From assembly GCA_945901155.1 (NCBI GenBank), contig CAMDKO010000008.1, positions 1 to 52,622 on the forward strand: 52,622 bases of DNA. The letters run 5' to 3'. The position numbers and the translations under genes are program-made. The number at the start of each line of letters is the position of its first letter. Within the stretch, counting starts at the first letter, position 1. The DNA is from Pedobacter schmidteae. Lineage in GTDB: Bacteria > Bacteroidota > Bacteroidia > Sphingobacteriales > Sphingobacteriaceae. Shown here one piece after another: positions 1-52,622 of this stretch. The notes under the pieces were generated by a model. The model saw only the letters and a program-made list of their open reading frames with translations. It made no database searches and was not told the DNA's origin.

Positions 1-638
1 ACTTCAGGATAATCTTTTTCCATGTCTTGGACTGTTTCCCGCCATAAACGTGAACTTTCAAGAACATTGGCTTTATCTACACAGCAAAGTCTTTTACTTC
101 TGTTCATTGCCATCTCGAAACCCAGTTTTGCTAAACGGGTTATTTCATCGCGTGTATAGGTACAGGTGTCGAAAGCAGTATTTCCATTATCCTTTCTTCC
201 GCGTTCACCAAAATAAATACCTCCTGTCAATTCACGTAAGATGATCAAATCAGTTCCTTCAATACGTTCTCTTTTTAATGGAGAGTTATCTATCAAGGAA
301 GGAAAAGTAAAAGTAGGGCGAACATTTGCAAATAATCCCAGTTTTTTGCGCATTTTTAAAAGACCCTGCTCCGGGCGAACCGGTGCTTTTGGATCATTAT
401 CGTATTTAGGATCCCCAATTGCTCCAAATAGAATTGCATCAGCTGCCATACAAACTTCATGTGTTGAATCAGGATAGGGCTCGCCACAGGCATCTATGGC
501 ACAGGCCCCTGTTAATGCAGAAGTCCAGTTAATTTCATGACTGAATTTTGCAGCAATGGCATTACATACTTTAACAGCCTGATCAATTACCTCAGGTCCA
601 ATTCCATCTCCTGCTAAAAGGGCGATATTTAATTTCAT
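1..638 (-). CDS. leuB: 3-isopropylmalate dehydrogenase LeuB, 3' end outside the window
   Basis: N-terminal 212 codons of LeuB, the NAD-dependent oxidative decarboxylase that turns 3-isopropylmalate into 2-oxoisocaproate in leucine synthesis (cytoplasm). Visible are the start MKLNIALLAGDGIGPEV, the RELTGGIYFGERG loop and the NRSKRLCCVDKANVLESS segment, all typical of the isocitrate/isopropylmalate dehydrogenase family. The start is the ATG at 636-638; the reading frame runs open off the left edge, so the stop is not seen. It is the last visible gene of the ilv-leu operon, 238 bp after cimA. Enzymes of this family also oxidise 3-methylmalate, so the same gene could serve the citramalate route proposed for its neighbour. 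No Shine-Dalgarno is visible; a heptad array ends about 10 bases before the start codon. Confidence 0.95.
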   Translation of the reverse strand, partial: MKLNIALLAGDGIGPEVIDQAVKVCNAIAAKFSHEINWTSALTGACAIDACGEPYPDSTHEVCMAADAILFGAIGDPKYDNDPKAPVRPEQGLLKMRKKLGLFANVRPTFTFPSLIDNSPLKRERIEGTDLIILRELTGGIYFGERGRKDNGNTAFDTCTYTRDEITRLAKLGFEMAMNRSKRLCCVDKANVLESSRLWRETVQDMEKDYPE

Positions 639-648
639 TTTTTTATAA

Positions 649-690
649 GTTATCGGTTATCAGTTATCTGTTATCGGTTATCTGTTATAC
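649..690 (-). repeat. Heptad tandem array upstream of leuB
   Basis: Six in-phase 7-bp units: on the plus strand GTTATCG, GTTATCA, GTTATCT, GTTATCG, GTTATCT, GTTATAC. On the transcribed (sense) strand these read as variants of CAGATAA, CCGATAA and CTGATAA, the same family as the arrays before ftsI and ftsW. The array lies in the 238-bp cimA-leuB gap and ends about 10 bases before the leuB ATG. Confidence 0.9.
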
Positions 691-842
691 TACATTTAGA
701 ATTCTTTTTAAAAAGATGTTATTCTTTAAATTTGATTGTTTTTGGTTAAATTCTTAATGAAATTTTATAGTTTACTCCTATTTTTTTCCTTACTCCTTGA
801 TTCTTTTTCAATATTCTAAATCTATTTTCAGTAGTCGTTTGT

Positions 843-870
843 CTGATAACTGACAACAGCTAACTGACAA
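843..870 (+). repeat. Short inverted heptad array after cimA stop
   Basis: Four in-phase heptads on the plus strand: CTGATAA, CTGACAA, CAGCTAA, CTGACAA. They start a few bases beyond the cimA stop codon and are inverted relative to the array at 649-690. In the operon mRNA the two arrays are therefore partly complementary (GTTATC-type against GATAAC-type units) and could close a loop of about 150 nt. Confidence 0.8.
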
Positions 871-876
871 CTATTT

Positions 877-2394
877 TTAAATAATATTAAGCATTTTCTG
901 TGTCGATTTTATCGCACAAACAGTTTGATCTGAATCCAGACCTCTAGTTATAAATTTCTTATTTGGGGTTTCCCAGGTAATAATTGTTTCGCATAGTGCG
1001 TCCGAATTACTTCCTGGTGCAATTCTAACTGCATAATCAATTAATTTTGGCAGGGATAACTGTTTTTTAGCATATACTTTAGCAAGTGCTTTCATAAATG
1101 CATCAAACTGTCCATCGCCTTGAGCATTCTCCTCAAAAAGTTCACCGTCAATTCTAACTGAAATTGTTGCAGAAGGCCTTAATCCTTTTGAATGAGTTAA
1201 TACATACGATTCTACCACAACTTTGTCGACAGTAGAGGTGCTATTCAATACATCAGAAATGATGTATGGCAAATCTTCTCTGGTTACAGTCTCCTTCATG
1301 TCTCCCAGCTCAATAACACGCTGAGTTACCTTTTTTAAATCCTCGCCACTGAGTTTAAGCCCCAGTTCCTGAAGGTTCTTCTCAATATTAGCCTTTCCTG
1401 ATGTTTTACCAAGGGCATAAGTACGTCTTCTGCCAAACCTCTCTGGCAGTAGATCATTGAAATACAAATTATTTTTACTATCCCCATCGGCATGAATGCC
1501 TGCTGTTTGAGTAAATACATTCTCTCCAACAATTGGCTTGTTTGACGGGATTCGGATACCAGAGAAAGTTTCAACCAATTTACTCACCGTATAGATGGCT
1601 TCTTCATTGATATTAATCTCTACTTCAGACATAAAATCGTTTATGGTTGCTACTGCACTTGCAATAGAGGCGTTCCCTGCTCTTTCACCCATACCGTTTA
1701 CCGTTAAATGCAATCCGTCGGCACCTGCTCTGATCGCTTCTAAAATATTTGCATTAGCCAGATCATAATCATTATGAGCATGAAAATCAAAATGGATAAC
1801 TGGATAGCGTGATTTTATCTCAGAAATGTACTTATAAGTTTCATTAGGAGTCAATACTCCTAAGGTATCAGGCAACAATATTCTTTTTACTGGCTGTGTA
1901 GATAAAAAATCAAGATATTGATACACATACTCCGGTGAATTGCGCATGCCATTACTCCAGTCTTCAAGGTATACATTGCTTGAAATACCATGGCTTTGTG
2001 CCAATCGTATGATGTCTTCAATTTCTGAAAAATGCTGTTCAGGAGTCTTTTTGAGCTGGTGTTTCAGATGGTTTAAAGAACCTTTAGTTAATAAATTCTG
2101 AACTTTAACTCCAGCATTAGCCATCCATTCAACAGATACTCCCTGGTCAACAAATGAAAGCACTTCTATTCTGTTTGTATAGCCATGTAAGTTGGCCCAG
2201 TCCATAATAGTTTTAACAGATGTATATTCTCCGTCTGAGACCCTTGCCGAGGCAATCTCAACCCTGTCAACCTTGAGTTCTTCAATCAGCAGTTGAGTGA
2301 TTGTTAGTTTTTCTGATATAGAAAAAGACACCCCAGATGTTTGTTCACCATCGCGGAGTGTAGTATCCATTATTTCTATTTTCCTTTTTTCCAT
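877..2394 (-). CDS. cimA: Citramalate synthase (LeuA-family, Leptospira CimA type)
   Basis: A 505-residue LeuA-family enzyme: TIM-barrel catalytic domain with DTTLRDGEQ at residues 10-18 and metal-binding HAHND, followed by a LeuA dimer/regulatory domain. It reads closely along Leptospira interrogans citramalate synthase as I remember it, including EIASARVS, NVYLEDWSNG and RILLPDTLGVL. The residues that shape the pyruvate pocket there (Leu81, Leu104, Tyr144, Glu146) correspond to Leu79, Leu102, Tyr142 and Glu144 here. The expected reaction is pyruvate plus acetyl-CoA to (R)-citramalate, the entry to threonine-independent isoleucine synthesis. An upstream in-frame ATG at 2433 would add 13 residues and overlap leuD by 23 bp; I prefer the ATG at 2392-2394, which begins [18 protein letters not shown]. 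An automated pipeline may call it 2-isopropylmalate synthase; the true LeuA is the separate gene at 4563-6071. Confidence 0.88.
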   Translation of the reverse strand: MEKRKIEIMDTTLRDGEQTSGVSFSISEKLTITQLLIEELKVDRVEIASARVSDGEYTSVKTIMDWANLHGYTNRIEVLSFVDQGVSVEWMANAGVKVQNLLTKGSLNHLKHQLKKTPEQHFSEIEDIIRLAQSHGISSNVYLEDWSNGMRNSPEYVYQYLDFLSTQPVKRILLPDTLGVLTPNETYKYISEIKSRYPVIHFDFHAHNDYDLANANILEAIRAGADGLHLTVNGMGERAGNASIASAVATINDFMSEVEININEEAIYTVSKLVETFSGIRIPSNKPIVGENVFTQTAGIHADGDSKNNLYFNDLLPERFGRRRTYALGKTSGKANIEKNLQELGLKLSGEDLKKVTQRVIELGDMKETVTREDLPYIISDVLNSTSTVDKVVVESYVLTHSKGLRPSATISVRIDGELFEENAQGDGQFDAFMKALAKVYAKKQLSLPKLIDYAVRIAPGSNSDALCETIITWETPNKKFITRGLDSDQTVCAIKSTQKMLNII

Positions 2395-2410
2395 TTGAAT
2401 GGTCTTAATA

Positions 2411-3007
2411 TTATAAAGGAAGTTGTGAAGCAAATGCTTCTATTTCAGTTTTAATGTTTTGCAGGTAATCGATATCATCAAAGCCATTGACCATATTATC
2501 TTTTTTGTAAGAGCTTATGTCAAATGTTTCTTTTTGGCCTGTGGATAGTATGCAGATACGCTGCTCGGGAAGATTAACTTCAATCTCAGTTTTAGGATCG
2601 GCTTCAATTGCACGAAAGATTTTTTCTGCGAATTCTGCACTTACTTGAACAGGTAAAACTCCAATATTCAGGCAATTATTTTTAAAGATATCAGCGAAAA
2701 AACTTGATACTACACATCTAAAGCCATAATCATATACCGCCCATGCTGCGTGCTCTCTTGATGATCCAGAACCAAAATTCTTACCACCAACAAGAATTTT
2801 ACCACTGTACAAAGGATTATTAAGCACGAAATCTGATTTAGGTATATTATCTGGATTATACCTCCAGTCGCGGAATAGATTATCTCCAAATCCCACACGT
2901 TCAGTAGCTTTTAAAAAGCGTGCTGGTATGATTTGATCAGTATCAACATTCTCAATTGCAAGAGGAACCGCGGTACTTTTTAATATATTGAATTTATCGT
3001 AAGCCAT
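2411..3007 (-). CDS. leuD: 3-isopropylmalate dehydratase small subunit LeuD
   Basis: 198 residues, the usual LeuD length. LeuD forms the swivelling small subunit of isopropylmalate isomerase with LeuC, converting 2- to 3-isopropylmalate (and, in the citramalate route, citramalate to 3-methylmalate). Visible are [11 protein letters not shown] near the N terminus, the loop [16 protein letters not shown] that contacts substrate, and the C-terminal [20 protein letters not shown] stretch. It lies 32 bp after leuC and just before cimA, so translation of the three is probably coupled. The C-terminal stretch matters because a similar sequence ends the unusual LeuC-like protein at 6156-7157. Confidence 0.96.
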
Positions 3008-3039
3008 TTTATTTTGTTTTTGCGAATCATCGCTTGTTA

Positions 3040-4434
3040 TTAAATAAGAGTTCTTGGATCAGTAACAACACCGGTAATGGCTGCTGCAGCAGCAACCAAC
3101 GGACTAGCAAGCATGGTTCTTGAGCCCGGACCCTGACGGCCTTCAAAGTTTCTGTTTGACGTACTTACAGCATATTTTCCGGCTGGTATCTTATCATCAT
3201 TCATGGCAAGGCATGCTGAACAGCCAGGCTGACGCAAGGTAAATCCGGCTTCATTTAAAATATCGAGTAATCCTTCCTCTTTAATTTGAGCTTCAACAAT
3301 ATGAGACCCTGGTACAAGCCATGCAGTAACATGGTCTGCTTTTTTCTTGCCCTTCACGATGGATGTGAAAGCCCTAAAATCTTCAATACGACCATTGGTG
3401 CAGCTTCCAATAAATACATAATCTACTGGCTTACCCATCATGGATTCCCCTTCATTGAAACCCATGTAATTCAGTGATTTAGCGTAAGACGCGGCTCCAC
3501 CTTCCACGTCATTCGCATTTGGAATGGAATGTGAAATTCCCATGCCCATTCCCGGATTGGTTCCGTAAGTGATCATAGGTTCAATAGAAGCACCATCATA
3601 AGAGTATTCAATATCGAAAATCGCATCTGAATCTGATTTTAACGATTGGTAATAAGCAAGGGCTTTATCCCATGCTTCGCCTTTCGGGCTAAATTCACGA
3701 CCCTTTACATAATTAATGGTTGTTTCATCAGGTGCAATCATCCCACCTCTTGCACCCATTTCTATACTCAGGTTACAAACGGTCATACGACCTTCCATCG
3801 TCATATTTTCAAAAACTTTACCTGCATATTCCACAAAATATCCGGTTGCTCCCGAAGTGGAAAGCTGAGATATGATAAATAAGGCAACATCTTTAGGGGT
3901 GACACCTTTTCCCAGTTGTCCATTGATATTTATCCTCATTTTCTTTGGCTTCTCTTGCATGATACATTGAGTAGCAAGCACCATTTCAACTTCAGATGTA
4001 CCAATACCAAAAGCGATGGCACCAAAAGCACCATGGGTTGATGTATGTGAATCACCACAAACAATTGTAGCCCCTGGCTGTGTAATGCCGTACTCTGGCC
4101 CAACAACATGAACGATGCCATTTTTTTGATGTCCTAATCCCCAGTAGCTGATACCATATTCGTTGGAATTTGATTCCAAGGCCTTCAACTGGTTCGCAGA
4201 GAGAGGATCCTGGACCGGTAAATGCTGGTTAATGGTTGGAGTATTATGATCTGCTGTTGCGAAAGTGCGCTTTGGATATAAAACTTTTATACCTCTGCTT
4301 TTTAGTCCAAGGAATGCTACAGGGCTTGTAACCTCGTGGATGAGGTGTCTATCTATAAATAATACATCGGGTCCGCCTTCAATCTTACGAACTACGTGAG
4401 TATCCCACACTTTGTCAAACAATGTTTTGCTCAT
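3040..4434 (-). CDS. leuC: 3-isopropylmalate dehydratase large subunit LeuC
   Basis: 464 residues, full length for the aconitase-family large subunit. The three [4Fe-4S] ligand cysteines are present: Cys345 in [16 protein letters not shown] and Cys405 and Cys408 in [11 protein letters not shown], at the spacing of E. coli LeuC. The catalytic [13 protein letters not shown] motif is intact. It pairs with LeuD encoded directly downstream. The start ATG lies in a T-rich stretch with no evident Shine-Dalgarno. A 128-bp gap to leuA holds a heptad array. It is the reference for judging the degenerate paralogue two genes upstream. Confidence 0.97.
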
Positions 4435-4500
4435 ATTTTTTTTATTAATATTTAATACTTAGGAATAGATTTTATTCAATTTTTCTAATAACAATCCAAT

Positions 4501-4563
4501 AACCTAAAACCTATAACTTATTACTTATTACTTATAACCTATAACTTATTACTTATAACTTGC
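4501..4563 (-). repeat. Heptad tandem array after leuA stop
   Basis: Nine consecutive in-phase heptads. Plus strand: AACCTAA, AACCTAT, AACTTAT, TACTTAT twice, AACCTAT, AACTTAT, TACTTAT, AACTTGC. The sense strand reads AAGTTAT/AAGTAAT/AGGTTAT types. The array abuts the leuA stop codon (4563-4565). In the sense direction every unit junction carries TAA, and the 7-bp period puts it in all three frames. Confidence 0.9.
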
Positions 4564-6071
4564 TAAACAAACTTATTCAGCGCATCCACATAGGCATTTG
4601 CTGATGCTCGTACGATATCAGTACTAAATCCATAACCTACATAAGATTTACCATTATTAGTTACTCGCATATCTACTTTACTGACATCATCGCTTCCGCT
4701 ATGGATTGCGTGAATATTAAATTCTTTGATATTGAAGCTTTTGCCAATGATCTTTTCAATTGCTTTGATCGTAGCATCTACCGGTCCGTTTCCGGTTGCA
4801 GTTTCTTCGTTATCTTTTCCTTTGTAGTTTAAAACTATTGTAGCCGTTGGGCTAGCCTGATCACCACATGCTACCTTCAAACTTTTAATAGCAAGACCAT
4901 TTTTATAATTATTTTCAGACTCATGTCCCATCAAGAATAGGATGTCATCGTCCTTGATCTCTTTTTTGCCATCTGCCAGTGTAAGAAATCGTTCGTAAAC
5001 CTGATCCAGGTCAATACGGTCAATAGTATAGCCCAGACGTTCCAGATGATGATTTAATGCATGACGGCCACTTCTGGCAGTTAATATAATCTCTGACTGG
5101 TCAATACCAACATCTTCAGGATTAATGATCTCATAAGTTTCTCTATGTTTTAACACACCATCCTGATGAATCCCCGAACTATGAGCAAATGCATTTTTAC
5201 CTACTATCGCCTTATTGGGTTGAACGGGCATACGCATCATTCGGCTAACCATTCCACTCAACTCATATAAATGCTTACTGTTTACTTTGTGAGTAAATTT
5301 TAGGCTATGATGAGTTTTGAGGATCATTACAATTTCTTCTAATGCAGTATTTCCTGCACGCTCTCCTATACCATTGATAGTACATTCTACCTGGCGTGCG
5401 CCATTTTGAATACCAGCAATGCTGTTTGCAGTAGCCAAGCCCAGGTCATTATGGCAATGCACCGAAATAATAGCTTGGTCGATATTTTTAACATTTTCTT
5501 TCAGAAAGCGGATCTTTTCGCCGTATTGTTCGGGCAAGCAATATCCGTTGGTGTCAGGGATATTGACAACTGTAGCACCTGCTGCGATCACAGCTTCTAC
5601 CATTTTTGCCAGAAATTCATTATCTGCTCTTCCTGCATCTTCTGCATAGAACTCAATATCTTCAACAAAACTCTTGGCATATTTTACCGAATCAACCGCA
5701 CGTTCAAGTATTGCTTCACGGGTACTATTGAACTTGTATTTTATATGATTATCGGATGCGCCTATTCCAGTATGTATACGTGGTCTTTTTGCAAATTTCA
5801 ATGCTTCTGCAGCACAATCGATATCACCTTTATTAGCTCGTGTTAAAGCACAGATCACAGGTTCACGCACGGCTTTTGAAAGCTCCAGCACACTTTGAAA
5901 ATCACCAGGACTTGAAATAGGGAATCCAGCTTCAATAACATCAACGCCCAGATTTTCTAGTGCCTTGCCAATTTCGATTTTCTCTACTGTTGATAGCTGA
6001 CAACCGGGTACCTGTTCTCCATCCCTTAGGGTGGTGTCAAAAATATAGATGCGGCTTGGGTCGTGTAACAT
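4563..6071 (-). CDS. leuA: 2-isopropylmalate synthase LeuA
   Basis: 502 residues. It condenses 2-oxoisovalerate with acetyl-CoA to 2-isopropylmalate, the committed step of leucine synthesis. The catalytic TIM barrel opens with [29 protein letters not shown] supplies the metal-binding histidines; the substrate pocket region reads [14 protein letters not shown] and [11 protein letters not shown], as in genuine LeuA and unlike the CimA paralogue downstream. The C-terminal part (from about residue 385) is the LeuA dimer domain for leucine feedback; the [12 protein letters not shown] motif there is intact. The start is the ATG that gives [20 protein letters not shown]. It is co-transcribed with the LeuC-like gene 84 bp upstream. 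Confidence 0.96.
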
Positions 6072-6155
6072 ATTTTTTATTTTAAATAAAGCTTGTTTGC
6101 TTTATTGTGATCCAAAATATTATATTTTTTTGGACCCTTTTTTCTTAACTTGAGT

Positions 6156-7157
6156 TCAATCCTCATTAAAGATTTTATAATTCTTTGAATGTTCAAATTC
6201 TTCAATATTTTCAAGTCTGCTTAACAGGTAATCAGTATCGTTGTATCCTGATAAAATAGCAGAAGTATCGAATGCGATCTTTTCTGTATTCTGAGGATTT
6301 GATTTTGACTGCATAAGTTTTGATAATCCGATACCATAGTTACCAAAACCAACATCTTCTGCATCGAATTCAAGAACCTCATCATATACAGCACTATCAT
6401 CTGAGAATAGTTCACTTTGATATGCGATGTCTTGATTAACAGATTCGATCATTGTGCTGTTTTTTTGGGTGTAAGCAAAGGTTTTTTCATCCGGGGCTAT
6501 AAGCCCTCCGAATGCACCGATTTCTCTGCTCATTTTACAAATAGTTATTCGGCCCTCAATTTCTAAATTGAGAATGGTATCACCAGCATACTCAATAAAA
6601 TAACCCTTAGCCGCATCTGCAGCAATCTCTGACAATAGGTAATGGCTAATATGCTTTGCTTCAAGACCTTTAGCCAGTTTTCCATTAACCTCTATTTTCA
6701 TTCGTTTCGGTTTATGGATCAGCATACATTGAGTAGCAAGAACTTGTTCTACATGTAATTCATTTATTCCAATAGCAATCGAACCTAATGCACCCAAAAT
6801 ATCTGAAAATTGTTTATCACATACAATTGTTTGTCCTGGATAACTAACGTATGGACATAACTGGTCTAAACGAAGCTGTTCTATTTTGTTTAAGTCGAAA
6901 TCATTGCAGTTCCTATTTAGCATGTCAAGCTGTATGCGTGCCAGATTACTCAGAGGAATGTGCTGGATTTTTTCAGTAATTACAATTGTTTGCTTGGGTC
7001 TGTAAACAGGAATTTGGCGCTTGCGTAAGCCTTCAAAAGCTGCCAGACTCGTTATTTTATTGATTAAGTGTGTATCAATATATAAGGTGTCCAGAAAACC
7101 GGCATTGCTGCTCACCATGTGTTCATTCCAGATCTTATCAAACACTGTTTGTGCCAT
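6156..7157 (-). CDS. LeuC-like protein lacking Fe-S cysteines, LeuD-like tail (probable pseudoenzyme)
   Basis: 333 residues. The first roughly 265 align with LeuC of this operon (MAQTVFDKIWNEHMV against [35 protein letters not shown] against [27 protein letters not shown] is shared). The catalytic [10 protein letters not shown] is replaced by CDKQFSDILG, and the whole region with the three cluster cysteines is missing. In its place the last 45-60 residues read VGFGNYGIG and then FDTSAILSGYNDTDYLLSRL, resembling LeuD's VGFGDNLF and [20 protein letters not shown]. The frame is open and free of stops, so it looks maintained rather than decayed. It cannot be a normal dehydratase. A regulatory, assembly or scaffold role with LeuC or LeuD is possible but unproven. 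It sits between ilvC and leuA in the operon. Confidence 0.8.
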   Translation of the reverse strand: MAQTVFDKIWNEHMVSSNAGFLDTLYIDTHLINKITSLAAFEGLRKRQIPVYRPKQTIVITEKIQHIPLSNLARIQLDMLNRNCNDFDLNKIEQLRLDQLCPYVSYPGQTIVCDKQFSDILGALGSIAIGINELHVEQVLATQCMLIHKPKRMKIEVNGKLAKGLEAKHISHYLLSEIAADAAKGYFIEYAGDTILNLEIEGRITICKMSREIGAFGGLIAPDEKTFAYTQKNSTMIESVNQDIAYQSELFSDDSAVYDEVLEFDAEDVGFGNYGIGLSKLMQSKSNPQNTEKIAFDTSAILSGYNDTDYLLSRLENIEEFEHSKNYKIFNED

Positions 7158-7165
7158 AGTTTGAA

Positions 7166-7268
7166 GGTTATAAGTTGTAAGTTTTGAGTTTCTGCACCAC
7201 TGCTTCTACTTATCACCTACAACTTATTACTTATTACTTACAACTTACTACTTACAACTTACTACTTC
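7166..7268 (-). repeat. Inverted pair of heptad arrays between ilvC and the LeuC-like gene
   Basis: Main array 7206-7268: nine in-phase heptads on the plus strand (CTACTTA, TCACCTA, CAACTTA, TTACTTA twice, CAACTTA, CTACTTA, CAACTTA, CTACTTC), sense strand AAGTAGT/AAGTTGT/AAGTAAT. It includes the ilvC stop codon itself. A second short array in opposite orientation lies at 7166-7186 (GGTTATA, AGTTGTA, AGTTTTG). AAGTTGTAAGT at one end is complementary to ACTTACAACTT at the other, so the intergenic mRNA could fold into a hairpin. Confidence 0.88.
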
Positions 7269-8317
7269 TCAGGTTGATTCTCAGGGCGTAAACTTCTTAC
7301 TGCCTGACCTGCTTGCCATATTTCACTGTCATGAAGAGTTTTTAATTCGGCTTCAAGTTTTACTCGGTAATCAGGCTGGCTGTTCAATTTAATAGTACGC
7401 TCAGCTTCTTTTCCTGATGCCACACTCTCGTATAGTTCATCAAAAACTGGCTGGGTTGCATCACGAAAACGACCTTTCCAATCAAGTGCTCCACGTTGTG
7501 CAGTTGTTGAACAATTAGCATACATCCAATCCATCCCATTCTCTGCAACCAAAGGCATTAAACTTTGAGTGAGTTCTTCAACAGTTTCGTTGAAAGCTTC
7601 AGAAGGCGAGTGGCCATTTCTACGAAGTGTATTGTACTGTGCTTCGAAGATACCGGCGATGGCGCCCATCAAGGTACCACGCTCGCCAGTTAGATCAGAG
7701 TATACTTCTTTACGGAAATCCGTTTCGAATAAGTATCCTGAGCCAACGCCAATACCTAATGCAATAGCGCGGGTTCTTCCATTGCCAGTTACATCCTGAT
7801 GAATTGCAAAAGAAGAGTTAAGACCTTTACCTGCTAAGAAAAGACGGCGCAATGAAGTTCCTGATCCCTTTGGTGCAACTAATATTACATCAACATCAGC
7901 AGGAGGTATGATTCCTGTTTGTTCTTTGTAAGTGATACCAAATCCGTGCGAAAAGTAAAGTGCTTTTCCGGGAGTAAGGTATTTTTTGATCGTTGGCCAA
8001 AGGGCGATCTGACCTGCATCTGATAACAGATATTGAATGATTGTACCTTTTTCAGCAGCTTCTTCAATTTCAAACAGAGTTACTCCAGGTACCCAGCCAT
8101 CCGCGATAGCTTTGTCCCATGTTTTGGAGTCTTTACGCTGACCGATAATTACGTTGATACCGTTGTCGCGCAGGTTTAATGCTTGTCCCGGACCTTGAAC
8201 CCCATAACCAATTATTGCTACGGTTTCATCCTTTAAAACTTCACGAGCTTTGTCTAAGGGGAATTCTTCACGGGTTACTACCTCTTCTACAACCCCGCCG
8301 AAATTAATCTTTGCCAT
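7262..8317 (-). CDS. ilvC: Ketol-acid reductoisomerase IlvC (KARI)
   Basis: 351 residues. It catalyses the isomeroreduction of acetolactate or acetohydroxybutyrate to dihydroxy acids for valine, leucine and isoleucine. The Rossmann motif reads IIGYGVQGPGQALNLRDNG, the GPGQ variant rather than the more common GxGSQGHAHALNL, followed by the cofactor loop IIGQRKDSKTW. The metal-binding C-terminal domain includes DLTGERGTLMGAIAGIFEAQY and MYANCSTTAQRGALDW. The final codons and stop are part of a heptad array, so the array may have set the present C terminus. Lies 69 bp after ilvN. Confidence 0.96.
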   Translation of the reverse strand: MAKINFGGVVEEVVTREEFPLDKAREVLKDETVAIIGYGVQGPGQALNLRDNGINVIIGQRKDSKTWDKAIADGWVPGVTLFEIEEAAEKGTIIQYLLSDAGQIALWPTIKKYLTPGKALYFSHGFGITYKEQTGIIPPADVDVILVAPKGSGTSLRRLFLAGKGLNSSFAIHQDVTGNGRTRAIALGIGVGSGYLFETDFRKEVYSDLTGERGTLMGAIAGIFEAQYNTLRRNGHSPSEAFNETVEELTQSLMPLVAENGMDWMYANCSTTAQRGALDWKGRFRDATQPVFDELYESVASGKEAERTIKLNSQPDYRVKLEAELKTLHDSEIWQAGQAVRSLRPENQPEK

Positions 8318-8386
8318 ATTGTTTTGTTTTTACTTTTTGTTTTTATTTAATGTTATTTATTTTAATCATTTTATTTTCAGATTGAC

Positions 8387-9007
8387 CTACATCGTAAAGA
8401 TCTTCTGTCCGTTATTAAGATATTCATTCTTAGCTACTTCCTCGCCAGGTTCTGCTTTTTCAAACTCACGTAATTTGCGGTTAAAGCCATCACTATCTTT
8501 GATGATGGCCACGCGTGCACTGCGAACAAATTCGATCAGGCCAAAAGGTTGTAGAATCTTGATCAAAGCATCTGTTTCTTCACGGTGTCCTGTAGTTTCA
8601 AAAACAGTATAATCTTTACGGATCACAACTACCCGCGCACCATTTTCACGAAGTAAGCGCTCTACGCTTGCCTTTTCTGCAATAATATCTGTTGGAACCT
8701 TATATAGGGCAAGTTCCTGCCAGATCACATCTTCATTGGTATTGAAATAAACTTTCAATACTTCAACCTGCTTTTCAATTTGTCTGGATAGCTTTCTTAC
8801 CACGTCTTCAGTTTCCTGAACCACAATATTAAAACGGTGGATACTCTCTATCTCAGATGGTGAAGTATTGAGACTATGAATATTTATTTTGCGTCTAGTA
8901 AAAATGATCGCGATCCTGTTCAGTAGCCCGATCTGATTTTCGGTATAAACAGTAATATTATATTCCTGTTTTCCTGACGGTTTTTCTGTATCGTTCTGAT
9001 TACTCAT
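8387..9007 (-). CDS. ilvN: Acetolactate synthase small (regulatory) subunit IlvN
   Basis: 206 residues. An N-terminal ACT domain (about residues 14-85: YNITVYTENQIGLLNRIAIIF, then INIHSLNTSPSE) is followed by the C-terminal ALS_ss domain with RLLRENGARVVVIRKDYTVFETTG. The small subunit activates IlvB and gives valine feedback inhibition. It is encoded directly after ilvB with a 32-bp gap. The length is in the longer range for the family. Start at ATG 9005-9007 (MSNQNDTEKPSGKQ). Confidence 0.95.
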   Translation of the reverse strand: MSNQNDTEKPSGKQEYNITVYTENQIGLLNRIAIIFTRRKINIHSLNTSPSEIESIHRFNIVVQETEDVVRKLSRQIEKQVEVLKVYFNTNEDVIWQELALYKVPTDIIAEKASVERLLRENGARVVVIRKDYTVFETTGHREETDALIKILQPFGLIEFVRSARVAIIKDSDGFNRKLREFEKAEPGEEVAKNEYLNNGQKIFTM

Positions 9008-9039
9008 ATTATTTGTTTTTCAGTTGTGATGAACATTTT

Positions 9040-10776
9040 TTATTTCAATCTGATCTCACTCACACTGCATCCCTGTGGTACCATTGGAAATACATTGTTT
9101 TCTTTAGTTACCATCACTTCCAGTAAGAAGGAACCTTTATTGTTTAGCATTTCCTGCAAGGCAGTAGTAATATCTTCCCGTTCAGAAATGCTTCTACCTT
9201 TAATTCCATAAGCAGCGGCTACAGCTACAAAGTCTGGGCTTGCAATATCAACGAATGAATAGCGATGCTCATTAAACAGCTCCTGCCATTGTCTAACCAT
9301 GCCTAAAAATCTATTGTTCAGAATCATGATCTTCACATCAATTCCACTTTGCATGATTGTTCCAAGTTCCTGGAGGGTCATTTGAAATCCTCCATCACCG
9401 ATAATTGCAACTACTGTACGATTTGGGGCGCCAAATTTAGCACCAATTGCTGCAGGAAGGGCAAAACCCATAGTTCCTAATCCGCCACTGGTGATATTGC
9501 TCCTGGTGTTATTTAACTTGGCATACCTGCAGGCCACCATCTGGTGCTGACCTACATCAGTAACAATTACCGCTTCCCCTTTGGTAAGTACATTCAACTG
9601 GTGAATAACTTCTCCCATGGTAAGTTCGCCACTTGTAGGATGGAGCTCATTATGAATTACAGCATCAATCTCATTCTGATCGAAATCTCTAAATTTTTGC
9701 AGCCATTCCTTATGTTCTTTTTGCTTTATAAGTTCTGTTAATGCAGGAATAGTTTCTTTGCAATCACCCCAAACAGGAACTGTTGATTGAACATTTTTAT
9801 CTATTTCAGATGGGTCAATATCCAGGTGAATAACTTTTGCTTGTTTCGCATATTTATCCAGACGGCCAGTTACGCGGTCATCGAATCTCATGCCTATGGC
9901 TATCAATACATCACATTCGTTGGTAAGAACGTTAGGACCATAATTTCCATGCATCCCCAGCATACCAACATTCAGCGGATGATCCGTAGGGATGGCTCCG
10001 GCACCAAGTATGGTCCATGCTGAAGGGATTCCACTTTTCTCAACAAAAGTCTTGAATTCTTGTTCAGCTTCTCCAAGTATAACCCCTTGGCCCCAAATAA
10101 TAAATGGTTTTTTTGCTTGATTGATTAATTCTGCGGCTTGTATAATATATTCCTTTCTGATCAAAGGCTTTGGACGATAGCTGCGAATATGATTACAAGG
10201 TGTATACCCACTGTAATCAAATTTCTGTATCTGTGCATTTTTGGTGATATCAATCAACACTGGCCCAGGTCTGCCACTTCTTGCGATGTAAAAAGCTTTA
10301 CTGATTATTTCCGGAATTTCGGTTGCATCAGTGATCTGATAATTCCACTTAGTAACAGGGGTAGTGATATTGATTACATCAGTTTCCTGAAAAGCATCAG
10401 TACCTAATAAGTGTGCAAATACTTGCCCAGTAATACATATCAGAGGAGTGCTGTCAATCATTGCATCAGCAAGACCTGTAACTAGATTGGTGGCACCAGG
10501 GCCGCTGGTTGCAAATACCACACCTACTTTTCCTGATGTTCTTGCAAAACCTTGTCCGGCATGGATACCGCCTTGCTCATGTCTTACAAGAATATGGTTT
10601 AATTTTTCTTTATAATCGTATAATGCATCATAGATGGGCATGATTGCTCCACCGGGATATCCGAATATGACATCAGTACCCTCTGTGATCAATGCTTCGA
10701 GTAGAGCTACAGAACCCGAAACTTCAATGGTTTCTACTCCTGCTGGGTTGCTCAATTCTTTCTGCTCAGTTTCCAT
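9040..10776 (-). CDS. ilvB: Acetolactate synthase large (catalytic) subunit IlvB
   Basis: 578 residues, a thiamine diphosphate enzyme making 2-acetolactate or 2-aceto-2-hydroxybutyrate. Domains in order: N-terminal PYR domain with the catalytic glutamate in VRHEQGGIHAGQGFAR, central FAD-binding/transhydrogenase-like domain, and C-terminal PP domain with the ThDP motif GDGGFQMTLQELGTIMQSG ending in ILNN. Full length with no missing motif. It sits between ilvD (64 bp upstream) and ilvN. If the CimA proposal is right, its 2-oxobutyrate substrate would come from citramalate rather than threonine. Confidence 0.97.
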   Translation of the reverse strand: METEQKELSNPAGVETIEVSGSVALLEALITEGTDVIFGYPGGAIMPIYDALYDYKEKLNHILVRHEQGGIHAGQGFARTSGKVGVVFATSGPGATNLVTGLADAMIDSTPLICITGQVFAHLLGTDAFQETDVINITTPVTKWNYQITDATEIPEIISKAFYIARSGRPGPVLIDITKNAQIQKFDYSGYTPCNHIRSYRPKPLIRKEYIIQAAELINQAKKPFIIWGQGVILGEAEQEFKTFVEKSGIPSAWTILGAGAIPTDHPLNVGMLGMHGNYGPNVLTNECDVLIAIGMRFDDRVTGRLDKYAKQAKVIHLDIDPSEIDKNVQSTVPVWGDCKETIPALTELIKQKEHKEWLQKFRDFDQNEIDAVIHNELHPTSGELTMGEVIHQLNVLTKGEAVIVTDVGQHQMVACRYAKLNNTRSNITSGGLGTMGFALPAAIGAKFGAPNRTVVAIIGDGGFQMTLQELGTIMQSGIDVKIMILNNRFLGMVRQWQELFNEHRYSFVDIASPDFVAVAAAYGIKGRSISEREDITTALQEMLNNKGSFLLEVMVTKENNVFPMVPQGCSVSEIRLK

Positions 10777-10840
10777 AATATTTCTCTTTTATTGTGATTT
10801 TAGCTGATCGTTAAAAAAAAATTATCCGATAGCTGTTTTT

Positions 10841-12520
10841 TTATTCTTCGTCAGTAACGCAGCCTTCGGAAGCGTTCTTTACCTGTTTAAAATATTTAAA
10901 TAAAACTCCATTCTTAACTGGCGGCGCTGGCTGATTCCATAGTTTTCTTCTGTTCTCTATCTCTTGATCAGAGATCATGACATTAATTGAATTTTTAGTA
11001 GCACTAATTTCAATGGTGTCACCATCTTTTACAAGTCCAATGTTTCCTCCTTCAAATGCTTCAGGAGTGATGTGTCCAACAACAAAACCATGAGTGCCTC
11101 CAGAGAATCGTCCGTCTGTGATTAGTGCAACTGAATCGCCTAAGCCTACTCCAAAGATGGCAGAAGTTGGTTTTAACATCTCTGGCATTCCCGGAGCCCC
11201 TTTTGGTCCCACATTTCTGATCACAACCACATCGCCTGCTTTTACTTTACCGCTGCTAATACCATGGATTAGTTCAAATTCACCATCAAAAACTCTTGCC
11301 GGACCGGTAAAAGATTCACCTTCTTTACCACTGATCTTGGCTACTGAACCCAGTGGAGCTAGGTTACCGTATAGCATTTGTAAATGCCCTGTTTTCTTTA
11401 CCGGATTTTCATAAGGAAGGATAACATCTTGCGAATTGAAATCAAGGTCGGCTGCATGGGCTACATTCTCGGCTAGAGTCTTTCCTGTAACGGTCATACA
11501 ATCGCCATGGATCAATCCTTTTTGTAAAAGATATTTTAATACAGAAGGCATACCGCCAATTGTATGAACATCTTCCATCATGTACTTTCCGCTAGGCTTT
11601 AGATCTGCTATAACTGAGGTTTCATCGCTCACTTTCTGGAAATCAGCCAATTCAAGTTTTATGCCTACTGATTTTGCCATTGCTATTAAATGCAGAACAG
11701 CGTTTGTAGAGCCTCCTAGAACCATTACCGTTACTATTGCATTATGAAATGCTTTTCTGGTCATGATATCACTAGGTTTGATATCCTTTTCAAGCAGGAT
11801 TCTGATATATTTTCCTGCTTCCAAGCATTCTTGTCTTTTCTCTGCACTTAAGGCAGGGTAGGAGGAGCTATAAGGTAAACTCATGCCCATTGCTTCTATC
11901 GCAGATGCCATTGTATTGGCCGTATACATACCCCCACAAGCTCCGGCACCCGGACAAGCATTTTGGATAATTCCCTGAAAATCTTCTTCTTCCAGATTCC
12001 CTGATAATTTCTGACCTAAAGCTTCGAATGCCGAAACAATATTCAAGGATTGACCTTTATAATGGCCTGAATGAATACTTCCCCCGTATACCATGATTGC
12101 AGGACGATTTAAGCGCCCCATTGCCATAATTGCTCCTGGCATATTTTTATCACAACCGGGCAAAGCTATTAAGCCATCATAATAATGACCTCCACAAACA
12201 GTTTCAATTGAATCGGCAATCAGATCCCTCGAAACCAAAGAATAGCGCATACCTTCAGTTCCATTTGTGATGCCATCACTGATTCCGATAGTATGGAACA
12301 TAAGGCCTACAAGGTTATTATCCCATACTCCTTTTTTCACATCTTTTGCAAGATCATTCAGGTGCATGTTACAGGTGTTGCCATCATAACCCATACTAAC
12401 AATTCCTACTTGTGCTTTTGCAAGATCTTCGGTAGTTAGTCCTATCCCATATAACATGGCCTGTGATGCGGGTTGTGTAGGGTCTTGGGTTAATGTTTTG
12501 CTGTATTTGTTTAGTGCCAT
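10841..12520 (-). CDS. ilvD: Dihydroxy-acid dehydratase IlvD
   Basis: 559 residues, first gene of the operon. It dehydrates 2,3-dihydroxyisovalerate and its methylvalerate homologue to the 2-oxo acids. Fe-S ligand cysteines are visible in [23 protein letters not shown] and [19 protein letters not shown]; the C-terminal part holds [17 protein letters not shown]. Full length. The start ATG (12518-12520) gives [23 protein letters not shown]. It is preceded by a 490-bp non-coding stretch with a terminator-like hairpin about 80 bp before the start. Confidence 0.97.
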
Positions 12521-12597
12521 CTTAATTTATAAATCGTAGTTTATTTACCTTTTTATGATGTATGGATGTGTTATTAGTAGTTCACTAATTGCTGTTT

Positions 12598-12626
12598 AAA
12601 AAAAGCCTTTCTTTTAAAGGGAAGGC
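12598..12626 (-). terminator. Terminator-like hairpin in the ilvD leader (candidate attenuator)
   Basis: On the minus strand, GCCTT CCCTTTAAAAGA AAGGC forms a GC-closed stem with some inner pairing, followed immediately by seven T residues. This is an intrinsic-terminator shape lying about 80 bp upstream of the ilvD start and inside the expected 5' leader. Because the next gene upstream (atpC) already has its own strong terminator, this one may act as an attenuator for the operon. No convincing leader peptide rich in Leu, Ile or Val codons was found. Confidence 0.55.
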
Positions 12627-12953
12627 ATTCAATTTTTATTGGGTTTATTAAATTTCAGGACTTATAGATCATTATTTAAATCTTTTAAATTTCCCAATTT
12701 ATATAAATCTCAATTTAAGTGCTTATGATTTAAGTATCAATAGCAAGTGGAATTATTTTAAATAAGAATTAAATACTGAAAAAATGAAAATTTCAATATT
12801 TAATATGCTAAATAGCCATGAATCTTAAATAATATATTGTATAAATAGACCAAAATGGTTTTCGGTTTTCGGTTCAGAAAATGTGCTCTTTCAATATTTA
12901 TGAACATTTCTGCCTAAAATCAGGTTTTGGACTGGAAAGATGGCTTTGGTTAT

Positions 12954-12994
12954 AAACAAAAAAGCCCTTCTGATTTAATGATCAGAAGGGCTTT
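12954..12994 (-). terminator. Intrinsic terminator downstream of atpC
   Basis: Perfect 14-bp stem AAAGCCCTTCTGAT (12961-12974) with ATCAGAAGGGCTTT (12981-12994) around a 6-nt loop, about 16 bp after the atpC stop. On the minus strand it continues into a T-rich run (TTTTTTG), so it should end the atpDC transcript. Confidence 0.9.
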
Positions 12995-13010
12995 CAATGA
13001 TGTTTAATGA

Positions 13011-13262
13011 TTAGGAATCTTGTATTCCTTCGGCAAGTACCATAATTGAATTATTTAATACTTCAATTACTCCGCCTTTGATAAATATAGTTTCTACAGA
13101 GCTATTATCTTTTCGGATAATCACTTTCCCATCTTCCAGTGTTGAAATGATAGGAGCATGGTCTTTAAGTACTTCGAAAGATCCCATCGTACCAGGTACG
13201 GTTACTGATCTTATCTCTCCTTCGTAAACCTTTTTATCAGGTGTTAATATTTCTAATTTCAT
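13011..13262 (-). CDS. atpC: F1 ATP synthase epsilon subunit, short form
   Basis: 83 residues covering only the N-terminal beta-sandwich domain (MKLEILTPDKKVYEGEIRSVTVPG, GSFEVLKDHAPII, IKGGVIEVLNN). The C-terminal helical hairpin that inhibits the enzyme in many bacteria (family length about 130-140) is absent; short forms are common in Bacteroidota. The subunit is part of the rotor stalk of the membrane ATP synthase. It follows atpD after a 73-bp gap filled by a heptad array. Confidence 0.93.
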   Translation of the reverse strand: MKLEILTPDKKVYEGEIRSVTVPGTMGSFEVLKDHAPIISTLEDGKVIIRKDNSSVETIFIKGGVIEVLNNSIMVLAEGIQDS

Positions 13263-13270
13263 ATTTTTTA

Positions 13271-13333
13271 GATGTGAGATATGAGATATGAGATATGAGA
13301 TTGTCTCATATCTATTGTCTCAAATCTAATATC
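13271..13333 (-). repeat. Heptad array with internal inversion between atpD and atpC
   Basis: Nine in-phase heptads on the plus strand: GATGTGA, GATATGA three times, GATTGTC, TCATATC, TATTGTC, TCAAATC, TAATATC. The 7-bp phase continues across the switch from one orientation to the other. AGATATGAGA (13291-13300) and TCTCATATCT (13304-13313) form a 10-bp stem with a 3-nt loop. The sense-type half (GAGATAT, TAGATTT, GAGACAA) abuts the atpD stop at 13336; the other half reaches to about 8 bp from the atpC start. Confidence 0.9.
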
Positions 13334-13335
13334 TC

Positions 13336-15219
<1,884 letters not shown>

Positions 15220-16128
15220 ATGAAAAAAATTATTGTTACCGGTAGCAACGGACTGCTCGGGCAGAAAGTGACGGCGCTTTCTATTCAGGACCCCGAAATT
15301 GAATTGATTGCTACTTCTATTGGACCAAACAGACATAATTTAAAAGACGGATATACCTATGAAGAGCTGGATGTTCTTGATTTGGATCGTTTAAATGAAT
15401 TAGTTGAGATTTATCAGCCAGATTCAATCATTCATACAGCAGCCATGACTAATGTGGATGCATGCGAAGCAGAAAGAGCCAAATGCTATGCACTTAATGT
15501 TCAGTCAGTAAAAAATCTTGTGGATGTTTGTGAAAGTAAGGGTATTCAATTCGTCCATTTATCAACAGATTTTATTTTTGACGGAGAAAATGGACCATAT
15601 ACTGAAGAAGCAGAACCTAATCCGTTAAGTTATTATGGTGAAACGAAGCTTGAATCTGAACTAATTTTGAAAAATTCCTCCTGCCGATGGGCTATATTAC
15701 GGACCATTATAGTTTATGGAGTTGTAAATGATATGAGCCGAAGTAATATTGTTTTATGGGCAAAAGGGGCATTAGAAAAAGGCGAGCCAATCCATGTTGT
15801 AAATGACCAGTGGAGAATGCCTACTTTGGCAGAAGACCTTGCTGCATGCTGCCTACTTGCCGTAAAGAAGAATGCTTCAGGAGTCTTTAATGTTTCGGGT
15901 AAGGATTTGATGAGTATTTTGGAGATCGTTGAACGAGTAGCTGATCATTACGGACTAAACAAATCATTGATCAAAGCTATATCCGCAGAAAGTTTAAATC
16001 AGGCAGCTAAAAGACCAAAAAAGACCGGATTTATTCTTGATAAAGCAATTGTAGAATTAGGTTATTCACCTCATTCTTTTGAGGAAGGAATGGCATTTAT
16101 GGATAAACAGCTTAAATCCTTATCCTGA
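15220..16128 (+). CDS. RmlD-like NAD(P)-dependent sugar-nucleotide reductase (extended SDR)
   Basis: 302 residues of the RmlD substrate-binding / extended SDR family. The Rossmann motif is GSNGLLGQKV (residues 8-17), the active-site region STDFIFDGENGPYTE is typical of dTDP-4-dehydrorhamnose reductases, and the catalytic pair is in YYGETKLESE (YxxxK). It probably reduces a nucleotide-bound or similar keto sugar, but no rhamnose pathway genes (rmlA, B or C) are nearby, so the substrate is unknown. It is monocistronic or precedes the peroxiredoxin gene (89-bp gap). Confidence 0.82.
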   Translation: MKKIIVTGSNGLLGQKVTALSIQDPEIELIATSIGPNRHNLKDGYTYEELDVLDLDRLNELVEIYQPDSIIHTAAMTNVDACEAERAKCYALNVQSVKNLVDVCESKGIQFVHLSTDFIFDGENGPYTEEAEPNPLSYYGETKLESELILKNSSCRWAILRTIIVYGVVNDMSRSNIVLWAKGALEKGEPIHVVNDQWRMPTLAEDLAACCLLAVKKNASGVFNVSGKDLMSILEIVERVADHYGLNKSLIKAISAESLNQAAKRPKKTGFILDKAIVELGYSPHSFEEGMAFMDKQLKSLS

Positions 16129-16217
16129 TTTCTAAATTGTGTCCTTAAATTGTAAGGATATGCTATTGATTATGTGTTGATTCAGTAAAAATATTACCTT
16201 AGAAAAAAATAAATTTT

Positions 16218-16679
16218 ATGACATTATTAAAAGGACAACAAGCACCAAATTTCACTTTATTCAGTTCTGAATTAAAGGAAATTTCATTAAAAGATTATGC
16301 AGGCAAAAAAGTTGTAATCCACTTCTTTCCAATGGCCTTCACAGGAGTATGCACCACACAGTTATGCACAATGCGTGATACTTTTGGATATTATGATGGT
16401 TTAGGAGCCGAGGTTTTGGCAATTTCTGTTGACTCTCCATTTACTCTGGCTAAATTTAAGGATGAAAATAACTATCAGTTCCTGCTTTTGTCGGATTTTA
16501 ACAAGGAAACATCTAAAGCATATGGAGCATTTTATGATGAATTTGTGTTTAATCTGAAAGGTGTTGCTAAAAGAGCTGCATTTGTGCTGGATGAAAATCA
16601 CCAGGTTGTTTACGCAGAGGTTTTAGAATCAGCAGGCGATCTTCCTGATTTTAATGCTATTCGCGAAGCACTTAACTAA
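16218..16679 (+). CDS. Peroxiredoxin (AhpC/TSA family, redoxin domain)
   Basis: 153 residues of thioredoxin-fold peroxiredoxin, cytoplasmic (no signal peptide). The peroxidatic cysteine is Cys45 in FFPMAFTGVC, within the P-x3-T-x2-C active-site pattern. A second cysteine, Cys50 (VCTTQLC), is only five residues on, a spacing that resembles some BCP/PrxQ-type enzymes in which the resolving cysteine sits on the same helix. It reduces hydrogen peroxide or organic hydroperoxides using an unidentified thiol donor. The ATG at 16218 gives MTLLKGQQAPNFTL, the normal family start. Confidence 0.88.
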   Translation: MTLLKGQQAPNFTLFSSELKEISLKDYAGKKVVIHFFPMAFTGVCTTQLCTMRDTFGYYDGLGAEVLAISVDSPFTLAKFKDENNYQFLLLSDFNKETSKAYGAFYDEFVFNLKGVAKRAAFVLDENHQVVYAEVLESAGDLPDFNAIREALN

Positions 16680-16757
16680 TTTAGAGCTTATTGAGTCTTG
16701 ATTTTTAAGGGATTGCGAGAATTTTCAAAAAAACTATGTTAGTTTCAAAAGAAAGCA

Positions 16758-16765
16758 TATTTTTG
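16758..16765 (+). promoter_or_regulatory. -7 box of the tRNA-Arg promoter
   Basis: TATTTTTG, an exact TAnnTTTG match, ends 15 bp before the tRNA. A canonical -33 TTG is not clear; TTAG at 16739-16742 is the nearest candidate. The position fits a short 5' leader before the tRNA. Confidence 0.6.
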
Positions 16766-16780
16766 CAGTCCGTTAAAAAG

Positions 16781-16854
16781 GCACCTGTAGCTTAATTGGA
16801 TAGAGCACCTGACTACGGATCAGGAGGTTAGGGGTTCGACTCCCTTCAGGTGCA
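16781..16854 (+). tRNA. tRNA-Arg (anticodon ACG)
   Basis: A 74-nt cloverleaf is visible: acceptor GCACCTG pairs with CAGGTGC, D arm GCTTAATTGGATAGAGC, anticodon stem CCTGA/TCAGG around loop CTACGGA with anticodon ACG at 16815-16817, variable loop, and T arm AGGGG-TTCGACT-CCCTT. The discriminator is A and CCA is not encoded. ACG reads CGN arginine codons after A-to-I editing of the wobble base. Confidence 0.96.
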
Positions 16855-16861
16855 CATACTA

Positions 16862-16895
16862 AAAGCCTTTTCCATCATTTTGCGGAAAGGTTTTT
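16862..16895 (+). terminator. Intrinsic terminator after tRNA-Arg
   Basis: AAAGCCTTTTCC (16862-16873) pairs with GGAAAGGTTTTT (16884-16895), with one bulged T and a G-T pair, followed by TTTTAATTTTG-type T-rich sequence, 8 bp after the tRNA. Confidence 0.7.
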
Positions 16896-16962
16896 AATTT
16901 TGTATTAAACCATTCTGTCATCAATCTTTTGTATTGACCCAACAGGATTAATTAGAAATCGA

Positions 16963-17535
16963 ATGCTGAACTTAGTTCTGTTTGGCCCTCCGGGAGCTGG
17001 TAAAGGAACACAATCCGAAAAGTTAATCAATAAGTTTAATCTTATTCATCTATCTACCGGTGATATTCTTAGGTCTGAAATTTCAATGGGAACTGAACTT
17101 GGTCTTGAAGCCAAAAAGCTTATGGATGAGGGTTTATTGGTACCTGATGAAGTGGTGATCGGTATGATCAGTAATAAATTGGATTCCAATAAAAATGCAA
17201 TTGGTTTTATTTTTGATGGCTTTCCGCGTACTGTAGCTCAGGCCGAAGCATTGGATAGTTTACTGGTTTCTAAATCTTCTTCTATTTCGGGCATGATTGC
17301 TCTAATTGTTAATGATGAGGAGTTAGAAAAACGTTTACTAAACAGAGGAAAAGCTTCTGGACGCCCAGATGATGCAAATCCAGAGATCATTCGTAAGCGA
17401 ATTGTTGAATATAATTCTAAAACAGCTCCTGTAGCAAACTACTATAAAGGCCAGAATAAATTTACAAGCATTAACGGAATAGGAACAGTTGATGAAATAT
17501 TCGAGTCAATTTCGACCGTTGTTGATACCTTTTAA
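16963..17535 (+). CDS. adk: Adenylate kinase
   Basis: 190 residues. It interconverts AMP and ATP with two ADP. The P-loop is FGPPGAGKGTQ at the N terminus, the AMP-binding region contains HLSTGDILR and FDGFPRTVAQAEAL, and the lid is the short form (GKASGRPDDANPE) without the zinc-binding cysteines. The length matches short-lid enzymes (about 190). It lies between tRNA-Arg and obgE; the 79-bp gap to obgE contains a possible weak terminator. Confidence 0.97.
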   Translation: MLNLVLFGPPGAGKGTQSEKLINKFNLIHLSTGDILRSEISMGTELGLEAKKLMDEGLLVPDEVVIGMISNKLDSNKNAIGFIFDGFPRTVAQAEALDSLLVSKSSSISGMIALIVNDEELEKRLLNRGKASGRPDDANPEIIRKRIVEYNSKTAPVANYYKGQNKFTSINGIGTVDEIFESISTVVDTF

Positions 17536-17570
17536 TTGCGGTATAATTCCGCAATTTCATCTTTTTGAGA
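17534..17570 (+). terminator. Weak terminator-like hairpin after adk
   Basis: AATTGCGG (17534-17541) and CCGCAATT (17549-17556) form an 8-bp stem overlapping the adk stop, followed by TTCATCTTTTT. The T-run is interrupted, so readthrough into obgE is likely. Confidence 0.4.
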
Positions 17571-17614
17571 TCAATTAGGTTCCTGCCGGAATTTGTTCTC
17601 TGTAAAATTAAATT

Positions 17615-18631
17615 ATGTCTCAGAGTTCAAATTTTGTTGATTACGTTAAAATATGTTGCCGTTCAGGTCATGGCGGAGCAGGGTCTTCTCATCTGCATCG
17701 TGACATTCTAACTTCAAAAGGAGGTCCTGATGGAGGTGATGGTGGACGCGGCGGACATATTATAGTAAAAGGAAGTAGCCAGCTCTGGACATTATTGCAC
17801 CTGAAATACCGAAAACATATAATTGCTGAGAATGGATTTCCTGGATCCAGCGGGCAGAAATCTGGCAGAACAGGAATTGATGAAATTCTTGAAGTTCCTT
17901 TGGGAACTATCGCCCGCAATGCTGAAACTGGTGAGATCATATTTGAGATCACCAATGATGGAGAAACCAAAATTCTGACACCTGGCGGTCGGGGTGGACT
18001 TGGAAACTGGCATTTTAAAACATCAACCAAGCAAACCCCAAGATATTCGCAACCCGGAGAGCCAGGAAGAGAGGAATGGATGGTTCTGGAATTAAAGATC
18101 CTTGCTGATGTTGGTTTAGTAGGATTCCCAAATGCAGGTAAGTCAACTCTTCTTTCAGTACTTTCTGCAGCAAAACCAGAAATCGCTGACTATGCATTCA
18201 CTACCCTGGTTCCAAATTTGGGAATCGTTTCCTATCGTGATAATCGATCTTTTGTAATGGCTGATATCCCTGGGATTATTGAGGGGGCTTCAAAAGGCAA
18301 GGGCCTTGGAATTCGTTTTCTAAGACATATTGAACGCAATTCGGTGCTATTGTTTATGGTTCCGGCTGATACAAACCGCAGTATCACAGAGGAATATGAA
18401 ATTTTGCTGAATGAATTAGAACAATATAATCCTGAACTAATGCAAAAGCCTAAAATATTGGCTGTCAGTAAATCTGATATGCTTGATAATGAGCTTATGG
18501 ATGAAATGAAAAGGGAATTACCAGCTATCCCAACTATCTTTATTTCATCAGTTGCGCAAAAAGGATTAGTTGAACTTAAGGATATGCTTTGGAAGGTAAT
18601 TAATGAACATATTACTCCGGTAGCATCCTGA
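17615..18631 (+). CDS. obgE: GTPase Obg (CgtA)
   Basis: 338 residues. The N-terminal glycine-rich Obg fold (residues about 1-158, with repeated GGxGG-type turns such as [13 protein letters not shown]) is followed by the G domain: G1 [12 protein letters not shown]3 [10 protein letters not shown]4 SKSD. There is no C-terminal OCT extension, as in many Bacteroidota. It is an essential GTPase linked to 50S ribosome maturation and stringent response. Start ATG at 17615 gives [15 protein letters not shown]. Confidence 0.97.
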
Positions 18632-18646
18632 TTTTTATTTGTTCTT

Positions 18647-18676
18647 AATCTTTGGGTAAAGATTTACTGTTTTTTA
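18647..18676 (+). terminator. Possible terminator after obgE
   Basis: AATCTTT (18647-18653) and AAAGATT (18658-18664) form a short AT-rich stem with a GGGT loop, followed by TACTGTTTTTT. The stem is weak, but the position (16 bp after the stop) is right. Confidence 0.45.
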
Positions 18677-18837
18677 AAAACGGCTTCTTCGTAAGTTCTC
18701 AAGCATTATTTGGGCAGATCTGTTTAATTTCCAATAAATTATTAGCTAATATTCATCAGCTAAGCAATTCTGAATAAGAAATTTAAAATTATTCGTTCCT
18801 ATCGTTCTTTTTAGGACCTCTTTTTCATTCAATTGAA

Positions 18838-18845
18838 TAACTTTG
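18838..18845 (+). promoter_or_regulatory. -7 box of the gap promoter
   Basis: TAACTTTG, an exact TAnnTTTG match, 20 bp before the gap ATG. Transcription would start about 13 bp before the coding region. No good -33 TTG at the expected distance was found. Confidence 0.5.
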
Positions 18846-18864
18846 GGTTATTATCGAGTTGAAC

Positions 18865-19875
18865 ATGAAAATAGCTATTAATGGTTTTGGTCGCATCGGG
18901 AGAATTACCCTGAGAGCTCTGCTCAATAAAGCAGGCATTGAGGTATTAGCCATTAATGACCTTTCTGATACCAGAACGCTTGCTCATCTGTTAAAATATG
19001 ATTCCGTGCATGGCGGTTTTGATGGAACGGTAACAACAGATGTTGACCATTTGATAGTCAATGGACATCCAATTCATGTGTTTGCAGAAAAAGATCCTTC
19101 CTTGCTTCCCTGGCAAGAACTGGGTATAGACTTGGTGATTGAATCGACCGGTAAATTTACAAGCATTCAAAAGGCAAGTCTGCATTTACAGGCTGGCGCT
19201 AAACAGGTGCTCATTTCAGCGCCTTCGCCTGATAAAGATGTGCCTACAGTTGTACTTGGGGTAAATGATGATCAGGTGAATCTTCTTTCTCCGATACTTT
19301 CAAATGCATCTTGTACAACCAACAATGTTGCACCGATGGTTAAGGTGCTTGATGATAATTGGGGGATTATTGATGGATATATCACTACGGTACATTCAAT
19401 GACTGGAGATCAAAATCTGCATGATGCACCACATAAGGACCTTCGACGTGCAAGAGCAGCCTCCGCATCAATTATACCTACAACAACTGGTGCTGCAAAA
19501 GCGATAACAACAATCTTTCCTCATTTGGATGGGAAGTTGGGTGGTGCCGGAATTCGGGTTCCGGTACTGAATGGCTCATTAACAGATTTTACCTGCACCC
19601 TGAAAACTCGTCCAACTAAGGAATCTATCAATCAAGCATTTAAAATAGCTTCTGAAGGGTATCTAAATGGTATTTTAGAATACACAGCTGATCCAATTGT
19701 TTCTGTAGATGTAATTGATAACCCACATTCCTGTGTTCTTGATTCTGAATTGACCTCGGTTGTTGGCGAGCTGATTAAAGTAGTTGGATGGTACGATAAT
19801 GAGTCAGGGTATTCAAACCGCATTGCCGACCTGGTCGTAAAAATTTCCCTTCTCAGGAAAGATGCCATAACATGA
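18865..19875 (+). CDS. gap: Glyceraldehyde-3-phosphate dehydrogenase
   Basis: 336 residues from the ATG at 18865 (MKIAINGFGRIGR). An in-frame TTG six bases upstream is possible but adds only two residues. The NAD-binding Rossmann motif is NGFGRIGR with Asp32 after strand 2 (INDLSD), which favours NAD over NADP. The catalytic cysteine is Cys150 in NASCTTNN and the catalytic histidine lies in TVHSMTGDQ. It oxidises glyceraldehyde-3-phosphate to 1,3-bisphosphoglycerate in glycolysis. The stop overlaps the next gene's start (ATGA), and pgk, the next glycolytic step, is two genes on. Confidence 0.96.
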   Translation: MKIAINGFGRIGRITLRALLNKAGIEVLAINDLSDTRTLAHLLKYDSVHGGFDGTVTTDVDHLIVNGHPIHVFAEKDPSLLPWQELGIDLVIESTGKFTSIQKASLHLQAGAKQVLISAPSPDKDVPTVVLGVNDDQVNLLSPILSNASCTTNNVAPMVKVLDDNWGIIDGYITTVHSMTGDQNLHDAPHKDLRRARAASASIIPTTTGAAKAITTIFPHLDGKLGGAGIRVPVLNGSLTDFTCTLKTRPTKESINQAFKIASEGYLNGILEYTADPIVSVDVIDNPHSCVLDSELTSVVGELIKVVGWYDNESGYSNRIADLVVKISLLRKDAIT

Positions 19876-20303
19876 TCAAATTTATAAGTACAGAAGATAC
19901 ACTTACCGTGAGAAGTCTCGTTTTACGGGAAGGGTTAGATCCCGAATTATGCCGTTTTGAAGGCGATGATGATGAATTTTCTTTTCATTTGGGTTATTTT
20001 AAGGACAGCATTCTGGTTTGTATTGCCAGTTTTCATCAACAGGGCAGCGAAGGTTTTAATGGGATGGGTTATCAGTTAAGAGGTATGGCAACTCTTCCTG
20101 CTTATCAGGGTGCCGGGATTGGGAATCAGCTGGTCAATTTCTCAATCATTTATCTTCGCGGACAAAAAGTAAACTACCTATGGTGTAATGCCCGGAAGCT
20201 TGCTTTTCGATTTTATACTGGGTTGGGATTTGAGTTTATTTCAGAAGAATTTGATATACCAGGCATTGGTCCGCATAGGGCGATGTATTTAAAAATTCAA
20301 TAA
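19872..20303 (+). CDS. GNAT-family N-acetyltransferase
   Basis: 143 residues. The acetyl-CoA-binding motif A is visible as RGMATLPAYQGAGIGNQLV (R/Q-x-x-G-x-G/A pattern) and motif B as LWCNARKLAFRFYTGLGFEF. The substrate is unknown. The start codon overlaps the gap stop as ATGA, and pgk begins 32 bp after its stop, so it is translated as the middle gene of a gap-GNAT-pgk unit. The C-terminal FDIPGIGPHRAMYLKI resembles the end of many small-molecule acetyltransferases in Bacteroidota. Confidence 0.85.
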   Translation: MIKFISTEDTLTVRSLVLREGLDPELCRFEGDDDEFSFHLGYFKDSILVCIASFHQQGSEGFNGMGYQLRGMATLPAYQGAGIGNQLVNFSIIYLRGQKVNYLWCNARKLAFRFYTGLGFEFISEEFDIPGIGPHRAMYLKIQ

Positions 20304-20334
20304 AACAGCGTTCATTCGCTAAAATTATAATGAT

Positions 20335-21543
20335 ATGAATACAATAGATTTAATAAATTTTTCAGGAAAAAAGGCCTTAATAAGAGTCGATTTTAACGTT
20401 CCGCTTGATGAGCAATTCACTATAACTGATGATAACCGCATGGTTGGTGCAGTGCCAACCATCCAAAAGATTTTGAAGGATGGTGGTTCAGTTATATTAA
20501 TGTCGCATTTGGGTAGACCCAAAGATGGTCCCGATGATAAATATTCCCTTCGTCATATTGTTAAACATCTTGCAGGTTTATTGAACAGTGATATTCATTT
20601 TGCATCTGATTGTATCGGAGAAGATGCAATCGCAAAGGCAAAGGCATTAAAGTCGGGTCAAGTTTTGCTCCTCGAAAACCTGCGTTTTTATAAGGAAGAG
20701 GAAAAAGGTGATGAGGCTTTTGCCAAAAAATTGGCTCAGCTGGGTGATGTTTATGTGAATGATGCCTTTGGAACAGCACATCGTGCACATGCTTCAACTG
20801 CAATTATTGCTAAATTCTTCCCTGATGCAAAATATTTTGGATACCTGATGGCTGGCGAACTAGCCAATGCAGAGAAGATTTTGAATCATGCAGAGAGGCC
20901 TTTCACAGCCATTATGGGTGGAGCTAAAGTTTCAGATAAAATTCTTTTGATTGAGAGGTTACTCGATAAGGTTGATAATTTGATTATTGGTGGTGGTATG
21001 GCTTATACCTTTGCCAAAGCTCAGGGCGGACAGATTGGTACATCAATTTGTGAGGACGATAAAATGGCTCTTGCCCTTCAATTAATGGAAAAAGCAAAGC
21101 AGAAGAAAGTAAATCTGATTTTACCAGTAGATACGGTCATTGCAGATGCATTCTCGCCAGATGCTAATACGGCGGTTGTTAAAGCTGGAACTACACCATC
21201 CGACTGGATGGGACTAGATATTGGTACGGAGACGGCTAAACTTTTTAGTGATGTGATTAAAAACTCTAACACGGTACTTTGGAACGGCCCGATGGGTGTT
21301 TTTGAAATGGTTAAATTTGAAGTAGGCACAAAGGCAGTTGCAGTTGCGGTTGTTGAAGCTACAAAAAACGGTGCATTTTCTTTGATTGGTGGCGGTGATT
21401 CAGCGGCAGCTGTTTCAAAATTTGGCTTTGAAGATCAGGTAAGTTATGTTTCTACCGGTGGTGGAGCTTTATTGGAATATATGGAAGGTAAGGAATTGCC
21501 TGGCGTGAAGGCTATTTATGGTTCCGAATCTAGGCAGGAATGA
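20335..21543 (+). CDS. pgk: Phosphoglycerate kinase
   Basis: 402 residues. It transfers phosphate from 1,3-bisphosphoglycerate to ADP. Family signatures: [11 protein letters not shown] near the N terminus, the LMSHLGRPK loop, the [17 protein letters not shown] segment, NGPMGVFE, and the nucleotide loop [10 protein letters not shown] followed by [22 protein letters not shown]. Family members usually end soon after LPGVKAI. Here eight further residues (YGSESRQE) and the stop are encoded by a repeat-like stretch containing AGGAATGACA twice (21536-21545 and 21553-21562), so the C terminus looks rewritten by the intergenic sequence. Confidence 0.97.
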
Positions 21544-21601
21544 CACTGAGGTAGGAATGACAGATGAGCAGATAAAAGAGAACGTTTGTTGTAAATTAGT
21601 T

Positions 21602-21657
21602 GAGGTATGAGGTCTGAAGTATGAGGTATGAGGATTGAAGTCTGAGCTTCGAAGATA
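21602..21657 (+). repeat. Heptad tandem array downstream of pgk
   Basis: Eight in-phase heptads: GAGGTAT, GAGGTCT, GAAGTAT, GAGGTAT, GAGGATT, GAAGTCT, GAGCTTC, GAAGATA. It lies between the convergent pgk and NTF2-like genes, in sense orientation to pgk. TATGAG junctions create ATGA/TGA in successive frames. Confidence 0.88.
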
Positions 21658-21685
21658 TAGGCTGATGATTTTAAAATACTAATCA

Positions 21686-22147
21686 TCATTTCGGTTTTGA
21701 GCCATAATCCATAGTAAAGGCAAGTGTTGATATTTTCCATCCTTCACTTGTTTTTAACAAAGTAAAAACATCCACTCCGGTGTGGCTAAACTTGCCACTG
21801 ATATCTAGTGTATAAGGCACCCAAGCCATCGCTATTTGTTTATGGATCATAACCTTAGAACTAAGCGTTTTTTCTTGAATTATAGAATTAGGGTTGATCA
21901 ATGTTTTTAATCGGTCGCTGAATTGACGCATGGAATATTTTACAGTTCCATCTTTCTCTGAGATTGCCCAAGTTTGACCATCTTTTAATAGTATAGATTT
22001 ATATAAAACGGTGTCCTGTGTTTCTAAGGCATCAAAGAACTTCTGCACTTTTTGAAGTATTTCCTTTTTATCCTGCTGCTGTTTTTCTTGAGCAAATGAT
22101 TTTAAATTGACTATTAAAAGGACTATAATAAATAGGTTCTTGTTCAT
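21686..22147 (-). CDS. Secreted NTF2/SnoaL-like protein of unknown function
   Basis: 153 residues. The N terminus is a signal peptide (MNKNLFIIVLLIVNLKSFAQ; cleavage likely after FAQ, no lipobox cysteine). The rest fits the NTF2-like cone fold used by DUF4440/SnoaL proteins: an N-terminal helix KKEILQKVQKFFDALETQD, then beta strands ending in HTGVDVFTLLKTSEGWKISTLAFTM, the usual end of that fold. No catalytic residues can be assigned. Probably periplasmic. It is alone on its strand, between pgk and the dcw cluster. Confidence 0.75.
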   Translation of the reverse strand: MNKNLFIIVLLIVNLKSFAQEKQQQDKKEILQKVQKFFDALETQDTVLYKSILLKDGQTWAISEKDGTVKYSMRQFSDRLKTLINPNSIIQEKTLSSKVMIHKQIAMAWVPYTLDISGKFSHTGVDVFTLLKTSEGWKISTLAFTMDYGSKPK

Positions 22148-22526
22148 CTCTATATAATTTTAGGTTAGATTTTCTATTATTGGTTTTGCTTTTCAATACA
22201 CGAGAATAAAAAAAGAGATTGTTGAGAATTGTGTACAATTGATTTTAATGGTCTAACCGAAAGAGTTTATAGATTAAAATCGAAACCATCGGTAAAATAA
22301 GCGTTTTATTTCAGGCTTCGCAAGCATATTTAATTTATTTCTGTCATGCATAGGCGATTCCTGTTAATTTATTTAACAAACTCCGAATTGCTTTTAAGCC
22401 TCTTAGAATTAGTTTTTAGAAGAAAATTACATCCAAAAACTGTGGAAAACTTTTTTTGTGGGAGATAGTGGTAAAAAGTGGTAAGTTATTTACATTTACA
22501 ATTGAAATAAAGAGTAAAAAATAATA
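22148..22526. other. 379-bp intergenic region before the dcw cluster
   Basis: AT-rich and divergent between the NTF2-like gene and mraZ. No hidden gene seen. The right part holds the MraZ-box array at 22458-22482 and a near-consensus -7 box TACATTTA at 22491-22498 (last base differs from TAnnTTTG), 28 bp before the mraZ ATG. Confidence 0.6.
22458..22482 (+). promoter_or_regulatory. MraZ operator: three GTGGK boxes at 10-bp spacing
   Basis: GTGGG (22458-22462), GTGGT (22468-22472) and GTGGT (22478-22482), each separated by exactly 5 bp. MraZ is known to autoregulate the dcw operon by binding short direct repeats of a GTGG/TGGG-type core with 5-nt spacers just upstream of mraZ. Position (about 45-70 bp before the start) and spacing fit that operator well. 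Confidence 0.8.
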
Positions 22527-22994
22527 ATGTCCCATTTCTTAGGAGAATTCGATTGTAAACTTGATGCTAAAGGCAGGATGATGATACCATCCAGCCTGAA
22601 GAAGCAGCTTCCAGAAGCTGAGCGTGAAGGGCTTGTGATTAATCGTGGCTTCGAGAAACACCTAGTTATTTACACTAAAAAGGAATGGGATACCATCACA
22701 GAAGAGCTTAGTAAATTAAATGCTTACGAAAAGAAAAGTCGTGATTTTATCCGCTATTTCACCCGTGGAGCAACCGAGCTCTCCTTAGATTCTGCGAATC
22801 GTATTCTTCTTCCTAAAGCATTGATGGAATATGCAGGTATTAATGCTGAGGTAGTTCTTTCTTGCGTATTGAATAAAATTGAAGTTTGGGCTAAAGATGC
22901 TTACGATAGTCAGTTAGATAGTGAACCTGAAAATTTTGCCAATCTTGCCGAAGAGGTGATGGGCAATGCAGCGAGAAGGGGGTCGAATGACTGA
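22527..22994 (+). CDS. mraZ: Transcriptional regulator MraZ
   Basis: 155 residues with two SpoVT/AbrB-like domains; the family's DxKGR signature appears as LDAKGRMMIPSSLKKQL and again as LDSANRILLPKALMEYAG. It forms a ring-shaped oligomer that binds repeats upstream of its own gene and tunes the dcw cluster. It is the first gene of the cluster, and its stop overlaps the rsmH start by 8 bp (ATGACTGA). Confidence 0.96.
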   Translation: MSHFLGEFDCKLDAKGRMMIPSSLKKQLPEAEREGLVINRGFEKHLVIYTKKEWDTITEELSKLNAYEKKSRDFIRYFTRGATELSLDSANRILLPKALMEYAGINAEVVLSCVLNKIEVWAKDAYDSQLDSEPENFANLAEEVMGNAARRGSND

Positions 22995-23889
22995 CTATCA
23001 CAATCCCGTAATGCTGCAGGAATGCATGGAAGGCTTGAATATTAAGCTTGAAGGCGTGTACATTGACGTAACATTTGGGGGTGGTGGCCATTCTCGCGAA
23101 ATATTAAAATATTTAGGCCCTAAAGGCCGATTGTTAGCATTCGATCAGGATGCTGATGCACAAAAGAATTTACCAAAAGATGATCGATTAACCTTTATTG
23201 ATCAGAACTTCCGCTACCTCAAAAATAATTGCCGTTTGCAGGGCGCCATTTCTGCAGATGGTATTCTGGCTGATCTGGGTGTGTCATCACATCAGTTTGA
23301 TCAGCCAGAACGGGGGTTCTCTATTCGCTTTGAGGCAGATCTGGATATGCGTATGGATCAGGCTGGTTCACTTACTGCTAAACTGATTGTCAATAATTAC
23401 ACCGAAGAGCAGCTGCATCGCATTTTTGGAATTTATGGGGAAATTAAAAATGCTAAAACATTGGCAAATACCCTGGTAACCCAACGGTTAAATAAGCCGA
23501 TCAATACAGTGGATGAGCTGAAGTTTGCAATTGCAAAATTAATTCCAAAAGGAAAAGAAAATAAATACCTGGCTCAGGTTTTTCAGGCTCTTAGAATTGA
23601 AGTTAATCAAGAATTAGAGGCTTTGAAAGAGTTTTTAGAACAATCTGTAGATGTTTTGAAACCAGGAGGCAGGCTAGTAGTAATGTCCTATCATTCATTA
23701 GAAGATAGGTTGGTAAAGAATTTTATTGCCAAGGGTAAATTTCATGGTGAAGTTGAGAAAGATTTTTTCGGAAATCAGATCAAGCCTCTTGAAAGTTTAA
23801 CCCGCAAAGCACTAGTAGCCTCAGAAGAGGAAATTCAACAGAATAACCGTGCAAGGAGTGCAAAACTTAGAATAGCGGAAAAAAATTAG
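22987..23889 (+). CDS. rsmH: 16S rRNA (cytosine(1402)-N4)-methyltransferase RsmH
   Basis: 300 residues from the ATG at 22987 (MTDYHNPVML, the standard family start); an upstream in-frame ATG at 22966 would add seven residues inside mraZ. The SAM-binding motif is DVTFGGGGHSREIL, and ILADLGVSSHQFDQPERGFS and VMSYHSLEDRLVKNF are family signatures. It methylates C1402 of 16S rRNA near the P site. Overlap with mraZ suggests coupled translation. Confidence 0.96.
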   Translation: MTDYHNPVMLQECMEGLNIKLEGVYIDVTFGGGGHSREILKYLGPKGRLLAFDQDADAQKNLPKDDRLTFIDQNFRYLKNNCRLQGAISADGILADLGVSSHQFDQPERGFSIRFEADLDMRMDQAGSLTAKLIVNNYTEEQLHRIFGIYGEIKNAKTLANTLVTQRLNKPINTVDELKFAIAKLIPKGKENKYLAQVFQALRIEVNQELEALKEFLEQSVDVLKPGGRLVVMSYHSLEDRLVKNFIAKGKFHGEVEKDFFGNQIKPLESLTRKALVASEEEIQQNNRARSAKLRIAEKN

Positions 23890-23907
23890 GCTTTTTAGGC
23901 TTGATAT

Positions 23908-24327
23908 ATGGGGAATCAATTTAGAAATAGTAAAACAGAAGAGGAGATTGAATCTCAGATGGAAGATGAGGTTATTCCAGAGGTAATTGAAAAGGCAGAA
24001 ATTCCCCGGAATTTTTTTACCCTAATGTTTACTGAAGGTGTGATATCAAAACAGGCTGCAACAGATATGCTTCCTTTCATCATTTTCATTGCTTTTTTAG
24101 GGATGATCTATATCGGTAACCGCCACCTCGCTGAAAATAACATTCGTGATATTGACAAGCTAGGAAAGCAAGTCAAAGAGCTAAGTTGGGATTTTAAAAC
24201 ATTAAAAGCTGACCTGATGTTAAAAAGTACACAAACAGAAGTTGCAAAGGAGGTAGATACTCTTGGCTTAATGGAACCAAATGAACCACCGAAAAAAATA
24301 ATCATTACCGAAGGAGAATTTAAATAA
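23908..24327 (+). CDS. ftsL: FtsL-like cell division protein
   Basis: 139 residues, bitopic: a cytoplasmic N terminus of about 55 acidic residues, one membrane helix (MLPFIIFIAFLGMIYIG, roughly residues 54-71), then a periplasmic coiled-coil-like segment NIRDIDKLGKQVKELSWDFKTL. Sequence identity to E. coli FtsL is not visible; the call rests on topology and on its fixed place between rsmH and ftsI, where Bacteroidota keep an FtsL-like protein. It would help recruit and activate FtsW/FtsI. Confidence 0.8.
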   Translation: MGNQFRNSKTEEEIESQMEDEVIPEVIEKAEIPRNFFTLMFTEGVISKQAATDMLPFIIFIAFLGMIYIGNRHLAENNIRDIDKLGKQVKELSWDFKTLKADLMLKSTQTEVAKEVDTLGLMEPNEPPKKIIITEGEFK

Positions 24328-24333
24328 CTAACA

Positions 24334-24705
24334 GTTATCAGTTATCAGTTATCAGTTATCAGAAAACAGACAACAGACAACAGATAACAGACAACAGACA
24401 ACAGATAACAGACAACAGATAACAGACAACAGATAACAGAACCAAGAACCAAGAACAAAGAAGAGGAGGTGCTAATTTGAAATCAGCAGTATTTTTTCAG
24501 ATAACAGATAACAGATAACAGATAACAGACAACAGACAACAGATAACCGATAACAGATAACAGACAACAGACAACAGAGCCAGGAACCAAGAACCAAGAA
24601 CAAAGACGAGGAAGTGCTAATTTGAAATCAGCAGTATTTTTTCAGACCTCTTAGCTCAGACCTCAGACAACAGACAACAGATAACAGACAACCGATAACA
24701 GACAA
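24334..24705 (+). repeat. Composite heptad repeat block filling the ftsL-ftsI gap
   Basis: Almost the whole 378-bp gap is repeat. (a) 24334-24361: GTTATCA four times. (b) 24366-24463: 14 in-phase heptads, ACAGACA/ACAGATA passing without loss of phase into CAAGAAC and AAAGAAG. (c) spacer with GTGCTAATTTGAAATCAGC and TATTTTTTCAG. (d) 24498-24609: 16 in-phase heptads, CAGATAA/CAGACAA/CCGATAA passing into AAGAACC, AAGAACA. (e) the same spacer again. (f) 24643-24705: nine in-phase heptads (CAGACCT, CTTAGCT, CAGACCT, CAGACAA, CAGATAA and so on) ending at the base before the ftsI ATG. Parts b-c and d-e are two copies of one module of about 145 bp. Confidence 0.93.
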
Positions 24706-26808
24706 ATGAACATCAGAACCGACATATTGCTCCGAGTGTACCTAGCCTTTGGCTTGATTGTACTTTTGGCCTTTGCGGTACTTTTTAAATTATTCCACGT
24801 TCAGTTTGTAGAAGGCGAAAAATGGAGATCAATGGCCGATAGCCTTTCTACCCGTTTTGCTAATGTGGAAGCTGCCCGTGGTAATATCTATTCTGTAGAT
24901 GGCAGCCTGCTTGCTACCTCTGTACCTGAGTATGAGATAAGGATGGATATGCTTGCAGGAGGTATTGAAAAAGATGATGTTTTTTTTGAAAAAGTAGATT
25001 CTCTTGCTGCCAAACTATCTGTTTTTTTTGGTGATAAGTCAACAAAACAATATTCAAGGTTGCTTCGTGAGGCTCGTGATGATAAGGCAAGATACATACT
25101 ACTTAAAAGGGATGTTACTTATCAGGAGTTAAAAGCCATTCGTGAGTTTCCAATTTTTAATCTTGGACGTTATACGGGCGGATTAATATCTGTACAGCAG
25201 AATAAACGGATCTTGCCATTCCAGTCTCTGGCAAAGAGAACCATTGGCTATAAAAATAAAAATGTTCAGCCTGTGGGTCTTGAAGGTGCTTATAGTGCTT
25301 ACATAGATGGCGAAACCGGCAAAAGAATGATGCAGCGTATCGCTGGCGGTGTTTGGATGCCCGTGAATCAGGATATTGAAATTGCCCCAAAAGAAGGTGC
25401 TGACATTATTTCTACCATTGATATCAATATGCAGGATGTGGCTCAAAGAGCTCTGAAAAATCAATTGATTACCAGCGATGCTGATCATGGTTGTGTGATA
25501 CTAATGGAAGTAGCAACTGGTGAAATTCGTGCGGTAGCTAACTTCAGTAAGGTAAGCACTGGTGAATATGAGGAGCAATTTAACTATGCGATCGCTGCAA
25601 GTCAGGATCCTGGATCAACCTTTAAACTAGCATCATACCTTTCGTTACTCGAAGATAATAAGGTAGATACAAATTCAATGGTGGCAACCGGCGATGGTAC
25701 TTACAGGATTCCTGGCCATACTATTCGCGATTCTCATGGCGGTATAGGTACTGTGACCGTGAAAAGAGCCTTTGAGGAGTCTTCAAATGTAGCAGTTGCT
25801 AAAATGATCAATGCTGCTTATCAAAATGATCAGGGAAAATTTTCGGAGCACCTTTACAAATGGGGACTCAATAAAAAATTGATGCTTCAGATCCCTGGCG
25901 AGGGACAGCCTGTCATAAAAAATCCACAGAACAAGAGTTGGAATAAAAAACAAACACTTCCGCAAATGGCTTATGGCTATGAAATGCAGATCACTCCCTT
26001 ACAAATGCTTGCCTTTTATAATGCAGTTGCAAATGATGGTAGATATATCGCTCCAATTTTTGTTCGTGAGATCAGACGACTGGGTAATACTGTTGAACTG
26101 TTTAAAGCCCGGGTTATCAATGAAAAGATCGTATCAGATATCACCATTAAGAAGGCCCAAGCTCTTTTAGAAGGTGTTGTGACCCAAGGCACAGGCAAAG
26201 GCCTTGCTTCTCCTTTGTACCGAATTGCAGGTAAAACCGGTACTGCACAGGTAGCTGATGCAAATAAAGGTTATCAGGTTGATAAAAAATACCAGGCATC
26301 ATTTTGTGGATATTTCCCAGCCGACAACCCAAAATATTCACTGATCGTTGTAGTGAATAATCCTCGTAAAGGCACTTATTATGCAGCTTCAGTTGCTGGA
26401 CCAGTTTTTCGCGAGATCGCAGACCGCGTTTATGCCAGTGATGTGAACATGTTTGATGCATTGAAAGATCAAAAATTTACTGGAAACTTAATCATGCCAG
26501 AATCTAAAATTGGGGAGAAGAAGGCAACACAAAATGTTTATAAAACGTTTGGAATCAAAGCATTGTTTGCTGCGAACTCTGATTACGTGATGGTTGATAC
26601 AAATAATAAAATTGCCAATAAGGATGTAAAAATCATTGAAGGATCTGTTCCTGATGTCAATGGAATGGGCTTAAAGGATGCATTATTTGTATTAGGTAAT
26701 TCAGGTTTGAAAACCCTAGTTCGCGGAAGCGGAAGAGTAGTTAGACAATCATTACTTGTCGGAACAAGGGTTGCAAAAGGTGATCCAATTATTTTAGAAC
26801 TTGAATAA
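24706..26808 (+). CDS. ftsI: Peptidoglycan transpeptidase FtsI (PBP3-type) with C-terminal PASTA domain
   Basis: 700 residues. One N-terminal membrane helix (about residues 9-30), a PBP dimerisation/pedestal domain, then the transpeptidase domain with Ser304-x-x-Lys307 (STFK), SSN at 359-361 and KTGT at 510-513. The last 65 residues form a PASTA domain (SVPDVNGMGLKDALFVLGN to DPIILELE). It cross-links septal peptidoglycan with FtsW. There is no Shine-Dalgarno: the ATG follows directly on a CAGACAA heptad. The stop overlaps the murE start (TAATG). Confidence 0.96.
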   Translation: MNIRTDILLRVYLAFGLIVLLAFAVLFKLFHVQFVEGEKWRSMADSLSTRFANVEAARGNIYSVDGSLLATSVPEYEIRMDMLAGGIEKDDVFFEKVDSLAAKLSVFFGDKSTKQYSRLLREARDDKARYILLKRDVTYQELKAIREFPIFNLGRYTGGLISVQQNKRILPFQSLAKRTIGYKNKNVQPVGLEGAYSAYIDGETGKRMMQRIAGGVWMPVNQDIEIAPKEGADIISTIDINMQDVAQRALKNQLITSDADHGCVILMEVATGEIRAVANFSKVSTGEYEEQFNYAIAASQDPGSTFKLASYLSLLEDNKVDTNSMVATGDGTYRIPGHTIRDSHGGIGTVTVKRAFEESSNVAVAKMINAAYQNDQGKFSEHLYKWGLNKKLMLQIPGEGQPVIKNPQNKSWNKKQTLPQMAYGYEMQITPLQMLAFYNAVANDGRYIAPIFVREIRRLGNTVELFKARVINEKIVSDITIKKAQALLEGVVTQGTGKGLASPLYRIAGKTGTAQVADANKGYQVDKKYQASFCGYFPADNPKYSLIVVVNNPRKGTYYAASVAGPVFREIADRVYASDVNMFDALKDQKFTGNLIMPESKIGEKKATQNVYKTFGIKALFAANSDYVMVDTNNKIANKDVKIIEGSVPDVNGMGLKDALFVLGNSGLKTLVRGSGRVVRQSLLVGTRVAKGDPIILELE

Positions 26809-28268
26809 TGAAGATACTCAAGGATATATTGTATGGCGTATCTCTTTTAAAGGTAATTGGTTCAACTGAATCGGAAGTTAATGCGATATGCTTTGATTCA
26901 AGGAAAGTAATGCCTGGCGTTCTGTTTGTTGCTGTTCGTGGTACTGCATCAGATGGCCATGCATTTATTGATCAAGCCATCGATCTTGGTGCTTCTTCAA
27001 TTCTATGTGAAGAGTTTCCATCAAAATTCAGAGAGCATATTAATTATTTTCTGGTAGATAATTCAGCTAAGGCTTTAGGTATTATCGCATCTAATTTTTA
27101 TGACAAGCCTTCAGCAAAACTAAAATTGGTTGGAGTTACGGGAACCAATGGAAAAACAACAATTGCTACGCTTCTTTTTCAATTGTTTCGTGATCTGGGT
27201 TATAAAACCGGATTGCTATCAACTGTTCAGAACCAGATTAATGATCTGATCATTCCAGCTACTCATACAACACCTGATCCTATTGCTTTAAACTCTCTCT
27301 TACTAGATATGGTGAAAAGCGGTTGTGACTATTGTTTCATGGAAGTTAGTTCGCATGCTGTTGCACAATCAAGGATTGAAGGGCTCGATTTTACTGGAGG
27401 GATATTTACAAATCTTACCCATGATCATCTAGATTTCCATAAAACATTTGATTCTTATTTAAAAGCAAAAAAAGAATTTTTTGATCACCTCAATACGAAG
27501 GCATTTGCATTAACCAATATTGATGATAAAAATGGGATGGTGATGCTTCAGAATACGGAGGCTCATAAAAAATCGTATGGGCTTAAGAATATCGCTGATT
27601 TTAAAGCAAAGATCATTGAAAACCATTTCAGTGGCTTACTTCTGAATATTGATCATGAGGAGGTTTGGTTTAAAATGGTGGGCAGCTTCAATGCCTATAA
27701 TTTACTTGCTGTTTATTCAGCAGCCCTTTTGCTTGAACAAGATAGATTAAAGGTTTTAACCTCATTAAGTCGATTAAGTGGTGCCGAAGGTCGATTTGAT
27801 TATATGATATCTCCATCAGGAATTATTGGAATAGTTGATTATGCACATACTCCAGATGCAGTACAAAATGTGCTGAGCACTATTCAGGATATCCGAAAAG
27901 GTACTGAGCAGGTTATTACAGTGATAGGATGTGGCGGCGACAGAGATAAATCAAAACGTCCGGTTATGGCGCAGGTGGCTTGTGATTGGAGTGATAAAGT
28001 AATACTGACCTCTGATAACCCTCGAACTGAGGTTCCAGAGCAAATTATTAGGGATATGGAGGCAGGTGTTATGCCTCAGAATAAAAGAAAAGCACTTTCT
28101 ATCACTGACAGAAAAGAGGCCATTCGCACGGCATGTCATCTGGCAAAATCTGGTGATATTATTGTGGTTGCCGGTAAAGGACACGAAAAATATCAAGACG
28201 TTGGAGGTGAAAAGTTTCCGTTTGATGATAAAGAAATATTAACTGAATTTTTAAATCTGGTAAGCTAA
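26808..28268 (+). CDS. murE: UDP-MurNAc-tripeptide synthetase MurE (meso-diaminopimelate adding)
   Basis: 486 residues. It adds the third residue of the stem peptide. The Mur ligase ATP loop is [14 protein letters not shown], followed by EVSSHAV and [12 protein letters not shown]. The DNPRTE motif that selects meso-diaminopimelate is present in [13 protein letters not shown], consistent with a Gram-negative wall. Its start and stop both overlap neighbours by TAATG, so ftsI-murE-mraY-murD are translationally coupled. Confidence 0.97.
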
Positions 28269-29509
28269 TGTTGTATTACTTATTTACTTGGCTTGACAAG
28301 CATTATGATATTCCCGGGGCAGGATTGTTCCAGTTTATATCATTCCGTACCGGTATGGCTGTGATTTTGTCGCTCCTTCTGACAACTGTTTATGGTAGCC
28401 GTTTGATCAGAATATTACGCGCTAAACAAGTAGGTGAGACCGTTAGAAACCTCGGTCTGGATGGGCAGATACAAAAGCAAGGGACACCAACAATGGGAGG
28501 TTTGATTATACTTCTCGGAATTTTGGCTCCAACTCTTTTATTTGCCCGTATAGATAATATTTATATCATACTGATGCTAATCACTACTGTTTGGATGGGA
28601 GCGATTGGGTTTGTTGATGATTATATAAAGGTGTTTAAAAAAGATAAAGAAGGTCTTGCAGGGCGTTTTAAGATCATGGGTCAGGTTGGGTTGGCTTTGA
28701 TCATTGGATGGACCATGTATTTTCACCCGGATATTGTTGTAAGAGAGCAGGTTACTTTACCTGCTAAAGTACAAGCTTCATTGGATGTCCACAAACGTGG
28801 CGATCAATTTTATTATACTCAGGATATTAAGTCGACCATTACCAATGTGCCTTTTTACAAGGATAATGAATTCGATTATGCCAAAGTTCTTACAGTTTTT
28901 GGGGATCAGTATGAAAAGTATTCTCTCGTTGTTTTCTTGCTTTTTGTAATTGTTATAGTTACAGCAGTTTCTAATGGTGCAAATCTTACGGATGGAATCG
29001 ATGGCTTAGCAACAGGAACATCGGCCATTATTGGTATTACGCTAGCCATACTTGCTTATGTTTCCGGAAATGCCATTTTTGCCGATTACCTCAATATTAT
29101 GTATATCCCCTATTCAGGAGAGCTGGTGATATTTGCCGGTGCTTTTGTAGGAGCATGCGTAGGCTTTTTATGGTATAATTCGTATCCAGCCCAAGTATTT
29201 ATGGGCGATACGGGTAGCCTGGCCATCGGTGGGATCATCGCTGCATTTGCGATTATGATCAGGAAAGAACTACTTATTCCTGTGTTATGTGGAGTATTTT
29301 TAGTTGAGAACCTTTCGGTGATCATGCAGGTCTCTTATTTTAAATACACTAAAAAGAAATATGGCGAAGGTCGTCGCATTTTTCTGATGTCGCCGTTACA
29401 TCATCATTATCAGAAAAAAGGATATCATGAGGCCAAGATCGTGACACGGTTCTGGATCGTTGGAATTGTACTGGCTATTTTAACAATTGTGACTTTAAAG
29501 CTTAGGTAA
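28268..29509 (+). CDS. mraY: Phospho-MurNAc-pentapeptide translocase MraY
   Basis: 413 residues with about ten membrane helices. It transfers phospho-MurNAc-pentapeptide to undecaprenyl phosphate, making lipid I at the inner membrane. Signatures: [25 protein letters not shown] with the two catalytic aspartates, [24 protein letters not shown] and the loop [12 protein letters not shown] stretch of about 60 residues ([16 protein letters not shown] to FGDQYEKYS) between helices is longer than in E. coli, as is usual in Bacteroidota. Confidence 0.97.
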
Positions 29510-30861
29510 TGGCAGAGAAGAGATATATCGTTATTCTTGGAGCCGGCGAAAGTGGGGTTGGTGCAGCTTTACTGGCACAGAAGGAAGGTTATACAGTGTT
29601 CGTTTCAGATTTTGGCCCTATTGCTGAACATTATAAAAAAGATCTAGAGAGCGCAGCAATTTCTTTTGAAGAAAATGGGCATTCTGAGGAACGTATTTTA
29701 TCAGCCTCCGAAGTAGTAAAAAGTCCGGGGATTCCTGATAAAGCTTCTATTATTAAAAAATTAATTGAAAATAATATCCCAATACTTTCCGAAATCGAAT
29801 TTGCCGGGCGTTACTCTAATGCAAAAATGATTTGTATTACAGGTTCTAATGGTAAGTCGACTACGACCCTGCTAACCTATCATATCCTAAAAAATGCAGG
29901 GCTGAATATAGGTCTTGCGGGAAATATAGGAAAGAGCTTTGCACGTCAGGTAGCATTCCAGAATTTTGATTACTATGTTTTGGAGATCAGCAGCTTTATG
30001 CTTGATAATATGTATGACTTCAGAGCTGATATTGCTGTATTATTAAATATTACACCTGACCATTTAGACAGGTATGACTATAAAATGGAGAATTATTCTG
30101 ATTCTAAATTCAGAATCATTCAAAATCAAAAACAAGGAGATGTGTTTATTTATTGTGCCGATGACGAAGAAACTCAGAAGGGTCTTTTAAAACATCAGAT
30201 CAATGCCGATGCCTTTCCTTTTTCTATTGAGAAAATTCTTGATCATGGAGCCTTTCTTCAGGATGACCAGATCAATATAACCCTTCACCATAAAAATCAA
30301 GAATCATTTACTATGTCAATTAAAGATTTAGCTCTTCAGGGTAAGCATAACATTTACAATTCTATGGCTTCGGGCATAGTAGCAAAAGTGCTTGAATTAA
30401 GGAATGAAACTATTCGCGAAAGCATGGCAAGTTTCACAAACATTGAACATCGGCTTGAACATGTTGCCCGTATATCAGGAATTGATTTTATCAATGATTC
30501 AAAGGCTACTAACGTGAATTCTACTTGGTATGCACTTGAAAGTATGCCTGGCGAAGTTGTTCTTATTCTTGGTGGGGTAGATAAGGGCAATGATTATAAC
30601 ATGTTAAAAGATCTTATAAAATCAAAAGTGAAAGCAATAGTCTGTCTTGGCAAGGATAATAAGCGAATTCATGAAGCATTTGAAGATGATGTAGAGGTAA
30701 TTGTAAATACTTTTTCAGCAAATGAAGCAGTTCAGATAGCCTATCATTTAGCTAAAAAAGGCAATACTGTTCTCTTATCGCCTGCTTGTGCCAGTTTTGA
30801 CTTGTTTAAGAATTATGAAGACCGTGGAAACCAGTTTAAAAAAGCCGTAAAAGAACTTTAA
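29509..30861 (+). CDS. murD: UDP-MurNAc-L-alanine:D-glutamate ligase MurD
   Basis: 450 residues. N-terminal UDP-binding Rossmann domain (IVILGAGESGVGAALLA), central ATP-binding domain with the P-loop ITGSNGKSTTTLLT and NITPDHLDRYDY, and C-terminal ligase domain with FINDSKATNVNSTWYALES and LLSPACASFDLFKNYEDRG. It adds D-Glu to UDP-MurNAc-L-Ala. Coupled to mraY by TAATG overlap; the 276-bp gap downstream is a heptad repeat block. Confidence 0.97.
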   Translation: MAEKRYIVILGAGESGVGAALLAQKEGYTVFVSDFGPIAEHYKKDLESAAISFEENGHSEERILSASEVVKSPGIPDKASIIKKLIENNIPILSEIEFAGRYSNAKMICITGSNGKSTTTLLTYHILKNAGLNIGLAGNIGKSFARQVAFQNFDYYVLEISSFMLDNMYDFRADIAVLLNITPDHLDRYDYKMENYSDSKFRIIQNQKQGDVFIYCADDEETQKGLLKHQINADAFPFSIEKILDHGAFLQDDQINITLHHKNQESFTMSIKDLALQGKHNIYNSMASGIVAKVLELRNETIRESMASFTNIEHRLEHVARISGIDFINDSKATNVNSTWYALESMPGEVVLILGGVDKGNDYNMLKDLIKSKVKAIVCLGKDNKRIHEAFEDDVEVIVNTFSANEAVQIAYHLAKKGNTVLLSPACASFDLFKNYEDRGNQFKKAVKEL

Positions 30862-30879
30862 ATTTTGATACCTAAGCAG

Positions 30880-31134
30880 CAGATAACAGAAAATGGAACC
30901 AAGAACCAAGAGCAAAGAACAAAGACTGTTTAGTGCTAATTGAAATTTACTTTTTTTTCAGACCTCAGACCTCAGATAACAGATAACAGATAACAGAAGA
31001 AAGGCAAAAGCAGAAAGCTAAAAGCTAAAAGCAGAGAAGAACAATCATTTGAAATGATGAGTCGGAGGTAATTTTAACTAACCAACTGACAACTGATAAC
31101 AGACAACTGACAACAGATAACAGACAACAGACAA
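30880..31134 (+). repeat. Composite heptad repeat block in the murD-ftsW gap
   Basis: Three in-phase arrays. 30880-30928: CAGATAA, CAGAAAA, TGGAACC, AAGAACC, AAGAGCA, AAGAACA, AAGACTG. 30959-31042: CAGACCT twice, CAGATAA three times, CAGAAGA, AAGGCAA, AAGCAGA, AAGCTAA twice, AAGCAGA, GAAGAAC, 12 units without a phase break although the motif changes twice. 31086-31134: CTGACAA, CTGATAA, CAGACAA and so on, seven units ending 3 bp before the ftsW ATG. The spacer at 30929-30958 (AGTGCTAATTGAAATTTAC, then a T-run and CAG) is a third, diverged copy of the spacer found twice before ftsI. A small palindrome TCATTTGAAATGA lies near 31046-31058. Confidence 0.92.
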
Positions 31135-31137
31135 ATA

Positions 31138-32301
31138 ATGGAAAGAATAATTAGCAAAACAAAAGGTGATCGCTGGATCTGGCTCATTGTGATTTTACTC
31201 TCAGTATGGTCGCTTTTGGCTGTCTACAGTGCCACAGGAACGCTTGCCTATAAAAAGGGAGTTGCCAGCGAGCAATTTCTGATCAAGCACCTTGTGATGA
31301 TCGTCGGAGGTATTGCATTAATGTACTTCTCCCATCTTCTTGATTACAGGTATTATGCAGGAATCAGTAAGATATTGATGGTTATTACCATTCCACTTTT
31401 AGCTTATACCTTGTTGTTTGGAGCAAATGTGAATGAGGCTAGTCGCTGGGTAACAATTCCAATCATCAATCAAACTTTCCAAACCTCAGATCTTGCAAAA
31501 CTGGCTCTAATCACCTTTCTGGCAAGGAGTCTAAGCAAGAAGCAGGAAAATATAAAAGATGTTAAAAAAGCATTTCTGCCTATCATGGGTTCAGTTTGTG
31601 GCGTGTTTGTGCTCATCGCTTTGGCTAATCTATCAACGGCTCTAATGTTATTTGGCGTAAGTATTCTTTTGCTCATCATTGGGCGCATAAGTATTAAGCA
31701 AATTTCTATAGTATGTCTTGCCGGACTTATTCTATTGAGTGGTGTCATGTTGCTTGGTCCGCGTCGTAAAACTTATATCTCAAGAATTGAAACATTCTTG
31801 CATCCTGAACGTGTAGATCCTGATAAATCATTTCAGGCAAACCAGGCCAAAATTGCCATTGCCACAGGTGGTGTTTTTGGGAAAGGCCCAGGAAATAGTA
31901 CTCAGAGAAATTATTTACCTCACCCATATTCAGATTTTGTGTTCGCACTGATTATTGAAGAATACGGCATGATTGGTGGGGTTGGGCTTGTACTTATGTA
32001 TTTGGTATTCCTATATCGATGCGTCTTGATTGTGACACAGAGCCCCAAGGCATTTGGGGCATTGCTGGCTGCCGGGTTAAGTTTTAGTCTGACCATACAA
32101 GCCTTTGCCAATATGGCTGTAGCCGTAGGATTGGGTCCGGTAACTGGTGTTCCGCTTCCTTTGGTTAGTATGGGCGGTACATCAATTCTGTTTACAAGTG
32201 TGGCATTCGGTATCATACTTAGTGTAAGTAGAGATAATGATGAAAATAAAGAAAAGAGCATGGAAAAGGTAATTGTTGGTGAGATTCCAGCTATGGCTTG
32301 A
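31138..32301 (+). CDS. ftsW: Septal peptidoglycan glycosyltransferase FtsW (SEDS family)
   Basis: 387 residues with about ten membrane helices. SEDS features: WSLLAVYSATGTLAY in helix 1, GVLASRW-like region NEASRWVTIPIINQTFQTSDLAKLALI, HPYSDFVFALIIEEYGMIGG and GPVTGVPLPLVSMGGTSIL. It polymerises lipid II at the septum with FtsI. It starts directly after a heptad array (CAGACAAATA before ATG), with no Shine-Dalgarno, as ftsI does. Confidence 0.96.
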   Translation: MERIISKTKGDRWIWLIVILLSVWSLLAVYSATGTLAYKKGVASEQFLIKHLVMIVGGIALMYFSHLLDYRYYAGISKILMVITIPLLAYTLLFGANVNEASRWVTIPIINQTFQTSDLAKLALITFLARSLSKKQENIKDVKKAFLPIMGSVCGVFVLIALANLSTALMLFGVSILLLIIGRISIKQISIVCLAGLILLSGVMLLGPRRKTYISRIETFLHPERVDPDKSFQANQAKIAIATGGVFGKGPGNSTQRNYLPHPYSDFVFALIIEEYGMIGGVGLVLMYLVFLYRCVLIVTQSPKAFGALLAAGLSFSLTIQAFANMAVAVGLGPVTGVPLPLVSMGGTSILFTSVAFGIILSVSRDNDENKEKSMEKVIVGEIPAMA

Positions 32302-32322
32302 TGATAGATAAATAGGTATAAA

Positions 32323-33420
32323 ATGGCAAAAAGAGTAATCATAAGCGGAGGCGGCACTGGTGGGCATATTTTCCCAGCTATTGCAATTGCCAATGCATTG
32401 AAAAAGATCGATCCGGAAACGGAGATCCTTTTTGTCGGTGCAAATGGTCGGATGGAAATGGAAAAAGTTCCAGCAGCAGGCTATAAAATAATTGGTTTAG
32501 ATATTCAGGGATTTCAGCGAGGCTCTCTGTTAAAGAATGTCTTATTGCCATTCAAGCTTTTACGGAGTGTAATAAAGGCTATAGAAATATTGAAAAATTT
32601 TAAACCAGATGTGGCAGTAGGTGTTGGTGGTTATGCATCTGGCCCCTTGTTATATGCTGCTTCGCAGATGAAGGTTCCCTATTTGATACAGGAACAGAAT
32701 TCCTTTGCAGGTATCACAAATAAATGGCTTGGGAAAAAAGCTTCACTGATCTGCGTAGCTTTTGAAGGAATGGATAAATTCTTTCCTAAAGAAAAAATAG
32801 TAGTCACTGGTAATCCTATAAGGAATGAAGTTGTTGAAATTGAAAATAAACGATCTGCTGCGGCAGAATTTTTCAGCATTTCAGCAATAAAAAAAACTAT
32901 TTTATTAACAGGGGGGAGTCTTGGAGCAGGCACTTTGAATAAAAGCATATTAGCAGGATTGGATAAAATCATCGCTGCAGATGTACAGTTGATATGGCAA
33001 ACAGGTAAATATTATTATAAATCAGTTACTGAGTTGTTGGGAGGAGAGGAACATGCCAATATTAAAGTGCTTGAGTTCTTACATCGTATGGATCTTGCTT
33101 ATGCAGCATGCGATTTGGTAATTTCAAGAGCAGGTGCAGGTACTATTGCTGAATTATGTGCTGTGAAGAAACCGGTCATTCTGGTTCCATCACCCAATGT
33201 AGCAGAAGATCATCAAACAAAGAATGCATTGGCATTGGTAGAAAAAGAAGCCGCTATTCTTGTTGGTGATGATGTTGCAGAACTCGAGCTTCTTGATATT
33301 GCACTTCAACTGATTGAAAATAAGAACAAGTGTAGGGAATTGGCTGAAAATATTGGCAAAATGGAATTGCCTGATGCAGACAAAATAATAGCGGAAGAAG
33401 TATTGAAATTAGCAAAATAG
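32323..33420 (+). CDS. murG: Lipid II synthase MurG (GlcNAc transferase)
   Basis: 365 residues, GT-B fold (family GT28). The N-terminal loop is ISGGGTGGHIFPAIAIANAL, the acceptor face includes GVGGYASGPLLYAA and LIQEQNSFAGITNKWL, and the C-terminal donor site has TGGSLGAGTLN and SRAGAGTIAELCAV. It converts lipid I to lipid II on the inner face of the inner membrane. 21 bp after ftsW and 11 bp before murC. Confidence 0.97.
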   Translation: MAKRVIISGGGTGGHIFPAIAIANALKKIDPETEILFVGANGRMEMEKVPAAGYKIIGLDIQGFQRGSLLKNVLLPFKLLRSVIKAIEILKNFKPDVAVGVGGYASGPLLYAASQMKVPYLIQEQNSFAGITNKWLGKKASLICVAFEGMDKFFPKEKIVVTGNPIRNEVVEIENKRSAAAEFFSISAIKKTILLTGGSLGAGTLNKSILAGLDKIIAADVQLIWQTGKYYYKSVTELLGGEEHANIKVLEFLHRMDLAYAACDLVISRAGAGTIAELCAVKKPVILVPSPNVAEDHQTKNALALVEKEAAILVGDDVAELELLDIALQLIENKNKCRELAENIGKMELPDADKIIAEEVLKLAK

Positions 33421-33431
33421 AGAATTTTACT

Positions 33432-34787
33432 ATGGAACTGGAAAATATACAAAGAGTTTATTTAGTTGGAATCGGTGGGATCGGTATGAGTGGTCTTGCC
33501 CGTTATTTTAAGAAGCGTGGTTGCGTGGTTTGTGGTTACGATAAAACTGGTACTCCCCTTACTGATATGTTAAGGAATGAAGGTATTCCAGTAGTTTTTC
33601 TGGATGATGAAGATAGCATTAAAGTTAGCTTTCTGGAAAATGATCCTACTACATTAGTTATTTATACACCTGCTATACCTTCGAATTCCAGAATACTAAA
33701 TTACTTCCAGAATCGTGGATTCACTATGAAGAAACGTTCAGAAGTGCTTGGTATTATCAGTAAGGGCATGTATACTATTGCTGTGGCAGGTACGCATGGT
33801 AAAACTACTACTTCCAGTATCATTGCTCATATTCTTAAGCATACTGGATACGATTGTTCAGCCTTTCTTGGAGGAATTTCATCCAATTATAATTCAAATG
33901 TGCTCTTCGGAGAAAATAATACCCTAGTTGTTGAGGCAGATGAATACGACCGTTCATTCCTTACACTTCATCCGGATATCGCGATTGTAACTTCTATGGA
34001 TGCTGATCATTTGGATATCTACGGTGACCAATCACATTTGGTAGAATCCTTCAAGCAATTCACATCCCAGCTTAAGGAAGGTGGAAGGCTCATCTATAAG
34101 GAAGGGCTTGATTTGAGTGGTGGAAAAACTTACTCTGCAAATATTGTAGCAGATATTCAAGCTGTGAATGTTCGTATCCAAGACGGTAGCTTCTACTTTG
34201 ATTTTAAAAATGCTAACCTCATAATTGAAGATATTCAGTTGGGCTTACCCGGACTTCACAATATTGAAAATGCTGTTGCAGCAATTGAGGTTGCCTTGCA
34301 TTTAGGGATTGATCCAGAAAAAATTCCTTCGGCTCTGGCTAGTTTTCAAGGTGTTAAACGCCGCTTCGAATATGTTGTAAAAAATATCAATCACACGTAT
34401 ATTGATGATTATGCACATCATCCGGAAGAGTTAAGAGCCTGCATTAACGCAGTAAAAAGTTTGTATCCAGGTAAAAAACTGACGGCTATTTTTCAGCCTC
34501 ATTTGTTTACCCGTACCAGAGATTTTGCAGATGGATTTGCAGAAGTTCTGAGTTTGGTTGATGATCTCATCTTACTTGATATCTATCCTGCCAGAGAATT
34601 ACCTATTGAGGGTGTAACCTCATCCATGATTATGGATAAAGTAAACAATGAATCAAAGCAAAACCTAACTAAACAGGATGCTGTAGAATATATTCGTAAA
34701 AATAAGCCTGAATTACTGTTAACAGTTGGTGCGGGTGATATCGATACATTAATAGAATCTTTAAAAACAATACTTCAGTATGCTTAA
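33432..34787 (+). CDS. murC: UDP-MurNAc:L-alanine ligase MurC
   Basis: 451 residues. N-terminal UDP-binding domain (VGIGGIGMSGLARYF), central ATP domain with VAGTHGKTTTSSIIAHIL and EADEYDRSFL, and C-terminal domain with DDYAHHPEELRACINA and IFQPHLFTRTRDFADGF. It adds the first stem-peptide residue. Full length. Its end overlaps ftsQ by 8 bp (ATGCTTAA). No murB or ddl is inserted between murC and ftsQ here, unlike E. coli. Confidence 0.97.
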   Translation: MELENIQRVYLVGIGGIGMSGLARYFKKRGCVVCGYDKTGTPLTDMLRNEGIPVVFLDDEDSIKVSFLENDPTTLVIYTPAIPSNSRILNYFQNRGFTMKKRSEVLGIISKGMYTIAVAGTHGKTTTSSIIAHILKHTGYDCSAFLGGISSNYNSNVLFGENNTLVVEADEYDRSFLTLHPDIAIVTSMDADHLDIYGDQSHLVESFKQFTSQLKEGGRLIYKEGLDLSGGKTYSANIVADIQAVNVRIQDGSFYFDFKNANLIIEDIQLGLPGLHNIENAVAAIEVALHLGIDPEKIPSALASFQGVKRRFEYVVKNINHTYIDDYAHHPEELRACINAVKSLYPGKKLTAIFQPHLFTRTRDFADGFAEVLSLVDDLILLDIYPARELPIEGVTSSMIMDKVNNESKQNLTKQDAVEYIRKNKPELLLTVGAGDIDTLIESLKTILQYA

Positions 34788-35640
34788 ACGAATTAATTGG
34801 AAGGGTATTTTATATGGCTTTATCTGCCTGTTAAGCCTGAGTGGGCTTGTTCTGTTAATGAGCTTTATTGAAGTAAAAAAGGGTGCTCAGAAATGTAAGG
34901 ATGTTAAGGTAATCCTTCCCGGACGCAATAATTTTATTGAACGTGATGAAGTAGATAGAATCCTTTTAGAAGCCGGTGGCAAATTGGTTGGAAGGTACTT
35001 GAATGACATAAATATTCATAAACTAGAAAATTCCTTAAAGAATAATCCATTTATTGAATATGCAAAAGTTTACGCCGATATGGATGGAATTGTACATGTG
35101 CAGATCAGACAAAGAGTACCCATTTTGAGGGTGATTAACATGGCAAATGTTCATTTTTATATTGATGGAAACGGAATAAAAATACCCCTGTCAGACAATT
35201 TTACAGCTAAGGTTTTAGTGGCAAATGGTTTTATTGATGAGGATTTTTCAGGCAAGGTGGATACACTTAATTCTAAGCTTGCAAAAGACCTGTACAGAAC
35301 AGCTCAGTTTATAAAAGCTGATACACTTTGGGATAATCAGATTGAACAGCTCTTTGTCGATTTGAAGGGAGATATTGAAATGGTACCACGGGTTGGAGAT
35401 CATAAGATTATTCTTGGAGATGCAGATTCTTTGCAAACCAAGTTTAGAAACCTTCTTGTGTTCTACAAAAAGGCGATGCCAAAAGTGGGATGGAATACCT
35501 ATAAATCAATAAATCTGAAATATGCCAATCAGATTGTTTGTGGAAAAAACAAATTCGATACAACTAAAATAGTTACGGAAATAAATCAGCCCTTAACAGA
35601 TAGTTTAAATTTAGAAAATCAGGAATCAACAAAAAATTAA
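34780..35640 (+). CDS. ftsQ: Cell division protein FtsQ
   Basis: 286 residues. A short cytoplasmic N terminus, one membrane helix (about residues 8-28, GILYGFICLLSLSGLVLLMSF), then a POTRA-like domain (VILPGRNNFIERDEVDRILLEAGG, LKNNPFIEYAKVYADMDGIVHVQI) and the FtsQ/DivIB domain (RVPILRVINMANVHFYIDGNGIKI, then KGDIEMVPRVGDHKIILGDADSL). Bacteroidota FtsQ diverges strongly from E. coli; the call rests on topology, the POTRA pattern and position between murC and ftsA. Confidence 0.9.
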   Translation: MLKRINWKGILYGFICLLSLSGLVLLMSFIEVKKGAQKCKDVKVILPGRNNFIERDEVDRILLEAGGKLVGRYLNDINIHKLENSLKNNPFIEYAKVYADMDGIVHVQIRQRVPILRVINMANVHFYIDGNGIKIPLSDNFTAKVLVANGFIDEDFSGKVDTLNSKLAKDLYRTAQFIKADTLWDNQIEQLFVDLKGDIEMVPRVGDHKIILGDADSLQTKFRNLLVFYKKAMPKVGWNTYKSINLKYANQIVCGKNKFDTTKIVTEINQPLTDSLNLENQESTKN

Positions 35641-35650
35641 TATTAAACAT

Positions 35651-37003
35651 ATGGATCAAATTAACTCAGCTTCAGCCAAAAATTCACCAATTGTTGTCGG
35701 CCTTGATATAGGAACAACTAAAATCTGCGTTACCGTTGGTCGTAGAAGCGAACATGGTAAGATTGAAATTTTGGGTATGGGTAAAGCCGAATCAGCAGGG
35801 GTTACCCGCGGTGTGGTTTCCAATATTCAAAAAACTGTTCAGGCAATCATGTTGGCAGTAGAAGAAGCCAGCGCACAGTCTAATGTGGATGTAAAGATTG
35901 TCAACGTCGGTATTGCTGGCCAGCATATTAAAAGTCTTCAGCATCGCGGAATTCTGACTCGCAAGGAGTTGAATACTGAGATTCAGCGTAAAGACATTGA
36001 TAAGCTCATTGAGGATATGTATAAGTTACTTATGCCTCCTGGTGAAGAGATTATTCATGTGCTGCCTCAAGAATTTACCGTTGATAATGAGCCGGGTGTA
36101 AAAGATCCGATAGGTATGTCGGGTGTACGCCTTGAGGCCAACTTTCATATCATCTCTGGTCATGTTAGCGCTGTGAAGAACATTTTGAAATGTGTTGGTA
36201 ATGCAGAACTTGAAACTCAGGAGTTGATCCTTGAGCCATTGGCTTCTTCTGAGTCTGTATTGAGTGATGAAGAAAAAGAAGCAGGAGTTGTTCTGGTTGA
36301 TATAGGTGGTGGTACAACTGATCTGGCTATTTTTCATGAAGGAATTATTCGTCATACAGCGGTGATTCCATTTGGTGGCAATAGTGTTACCGAAGATATC
36401 CGTGAAGGTTGTTCTGTTATGCGAAATCAGGCCGAACTATTGAAAACACGTTTCGGCTCTGCATTAGCTGATGAAAATAAAGAGAATGAGATTATTTGTG
36501 TTCCCGGACTTAGAGGCAGAGAGCCAAAAGAAATCTCGGTAAAAAATCTTGCTTATGTTATTCAGGCTAGGATGGAAGAGATCATTGAACACGTTTATTA
36601 TGAGATCAAATCTTCAGGATATGAAAAGAAGCTGATTGCCGGGATTGTGATTACAGGGGGCGGAGCACAATTAAAGCATTTACCTCAGCTCGTTGAATTT
36701 GTAACTGGTTTAGATAGCCGAATAGGGTATCCAAATGAGCATCTTGCTAAAAATGATGTATTACCTAAAGCGGTTTATGATGAATTGAAAAGCCCGATGT
36801 ATGCTACTGGTATTGGTCTTCTGATTAAAGGAATTCAGAAGGCAGAACTTGTCAAAGATTCTACTGAAAGTGGAAGTCTGATAACAGAATTGGTTGCCCT
36901 TACAGAAAAGCCTAAAAAAGGACAAGGATTGTTTGAACGAATTCTGCAATCAGGAGCAAAATTCATCAAGGATGATATCAAGGATGAAGATTACATCCGT
37001 TAA
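35651..37003 (+). CDS. ftsA: Cell division protein FtsA
   Basis: 450 residues, actin-like ATPase. Phosphate loops VVGLDIGTTKICVTVG and VVLVDIGGGTTDLAIFHEG, plus IVITGGGAQLKHLPQLVE, are the expected nucleotide-binding motifs. The SHS2 (1C) domain lies around residues 85-165. The C-terminal end GLFERILQSGAKFIKDDIKDED should be the amphipathic membrane-targeting helix. It anchors FtsZ to the membrane. 10 bp after ftsQ. Confidence 0.97.
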   Translation: MDQINSASAKNSPIVVGLDIGTTKICVTVGRRSEHGKIEILGMGKAESAGVTRGVVSNIQKTVQAIMLAVEEASAQSNVDVKIVNVGIAGQHIKSLQHRGILTRKELNTEIQRKDIDKLIEDMYKLLMPPGEEIIHVLPQEFTVDNEPGVKDPIGMSGVRLEANFHIISGHVSAVKNILKCVGNAELETQELILEPLASSESVLSDEEKEAGVVLVDIGGGTTDLAIFHEGIIRHTAVIPFGGNSVTEDIREGCSVMRNQAELLKTRFGSALADENKENEIICVPGLRGREPKEISVKNLAYVIQARMEEIIEHVYYEIKSSGYEKKLIAGIVITGGGAQLKHLPQLVEFVTGLDSRIGYPNEHLAKNDVLPKAVYDELKSPMYATGIGLLIKGIQKAELVKDSTESGSLITELVALTEKPKKGQGLFERILQSGAKFIKDDIKDEDYIR

Positions 37004-37128
37004 TTTTCCACAAATCAGGAGTTTCCCACAATTTTGCATTTGTGTAAAACCTCTGTATATAAATACTTAATATTACAGTATAAACTGTCTAAGAATGAAT
37101 ACGAATTACTCAATTGATAATTAAGGAT

Positions 37129-38826
37129 ATGCAGTTTGAAATGTTAAAAGAAAAGTCTTCGATCATCAAGGTTATTGGTGTTGGTGGCGGCGGCGGTAAC
37201 GCTGTTAATCATATGTATCGTCAGGGAATAACAGGTGTTGATTTCATTATTTGTAATACCGATGCCCAGGCCCTTGAACTTAGTCCGATACCCAATAAGG
37301 TTCAGCTCGGAGCGAGTTTAACTGAAGGTATGGGAGCTGGTTCGATGCCAGAGGTAGGAAAAAATTCTGCAATTGAAAATATTGATGATATCAAAACAAT
37401 GCTTGGATCTAATACCAAGATGCTTTTCATTACTGCAGGAATGGGTGGTGGTACCGGAACAGGTGCCAGTCCAATCATTGCAAAAGCAGCCAAAGAAATG
37501 GATATTCTTACGGTTGGTATTATTACTACTCCCTTTTCTTTTGAAGGTAAGCGTAGAAAAACTCAAGCTGAAGAAGGATTAGAGGAATTTAAGAAATATG
37601 TAGACTCATACCTGGTTATATCGAATGATCGTTTGAGGGAAATTTTTGGGAATCTCACTCTTGGTTCTGCATTTGCACAAGCTGACAATATTTTAACAAC
37701 TGCGGCAAAAGGAATTGCCGAGATCATCACTATTCCAGGATATATAAACGTTGACTTTAAAGATGTGCGCACCGTAATGAAAGATAGCGGAGTTGCCATC
37801 ATGGGAAGCTATGCTGCTGAAGGCGAAAATCGTGCTTTGAGGGCAGTTGAAGGTGCCTTGGCATCTCCATTACTGAAAGACAATGAGATTGAAGGCGCAC
37901 GTTATATTCTGTTGAATATCAGTTCCGGAGATAAAGAAGTAACCATGGATGAGGTTAGTATCATCACAGACTTTATACAGCAGGAAGCAGGATTAGCTGC
38001 CGATTTAATCTGGGGTAACTGTACTGATGAAGGATTAGGAGAGAAGATTTCGGTAACGATCATTGCTACCGGTTTCCAAACTATGGAAGAGCGAGAAGTT
38101 GAAAAAAGTCAGATTCGTAAAGTGTCTTTATTAACGCCAGAGCTAGCTCCATTGGTTAAGCCTGTTCAGGCTAATTCCTTTATGGATCTTAAAAAGGAAG
38201 AAATTAATGAGCCTGTTCTTAAATCAACTGAAGAAAGTCAGGTTGATCTTTTTGCAGGTTATTTTCATAGTATTCCAAAGGTTGAAGAAGAAAAGTCTTC
38301 AGATTCAGAATATGTTCGACATACATTAACTGATGAAATTTCCTTAGATCTTGCCCATGTTGAGAAATCAGTTGAGTTTGAGATTAAAACTGACGAAGCC
38401 ATTGAAGGATCTTTTGAAGGAACCATTGAAGAAGCTTTTGAAGGATCTTTTGAAGGAACCATTGAAGAATCTTTCGATGAAGCAGAACAGCTAGTAGAAG
38501 ATGAAATTCTTGCTGAAGTTCAAGCGGAAGAAATTCCTATGACTTGGAATAATCCTGATGAAGACAAAACAGACGAATCTATTGAAGAACAGTTGCGTAA
38601 GTCTAAGGAAAGAATTCTTCGCCTCAAAGACCTAAGTATGAAGTTGCGCACCACCAATGGTTTACAGGAGCTTGAAAATGAGCCAGCATATAAGCGTAAG
38701 CAACTGTCTTTGAATGATGTTCCACACTCTTCCGAATCACAGGTGTCCAGATTTACTTTAAGTAATGATGAGGGGATCACTGAAATCAGACCAAACAATT
38801 CTTTTTTGCACGATAATGTAGATTAA
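37129..38826 (+). CDS. ftsZ: Cell division protein FtsZ with long acidic C-terminal linker
   Basis: 565 residues from the ATG at 37129 (MQFEMLKEKSSIIKVIGVGG); a TTG 15 bp upstream is possible but less likely. Tubulin-like GTPase: nucleotide loop GVGGGGGNAVNHM, T4 signature loop AGMGGGTGTGASPI, and NLTLGSAFAQADNI in the T7 region. The core ends near residue 325. A linker of about 230 residues follows, rich in Glu, Asp and Ser, including a 12-residue tandem repeat (EGSFEGTIEEAF/EGSFEGTIEESF). The tail NNSFLHDNVD is probably the conserved C-terminal peptide that binds FtsA. It ends the dcw cluster and is followed by a strong terminator. Confidence 0.97.
   Translation: MQFEMLKEKSSIIKVIGVGGGGGNAVNHMYRQGITGVDFIICNTDAQALELSPIPNKVQLGASLTEGMGAGSMPEVGKNSAIENIDDIKTMLGSNTKMLFITAGMGGGTGTGASPIIAKAAKEMDILTVGIITTPFSFEGKRRKTQAEEGLEEFKKYVDSYLVISNDRLREIFGNLTLGSAFAQADNILTTAAKGIAEIITIPGYINVDFKDVRTVMKDSGVAIMGSYAAEGENRALRAVEGALASPLLKDNEIEGARYILLNISSGDKEVTMDEVSIITDFIQQEAGLAADLIWGNCTDEGLGEKISVTIIATGFQTMEEREVEKSQIRKVSLLTPELAPLVKPVQANSFMDLKKEEINEPVLKSTEESQVDLFAGYFHSIPKVEEEKSSDSEYVRHTLTDEISLDLAHVEKSVEFEIKTDEAIEGSFEGTIEEAFEGSFEGTIEESFDEAEQLVEDEILAEVQAEEIPMTWNNPDEDKTDESIEEQLRKSKERILRLKDLSMKLRTTNGLQELENEPAYKRKQLSLNDVPHSSESQVSRFTLSNDEGITEIRPNNSFLHDNVD
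38404..38475 (+). repeat. 36-bp tandem duplication inside ftsZ
   Basis: Two copies, 38404-38439 and 38440-38475, differing only near their 3' ends (GCTTTT against TCTTTC). They encode EGSFEGTIEEAF and EGSFEGTIEESF at residues 426-449 of the linker. The unit is a multiple of three, so the frame is kept. Confidence 0.92.
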
Positions 38827-38845
38827 GGAAAGGTTTTATATATTT

Positions 38846-38880
38846 AAAAGGCCTTTTTCCTCTGGATTCAGGCCTTTTTT
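38846..38880 (+). terminator. Intrinsic terminator of the dcw cluster
   Basis: AAAAGGCC (38846-38853) pairs with GGCCTTTT (38871-38878), followed by more T residues, 20 bp after the ftsZ stop. Confidence 0.85.
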
Positions 38881-38918
38881 GTTAGAGGCAAACATTTTGT
38901 ATCGGGCTTAATTAGCTT

Positions 38919-38949
38919 TTGATAATCAGGCTGCTAAATCTTAACTTTA
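38919..38949 (+). promoter_or_regulatory. Promoter of the alpha-oxoamine synthase gene
   Basis: TTG (38919-38921), a 20-bp spacer and TAACTTTA (38942-38949), which differs from TAnnTTTG only in the last base. It lies after the ftsZ terminator and 33 bp before the likely start codon. Confidence 0.5.
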
Positions 38950-38982
38950 CGCACACAAACGTTAACAATAAAATTATAAAAA

Positions 38983-40224
38983 TTGGATTTATTTGATAAA
39001 ATTTCGAAAAATATGGGACCTCTGGGCCAGCACCAGAAAATGGCTCATGGTTATTTCTCCTTTCCTAAATTAGAGGGTGAAATAGCTCCTAATATGATGT
39101 TCAGAGGTAAGGAGCACTTAGTTTGGAGTCTTAACAATTACCTCGGACTTGCAAATCATCCGGAAGTTCGTAAGGCAGATATAGAAGGAGCAACAGAATT
39201 TGGTCTTGCTTACCCGATGGGAGCCCGTATGATGTCAGGTAATTCAAATAATCATGAAGCATTAGAAAGAGAACTTGCAGACTTTGTAGGAAAGCAGGAT
39301 GCATTTCTTTTGAATTTTGGTTATCAGGGGATCATGTCGGCGATTGATGCACTGGTTGATAGACATGATGTAATAGTTTATGATGCTGAGTCGCATGCCT
39401 GTATCATTGATGGTGTTCGCCTTCATCAAGGGAAACGTTTCGTTTATACCCATAATGATATGCAAAGCCTTGAAAAGCAATTAGAGAGAGCAACGCGATG
39501 GGTAGAGAATACTGGTGGTTCTATACTGGTTATTACTGAAGGTGTATTTGGTATGTCAGGAGCTCAAGGTAAATTGAATGAGGTAGTTGATCTTAAAAGT
39601 AAATTTAGTTTCCGCCTACTAATTGATGATGCACATGGGTTTGGTACTATGGGTGATACCGGTGCAGGAACACATGAGGCACAGAATTGCGTTGATGGAG
39701 TAGATATTTATTTTGGAACCTTCGCCAAATCAATGGCAGGAATTGGAGCATTTATTGCCTCTACCGAAGAAATAACAAATTTCCTTCGTTATAATATGCG
39801 TTCTCAAATATTTGCAAAATCGCTTCCAATGCCAATGGTAGTTGGTCTTCGTAAAAGGCTTGAATTACTTAAAAGCCAACCAGAACTGAGAGAAAAGCTT
39901 TGGTTCATCGCTACAAGCCTGCAAAATGGGCTTAAAGAAAGGGGATTTGATATAGGTATAACCAATACAATGGTTACTCCAGTGTTCCTTGAAGGCGAAC
40001 TTCAGGAGGCTACAGCCATTACTATGGATCTTAGAGAAAACTATGGTATCTTTTGTTCAATAGTAGTTTATCCTGTTATTCCAAAGGGTTTGATCATGCT
40101 TCGTTTGATCCCAACTGCCCTTCATACCATTGAAGATGTTAACCGTACCCTTGATGCCTACAGTGAACTTGCAGTGAAATTGAAAAAAGGACATTACAAG
40201 GAAAAAAGTCTATTGAATTCTTAG
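38983..40224 (+). CDS. Alpha-oxoamine synthase family PLP enzyme (SPT/KBL/cysteate acyltransferase-like)
   Basis: 413 residues counted from a TTG at 38983 (MDLFDKISKNMGPLGQHQKM); the first ATG would be at 39013, inside the same conserved N terminus. Fold-type I PLP enzyme: LNNYLGLANHPEV, RMMSGNS, DESH-like YDAESHACIIDG, the PLP-contacting DDAHGFGTMGDTG (Asp215, His218) and the Schiff-base lysine Lys249 in GTFAKSMAGIG. The family condenses an amino acid with an acyl thioester (serine palmitoyltransferase, KBL, BioF, and the cysteate acyltransferase of sulfonolipid synthesis). GTFAKSMAG departs from the usual GTLGKA, so the exact substrate cannot be told. Sphingolipid or sulfonolipid synthesis is plausible for this phylum. 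Confidence 0.85.
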   Translation: MDLFDKISKNMGPLGQHQKMAHGYFSFPKLEGEIAPNMMFRGKEHLVWSLNNYLGLANHPEVRKADIEGATEFGLAYPMGARMMSGNSNNHEALERELADFVGKQDAFLLNFGYQGIMSAIDALVDRHDVIVYDAESHACIIDGVRLHQGKRFVYTHNDMQSLEKQLERATRWVENTGGSILVITEGVFGMSGAQGKLNEVVDLKSKFSFRLLIDDAHGFGTMGDTGAGTHEAQNCVDGVDIYFGTFAKSMAGIGAFIASTEEITNFLRYNMRSQIFAKSLPMPMVVGLRKRLELLKSQPELREKLWFIATSLQNGLKERGFDIGITNTMVTPVFLEGELQEATAITMDLRENYGIFCSIVVYPVIPKGLIMLRLIPTALHTIEDVNRTLDAYSELAVKLKKGHYKEKSLLNS

Positions 40225-40265
40225 TTGTATTGAGTATGCTAATCACAGATTAGCGGATAAAAAAT

Positions 40266-40296
40266 GCCTTCATACAGTCTATGAGGGCTTTTTTTT
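40266..40296 (+). terminator. Intrinsic terminator after the oxoamine synthase gene
   Basis: GCCTTCATA (40266-40274) pairs with TATGAGGGC (40280-40288), with one G-T pair and a 5-nt loop, followed by eight T residues. Confidence 0.9.
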
Positions 40297-40497
40297 AAAA
40301 ATCTTTAATGTGTAACCTATTGATTTATAATTATTTAGGTTTTATTAAATCACATTTTTGTTTATAACTGCCCTAAATGTGGAAAAAAACGCCAAAAATG
40401 CATGATTTTATTTTTTTCAATTATTCATTATTTAAAAAAAACATTTTAAATTAGTATGAATAAAATGTTACTAACCTTAAATTAAAAGAGTAAAATC

Positions 40498-40683
40498 ATG
40501 AAAAAATTCACTGAAGCAAAAAATTTATTCGAGTCTTTAGAGGCAGATGCAGACAAGTTTTACAACAAGGCTAACAGCGCAGCTGGCACCCGCGTTAGAA
40601 AAGGTATGCAAGACTTGAAAAATCTTGCTCAAGCTATCCGTCTTGAAGTACAGGAAAAAAAGAACAAAGCAGCTAAGAAATAA
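40498..40683 (+). CDS. Small histone H1-like (Hc1-type) DNA-binding protein
   Basis: 61 residues, lysine-rich, mostly helical: MKKFTEAKNLFESLEADADK, then FYNKANSAAGTRVRKGMQDL and a Lys-rich tail ending NKAAKK. This matches the short Hc1-like histone H1 family conserved in Bacteroidota; the AGTRVRKGMQ centre is its signature. It is expected to bind DNA without sequence specificity in the nucleoid. The gene stands alone, with a terminator on each side and its own AT-rich 5' region, so it is probably well expressed. Confidence 0.87.
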   Translation: MKKFTEAKNLFESLEADADKFYNKANSAAGTRVRKGMQDLKNLAQAIRLEVQEKKNKAAKK

Positions 40684-40701
40684 TTTTCTTCCTCAAAGAA
40701 A

Positions 40702-40730
40702 AAGGCCCGCTCTTATGAGTGGGCCTTCTT
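40702..40730. terminator. Bidirectional terminator between the histone-like gene and dapA
   Basis: AAGGCCCGCTC (40702-40712) and GAGTGGGCCTT (40717-40727) form an 11-bp stem (one G-T pair) with a TTAT loop. T-rich sequence follows on the plus strand, and a TTTTT run follows on the minus strand, so it serves both converging genes. Confidence 0.9.
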
Positions 40731-40734
40731 TGTT

Positions 40735-41619
40735 TTATAGCAAATTTAATTGCTCAAGGTTTGCTTTTATCTGGGTTTCAATACCATTGCTGACATTAAC
40801 AAGTGGCAATCGCATCGTGTCTTTACAAATTCCAAGTAGTTTCATTGCTGATTTTACTCCTCCCGGATTTCCTTCAACAAAACACAAGGAAGTAAACTCG
40901 GTCAGGCTATGATGTAAAGGCTGCGCCTCAATGAATTTACCATCCAGGCACATACGAACCATAGTAGAAAATATTCCTGGAAGGGCATTCCCAATAACCG
41001 ATATCACACCTACCGCACCCATGGCAATCAATGGTAGTGTAATTGGATCATCGCCAGAGATGAATAGAAAGTCTTCAGGCTTATCCTTTATAATTTTATT
41101 GAACTGCTCAAAATTGCCTGAAGCTTCTTTCATCGCAATGATGTTCTTATGATCATGTGCTAAGCGCAGGGTTGTTTCAGCAGTCATGTTTACTCCTGTT
41201 CTTCCTGGTACATTATAGAGTATGACAGGTAGCGGGCTATGATCAGCAATAGCCTTGTAGTGCTGATAAATTCCTTCCTGAGTAGGTTTATTATAGTATG
41301 GACAAACAGAAAGTACCGCATCAAATCCTTTAGAATCGAATTTTTTCAAATCATTTAAAACTTCCGAAGTGTTATTCCCACCAATACCTGCAACAAGACT
41401 TACCCTTCCATTGACTTGAGTAACAGTGGTGTCCCAAACCGCTTTTTTTTCATCGCTATTCAAGGTAGCGGCTTCTCCGGTAGTACCTAAAGAGACAATA
41501 TATTCTACTCCGCCATCAATGATATGGTCAATTACAGCTTTGAGGGCAGTATGGTCAACAGATCCATCTGTTTTGAAGGGAGTAATCATAGCTACTCCGG
41601 TTCCATGAAATTTATTCAT
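40735..41619 (-). CDS. dapA: 4-hydroxy-tetrahydrodipicolinate synthase DapA
   Basis: 294 residues, TIM-barrel class I aldolase. It condenses pyruvate with aspartate semialdehyde, the first step of the lysine and diaminopimelate branch, which supplies the MurE substrate. Visible: VSLGTTGEAATL (pyruvate-binding GTTGE), the catalytic tyrosine in VILYNVPGRTGVNM and the Schiff-base lysine in IIAMKEASGN. Full length. Start ATG 41617-41619 (MNKFHGTGVAMITPF). Confidence 0.96.
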   Translation of the reverse strand: MNKFHGTGVAMITPFKTDGSVDHTALKAVIDHIIDGGVEYIVSLGTTGEAATLNSDEKKAVWDTTVTQVNGRVSLVAGIGGNNTSEVLNDLKKFDSKGFDAVLSVCPYYNKPTQEGIYQHYKAIADHSPLPVILYNVPGRTGVNMTAETTLRLAHDHKNIIAMKEASGNFEQFNKIIKDKPEDFLFISGDDPITLPLIAMGAVGVISVIGNALPGIFSTMVRMCLDGKFIEAQPLHHSLTEFTSLCFVEGNPGGVKSAMKLLGICKDTMRLPLVNVSNGIETQIKANLEQLNLL

Positions 41620-41650
41620 TGTATTTTTATTTACTCAAACTGTTATCCTG

Positions 41651-41658
41651 CAAATTTA
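41651..41658 (-). promoter_or_regulatory. -7 box of the dapA promoter
   Basis: Plus-strand CAAATTTA, read on the minus strand as TAAATTTG, an exact TAnnTTTG match, 32 bp before the dapA ATG. The -33 element is not clear. Confidence 0.45.
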
Positions 41659-41714
41659 AGCGGAAATTGCTCGATTTTAAAACGATATCTTAAATATTAC
41701 CATTTTCATCCAAA

Positions 41715-43745
<2,031 letters not shown>

Positions 43746-43842
43746 TCAATTGAAAATTTGATAACGAATCATAGAATTGATCTTGAATTTAGATATCAAT
43801 CCTAATAATACGCCTAAATGAATTATTTTTTGATTTTTAGTA

Positions 43843-44517
43843 TTAAGGGTTAATTGCTAAAGAAATTTCGTCAAATATTTCAATGTAATTTTCCTGCAAA
43901 GCTTCATGATATTCACTAAGGGTCTTAGAAAGATTATGCATCTCATTTTCAGTTAAGGGGTCTTTCCAAATACGCATGCAAATTCGGTTTAATGCATACA
44001 CCAGGTTATGGCTTTCGCGATAACTATTCAGATAGTTTGACTCGATGAATTTATCAAAGAATTTAAAAAAATGGTCCGTATCATTAATGTTGTTTAATTC
44101 TAGGAATTTATTTATTCCTAGTCTATCTGATTGTCGCAGATGTTGATAGAGATCTTCAGCTACGACGTGATTTTCGGTTAAAAGAGAGCTATCGAGCATA
44201 AGCTCTAGTGAAATATGGGCTAAAAAAGAAGGTCTGACTATTGAATCCTCCAGATAGGGTGCAATGCGCGCTCGTATTGCTCTGGTATGTTCAAAAAAGA
44301 AAGCCGAATTATGAAAATGGCGGTCTACAGCAAGGTGCCGCTTCCAGCCATGAAGAATAGAGTTTTCAATATCGGTAGTAAATAATTCTGCTTTTTTTTC
44401 GGGATGCATATTCCAATCCTTTCTTGCATTTTTTACCAGATCTGGCAAAACTGTTCCCAACACAAGATGCGGGTCTTCGCTATGTCTGTCAAAGTAAAAG
44501 TGAGATAGGAAATTCAT
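43843..44517 (-). CDS. AcpH-like (DUF479) protein, putative ACP phosphodiesterase family
   Basis: 224 residues, all-helical HD-like fold. The N-terminal MNFLSHFYFDRHSEDPHLVLG and following VLPDLV match the AcpH start (MNFLAHLYLS, GNFIGDFV), and AVDRHFHNSAFFFEHT and FLAHISLELMLDSSLL place conserved His and Asp residues as in that family. In E. coli AcpH removes the phosphopantetheine arm of acyl carrier protein. Similarity here is moderate and divergent, so the activity is uncertain. Monocistronic, between ligA and tyrS. Confidence 0.65.
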   Translation of the reverse strand: MNFLSHFYFDRHSEDPHLVLGTVLPDLVKNARKDWNMHPEKKAELFTTDIENSILHGWKRHLAVDRHFHNSAFFFEHTRAIRARIAPYLEDSIVRPSFLAHISLELMLDSSLLTENHVVAEDLYQHLRQSDRLGINKFLELNNINDTDHFFKFFDKFIESNYLNSYRESHNLVYALNRICMRIWKDPLTENEMHNLSKTLSEYHEALQENYIEIFDEISLAINP

Positions 44518-44620
44518 TTTTTGTTATTTGAGATGAATCTTTATGCAAATCTTCCAGGATGGTTTGTATTAGTATAAAAATACGAAAATATTTGCGATGC
44601 AGTGGTTTTGTCAATTCTGT

Positions 44621-44628
44621 TATATTTG
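44621..44628 (+). promoter_or_regulatory. -7 box of the tyrS promoter
   Basis: TATATTTG, exact TAnnTTTG match, 25 bp before the tyrS ATG. Upstream TTG trinucleotides exist at 44592-44594 and 44608-44610 but neither has the ideal spacing. Confidence 0.55.
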
Positions 44629-44653
44629 CATATCTAATGATCCTTAAGATAAA

Positions 44654-45937
44654 ATGAACTTTGTAGAAGAATTACGCTGGCGGGGTATGCTGCACGATAT
44701 AATGCCTGGTACTGAAGAAGAACTTAATAAACAGATGACCTCTGGTTATATAGGTTTTGATCCAACAGCAGATTCATTACATGTTGGGCACCTGACACAG
44801 ATCATGACCCTCATTCACTTTCAAAGGTCTGGGCATAAGCCTTTCGCTTTGGTGGGTGGTGCAACAGGTATGGTTGGTGATCCTTCGGGCAAGTCGGCAG
44901 AACGTAATCTACTATCTGAAGAGGTATTGAATCATAATGTTAAATGCCTGGAAGAACAGTTGAAGAAATTTCTTGACTTTAACTGTGGCCCTAAAAGTGC
45001 AGAAATGGTCAATAATTATGACTGGTTCAAAAATTTCACCTTCCTTGATTTTATAAGAGATGTAGGTAAGCACCTAACCGTTAATTATATGATGGCTAAA
45101 GATTCTGTAAAGAAGCGTCTTGAAGGTGAAACAGGTATGTCATTCACGGAGTTTAGTTATCAGTTGGTTCAGGGTTATGACTTTTATTATTTATGGAAAG
45201 AAAAGAATTGTCAGGTACAAATGGGCGGTTCAGATCAGTGGGGAAATATCGTTACCGGAACAGAGTTAATTCGCCGAAAGGCAGCAGGTAATGCATTTGC
45301 TATTACCACTCAATTAATTAAAAAGGCAGATGGAACCAAATTTGGTAAAACCGAAAGCGGTGCGGTATGGTTAGATCCTGCCAAAACATCTCCCTATAAA
45401 TTTTATCAATTTTGGTTAAATACTACTGACTCGGATGCAAAAAGCTGGATCAGAATATTCACACTTAAATCAGAGTCTGAAATTAAGGAACTTGAAATAG
45501 AGCATGACCTTGCTCCGCATTTGAGAATTCTTCAAAAGGCACTTGCTGAAGAGATTACCATTCGCACGCATTCTTTTGATGCACTTCAAACTGCCCTGAA
45601 AACTTCCGATTTCTTATTCGGGAATGGTTCTTTGGAATTTTTAAATTCATTAAGTAAGGAGGATGTGCTTGAAGTTTTTGAAGGCTTACCCCAATTTACT
45701 CTTGCTAAGAATGAATTTTCAGCGGGTATTAATGCAACTGACCTGCTAGCTGAAAAAACTACGGTATTCCCATCTAAGGGCGAAGCCCGCAAAATGATCA
45801 GTGGTGGAGGGGTTTCCATCAATAAGGAAAAAATAGCTGATCCTGCTCTGATCTTAACTACAGAAAACCTGATCAATGGTATATTTCTGGTCGCTCAAAA
45901 AGGAAAGAAGAACTATTATTTGATCATAGCTGAATAG
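44654..45937 (+). CDS. tyrS: Tyrosyl-tRNA synthetase
   Basis: 427 residues, class I synthetase. [18 protein letters not shown] holds the HIGH-type motif HVGH; the KMSKS-type loop is [13 protein letters not shown]; tyrosine-binding residues lie in [12 protein letters not shown] and [10 protein letters not shown]. The C-terminal S4 RNA-binding domain is visible as [23 protein letters not shown]. Full length bacterial TyrRS. Confidence 0.97.
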
Positions 45938-46296
45938 TATTTCATTGAAACAACTATTTTGACAAATATGCGGGTTTAATCTACGGATCTGTAAGTATCA
46001 ATAATGGTACATCGATGTTTTATTTTGGATATTTTATGCGTTTAATTATCAAAAATTCAGTAATTGATAGGTATAAGTTAATCGTTAATTATCTGATAAT
46101 CAATATTTAATGAATTTCATTCTACTATTTGTTTATTCTCTCTGTATTCTTCTGTAAAGTTCATTTTCAAAGTATACATATTATTTTCAATTTATTTTAG
46201 AGGTTATAAATTGTATTATGCTCTATTTTAGGGTGATACGATTATTTTTTTGATTATTTTTTTTTAAATTTAGAATATAAACTAAAACTCTAAAAA
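45938..46296. other. 359-bp AT-rich intergenic region tyrS / PLP enzyme
   Basis: No gene, repeat array or clear promoter box found. It is very AT-rich, with T-runs near 46248-46270. A terminator for tyrS is not obvious. Confidence 0.5.
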
Positions 46297-47517
46297 ATGT
46301 CTGATTTCCTAAACCGCCGTAAATTCCTGCAGGCCACTGCTGTTGCCGGTGCTGCTTCATTGTGGTCGCCATCCCTAGGTGCTGAAACTTTATATGAGGC
46401 TAATGTCTCACACATTGGCAAATCTAAGTGGGATCTTGATTCTCCGGCACTTTGTGTTGACCTTGATAAAATGGAGAAGAATATTAAAGCAGTTCATACA
46501 GCTTTGAAAGGTACCGGTGTAGGGGTTCGCCCGCATGTTAAAACACATAAATGTCCTGCTATTGCAAAAATGCAGATCGCTGCCGGAGCAGTTGGTGTTT
46601 GTTCGGCTAAGCTTAGTGAGTCAGAAGTGATGCTGATTAATGGTATTCAGAATGTATTGATGACAGGGGTAAATGTTACCGCCTCTAAAATCAAGCATGC
46701 AATGGAATTGAGAAAGAAATACAAGGGCTTTATTCAGGCAGTTGATAATATGCAAAATGCAAGAGATCTGCAGGATGCAGCAAAGGCAGCTGGTATTGTT
46801 GCTGATGTGGTAGTAGATTTGGATGTGATTAAGAGATCTGGCGTACAAAATGGATTACCTGCATTGGAACTTGCTCAATTTGTAGACAAAGCTCCGAATC
46901 TTAAATTTCATGGTGTACTTGCTTATGATGGGGCAGTACAACATGTTGAAGGTTTCAAACTACGTAGAGAGCAGGCCTTAAAAACATTTGAGCCCGTAGT
47001 GAATAGCTTTGAACTAATGAAGAAAGCTGGACTAAATATGGAAATTTTTAGTGGTGGTGGTACTGGTACTTATGATATAATGCCTGAAGTTCCTGGATTT
47101 ACTGATGTGCAGGTAGGTAGTTATTTGTTTATGGATCATCAGTATATGATTATTGGCGGTAAAAATAACGAAAAAGAGTTTGATGATTTTGCTCCTTCTC
47201 TAACTGTTATGGCAACTATTATCAATAATAGTAATGAAGGAAAATATGTAACTGATTCAGGATCTAAAGCTTTAACCTTGAATGTTCCTCATGGAAAAAT
47301 AATTGGTGAGCCTGATTTTGATTATAATGCGGGTTCGGATGAATATGGATCGGTTAAAATTATCAATCCAAACAAAAAATATAATGTTGGAGATAAGTTT
47401 GAAGTAATTGTTCCACACTGTGATCCTGTGGTTAACCTGTATGATTTTATGTATGGAATTCGTAATGGAAAGGTTGAAAAAATCTTGCCGATTCTAGCAC
47501 GTGGAAAATCTCAATAG
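46297..47517 (+). CDS. Tat-exported D-threonine aldolase / D-serine dehydratase-like PLP enzyme
   Basis: 406 residues. The N terminus has a twin-arginine signal (NRRKFLQATAVAGAASLW, about residues 6-30), so the enzyme should be exported folded with its cofactor. The body is an alanine-racemase-type TIM barrel, with the PLP lysine Lys82 in VRPHVKTHKCPAIA and phosphate-binding FSGGGTGTYDIM. The C-terminal D-serine dehydratase-like domain ends with the metal-binding pair His374/Cys375 (VPHCDPVVNLYD). The family cleaves D-3-hydroxyamino acids (D-threonine, D-serine, 3-hydroxyaspartate); the true substrate is unknown. It converges on the DUF1080 operon across a shared terminator. Confidence 0.85.
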   Translation: MSDFLNRRKFLQATAVAGAASLWSPSLGAETLYEANVSHIGKSKWDLDSPALCVDLDKMEKNIKAVHTALKGTGVGVRPHVKTHKCPAIAKMQIAAGAVGVCSAKLSESEVMLINGIQNVLMTGVNVTASKIKHAMELRKKYKGFIQAVDNMQNARDLQDAAKAAGIVADVVVDLDVIKRSGVQNGLPALELAQFVDKAPNLKFHGVLAYDGAVQHVEGFKLRREQALKTFEPVVNSFELMKKAGLNMEIFSGGGTGTYDIMPEVPGFTDVQVGSYLFMDHQYMIIGGKNNEKEFDDFAPSLTVMATIINNSNEGKYVTDSGSKALTLNVPHGKIIGEPDFDYNAGSDEYGSVKIINPNKKYNVGDKFEVIVPHCDPVVNLYDFMYGIRNGKVEKILPILARGKSQ

Positions 47518-47602
47518 AATTAAATTCAACTTTGCTCATCGGATTTCCATTAAGTAAAAATCTGACCCCAAAAATAGTATTGAATAACACATTTATTAAA
47601 TA

Positions 47603-47636
47603 AAAAAAGCTCAATGATTTTTCATTGAGCTTTTTT
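47603..47636. terminator. Bidirectional terminator between convergent genes
   Basis: AAAAAAGCTCAATGA (47603-47617) and TCATTGAGCTTTTTT (47622-47636) form a perfect 15-bp stem with a TTTT loop. The A and T runs make it work on both strands, for the PLP-enzyme gene and the DUF1080 gene. Confidence 0.93.
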
Positions 47637-47681
47637 ATACACTTTAATTTTTTTGATAATGAATTCAGTTAACCAATAATT

Positions 47682-48398
47682 TTAAAGTTTCTTTATTTCA
47701 ATATTTCTATACCAAACCTCATCTCCATGATCTTGAAGTGCAATCTTGCCTGATTTGTAAAAAGCAAATCCAGGCATAGTTTTGAACTTGCTTCCGGCAA
47801 CCATGCTGTTCCACTGGGCATCCCACATCGTAGTTGAAACAATGTTCTTACCATTCAATTTGAAGTCGAGCTTACCATTGTTTGAGATGATCTCAACCTG
47901 ATTCCATGCACCTACCGGTTTAACAGGCTCAGAACTGCTGGCGATTAGATCATAAAGATCTCCGGCACGATGTTTATTAATTTTTCCATCTGCATGGCCA
48001 TCATTATCTAAAACTTGCATTTCAGGACCTGTATTATATGAAGAAGGGTACTTTAAAAAATCTTCTTTAACAAAGAAGATAATTCCGCTATTCCCGTTTT
48101 TAGAGATTTTCCATTCCAACTTAAGATGGAAATTTCCATACTCTTCATTTGTTGTAATGTCTCCTCCTTGTCCTTCTTTTTTATTTTTAGCATCAAAATA
48201 AAGTGCCCCATCGCTCACTTTCCATGCCTGTCCAACTTCTGTTTTACCATACGAATGCCATCCTGCGGTTGTTTTACCGTCAAATAGTTTTTGCCATCCT
48301 GCAGATGCAGTCTTTGAGGAGCTATTCATTTCATTTTTACTTGATCTGTATCCGCTAAACAAAATTGTTGAGAGAATAATCAGGCTTAAATATTTCAT
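47682..48398 (-). CDS. DUF1080 (3-keto-disaccharide hydrolase-like) exported protein with altered lipobox
   Basis: 238 residues. After a signal segment comes a DUF1080 jelly-roll domain: WQKLFDGKTTAGWHSYGK, GGDITTNEEYGNFHLKLEWKI, NSGIIFF, GPEMQVLDNDGH, GAWNQVEII and IALQDHGDEVWYRNIEIKKL. Recent work links DUF1080 proteins to hydrolysis or lyase cleavage of 3-keto-glycosides. The signal LSTILFSGYRSSKN has exactly the shape of a lipobox (LFSG-C), but the expected cysteine at residue 17 is tyrosine (TAC at 48348-48350), one base from TGC. The protein may thus be periplasmic rather than membrane-anchored. It lies 1 bp after the cytochrome gene. Confidence 0.85.
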   Translation of the reverse strand: MKYLSLIILSTILFSGYRSSKNEMNSSSKTASAGWQKLFDGKTTAGWHSYGKTEVGQAWKVSDGALYFDAKNKKEGQGGDITTNEEYGNFHLKLEWKISKNGNSGIIFFVKEDFLKYPSSYNTGPEMQVLDNDGHADGKINKHRAGDLYDLIASSSEPVKPVGAWNQVEIISNNGKLDFKLNGKNIVSTTMWDAQWNSMVAGSKFKTMPGFAFYKSGKIALQDHGDEVWYRNIEIKKL

Positions 48399-48399
48399 A

Positions 48400-48801
48400 T
48401 TATTTTGTTTTTAGAGAAAGGATATATTTAACCATTTCTTTTGCATCGTCTATACTGATAGCTGGATGCGGTGCCATTGGAATTTCTCCCCAAGATCCTG
48501 ATCCACCCGCTATGATTTTGCTTGCCAGCATTTCAATATTTTCATCTGTTGCTGGATATTTTTTTGCTACATCAGCATAAGATGGACCAACAATTTTAGC
48601 ATCAACCTTATGACAGGTTAAACAGTCTGAACTACTAATTAGTTGTTCTCCCTTTAATGATCCAGCTGTTGCCGTTGCTCCTTGGGTTGTTTCTGCAGGT
48701 GCTGTAACTGTACTTGTATCTTCAGTACCTTCTGATTTTTGGCCACTTGTACAAGCAAAAATTAAGCTGCATATTCCAAAAATTGCTATTATTTTTTTCA
48801 T
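48400..48801 (-). CDS. Lipoprotein c-type cytochrome
   Basis: 133 residues. Lipoprotein signal MKKIIAIFGICSLIFAC with lipobox Cys17, a Thr/Ala/Glu-rich linker to about residue 48, then a single-haem class I cytochrome c domain: haem motif CLTCH at 60-64 and a distal Met ligand in IPMAPHPAIS, as in cytochromes c551/c552. It should be anchored on the periplasmic side of a membrane as an electron carrier. Its place inside a sugar-oxidation-like operon suggests it may take electrons from a dehydrogenase; that is inference. Confidence 0.9.
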   Translation of the reverse strand: MKKIIAIFGICSLIFACTSGQKSEGTEDTSTVTAPAETTQGATATAGSLKGEQLISSSDCLTCHKVDAKIVGPSYADVAKKYPATDENIEMLASKIIAGGSGSWGEIPMAPHPAISIDDAKEMVKYILSLKTK

Positions 48802-48842
48802 AAACTAGTTTTCGTGTATCACTGTAAAAATAGGCATTTTAA

Positions 48843-49895
48843 TTAGATGCCCAGAATTTTCCGGTTAAACTCATCGTCGCTTCCGCGGCCTGCAAAGTCA
48901 TCAAATGCTTTTTCAGTAACTCTGATAATATGATCATTGATAAAGGCTGCTCCTTCGCGAGCTCCATCTTCTGGGTGCTTGATACAACATTCCCATTCCA
49001 TAACGGCCCATCCTTTAAAGTCGTATTGGGTTAGTTTGCTAAATATTTTTTTGAAATCTACCTGCCCATCGCCAGGCGAGCGGTATCGGCCAGCACGATT
49101 AGCCCAGCCTTGATATCCTCCAAATGTGCCCTGTTTTCCTGTTGAGTTGAATTCAGCATCTTTCACATGGAATGCTTTAATTCGTTCATGATAATGATCA
49201 ATATATTGAACATAATCAAGACACTGTAAAACGAAATGGGATGGATCGTATAATAAACATGCCCTTGGATGGTTATTGACCTTTTCCAAAAACATTTCAT
49301 AGGTTACCCCATCAAAAAGATCTTCACCTGGATGTATCTCATAGCAAACATCTACTCCATGCTCATCAAAATGATTCAAAATGGGTAACCATCTTTTGGC
49401 AAGTTCTTTAAAGCCAGCATCAACTAGTCCTTCAGGGCGCTGTGGCCATGGATGCCAGGTATGCCAAAGTAAGGATCCACTAAAAGTGGCATGAGCAGTA
49501 AGTCCCATATTTTTAGAAGCCATTGCTCCATATTTCAATTGCTGAACGGCCCATTCGGTACGTGCTTTAGGATTGTTATGCACAGAGGCAGGAGCAAAGC
49601 CGTCAAAAAGAAGATCATAGGCTGGGTTAACAGCTACTAGCTGTCCTTGTAAGTGGGTAGAAAGCTCCGTGATCTCTAAACCACATTCATTCACTAATCC
49701 CTTAATCTCATCAGCATAGGTCTTACTTTCTGCTGCTTTTTGAAGATCAATGCAACGCGGGTCCCAGGTTGGGATTTGTACTCCTGCATAACCAAGGCTT
49801 TTTGCCCATTTACATATTGATTCTAGGCTGTTAAAGGGAGCTTCATCGCCTAAAAATTGGGCAAGAAATATTCCGGGTCCTTTTATTGTAGTCAT
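48843..49895 (-). CDS. Sugar phosphate isomerase/epimerase (AP endonuclease 2 TIM barrel)
   Basis: 350 residues, xylose-isomerase-like TIM barrel. Likely metal-binding acidic and histidine residues occur in CYEIHPGEDLF, LYDPSHFVLQ, IKAFHVKDAEF and WAVMEWECC; a GRYRSPGDGQVDF loop is typical of the sugar isomerase/epimerase group beside Gfo/Idh enzymes. No signal peptide, so cytoplasmic. Co-transcribed with the oxidoreductase 12 bp upstream. The substrate is unknown; 3-keto-glycoside or inositol-type sugars are common for this gene pair. Confidence 0.85.
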   Translation of the reverse strand: MTTIKGPGIFLAQFLGDEAPFNSLESICKWAKSLGYAGVQIPTWDPRCIDLQKAAESKTYADEIKGLVNECGLEITELSTHLQGQLVAVNPAYDLLFDGFAPASVHNNPKARTEWAVQQLKYGAMASKNMGLTAHATFSGSLLWHTWHPWPQRPEGLVDAGFKELAKRWLPILNHFDEHGVDVCYEIHPGEDLFDGVTYEMFLEKVNNHPRACLLYDPSHFVLQCLDYVQYIDHYHERIKAFHVKDAEFNSTGKQGTFGGYQGWANRAGRYRSPGDGQVDFKKIFSKLTQYDFKGWAVMEWECCIKHPEDGAREGAAFINDHIIRVTEKAFDDFAGRGSDDEFNRKILGI

Positions 49896-49906
49896 TTTTT
49901 TATAGA

Positions 49907-51064
49907 TTAAACTTCAAAATTTGTCCATTTTTCATTACTTGAACTGCTTTTAACCACATTGTCGATAAAAGCCATTCCTCTGATTCCTTCATCTACTGAT
50001 GGATAATCAAGTGCTTCAGCTGGAGGAGTTGTACCCTCTATCCTGGCAGACAGACATAAAGCAAAATTCCGATAAAGATTACCAAATGCTTCAAGATACC
50101 CTTCAGGATGCCCTGCTGGTGTGCGGCTATTGAAGGCTGCATAGTTTGAAAGATTATGACCACCCGTTCTTAAGATCTGAACCGGATGATCTAGCCATTT
50201 TAAAATTAATGTATTGGGCTCTTGCTGTGCCCATTCCAGGCCTCCTTTTTCTCCATATACTCTAATCTTTAAGGCATTCTCTTCACCTGCTGCTATCTGC
50301 GAGGCCACCAGCACGCCATTAGCTCCATTGTCGAAACGAAGCAGCACATTCCCATCATCATCTAATAATCTACCATCAACCACAATACTGAGGTCGGCGC
50401 ATAGCTTACTGATTTTTAATCCGCTGATATATTCAGCTAGATGGGCTGCATGTGTTCCAATATCTCCCATACATCCGCTTTTGCCCGATCTTTTAGGATC
50501 TGTTCTCCATGCGGCCTGTGGGTTACCATCTTTTTCGGATAAGCGGCTTAACCAGCCTTGAGGATATTCTACTAAGATCTTCCTGATCTTACCCAACTCT
50601 CCCGCTTTAACCAGTTGTTTAGCCTGCTTGACCATAGGATAACCAGCATAGGTATGTGTAAGCAGCAATAAAAGTCCGGTTTCTTCAACCTTTTTCTTTA
50701 ATTGTTTGGCTTCATCCAATGTAAAAGAGATGGGTTTATCTATTACCACATGGAAACCATGATCTAGGGCCATCATTGCTGGTGCAAAATGGGCATGATT
50801 TGGAGTGACTATGGTTACAAAATCCATGCGCTGATCTGCAGAAAGTTGACTTTCTTTGATGATCATATCTTCAAAGCTATGGTAGATTCTGCTCTCTTCA
50901 AGGAACAGCATTCGGCCACTTTCATCTGCGTTTACCGGACTGGTACTCAGTGCCCCACAAACCAGATCAATCATTCCGTCCATATTGGCAGCTATGCGGT
51001 GAATGGCCCCAATAAAAGCGCCCTTTCCTCCACCTATCATCCCCATTCTTAGTTTTCTGTTCAT
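49907..51064 (-). CDS. Gfo/Idh/MocA-family oxidoreductase
   Basis: 385 residues from the ATG at 51062-51064 (MNRKLRMGMIGGGKGAFIG); a TTG three codons upstream is a weaker alternative. N-terminal Rossmann domain with GMIGGGKGAFIGAIHR, then VTPNHAHFAPAMMALDHGFHVVIDKPISFTLDEA (the usual EKP lysine motif here reads DKP), and a C-terminal substrate domain with GCMGDIGTHAAHLAEY holding the conserved DxGxH. It oxidises or reduces a sugar or related polyol with NAD(P). First gene of a four-gene minus-strand unit with the isomerase, cytochrome c and DUF1080 genes. Confidence 0.9.
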   Translation of the reverse strand: MNRKLRMGMIGGGKGAFIGAIHRIAANMDGMIDLVCGALSTSPVNADESGRMLFLEESRIYHSFEDMIIKESQLSADQRMDFVTIVTPNHAHFAPAMMALDHGFHVVIDKPISFTLDEAKQLKKKVEETGLLLLLTHTYAGYPMVKQAKQLVKAGELGKIRKILVEYPQGWLSRLSEKDGNPQAAWRTDPKRSGKSGCMGDIGTHAAHLAEYISGLKISKLCADLSIVVDGRLLDDDGNVLLRFDNGANGVLVASQIAAGEENALKIRVYGEKGGLEWAQQEPNTLILKWLDHPVQILRTGGHNLSNYAAFNSRTPAGHPEGYLEAFGNLYRNFALCLSARIEGTTPPAEALDYPSVDEGIRGMAFIDNVVKSSSSNEKWTNFEV

Positions 51065-51569
51065 TCCAGGCAAATAAATTAACTAGTTTAAAACAAATGT
51101 GTCAGGAACTAAAGTAATTAATCAGCTTTGGCTAAAATGTCGCTGTTTTAACAAAAACTATCTCATTTAAAACATTTTTGCATTATAAGATAACCTAATA
51201 GTATACTCTTAGAAGTTTTTCAAACTGAAATTTAATCTTAATTTCATATTTCAGAAATTGAATACCGTTTTTAAAAAATTGATTTACCTATTCATAGTAT
51301 ATTTTAAATCGTTAAATATTCATTCTCTTATTATTGATTTATTAATGATTAAGGCATTTTGATTGAACTGCGCTAGGTTTTCTGTTTGATTAGGTTTAAT
51401 AGTTTGATTTGGTAAGAAATATGAAAAGCAATATAATAACCTTCTACATAAATGATTTAAACTGATTCCCTATATTTATATTGAAATAAGTTATCATTTA
51501 CTCAATAGTTCAATTAATTGCATTCATTTAATATTAATTGTTGGATTTTTTAAAAAAATATAGAGAAAT
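51065..51569. other. 505-bp divergent intergenic region
   Basis: AT-rich sequence between the oxidoreductase (minus) and DUF3500 (plus) genes, which must hold both promoters. I could not identify an exact TAnnTTTG box for either, and no gene or repeat is seen. Confidence 0.5.
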
Positions 51570-52589
51570 ATGAAGAAGCCCATTATTTTGCTGATTTTAT
51601 TGCTTTTAATTCAGACTATCGCCTTCGGCCAAGATGCTATTTCTCTTGCCAATCGTTTTATTTCATTGCTTAATGATGCCCAGAAAACAGAATCTGTTTT
51701 TGCATTTGATACCGAAGAACGCTATAATTTCCATTTTGTGCCAAAGGAGAGGAGGGGGATCACATTTAATGACATGAATTCGGCACAGCAAGAAACGGCT
51801 TATGATCTGTTGAAATCTTGCCTTGGAGGTGATGCCTTCCAAAAGACGAAAGATATCATGCAATTAGAAAACGTGTTAAAAGAATTGGAAAAAAGAAAAC
51901 CGGAGGATAAATGGCGTGATCCGGGTAATTACCACTTCACAATTTTTGGCACCCCCTCATCAAAAACTATATGGGGTTGGCGTTTTGAGGGTCACCATAT
52001 TTCTTTCAATTTCTCATTTAATAAAAAGACTCTTGTAGCAGGCACTCCCGGATTTCTTGGAAGCAACCCAGCCATTGTACTTAATGGGCCAATGGCCGGT
52101 AAGCAGGTTTTGAAAAATGAATCGGATAGGGGTTTTGCCTTATTAAACGCTCTTTCCAATGCACAAATTAAAAAGGCAATCATTGATACTGCAGCATTTC
52201 CGGATATCCTTACATTAAACAAGCGTAGCGCTATGCTGGGGAGACCTGTAGGTATCAGATATTCTGAATTGTCAAAAGAACAACAATCTTTAATGCTGCA
52301 ACTGATCAGTATTTATGTTCATCGCTATAAGCCTGATCTTGCAGAAAAAATGATGAGCGATATTCGCAAAGCGGGTTTACAGAATGTTTGGTTTTCATGG
52401 GCTGGCCATACAAAACCAGTTATTGGCAAGGGGGCATATTACCGAATTCAGGGTCCTACTATTATAATTGAATACGATAATACTCAGAACAATGCTAATC
52501 ATGTGCATTCAGTAGTACGTGATTTAATGCATGACTTTGGAGGCGATTTGTTGTTAGAGCACTATAAAAAGGGACATTCACATAAATGA
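51570..52589 (+). CDS. Secreted DUF3500 protein
   Basis: 339 residues. A signal peptide is clear (KKPIILLILLLLIQTIAFGQ; likely cleavage near FGQ/D). The mature part matches DUF3500: an early RFISLLNDAQK segment, FHFVPKERRGITFNDMNSAQQ, WGWRFEGHHISFNFSF, GPMAGKQVL, and C-terminal YYRIQGPTIIIEYDNTQNNANHVHSVVRDL with the conserved His residues, ending in GGDLLLEHYKKGH. The function of the family is unknown; the conserved FEGHH and NHVHS histidines suggest metal binding. Probably periplasmic or outer membrane. Confidence 0.83.
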   Translation: MKKPIILLILLLLIQTIAFGQDAISLANRFISLLNDAQKTESVFAFDTEERYNFHFVPKERRGITFNDMNSAQQETAYDLLKSCLGGDAFQKTKDIMQLENVLKELEKRKPEDKWRDPGNYHFTIFGTPSSKTIWGWRFEGHHISFNFSFNKKTLVAGTPGFLGSNPAIVLNGPMAGKQVLKNESDRGFALLNALSNAQIKKAIIDTAAFPDILTLNKRSAMLGRPVGIRYSELSKEQQSLMLQLISIYVHRYKPDLAEKMMSDIRKAGLQNVWFSWAGHTKPVIGKGAYYRIQGPTIIIEYDNTQNNANHVHSVVRDLMHDFGGDLLLEHYKKGHSHK

Positions 52590-52622
52590 TTAGGGAGTTC
52601 AACAAAAAATAGAACTAAAATT

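Follow-up and report, generated by a model that had tools for sequence, protein, structure and literature searches.

Heptanucleotide arrays at gene edges, with inward strand polarity and dispersed composite cassettes, in a Daejeonella genome

The STRR are 7-bp repeats of cyanobacteria. Among long simple sequence repeats, as the work of Mrazek et al. (2007) is cited in PMC4679880 and PMC4692102, a 7-bp unit is favoured, and polymerase slippage was proposed. MacGregor (2015, PMC4679880) reported direct repeats of TAACTGA in Beggiatoaceae, cyanobacteria and five Bacteroidetes, some of them mixed with other heptamers. Rehm (2015, PMC4692102) dealt with GGGAATC arrays in Xanthomonas and GGGGA(C/T)T arrays in Nostoc, and mentions three heptanucleotides in Calothrix.

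The window, which is the whole stretch of 52,622 nucleotides analysed here, comes from a genome of the genus Daejeonella (G000). A sequence-only reading had listed eight places with a 7-bp period and knew of no named counterpart in Bacteroidota. The period holds at all eight, each of which has a period-7 row in TRF; a strict lag-7 scan called 12 arrays in seven of them, the eighth (843-870) being weak, with a TRF score of 32, and under the cut. A named counterpart does exist, since the window holds exact tandem TAACTGA of at least two units (24332-24362, - strand), a repeat already published, in five Bacteroidetes among others (PMC4679880). A three-unit TAACTGA/CAACTGA pattern gives 41 overlapping matches in the own genome.

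Our arrays resemble the published TAACTGA repeats in their exact tandem TAACTGA, intergenic location, frequent abutment on start codons, mixed heptamers and patchy occurrence, and differ in having 26 consensus heptads among 75 arrays, composite cassettes, and post-stop arrays at least as common as pre-start ones. The Beggiatoaceae genome is described as favouring TAACTGA, with single-base variants rarely repeated; here the commonest consensus units are CAGACAA (14 arrays), CAGATAA (8) and only then CAGTTAT, which equals TAACTGA (7). With the Xanthomonas arrays (passages of PMC4692102) they share the 7-bp period, the intergenic location, length variation between close species, a position near the upstream ORF and often convergent inverted pairs. 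Unlike GGGAATC-type arrays, no consensus unit holds GGG, which, as GGG or CCC, occurs somewhere in 6/75 arrays; the GGG in successive units of G-quadruplex heptamer arrays is thus not their pattern. Heptanucleotide long simple sequence repeats and STRR likewise have 7 bp as the favoured long unit; a shared vocabulary, phase kept across unit changes and cassettes are absent from the descriptions in the citing papers.

The features of the window are listed below, together with the state of some of them in two relatives, G002 and G016, which are 93-94% identical to G000 over murE.

649..688, - strand: heptad array, CAGATAAC type on the - strand, 10 bp upstream of a - strand gene start (ATG 638); about 9 units in G016, another heptad class in G002 (TRF, lag-7 scan)
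843..872, + strand: weak TAACTGA-type heptads adjoining the stop of gene 877-2433(-) (TRF score 32, below the strict lag-7 cut)
4501..4561, - strand: AAGTTAT/AAGTAAT array, 1 bp past the stop of gene 4563-6071(-), which is LeuA-type with HMGL-like and LeuA_dimer domains; spacer 128/155/168 bp in G000/G002/G016 (TRF, lag-7 scan)
7166..7190, + strand: short AAGTTGT heptads, inverted relative to array 7206..7267 (by eye)
7206..7267, - strand: AAGTAGT/AAGTTGT array extending into the final codons of gene 7262-8317(-) (TRF, lag-7 scan)
13270..13301, + strand: GAGATAT array, shorter by a single unit in G016 (TRF)
13302..13335, - strand: inverted partner heptads, GAGACAA/TAGATAT on the - strand, reaching the stop of gene 13336-14841(-) (by eye); in G016 shorter by 14 bp
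21601..21657, + strand: GAGGTAT/GAAGTCT array between convergent genes; spacer 142/128/110 bp in G000/G002/G016 (TRF, lag-7 scan)
24332..24462, + strand: unbroken lag-7 run from CAGTTAT through CAGACAA/CAGATAA to AAGAACC, 4 bp past an ftsL-like stop (TRF, lag-7 scan)
24463..24497, + strand: first copy of core alpha, which is not made of heptads, in a divergent form; by eye it resembles a hairpin followed by a T run
24498..24606, + strand: CAGATAA/CAGACAA array that changes to AAGAACC without loss of phase (TRF, lag-7 scan)
24607..24642, + strand: second copy of core alpha, in the divergent form of the first; G002 has the core too (start of contig C154)
24643..24705, + strand: CAGACCT followed by CAGACAA/CAGATAA heptads, the last of them abutting an ftsI-like ATG (24706) (TRF)
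30896..30925, + strand: GAACCAA/GAGCAAA heptads, start of an alpha cassette (lag-7 scan)
30926..30957, + strand: core alpha, copy 3; the entire cassette is missing in G016
30958..31035, + strand: CAGACCT, CAGATAA and AAGCTAA heptads in a single phase (30958-30997 by scan, the remainder by eye and TRF)
31036..31082, + strand: second dispersed non-heptad stretch (AGAGAAGAACAATCATTTGAAATGATGAGTCGGAGG...), about 47 bp, with related copies in L002 and L004
31083..31134, + strand: CAACTGA/TAACAGA heptads, ending 3 bp before an ftsW-like ATG (31138) (TRF, lag-7 scan)

The two long places, 24334-24705 and 30880-31134, are thus period-7 arrays as had been claimed, but are not heptads throughout: three cores of about 35 bp (about 24463-24497, 24607-24642 and 30926-30957) and the stretch of about 47 bp at 31036-31082 interrupt them. 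At 7166-7190 and 13302-13335 the heptads run opposite to the neighbouring arrays (by eye).

A lag-7 scan of 428 kb of the own genome (the window and 20 further stretches) called 75 arrays, against 0-2 at each of the periods 2-6 and 8-13; the excess is confined to lag 7 and multiples of 7. Intergenic DNA holds 72 of the 75 though it makes up 11.5% of the bases. Gene calls were the longest ORFs of at least 100 aa, and ORFs mostly made of arrays were discarded. Third-order Markov copies of the sequences, in two replicates and with one foreign locus (L100) in the set, held no period-7 array. As in heptanucleotide long simple sequence repeats, then, tandem 7-bp units exceed chance. The sampling was mixed: loci were picked by number (L001-L013, L101-L109, L111-L132, L135, L160-L163), for holding hits (L014-L020, L110, L133, L134, L145-L148, L152-L159) or as orthologues of the window (L142-L144, L149-L151). 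The window, itself selected for its arrays, supplies 12 of the 37 arrays of the by-number set, and the 13 own-genome stretches taken by contig number alone hold 25.

The arrays are patchy among congeners, some genomes being rich and others poor in them. Array density is also uneven, because G002, which with 465 TAAC-type pattern matches genome-wide ranks highest among 60 relatives, gave three arrays (two intergenic) in 160 kb sampled by number. Seven is not the sole period in other species, whose 80 murE loci hold 18 arrays at lag 7 (in 13 of the loci), 9 at lag 8 and 24 at lag 10. The period-10 arrays there are intergenic in 21/24 cases and come mostly from Pedobacter records.

The sequence-only reading had called the heptads locus-specific. 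The vocabulary is in fact shared, the same heptads recurring at many loci; what does hold, on our reading, is that the heptad class of 6/7 orthologous array spacers is retained in every close relative that was comparable. The loose common form it had proposed (xAGxY[AC][AT]) fits 46 of the 75 consensus units, where shuffled heptads gave 12.8. Phase is kept through changes of unit: 24332-24462 is a single uninterrupted lag-7 call from CAGTTAT to CAGACAA to AAGAACC, and 24498-24609 and 30959-31042 are in register by eye. Neighbouring units are more similar than shuffled ones at lags 7 and 14 (0/500 shuffles each, 28 arrays pooled; individually significant in 7/28), with no excess at lags 21 and 28 (92 and 383 of 500 shuffles).

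The spacers that carry arrays change quickly between close relatives, and this turnover is new. Between G000 and G002 or G016, spacer length differs by more than 2 bp in 19/19 array pairs against 13/71 array-free pairs; 18 of the 19 differ by at least 7 bp, with a median of 40. With only spacers of at least 100 bp considered, lengths agree within 2 bp in 0/19 array and 26/33 array-free pairs. The ftsL-ftsI spacer of G002 was compared in part, as its contig begins there. Gaps of at least 4 bp are multiples of 7 in 26/72 cases in array spacers (binomial 3.4e-6) against 6/48 in array-free ones (0.70). The 26/72 is partly due to method because aligners tend to put 7-gaps inside periodic DNA; the other 46/72 are not multiples of 7. 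Whole-unit length variation, another mark of heptanucleotide long simple sequence repeats, is thus enriched, not exclusive. The spacer 639-876 has a different heptad class altogether in G002.

A core of about 35 bp without heptads, dispersed among the arrays, is also new. This core alpha occurs, with at most three mismatches, at 19 + 24 places in the own genome, where reversed-pattern controls gave 0. Among cores with at most five substitutions in the fetched own loci, 26/32 have an array no more than 60 bp away on each side, while 312/2800 intergenic points drawn at random have any array at all within that distance. Its cassettes differ between relatives: the murD-ftsW spacer has one in G000, with AGATAACAGAA on both sides, and in G002, and none in G016; one relative lacks the core at two spacers of the cell-division cluster. 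In tandem cassettes, 9/13 spacings between alpha cores have residue 3 mod 7 (lengths 136, 115, 178 and 150, for example); these spacings are alignment-free and few, and cassettes at one locus may be mutual copies. For the second core type the count is 4/7 (corrected P 0.07), which is not significant alone.

Y1 (RAYT) transposases move REP elements. Our arrays are like REP in being dispersed and intergenic, sometimes in inverted pairs, and unlike them in consisting of tandem 7-mers. The dispersal, flanking and presence or absence of alpha would suit a non-autonomous MITE- or REP-like element with a core of about 35 bp and heptad arms, moved by a transposase in trans, whose worn ends and insides would be the arrays. 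We consider this unlikely: by eye we saw neither a terminal inverted repeat nor a fixed duplication of the target, and the 80 murE loci from other species, 13 of them with lag-7 arrays, gave no match to alpha. Many arrays, of other heptad classes, have no alpha in their spacer, so the core was rejected as the source of every array. The REP/RAYT system itself was rejected as Y1 transposase does not follow the arrays, with no match in G002 or in G016 (82% complete), and matches in 13/20 genomes of the genus, including G003 and G012, which have no TAAC-type match.

The arrays also crowd the edges of genes, with a fixed polarity, and both features are new. Of 145 arrays, 64 are no more than 10 bp away from such an edge, against 20.7 expected. 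Within 30 bp, and with arrays of equal G and C counts removed beforehand, the G-richer strand reads inward at 29/29 start edges and 39/44 stop edges; the stretches of G002 and G016 partly overlap the window's orthologues, so that the replicates are not fully independent. Background G skew in array-free spacers (66:35 at start edges, 35:34 at stop edges) may explain part of this at starts, not at stops. Stop codons were dropped as the cause, because the commonest classes, CAGACAA and CAGATAA, have none on the inward G-richer strand (by eye). RNA folding was likewise set aside as a common feature, with z below -2 in 7/15 array and 12/40 array-free spacers (co-directional, 90-420 bp). Our literature search, with most subscription journals outside its scope, returned no title or abstract on heptad arrays in Sphingobacteriaceae or on such polarity in Bacteroidota.

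The complete polarity at starts would agree with arrays that are selected as regulatory sequence, those at 5' ends serving as translation leaders or sites for RNA-binding proteins with a period that fits the reader, and those at 3' ends as trailers. Translational regulation was proposed for the Beggiatoaceae repeats (MacGregor 2015, in part), and the start codons of the ftsI-like and ftsW-like genes, which arrays adjoin here, have AAC-rich, heptad-like leaders in several relatives. Several relatives, however, have spacers of 4-52 bp at those sites, unit number and once the heptad class vary between relatives as close as those compared, and an Rfam search of the window returned tRNA only. The TAACTGA repeats are described as lying mostly just upstream of starts, in forward orientation; our start-edge arrays fit this, but within 30 bp of an edge 44 arrays are at stops and 29 at starts, and others lie between convergent genes. 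A regulatory role seems to us quite improbable.

A preferred 7-bp step, an edge excess with inward polarity, rapid length turnover and dispersed composite cassettes are what has to be explained. These are probably fast-evolving heptanucleotide repeats that arise by 7-nt slippage and recombination between arrays, with their placement filtered by selection. Slippage in DNA copying or repair would add and remove units, and point changes with further slippage would convert unit types within one phase. Arrays that share heptads would recombine, which would carry cassettes into other spacers and at times exchange what a spacer contains. Selection would set where arrays survive. Since 7 is not divisible by 3, they would be excluded from coding DNA. 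They would be tolerated as far as the start codon since ribosomes of Bacteroidota use no Shine-Dalgarno (PMC6847099, in part) and prefer leaders that are A-rich and unstructured, such as the A/C-rich sense strand of an array would supply. Of the single process and separate homogenisation of each locus that the sequence-only reading had argued for, the addition and removal of units is well supported by the lag-7 excess, the 7-multiple changes, the mod-7 core spacings and the similarity of neighbours; separate homogenisation stands only in part, given the shared vocabulary, the recurring common-core cassettes and the class swap at 639-876 in G002.

What is seen here is the footprint that slippage would leave, and unequal recombination would leave identical steps. 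Slippage also leaves the inward G-richer strand at stop edges unexplained. A dedicated enzyme that copies 7-nt blocks at gene edges would account for the strong preference for seven and the maintained phase, as well as for the patchiness among congeners and the convergent pairs of GGGAATC arrays reported from Xanthomonas (70 and 75 cases, in the passages available). It is nonetheless highly improbable, as ordinary slippage is enough, and no candidate gene is known; Y1_Tnp, the sole family examined, does not follow the arrays. We also attach a low probability to a broader proposal, in which one active 7-nt process would rewrite spacers in many bacteria from both gene edges inward, with fixed polarity and a small cross-phylum heptad vocabulary, and the arrays here would in addition be landing platforms for cassette exchange.

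Any mechanism has to account for the inward-facing G-richer strand at the edges of genes and for the convergent pairs of Xanthomonas. There is a practical side as well, since arrays adjoin start codons of the cell-division cluster, and one relative's contig ends inside an array. The contact length of the polymerase is the only suggestion for the favoured 7-bp unit cited in the passages at hand. Our arrays add a rich new example to an already known type of repeat and can help in asking why the unit is seven; with congeners both rich and poor in arrays, and close relatives differing at every compared array spacer, the question can be tested.

TRF found period-7 rows at every place where the sequence-only reading had named an array. 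A strict lag-7 scan (match +1, mismatch -2, score of at least 14 for a call) returned 12 arrays in the window and recovered seven of the eight named places; the weaker run at 843-870 is not among the places called. The expected excess of lag 7 over other short periods was borne out in the window and 20 further stretches of the same genome (428,315 bases together), which hold 75 arrays of period 7 and 0-2 at each other period from 2 to 13; lag 14 gave 58 calls because 14 is a multiple of 7. Two replicates of Markov copies, made from a set that included one foreign locus, contained no period-7 array. The window together with the 13 stretches that were taken by contig number gave 37 lag-7 arrays, 25 of them in those stretches; each other period gave 0-1. 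The idea that arrays lie only between genes holds for 72 of the 75, with three exceptions; intergenic DNA is 11.5% of the bases.

There are 26 different consensus heptads across the 75 arrays, and CAGACAA (14), CAGATAA (8), GAGATAT (7), CAGTTAT (7) and AAGAACC (6) together account for 42 of the arrays. The loose common form proposed earlier (any base, A, G, any base, pyrimidine, A or C, A or T) fits 46 of the 75 consensus units versus 12.8 for shuffled units, and the 7-bp phase is indeed maintained in the lag-7 scan where one unit type switches to another, as at 24332-24462.

Two aconitase-family genes of the window are both found near a LeuA-type gene:
3040-4434, minus strand, full-length aconitase-family gene, 464 aa
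6156-7157, minus strand, shorter aconitase-family gene, 333 aa, matching profile positions 1-287 of 463 only

The genome itself (2.74 Mb, 191 contigs, 93% complete, the window being its contig C8) belongs to Daejeonella, Sphingobacteriaceae: the MurE it encodes matches three named Daejeonella records at 84-86% identity, and a 60-base stretch is common to the congener G004 and Daejeonella sp. H1SJ63. Its close relatives G002 and G016 have murE identities of 94% and 93%.

It should be pointed out that the absence of a named counterpart in Bacteroidota, as first supposed, does not stand. TAACTGA repeats were described by MacGregor in 2015, including in five Bacteroidetes, some of which have them mixed with other heptamers, and the same paper cites a proposal that the 7-nt unit reflects the polymerase contact length (PMC4679880). 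Of 395 Bacteroidota genomes, 31 (15 of 170 genera, our genome included) match a pattern of three TAACTGA/CAACTGA units, and 3 match its reversed control; this kind of repeat was therefore already known. Our literature search found no description of gene-edge polarity, cassettes or 7-step turnover in Sphingobacteriaceae. Among 80 murE loci of other species, 13 carry 18 lag-7 arrays, every one intergenic. The 80 loci also have lag-8 arrays (9) and lag-10 arrays (24), so that 7 is not the sole period outside the genus. The lag-10 arrays are mostly in Pedobacter records (loci L040-L043, for example). In some other species, different heptads (CAATTGA, CAACTAA, GAAGGTT) occupy the murD-ftsW and ftsL-ftsI spacers, and several of these runs begin at the stop codon. 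Five congeners without the TAAC-type pattern have no lag-7 array in 184 kb, and G002 has three in 160 kb chosen by contig number.

Comparison of array length between relatives, as the sequence-only reading had suggested, showed rapid change. Spacer length differs by more than 2 bp in 19/19 orthologous pairs with G002 or G016, a pair being counted when either genome has an array there, versus 13/71 array-free pairs. Array spacers are also longer (median 276 versus 95 bp), and with spacers of at least 100 bp only, the figures are 19/19 and 7/33. Gaps of at least 4 bp are multiples of 7 in 26/72 cases in array spacers (P = 3.4e-6) versus 6/48 in array-free ones (P = 0.70). At 13270-13335, one arm in G016 is one unit shorter and the other 14 bp shorter; the spacer 639-876 has extra units in G016 and a wholly different heptad class in G002. 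When 28 arrays are pooled, units 7 or 14 bp apart resemble each other more than they do after shuffling (0/500 shuffles at either lag), with no excess at lags 21 or 28; individually, 7 of the 28 arrays are significant. The divergent, array-free spacer 22148-22526 is 379 bp in our genome and G016 and 1583 bp in G002, about 1.2 kb more.

Some arrays are built into cassettes, in which a core of about 35 bp, CTGTTTAGTGCTAATTGAAATTTTCTGCTTTTTTC, here called alpha, is sandwiched by AAGAACC-type and CAGACCT/CAGATAA-type heptads. Two pattern searches placed alpha at 19 and 24 sites in our genome, and their reversed controls at none. Across 20 genomes of the genus, our genome has 19 copies, G002 21 and G016 10, while G008 and G014 have a single copy apiece, with two mismatches. 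A search of 150 more genomes of the order, a few of them congeners, gave two matches with three mismatches versus one for the control, which puts alpha near chance there, and the 80 murE loci of other species have none. Arrays lie within 60 bp on both sides of 26/32 alpha copies in the fetched loci of our genome; 312/2800 random intergenic points are within 60 bp of any array. Tandem copies are spaced by 136, 115, 178 and 150 on contig C19 and by 88, 123 and 109 on C30; modulo 7, residue 3 is found in 9/13 spacings of the commoner type, and agreement in the other type is only 4/7. Two copies within 24463-24642 have a divergent form common to G002. G016 is without the cassette at both cell-division-cluster spacers (ftsL-ftsI and murD-ftsW), and at murD-ftsW in our genome AGATAACAGAA flanks the cassette on both sides, which is consistent with gain through array-array exchange or with loss between direct repeats. 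Other repeats occur in the spacers as well. At L004:17959-18237, a locus of our genome set, and in its G002 orthologue, higher-order tandem units end in AAGCTAATTGTGCA and are followed by heptads, the inner heptad type varying between units (CATATCT, CAATACT, CAGACCT). Intergenic spacers of loci L002, L004, L005 and L017 and the G002 spacer orthologous to 639-876 have a short palindrome in common, CCCGATAGCTATCGGG, and a longer dispersed repeat, ACGAAGGTCCCTCACCTGCTGAAGGGCAGGGTTCGGGATGACATT, lies beside arrays, with two copies in L017:3643-4246 and one in L018:2430-2910.

Arrays favour gene edges: over five pooled locus sets, 64 of 145 lie within 10 bp of one, versus 20.7 expected at random spacer placement. 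Within 30 bp of the nearest edge, the strand read inward has more G than C in 29/29 start-edge and 39/44 stop-edge arrays; the G-versus-C skew of array-free spacer ends, read likewise, is 66:35 and 35:34. The sense strand beside the ATG is therefore the G-poorer one, as at the ftsI-like (24706) and ftsW-like (31138) genes. Shine-Dalgarno sequences are naturally absent from Bacteroidetes, in which mRNA structure and an A at -3 tune initiation (PMC6847099); such initiation may be the reason that arrays are tolerated beside start codons. The mechanism we propose does not account for the stop-edge polarity. The GGGAATC arrays of Xanthomonas are, like those here, gene-proximal, lying near the upstream gene, and also form convergent pairs (70 and 75 cases; PMC4692102).

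The period, position, polarity, turnover and cassettes of the arrays are observed directly, whereas the enzyme reaction behind them, the preference for 7 and the part played by selection are inferred. We lean toward 7-nt slippage together with array-to-array recombination, filtered by selection, as the probable mechanism. Slippage by 7 nt would change the arrays, recombination would take place between them, and selection would filter the outcome.
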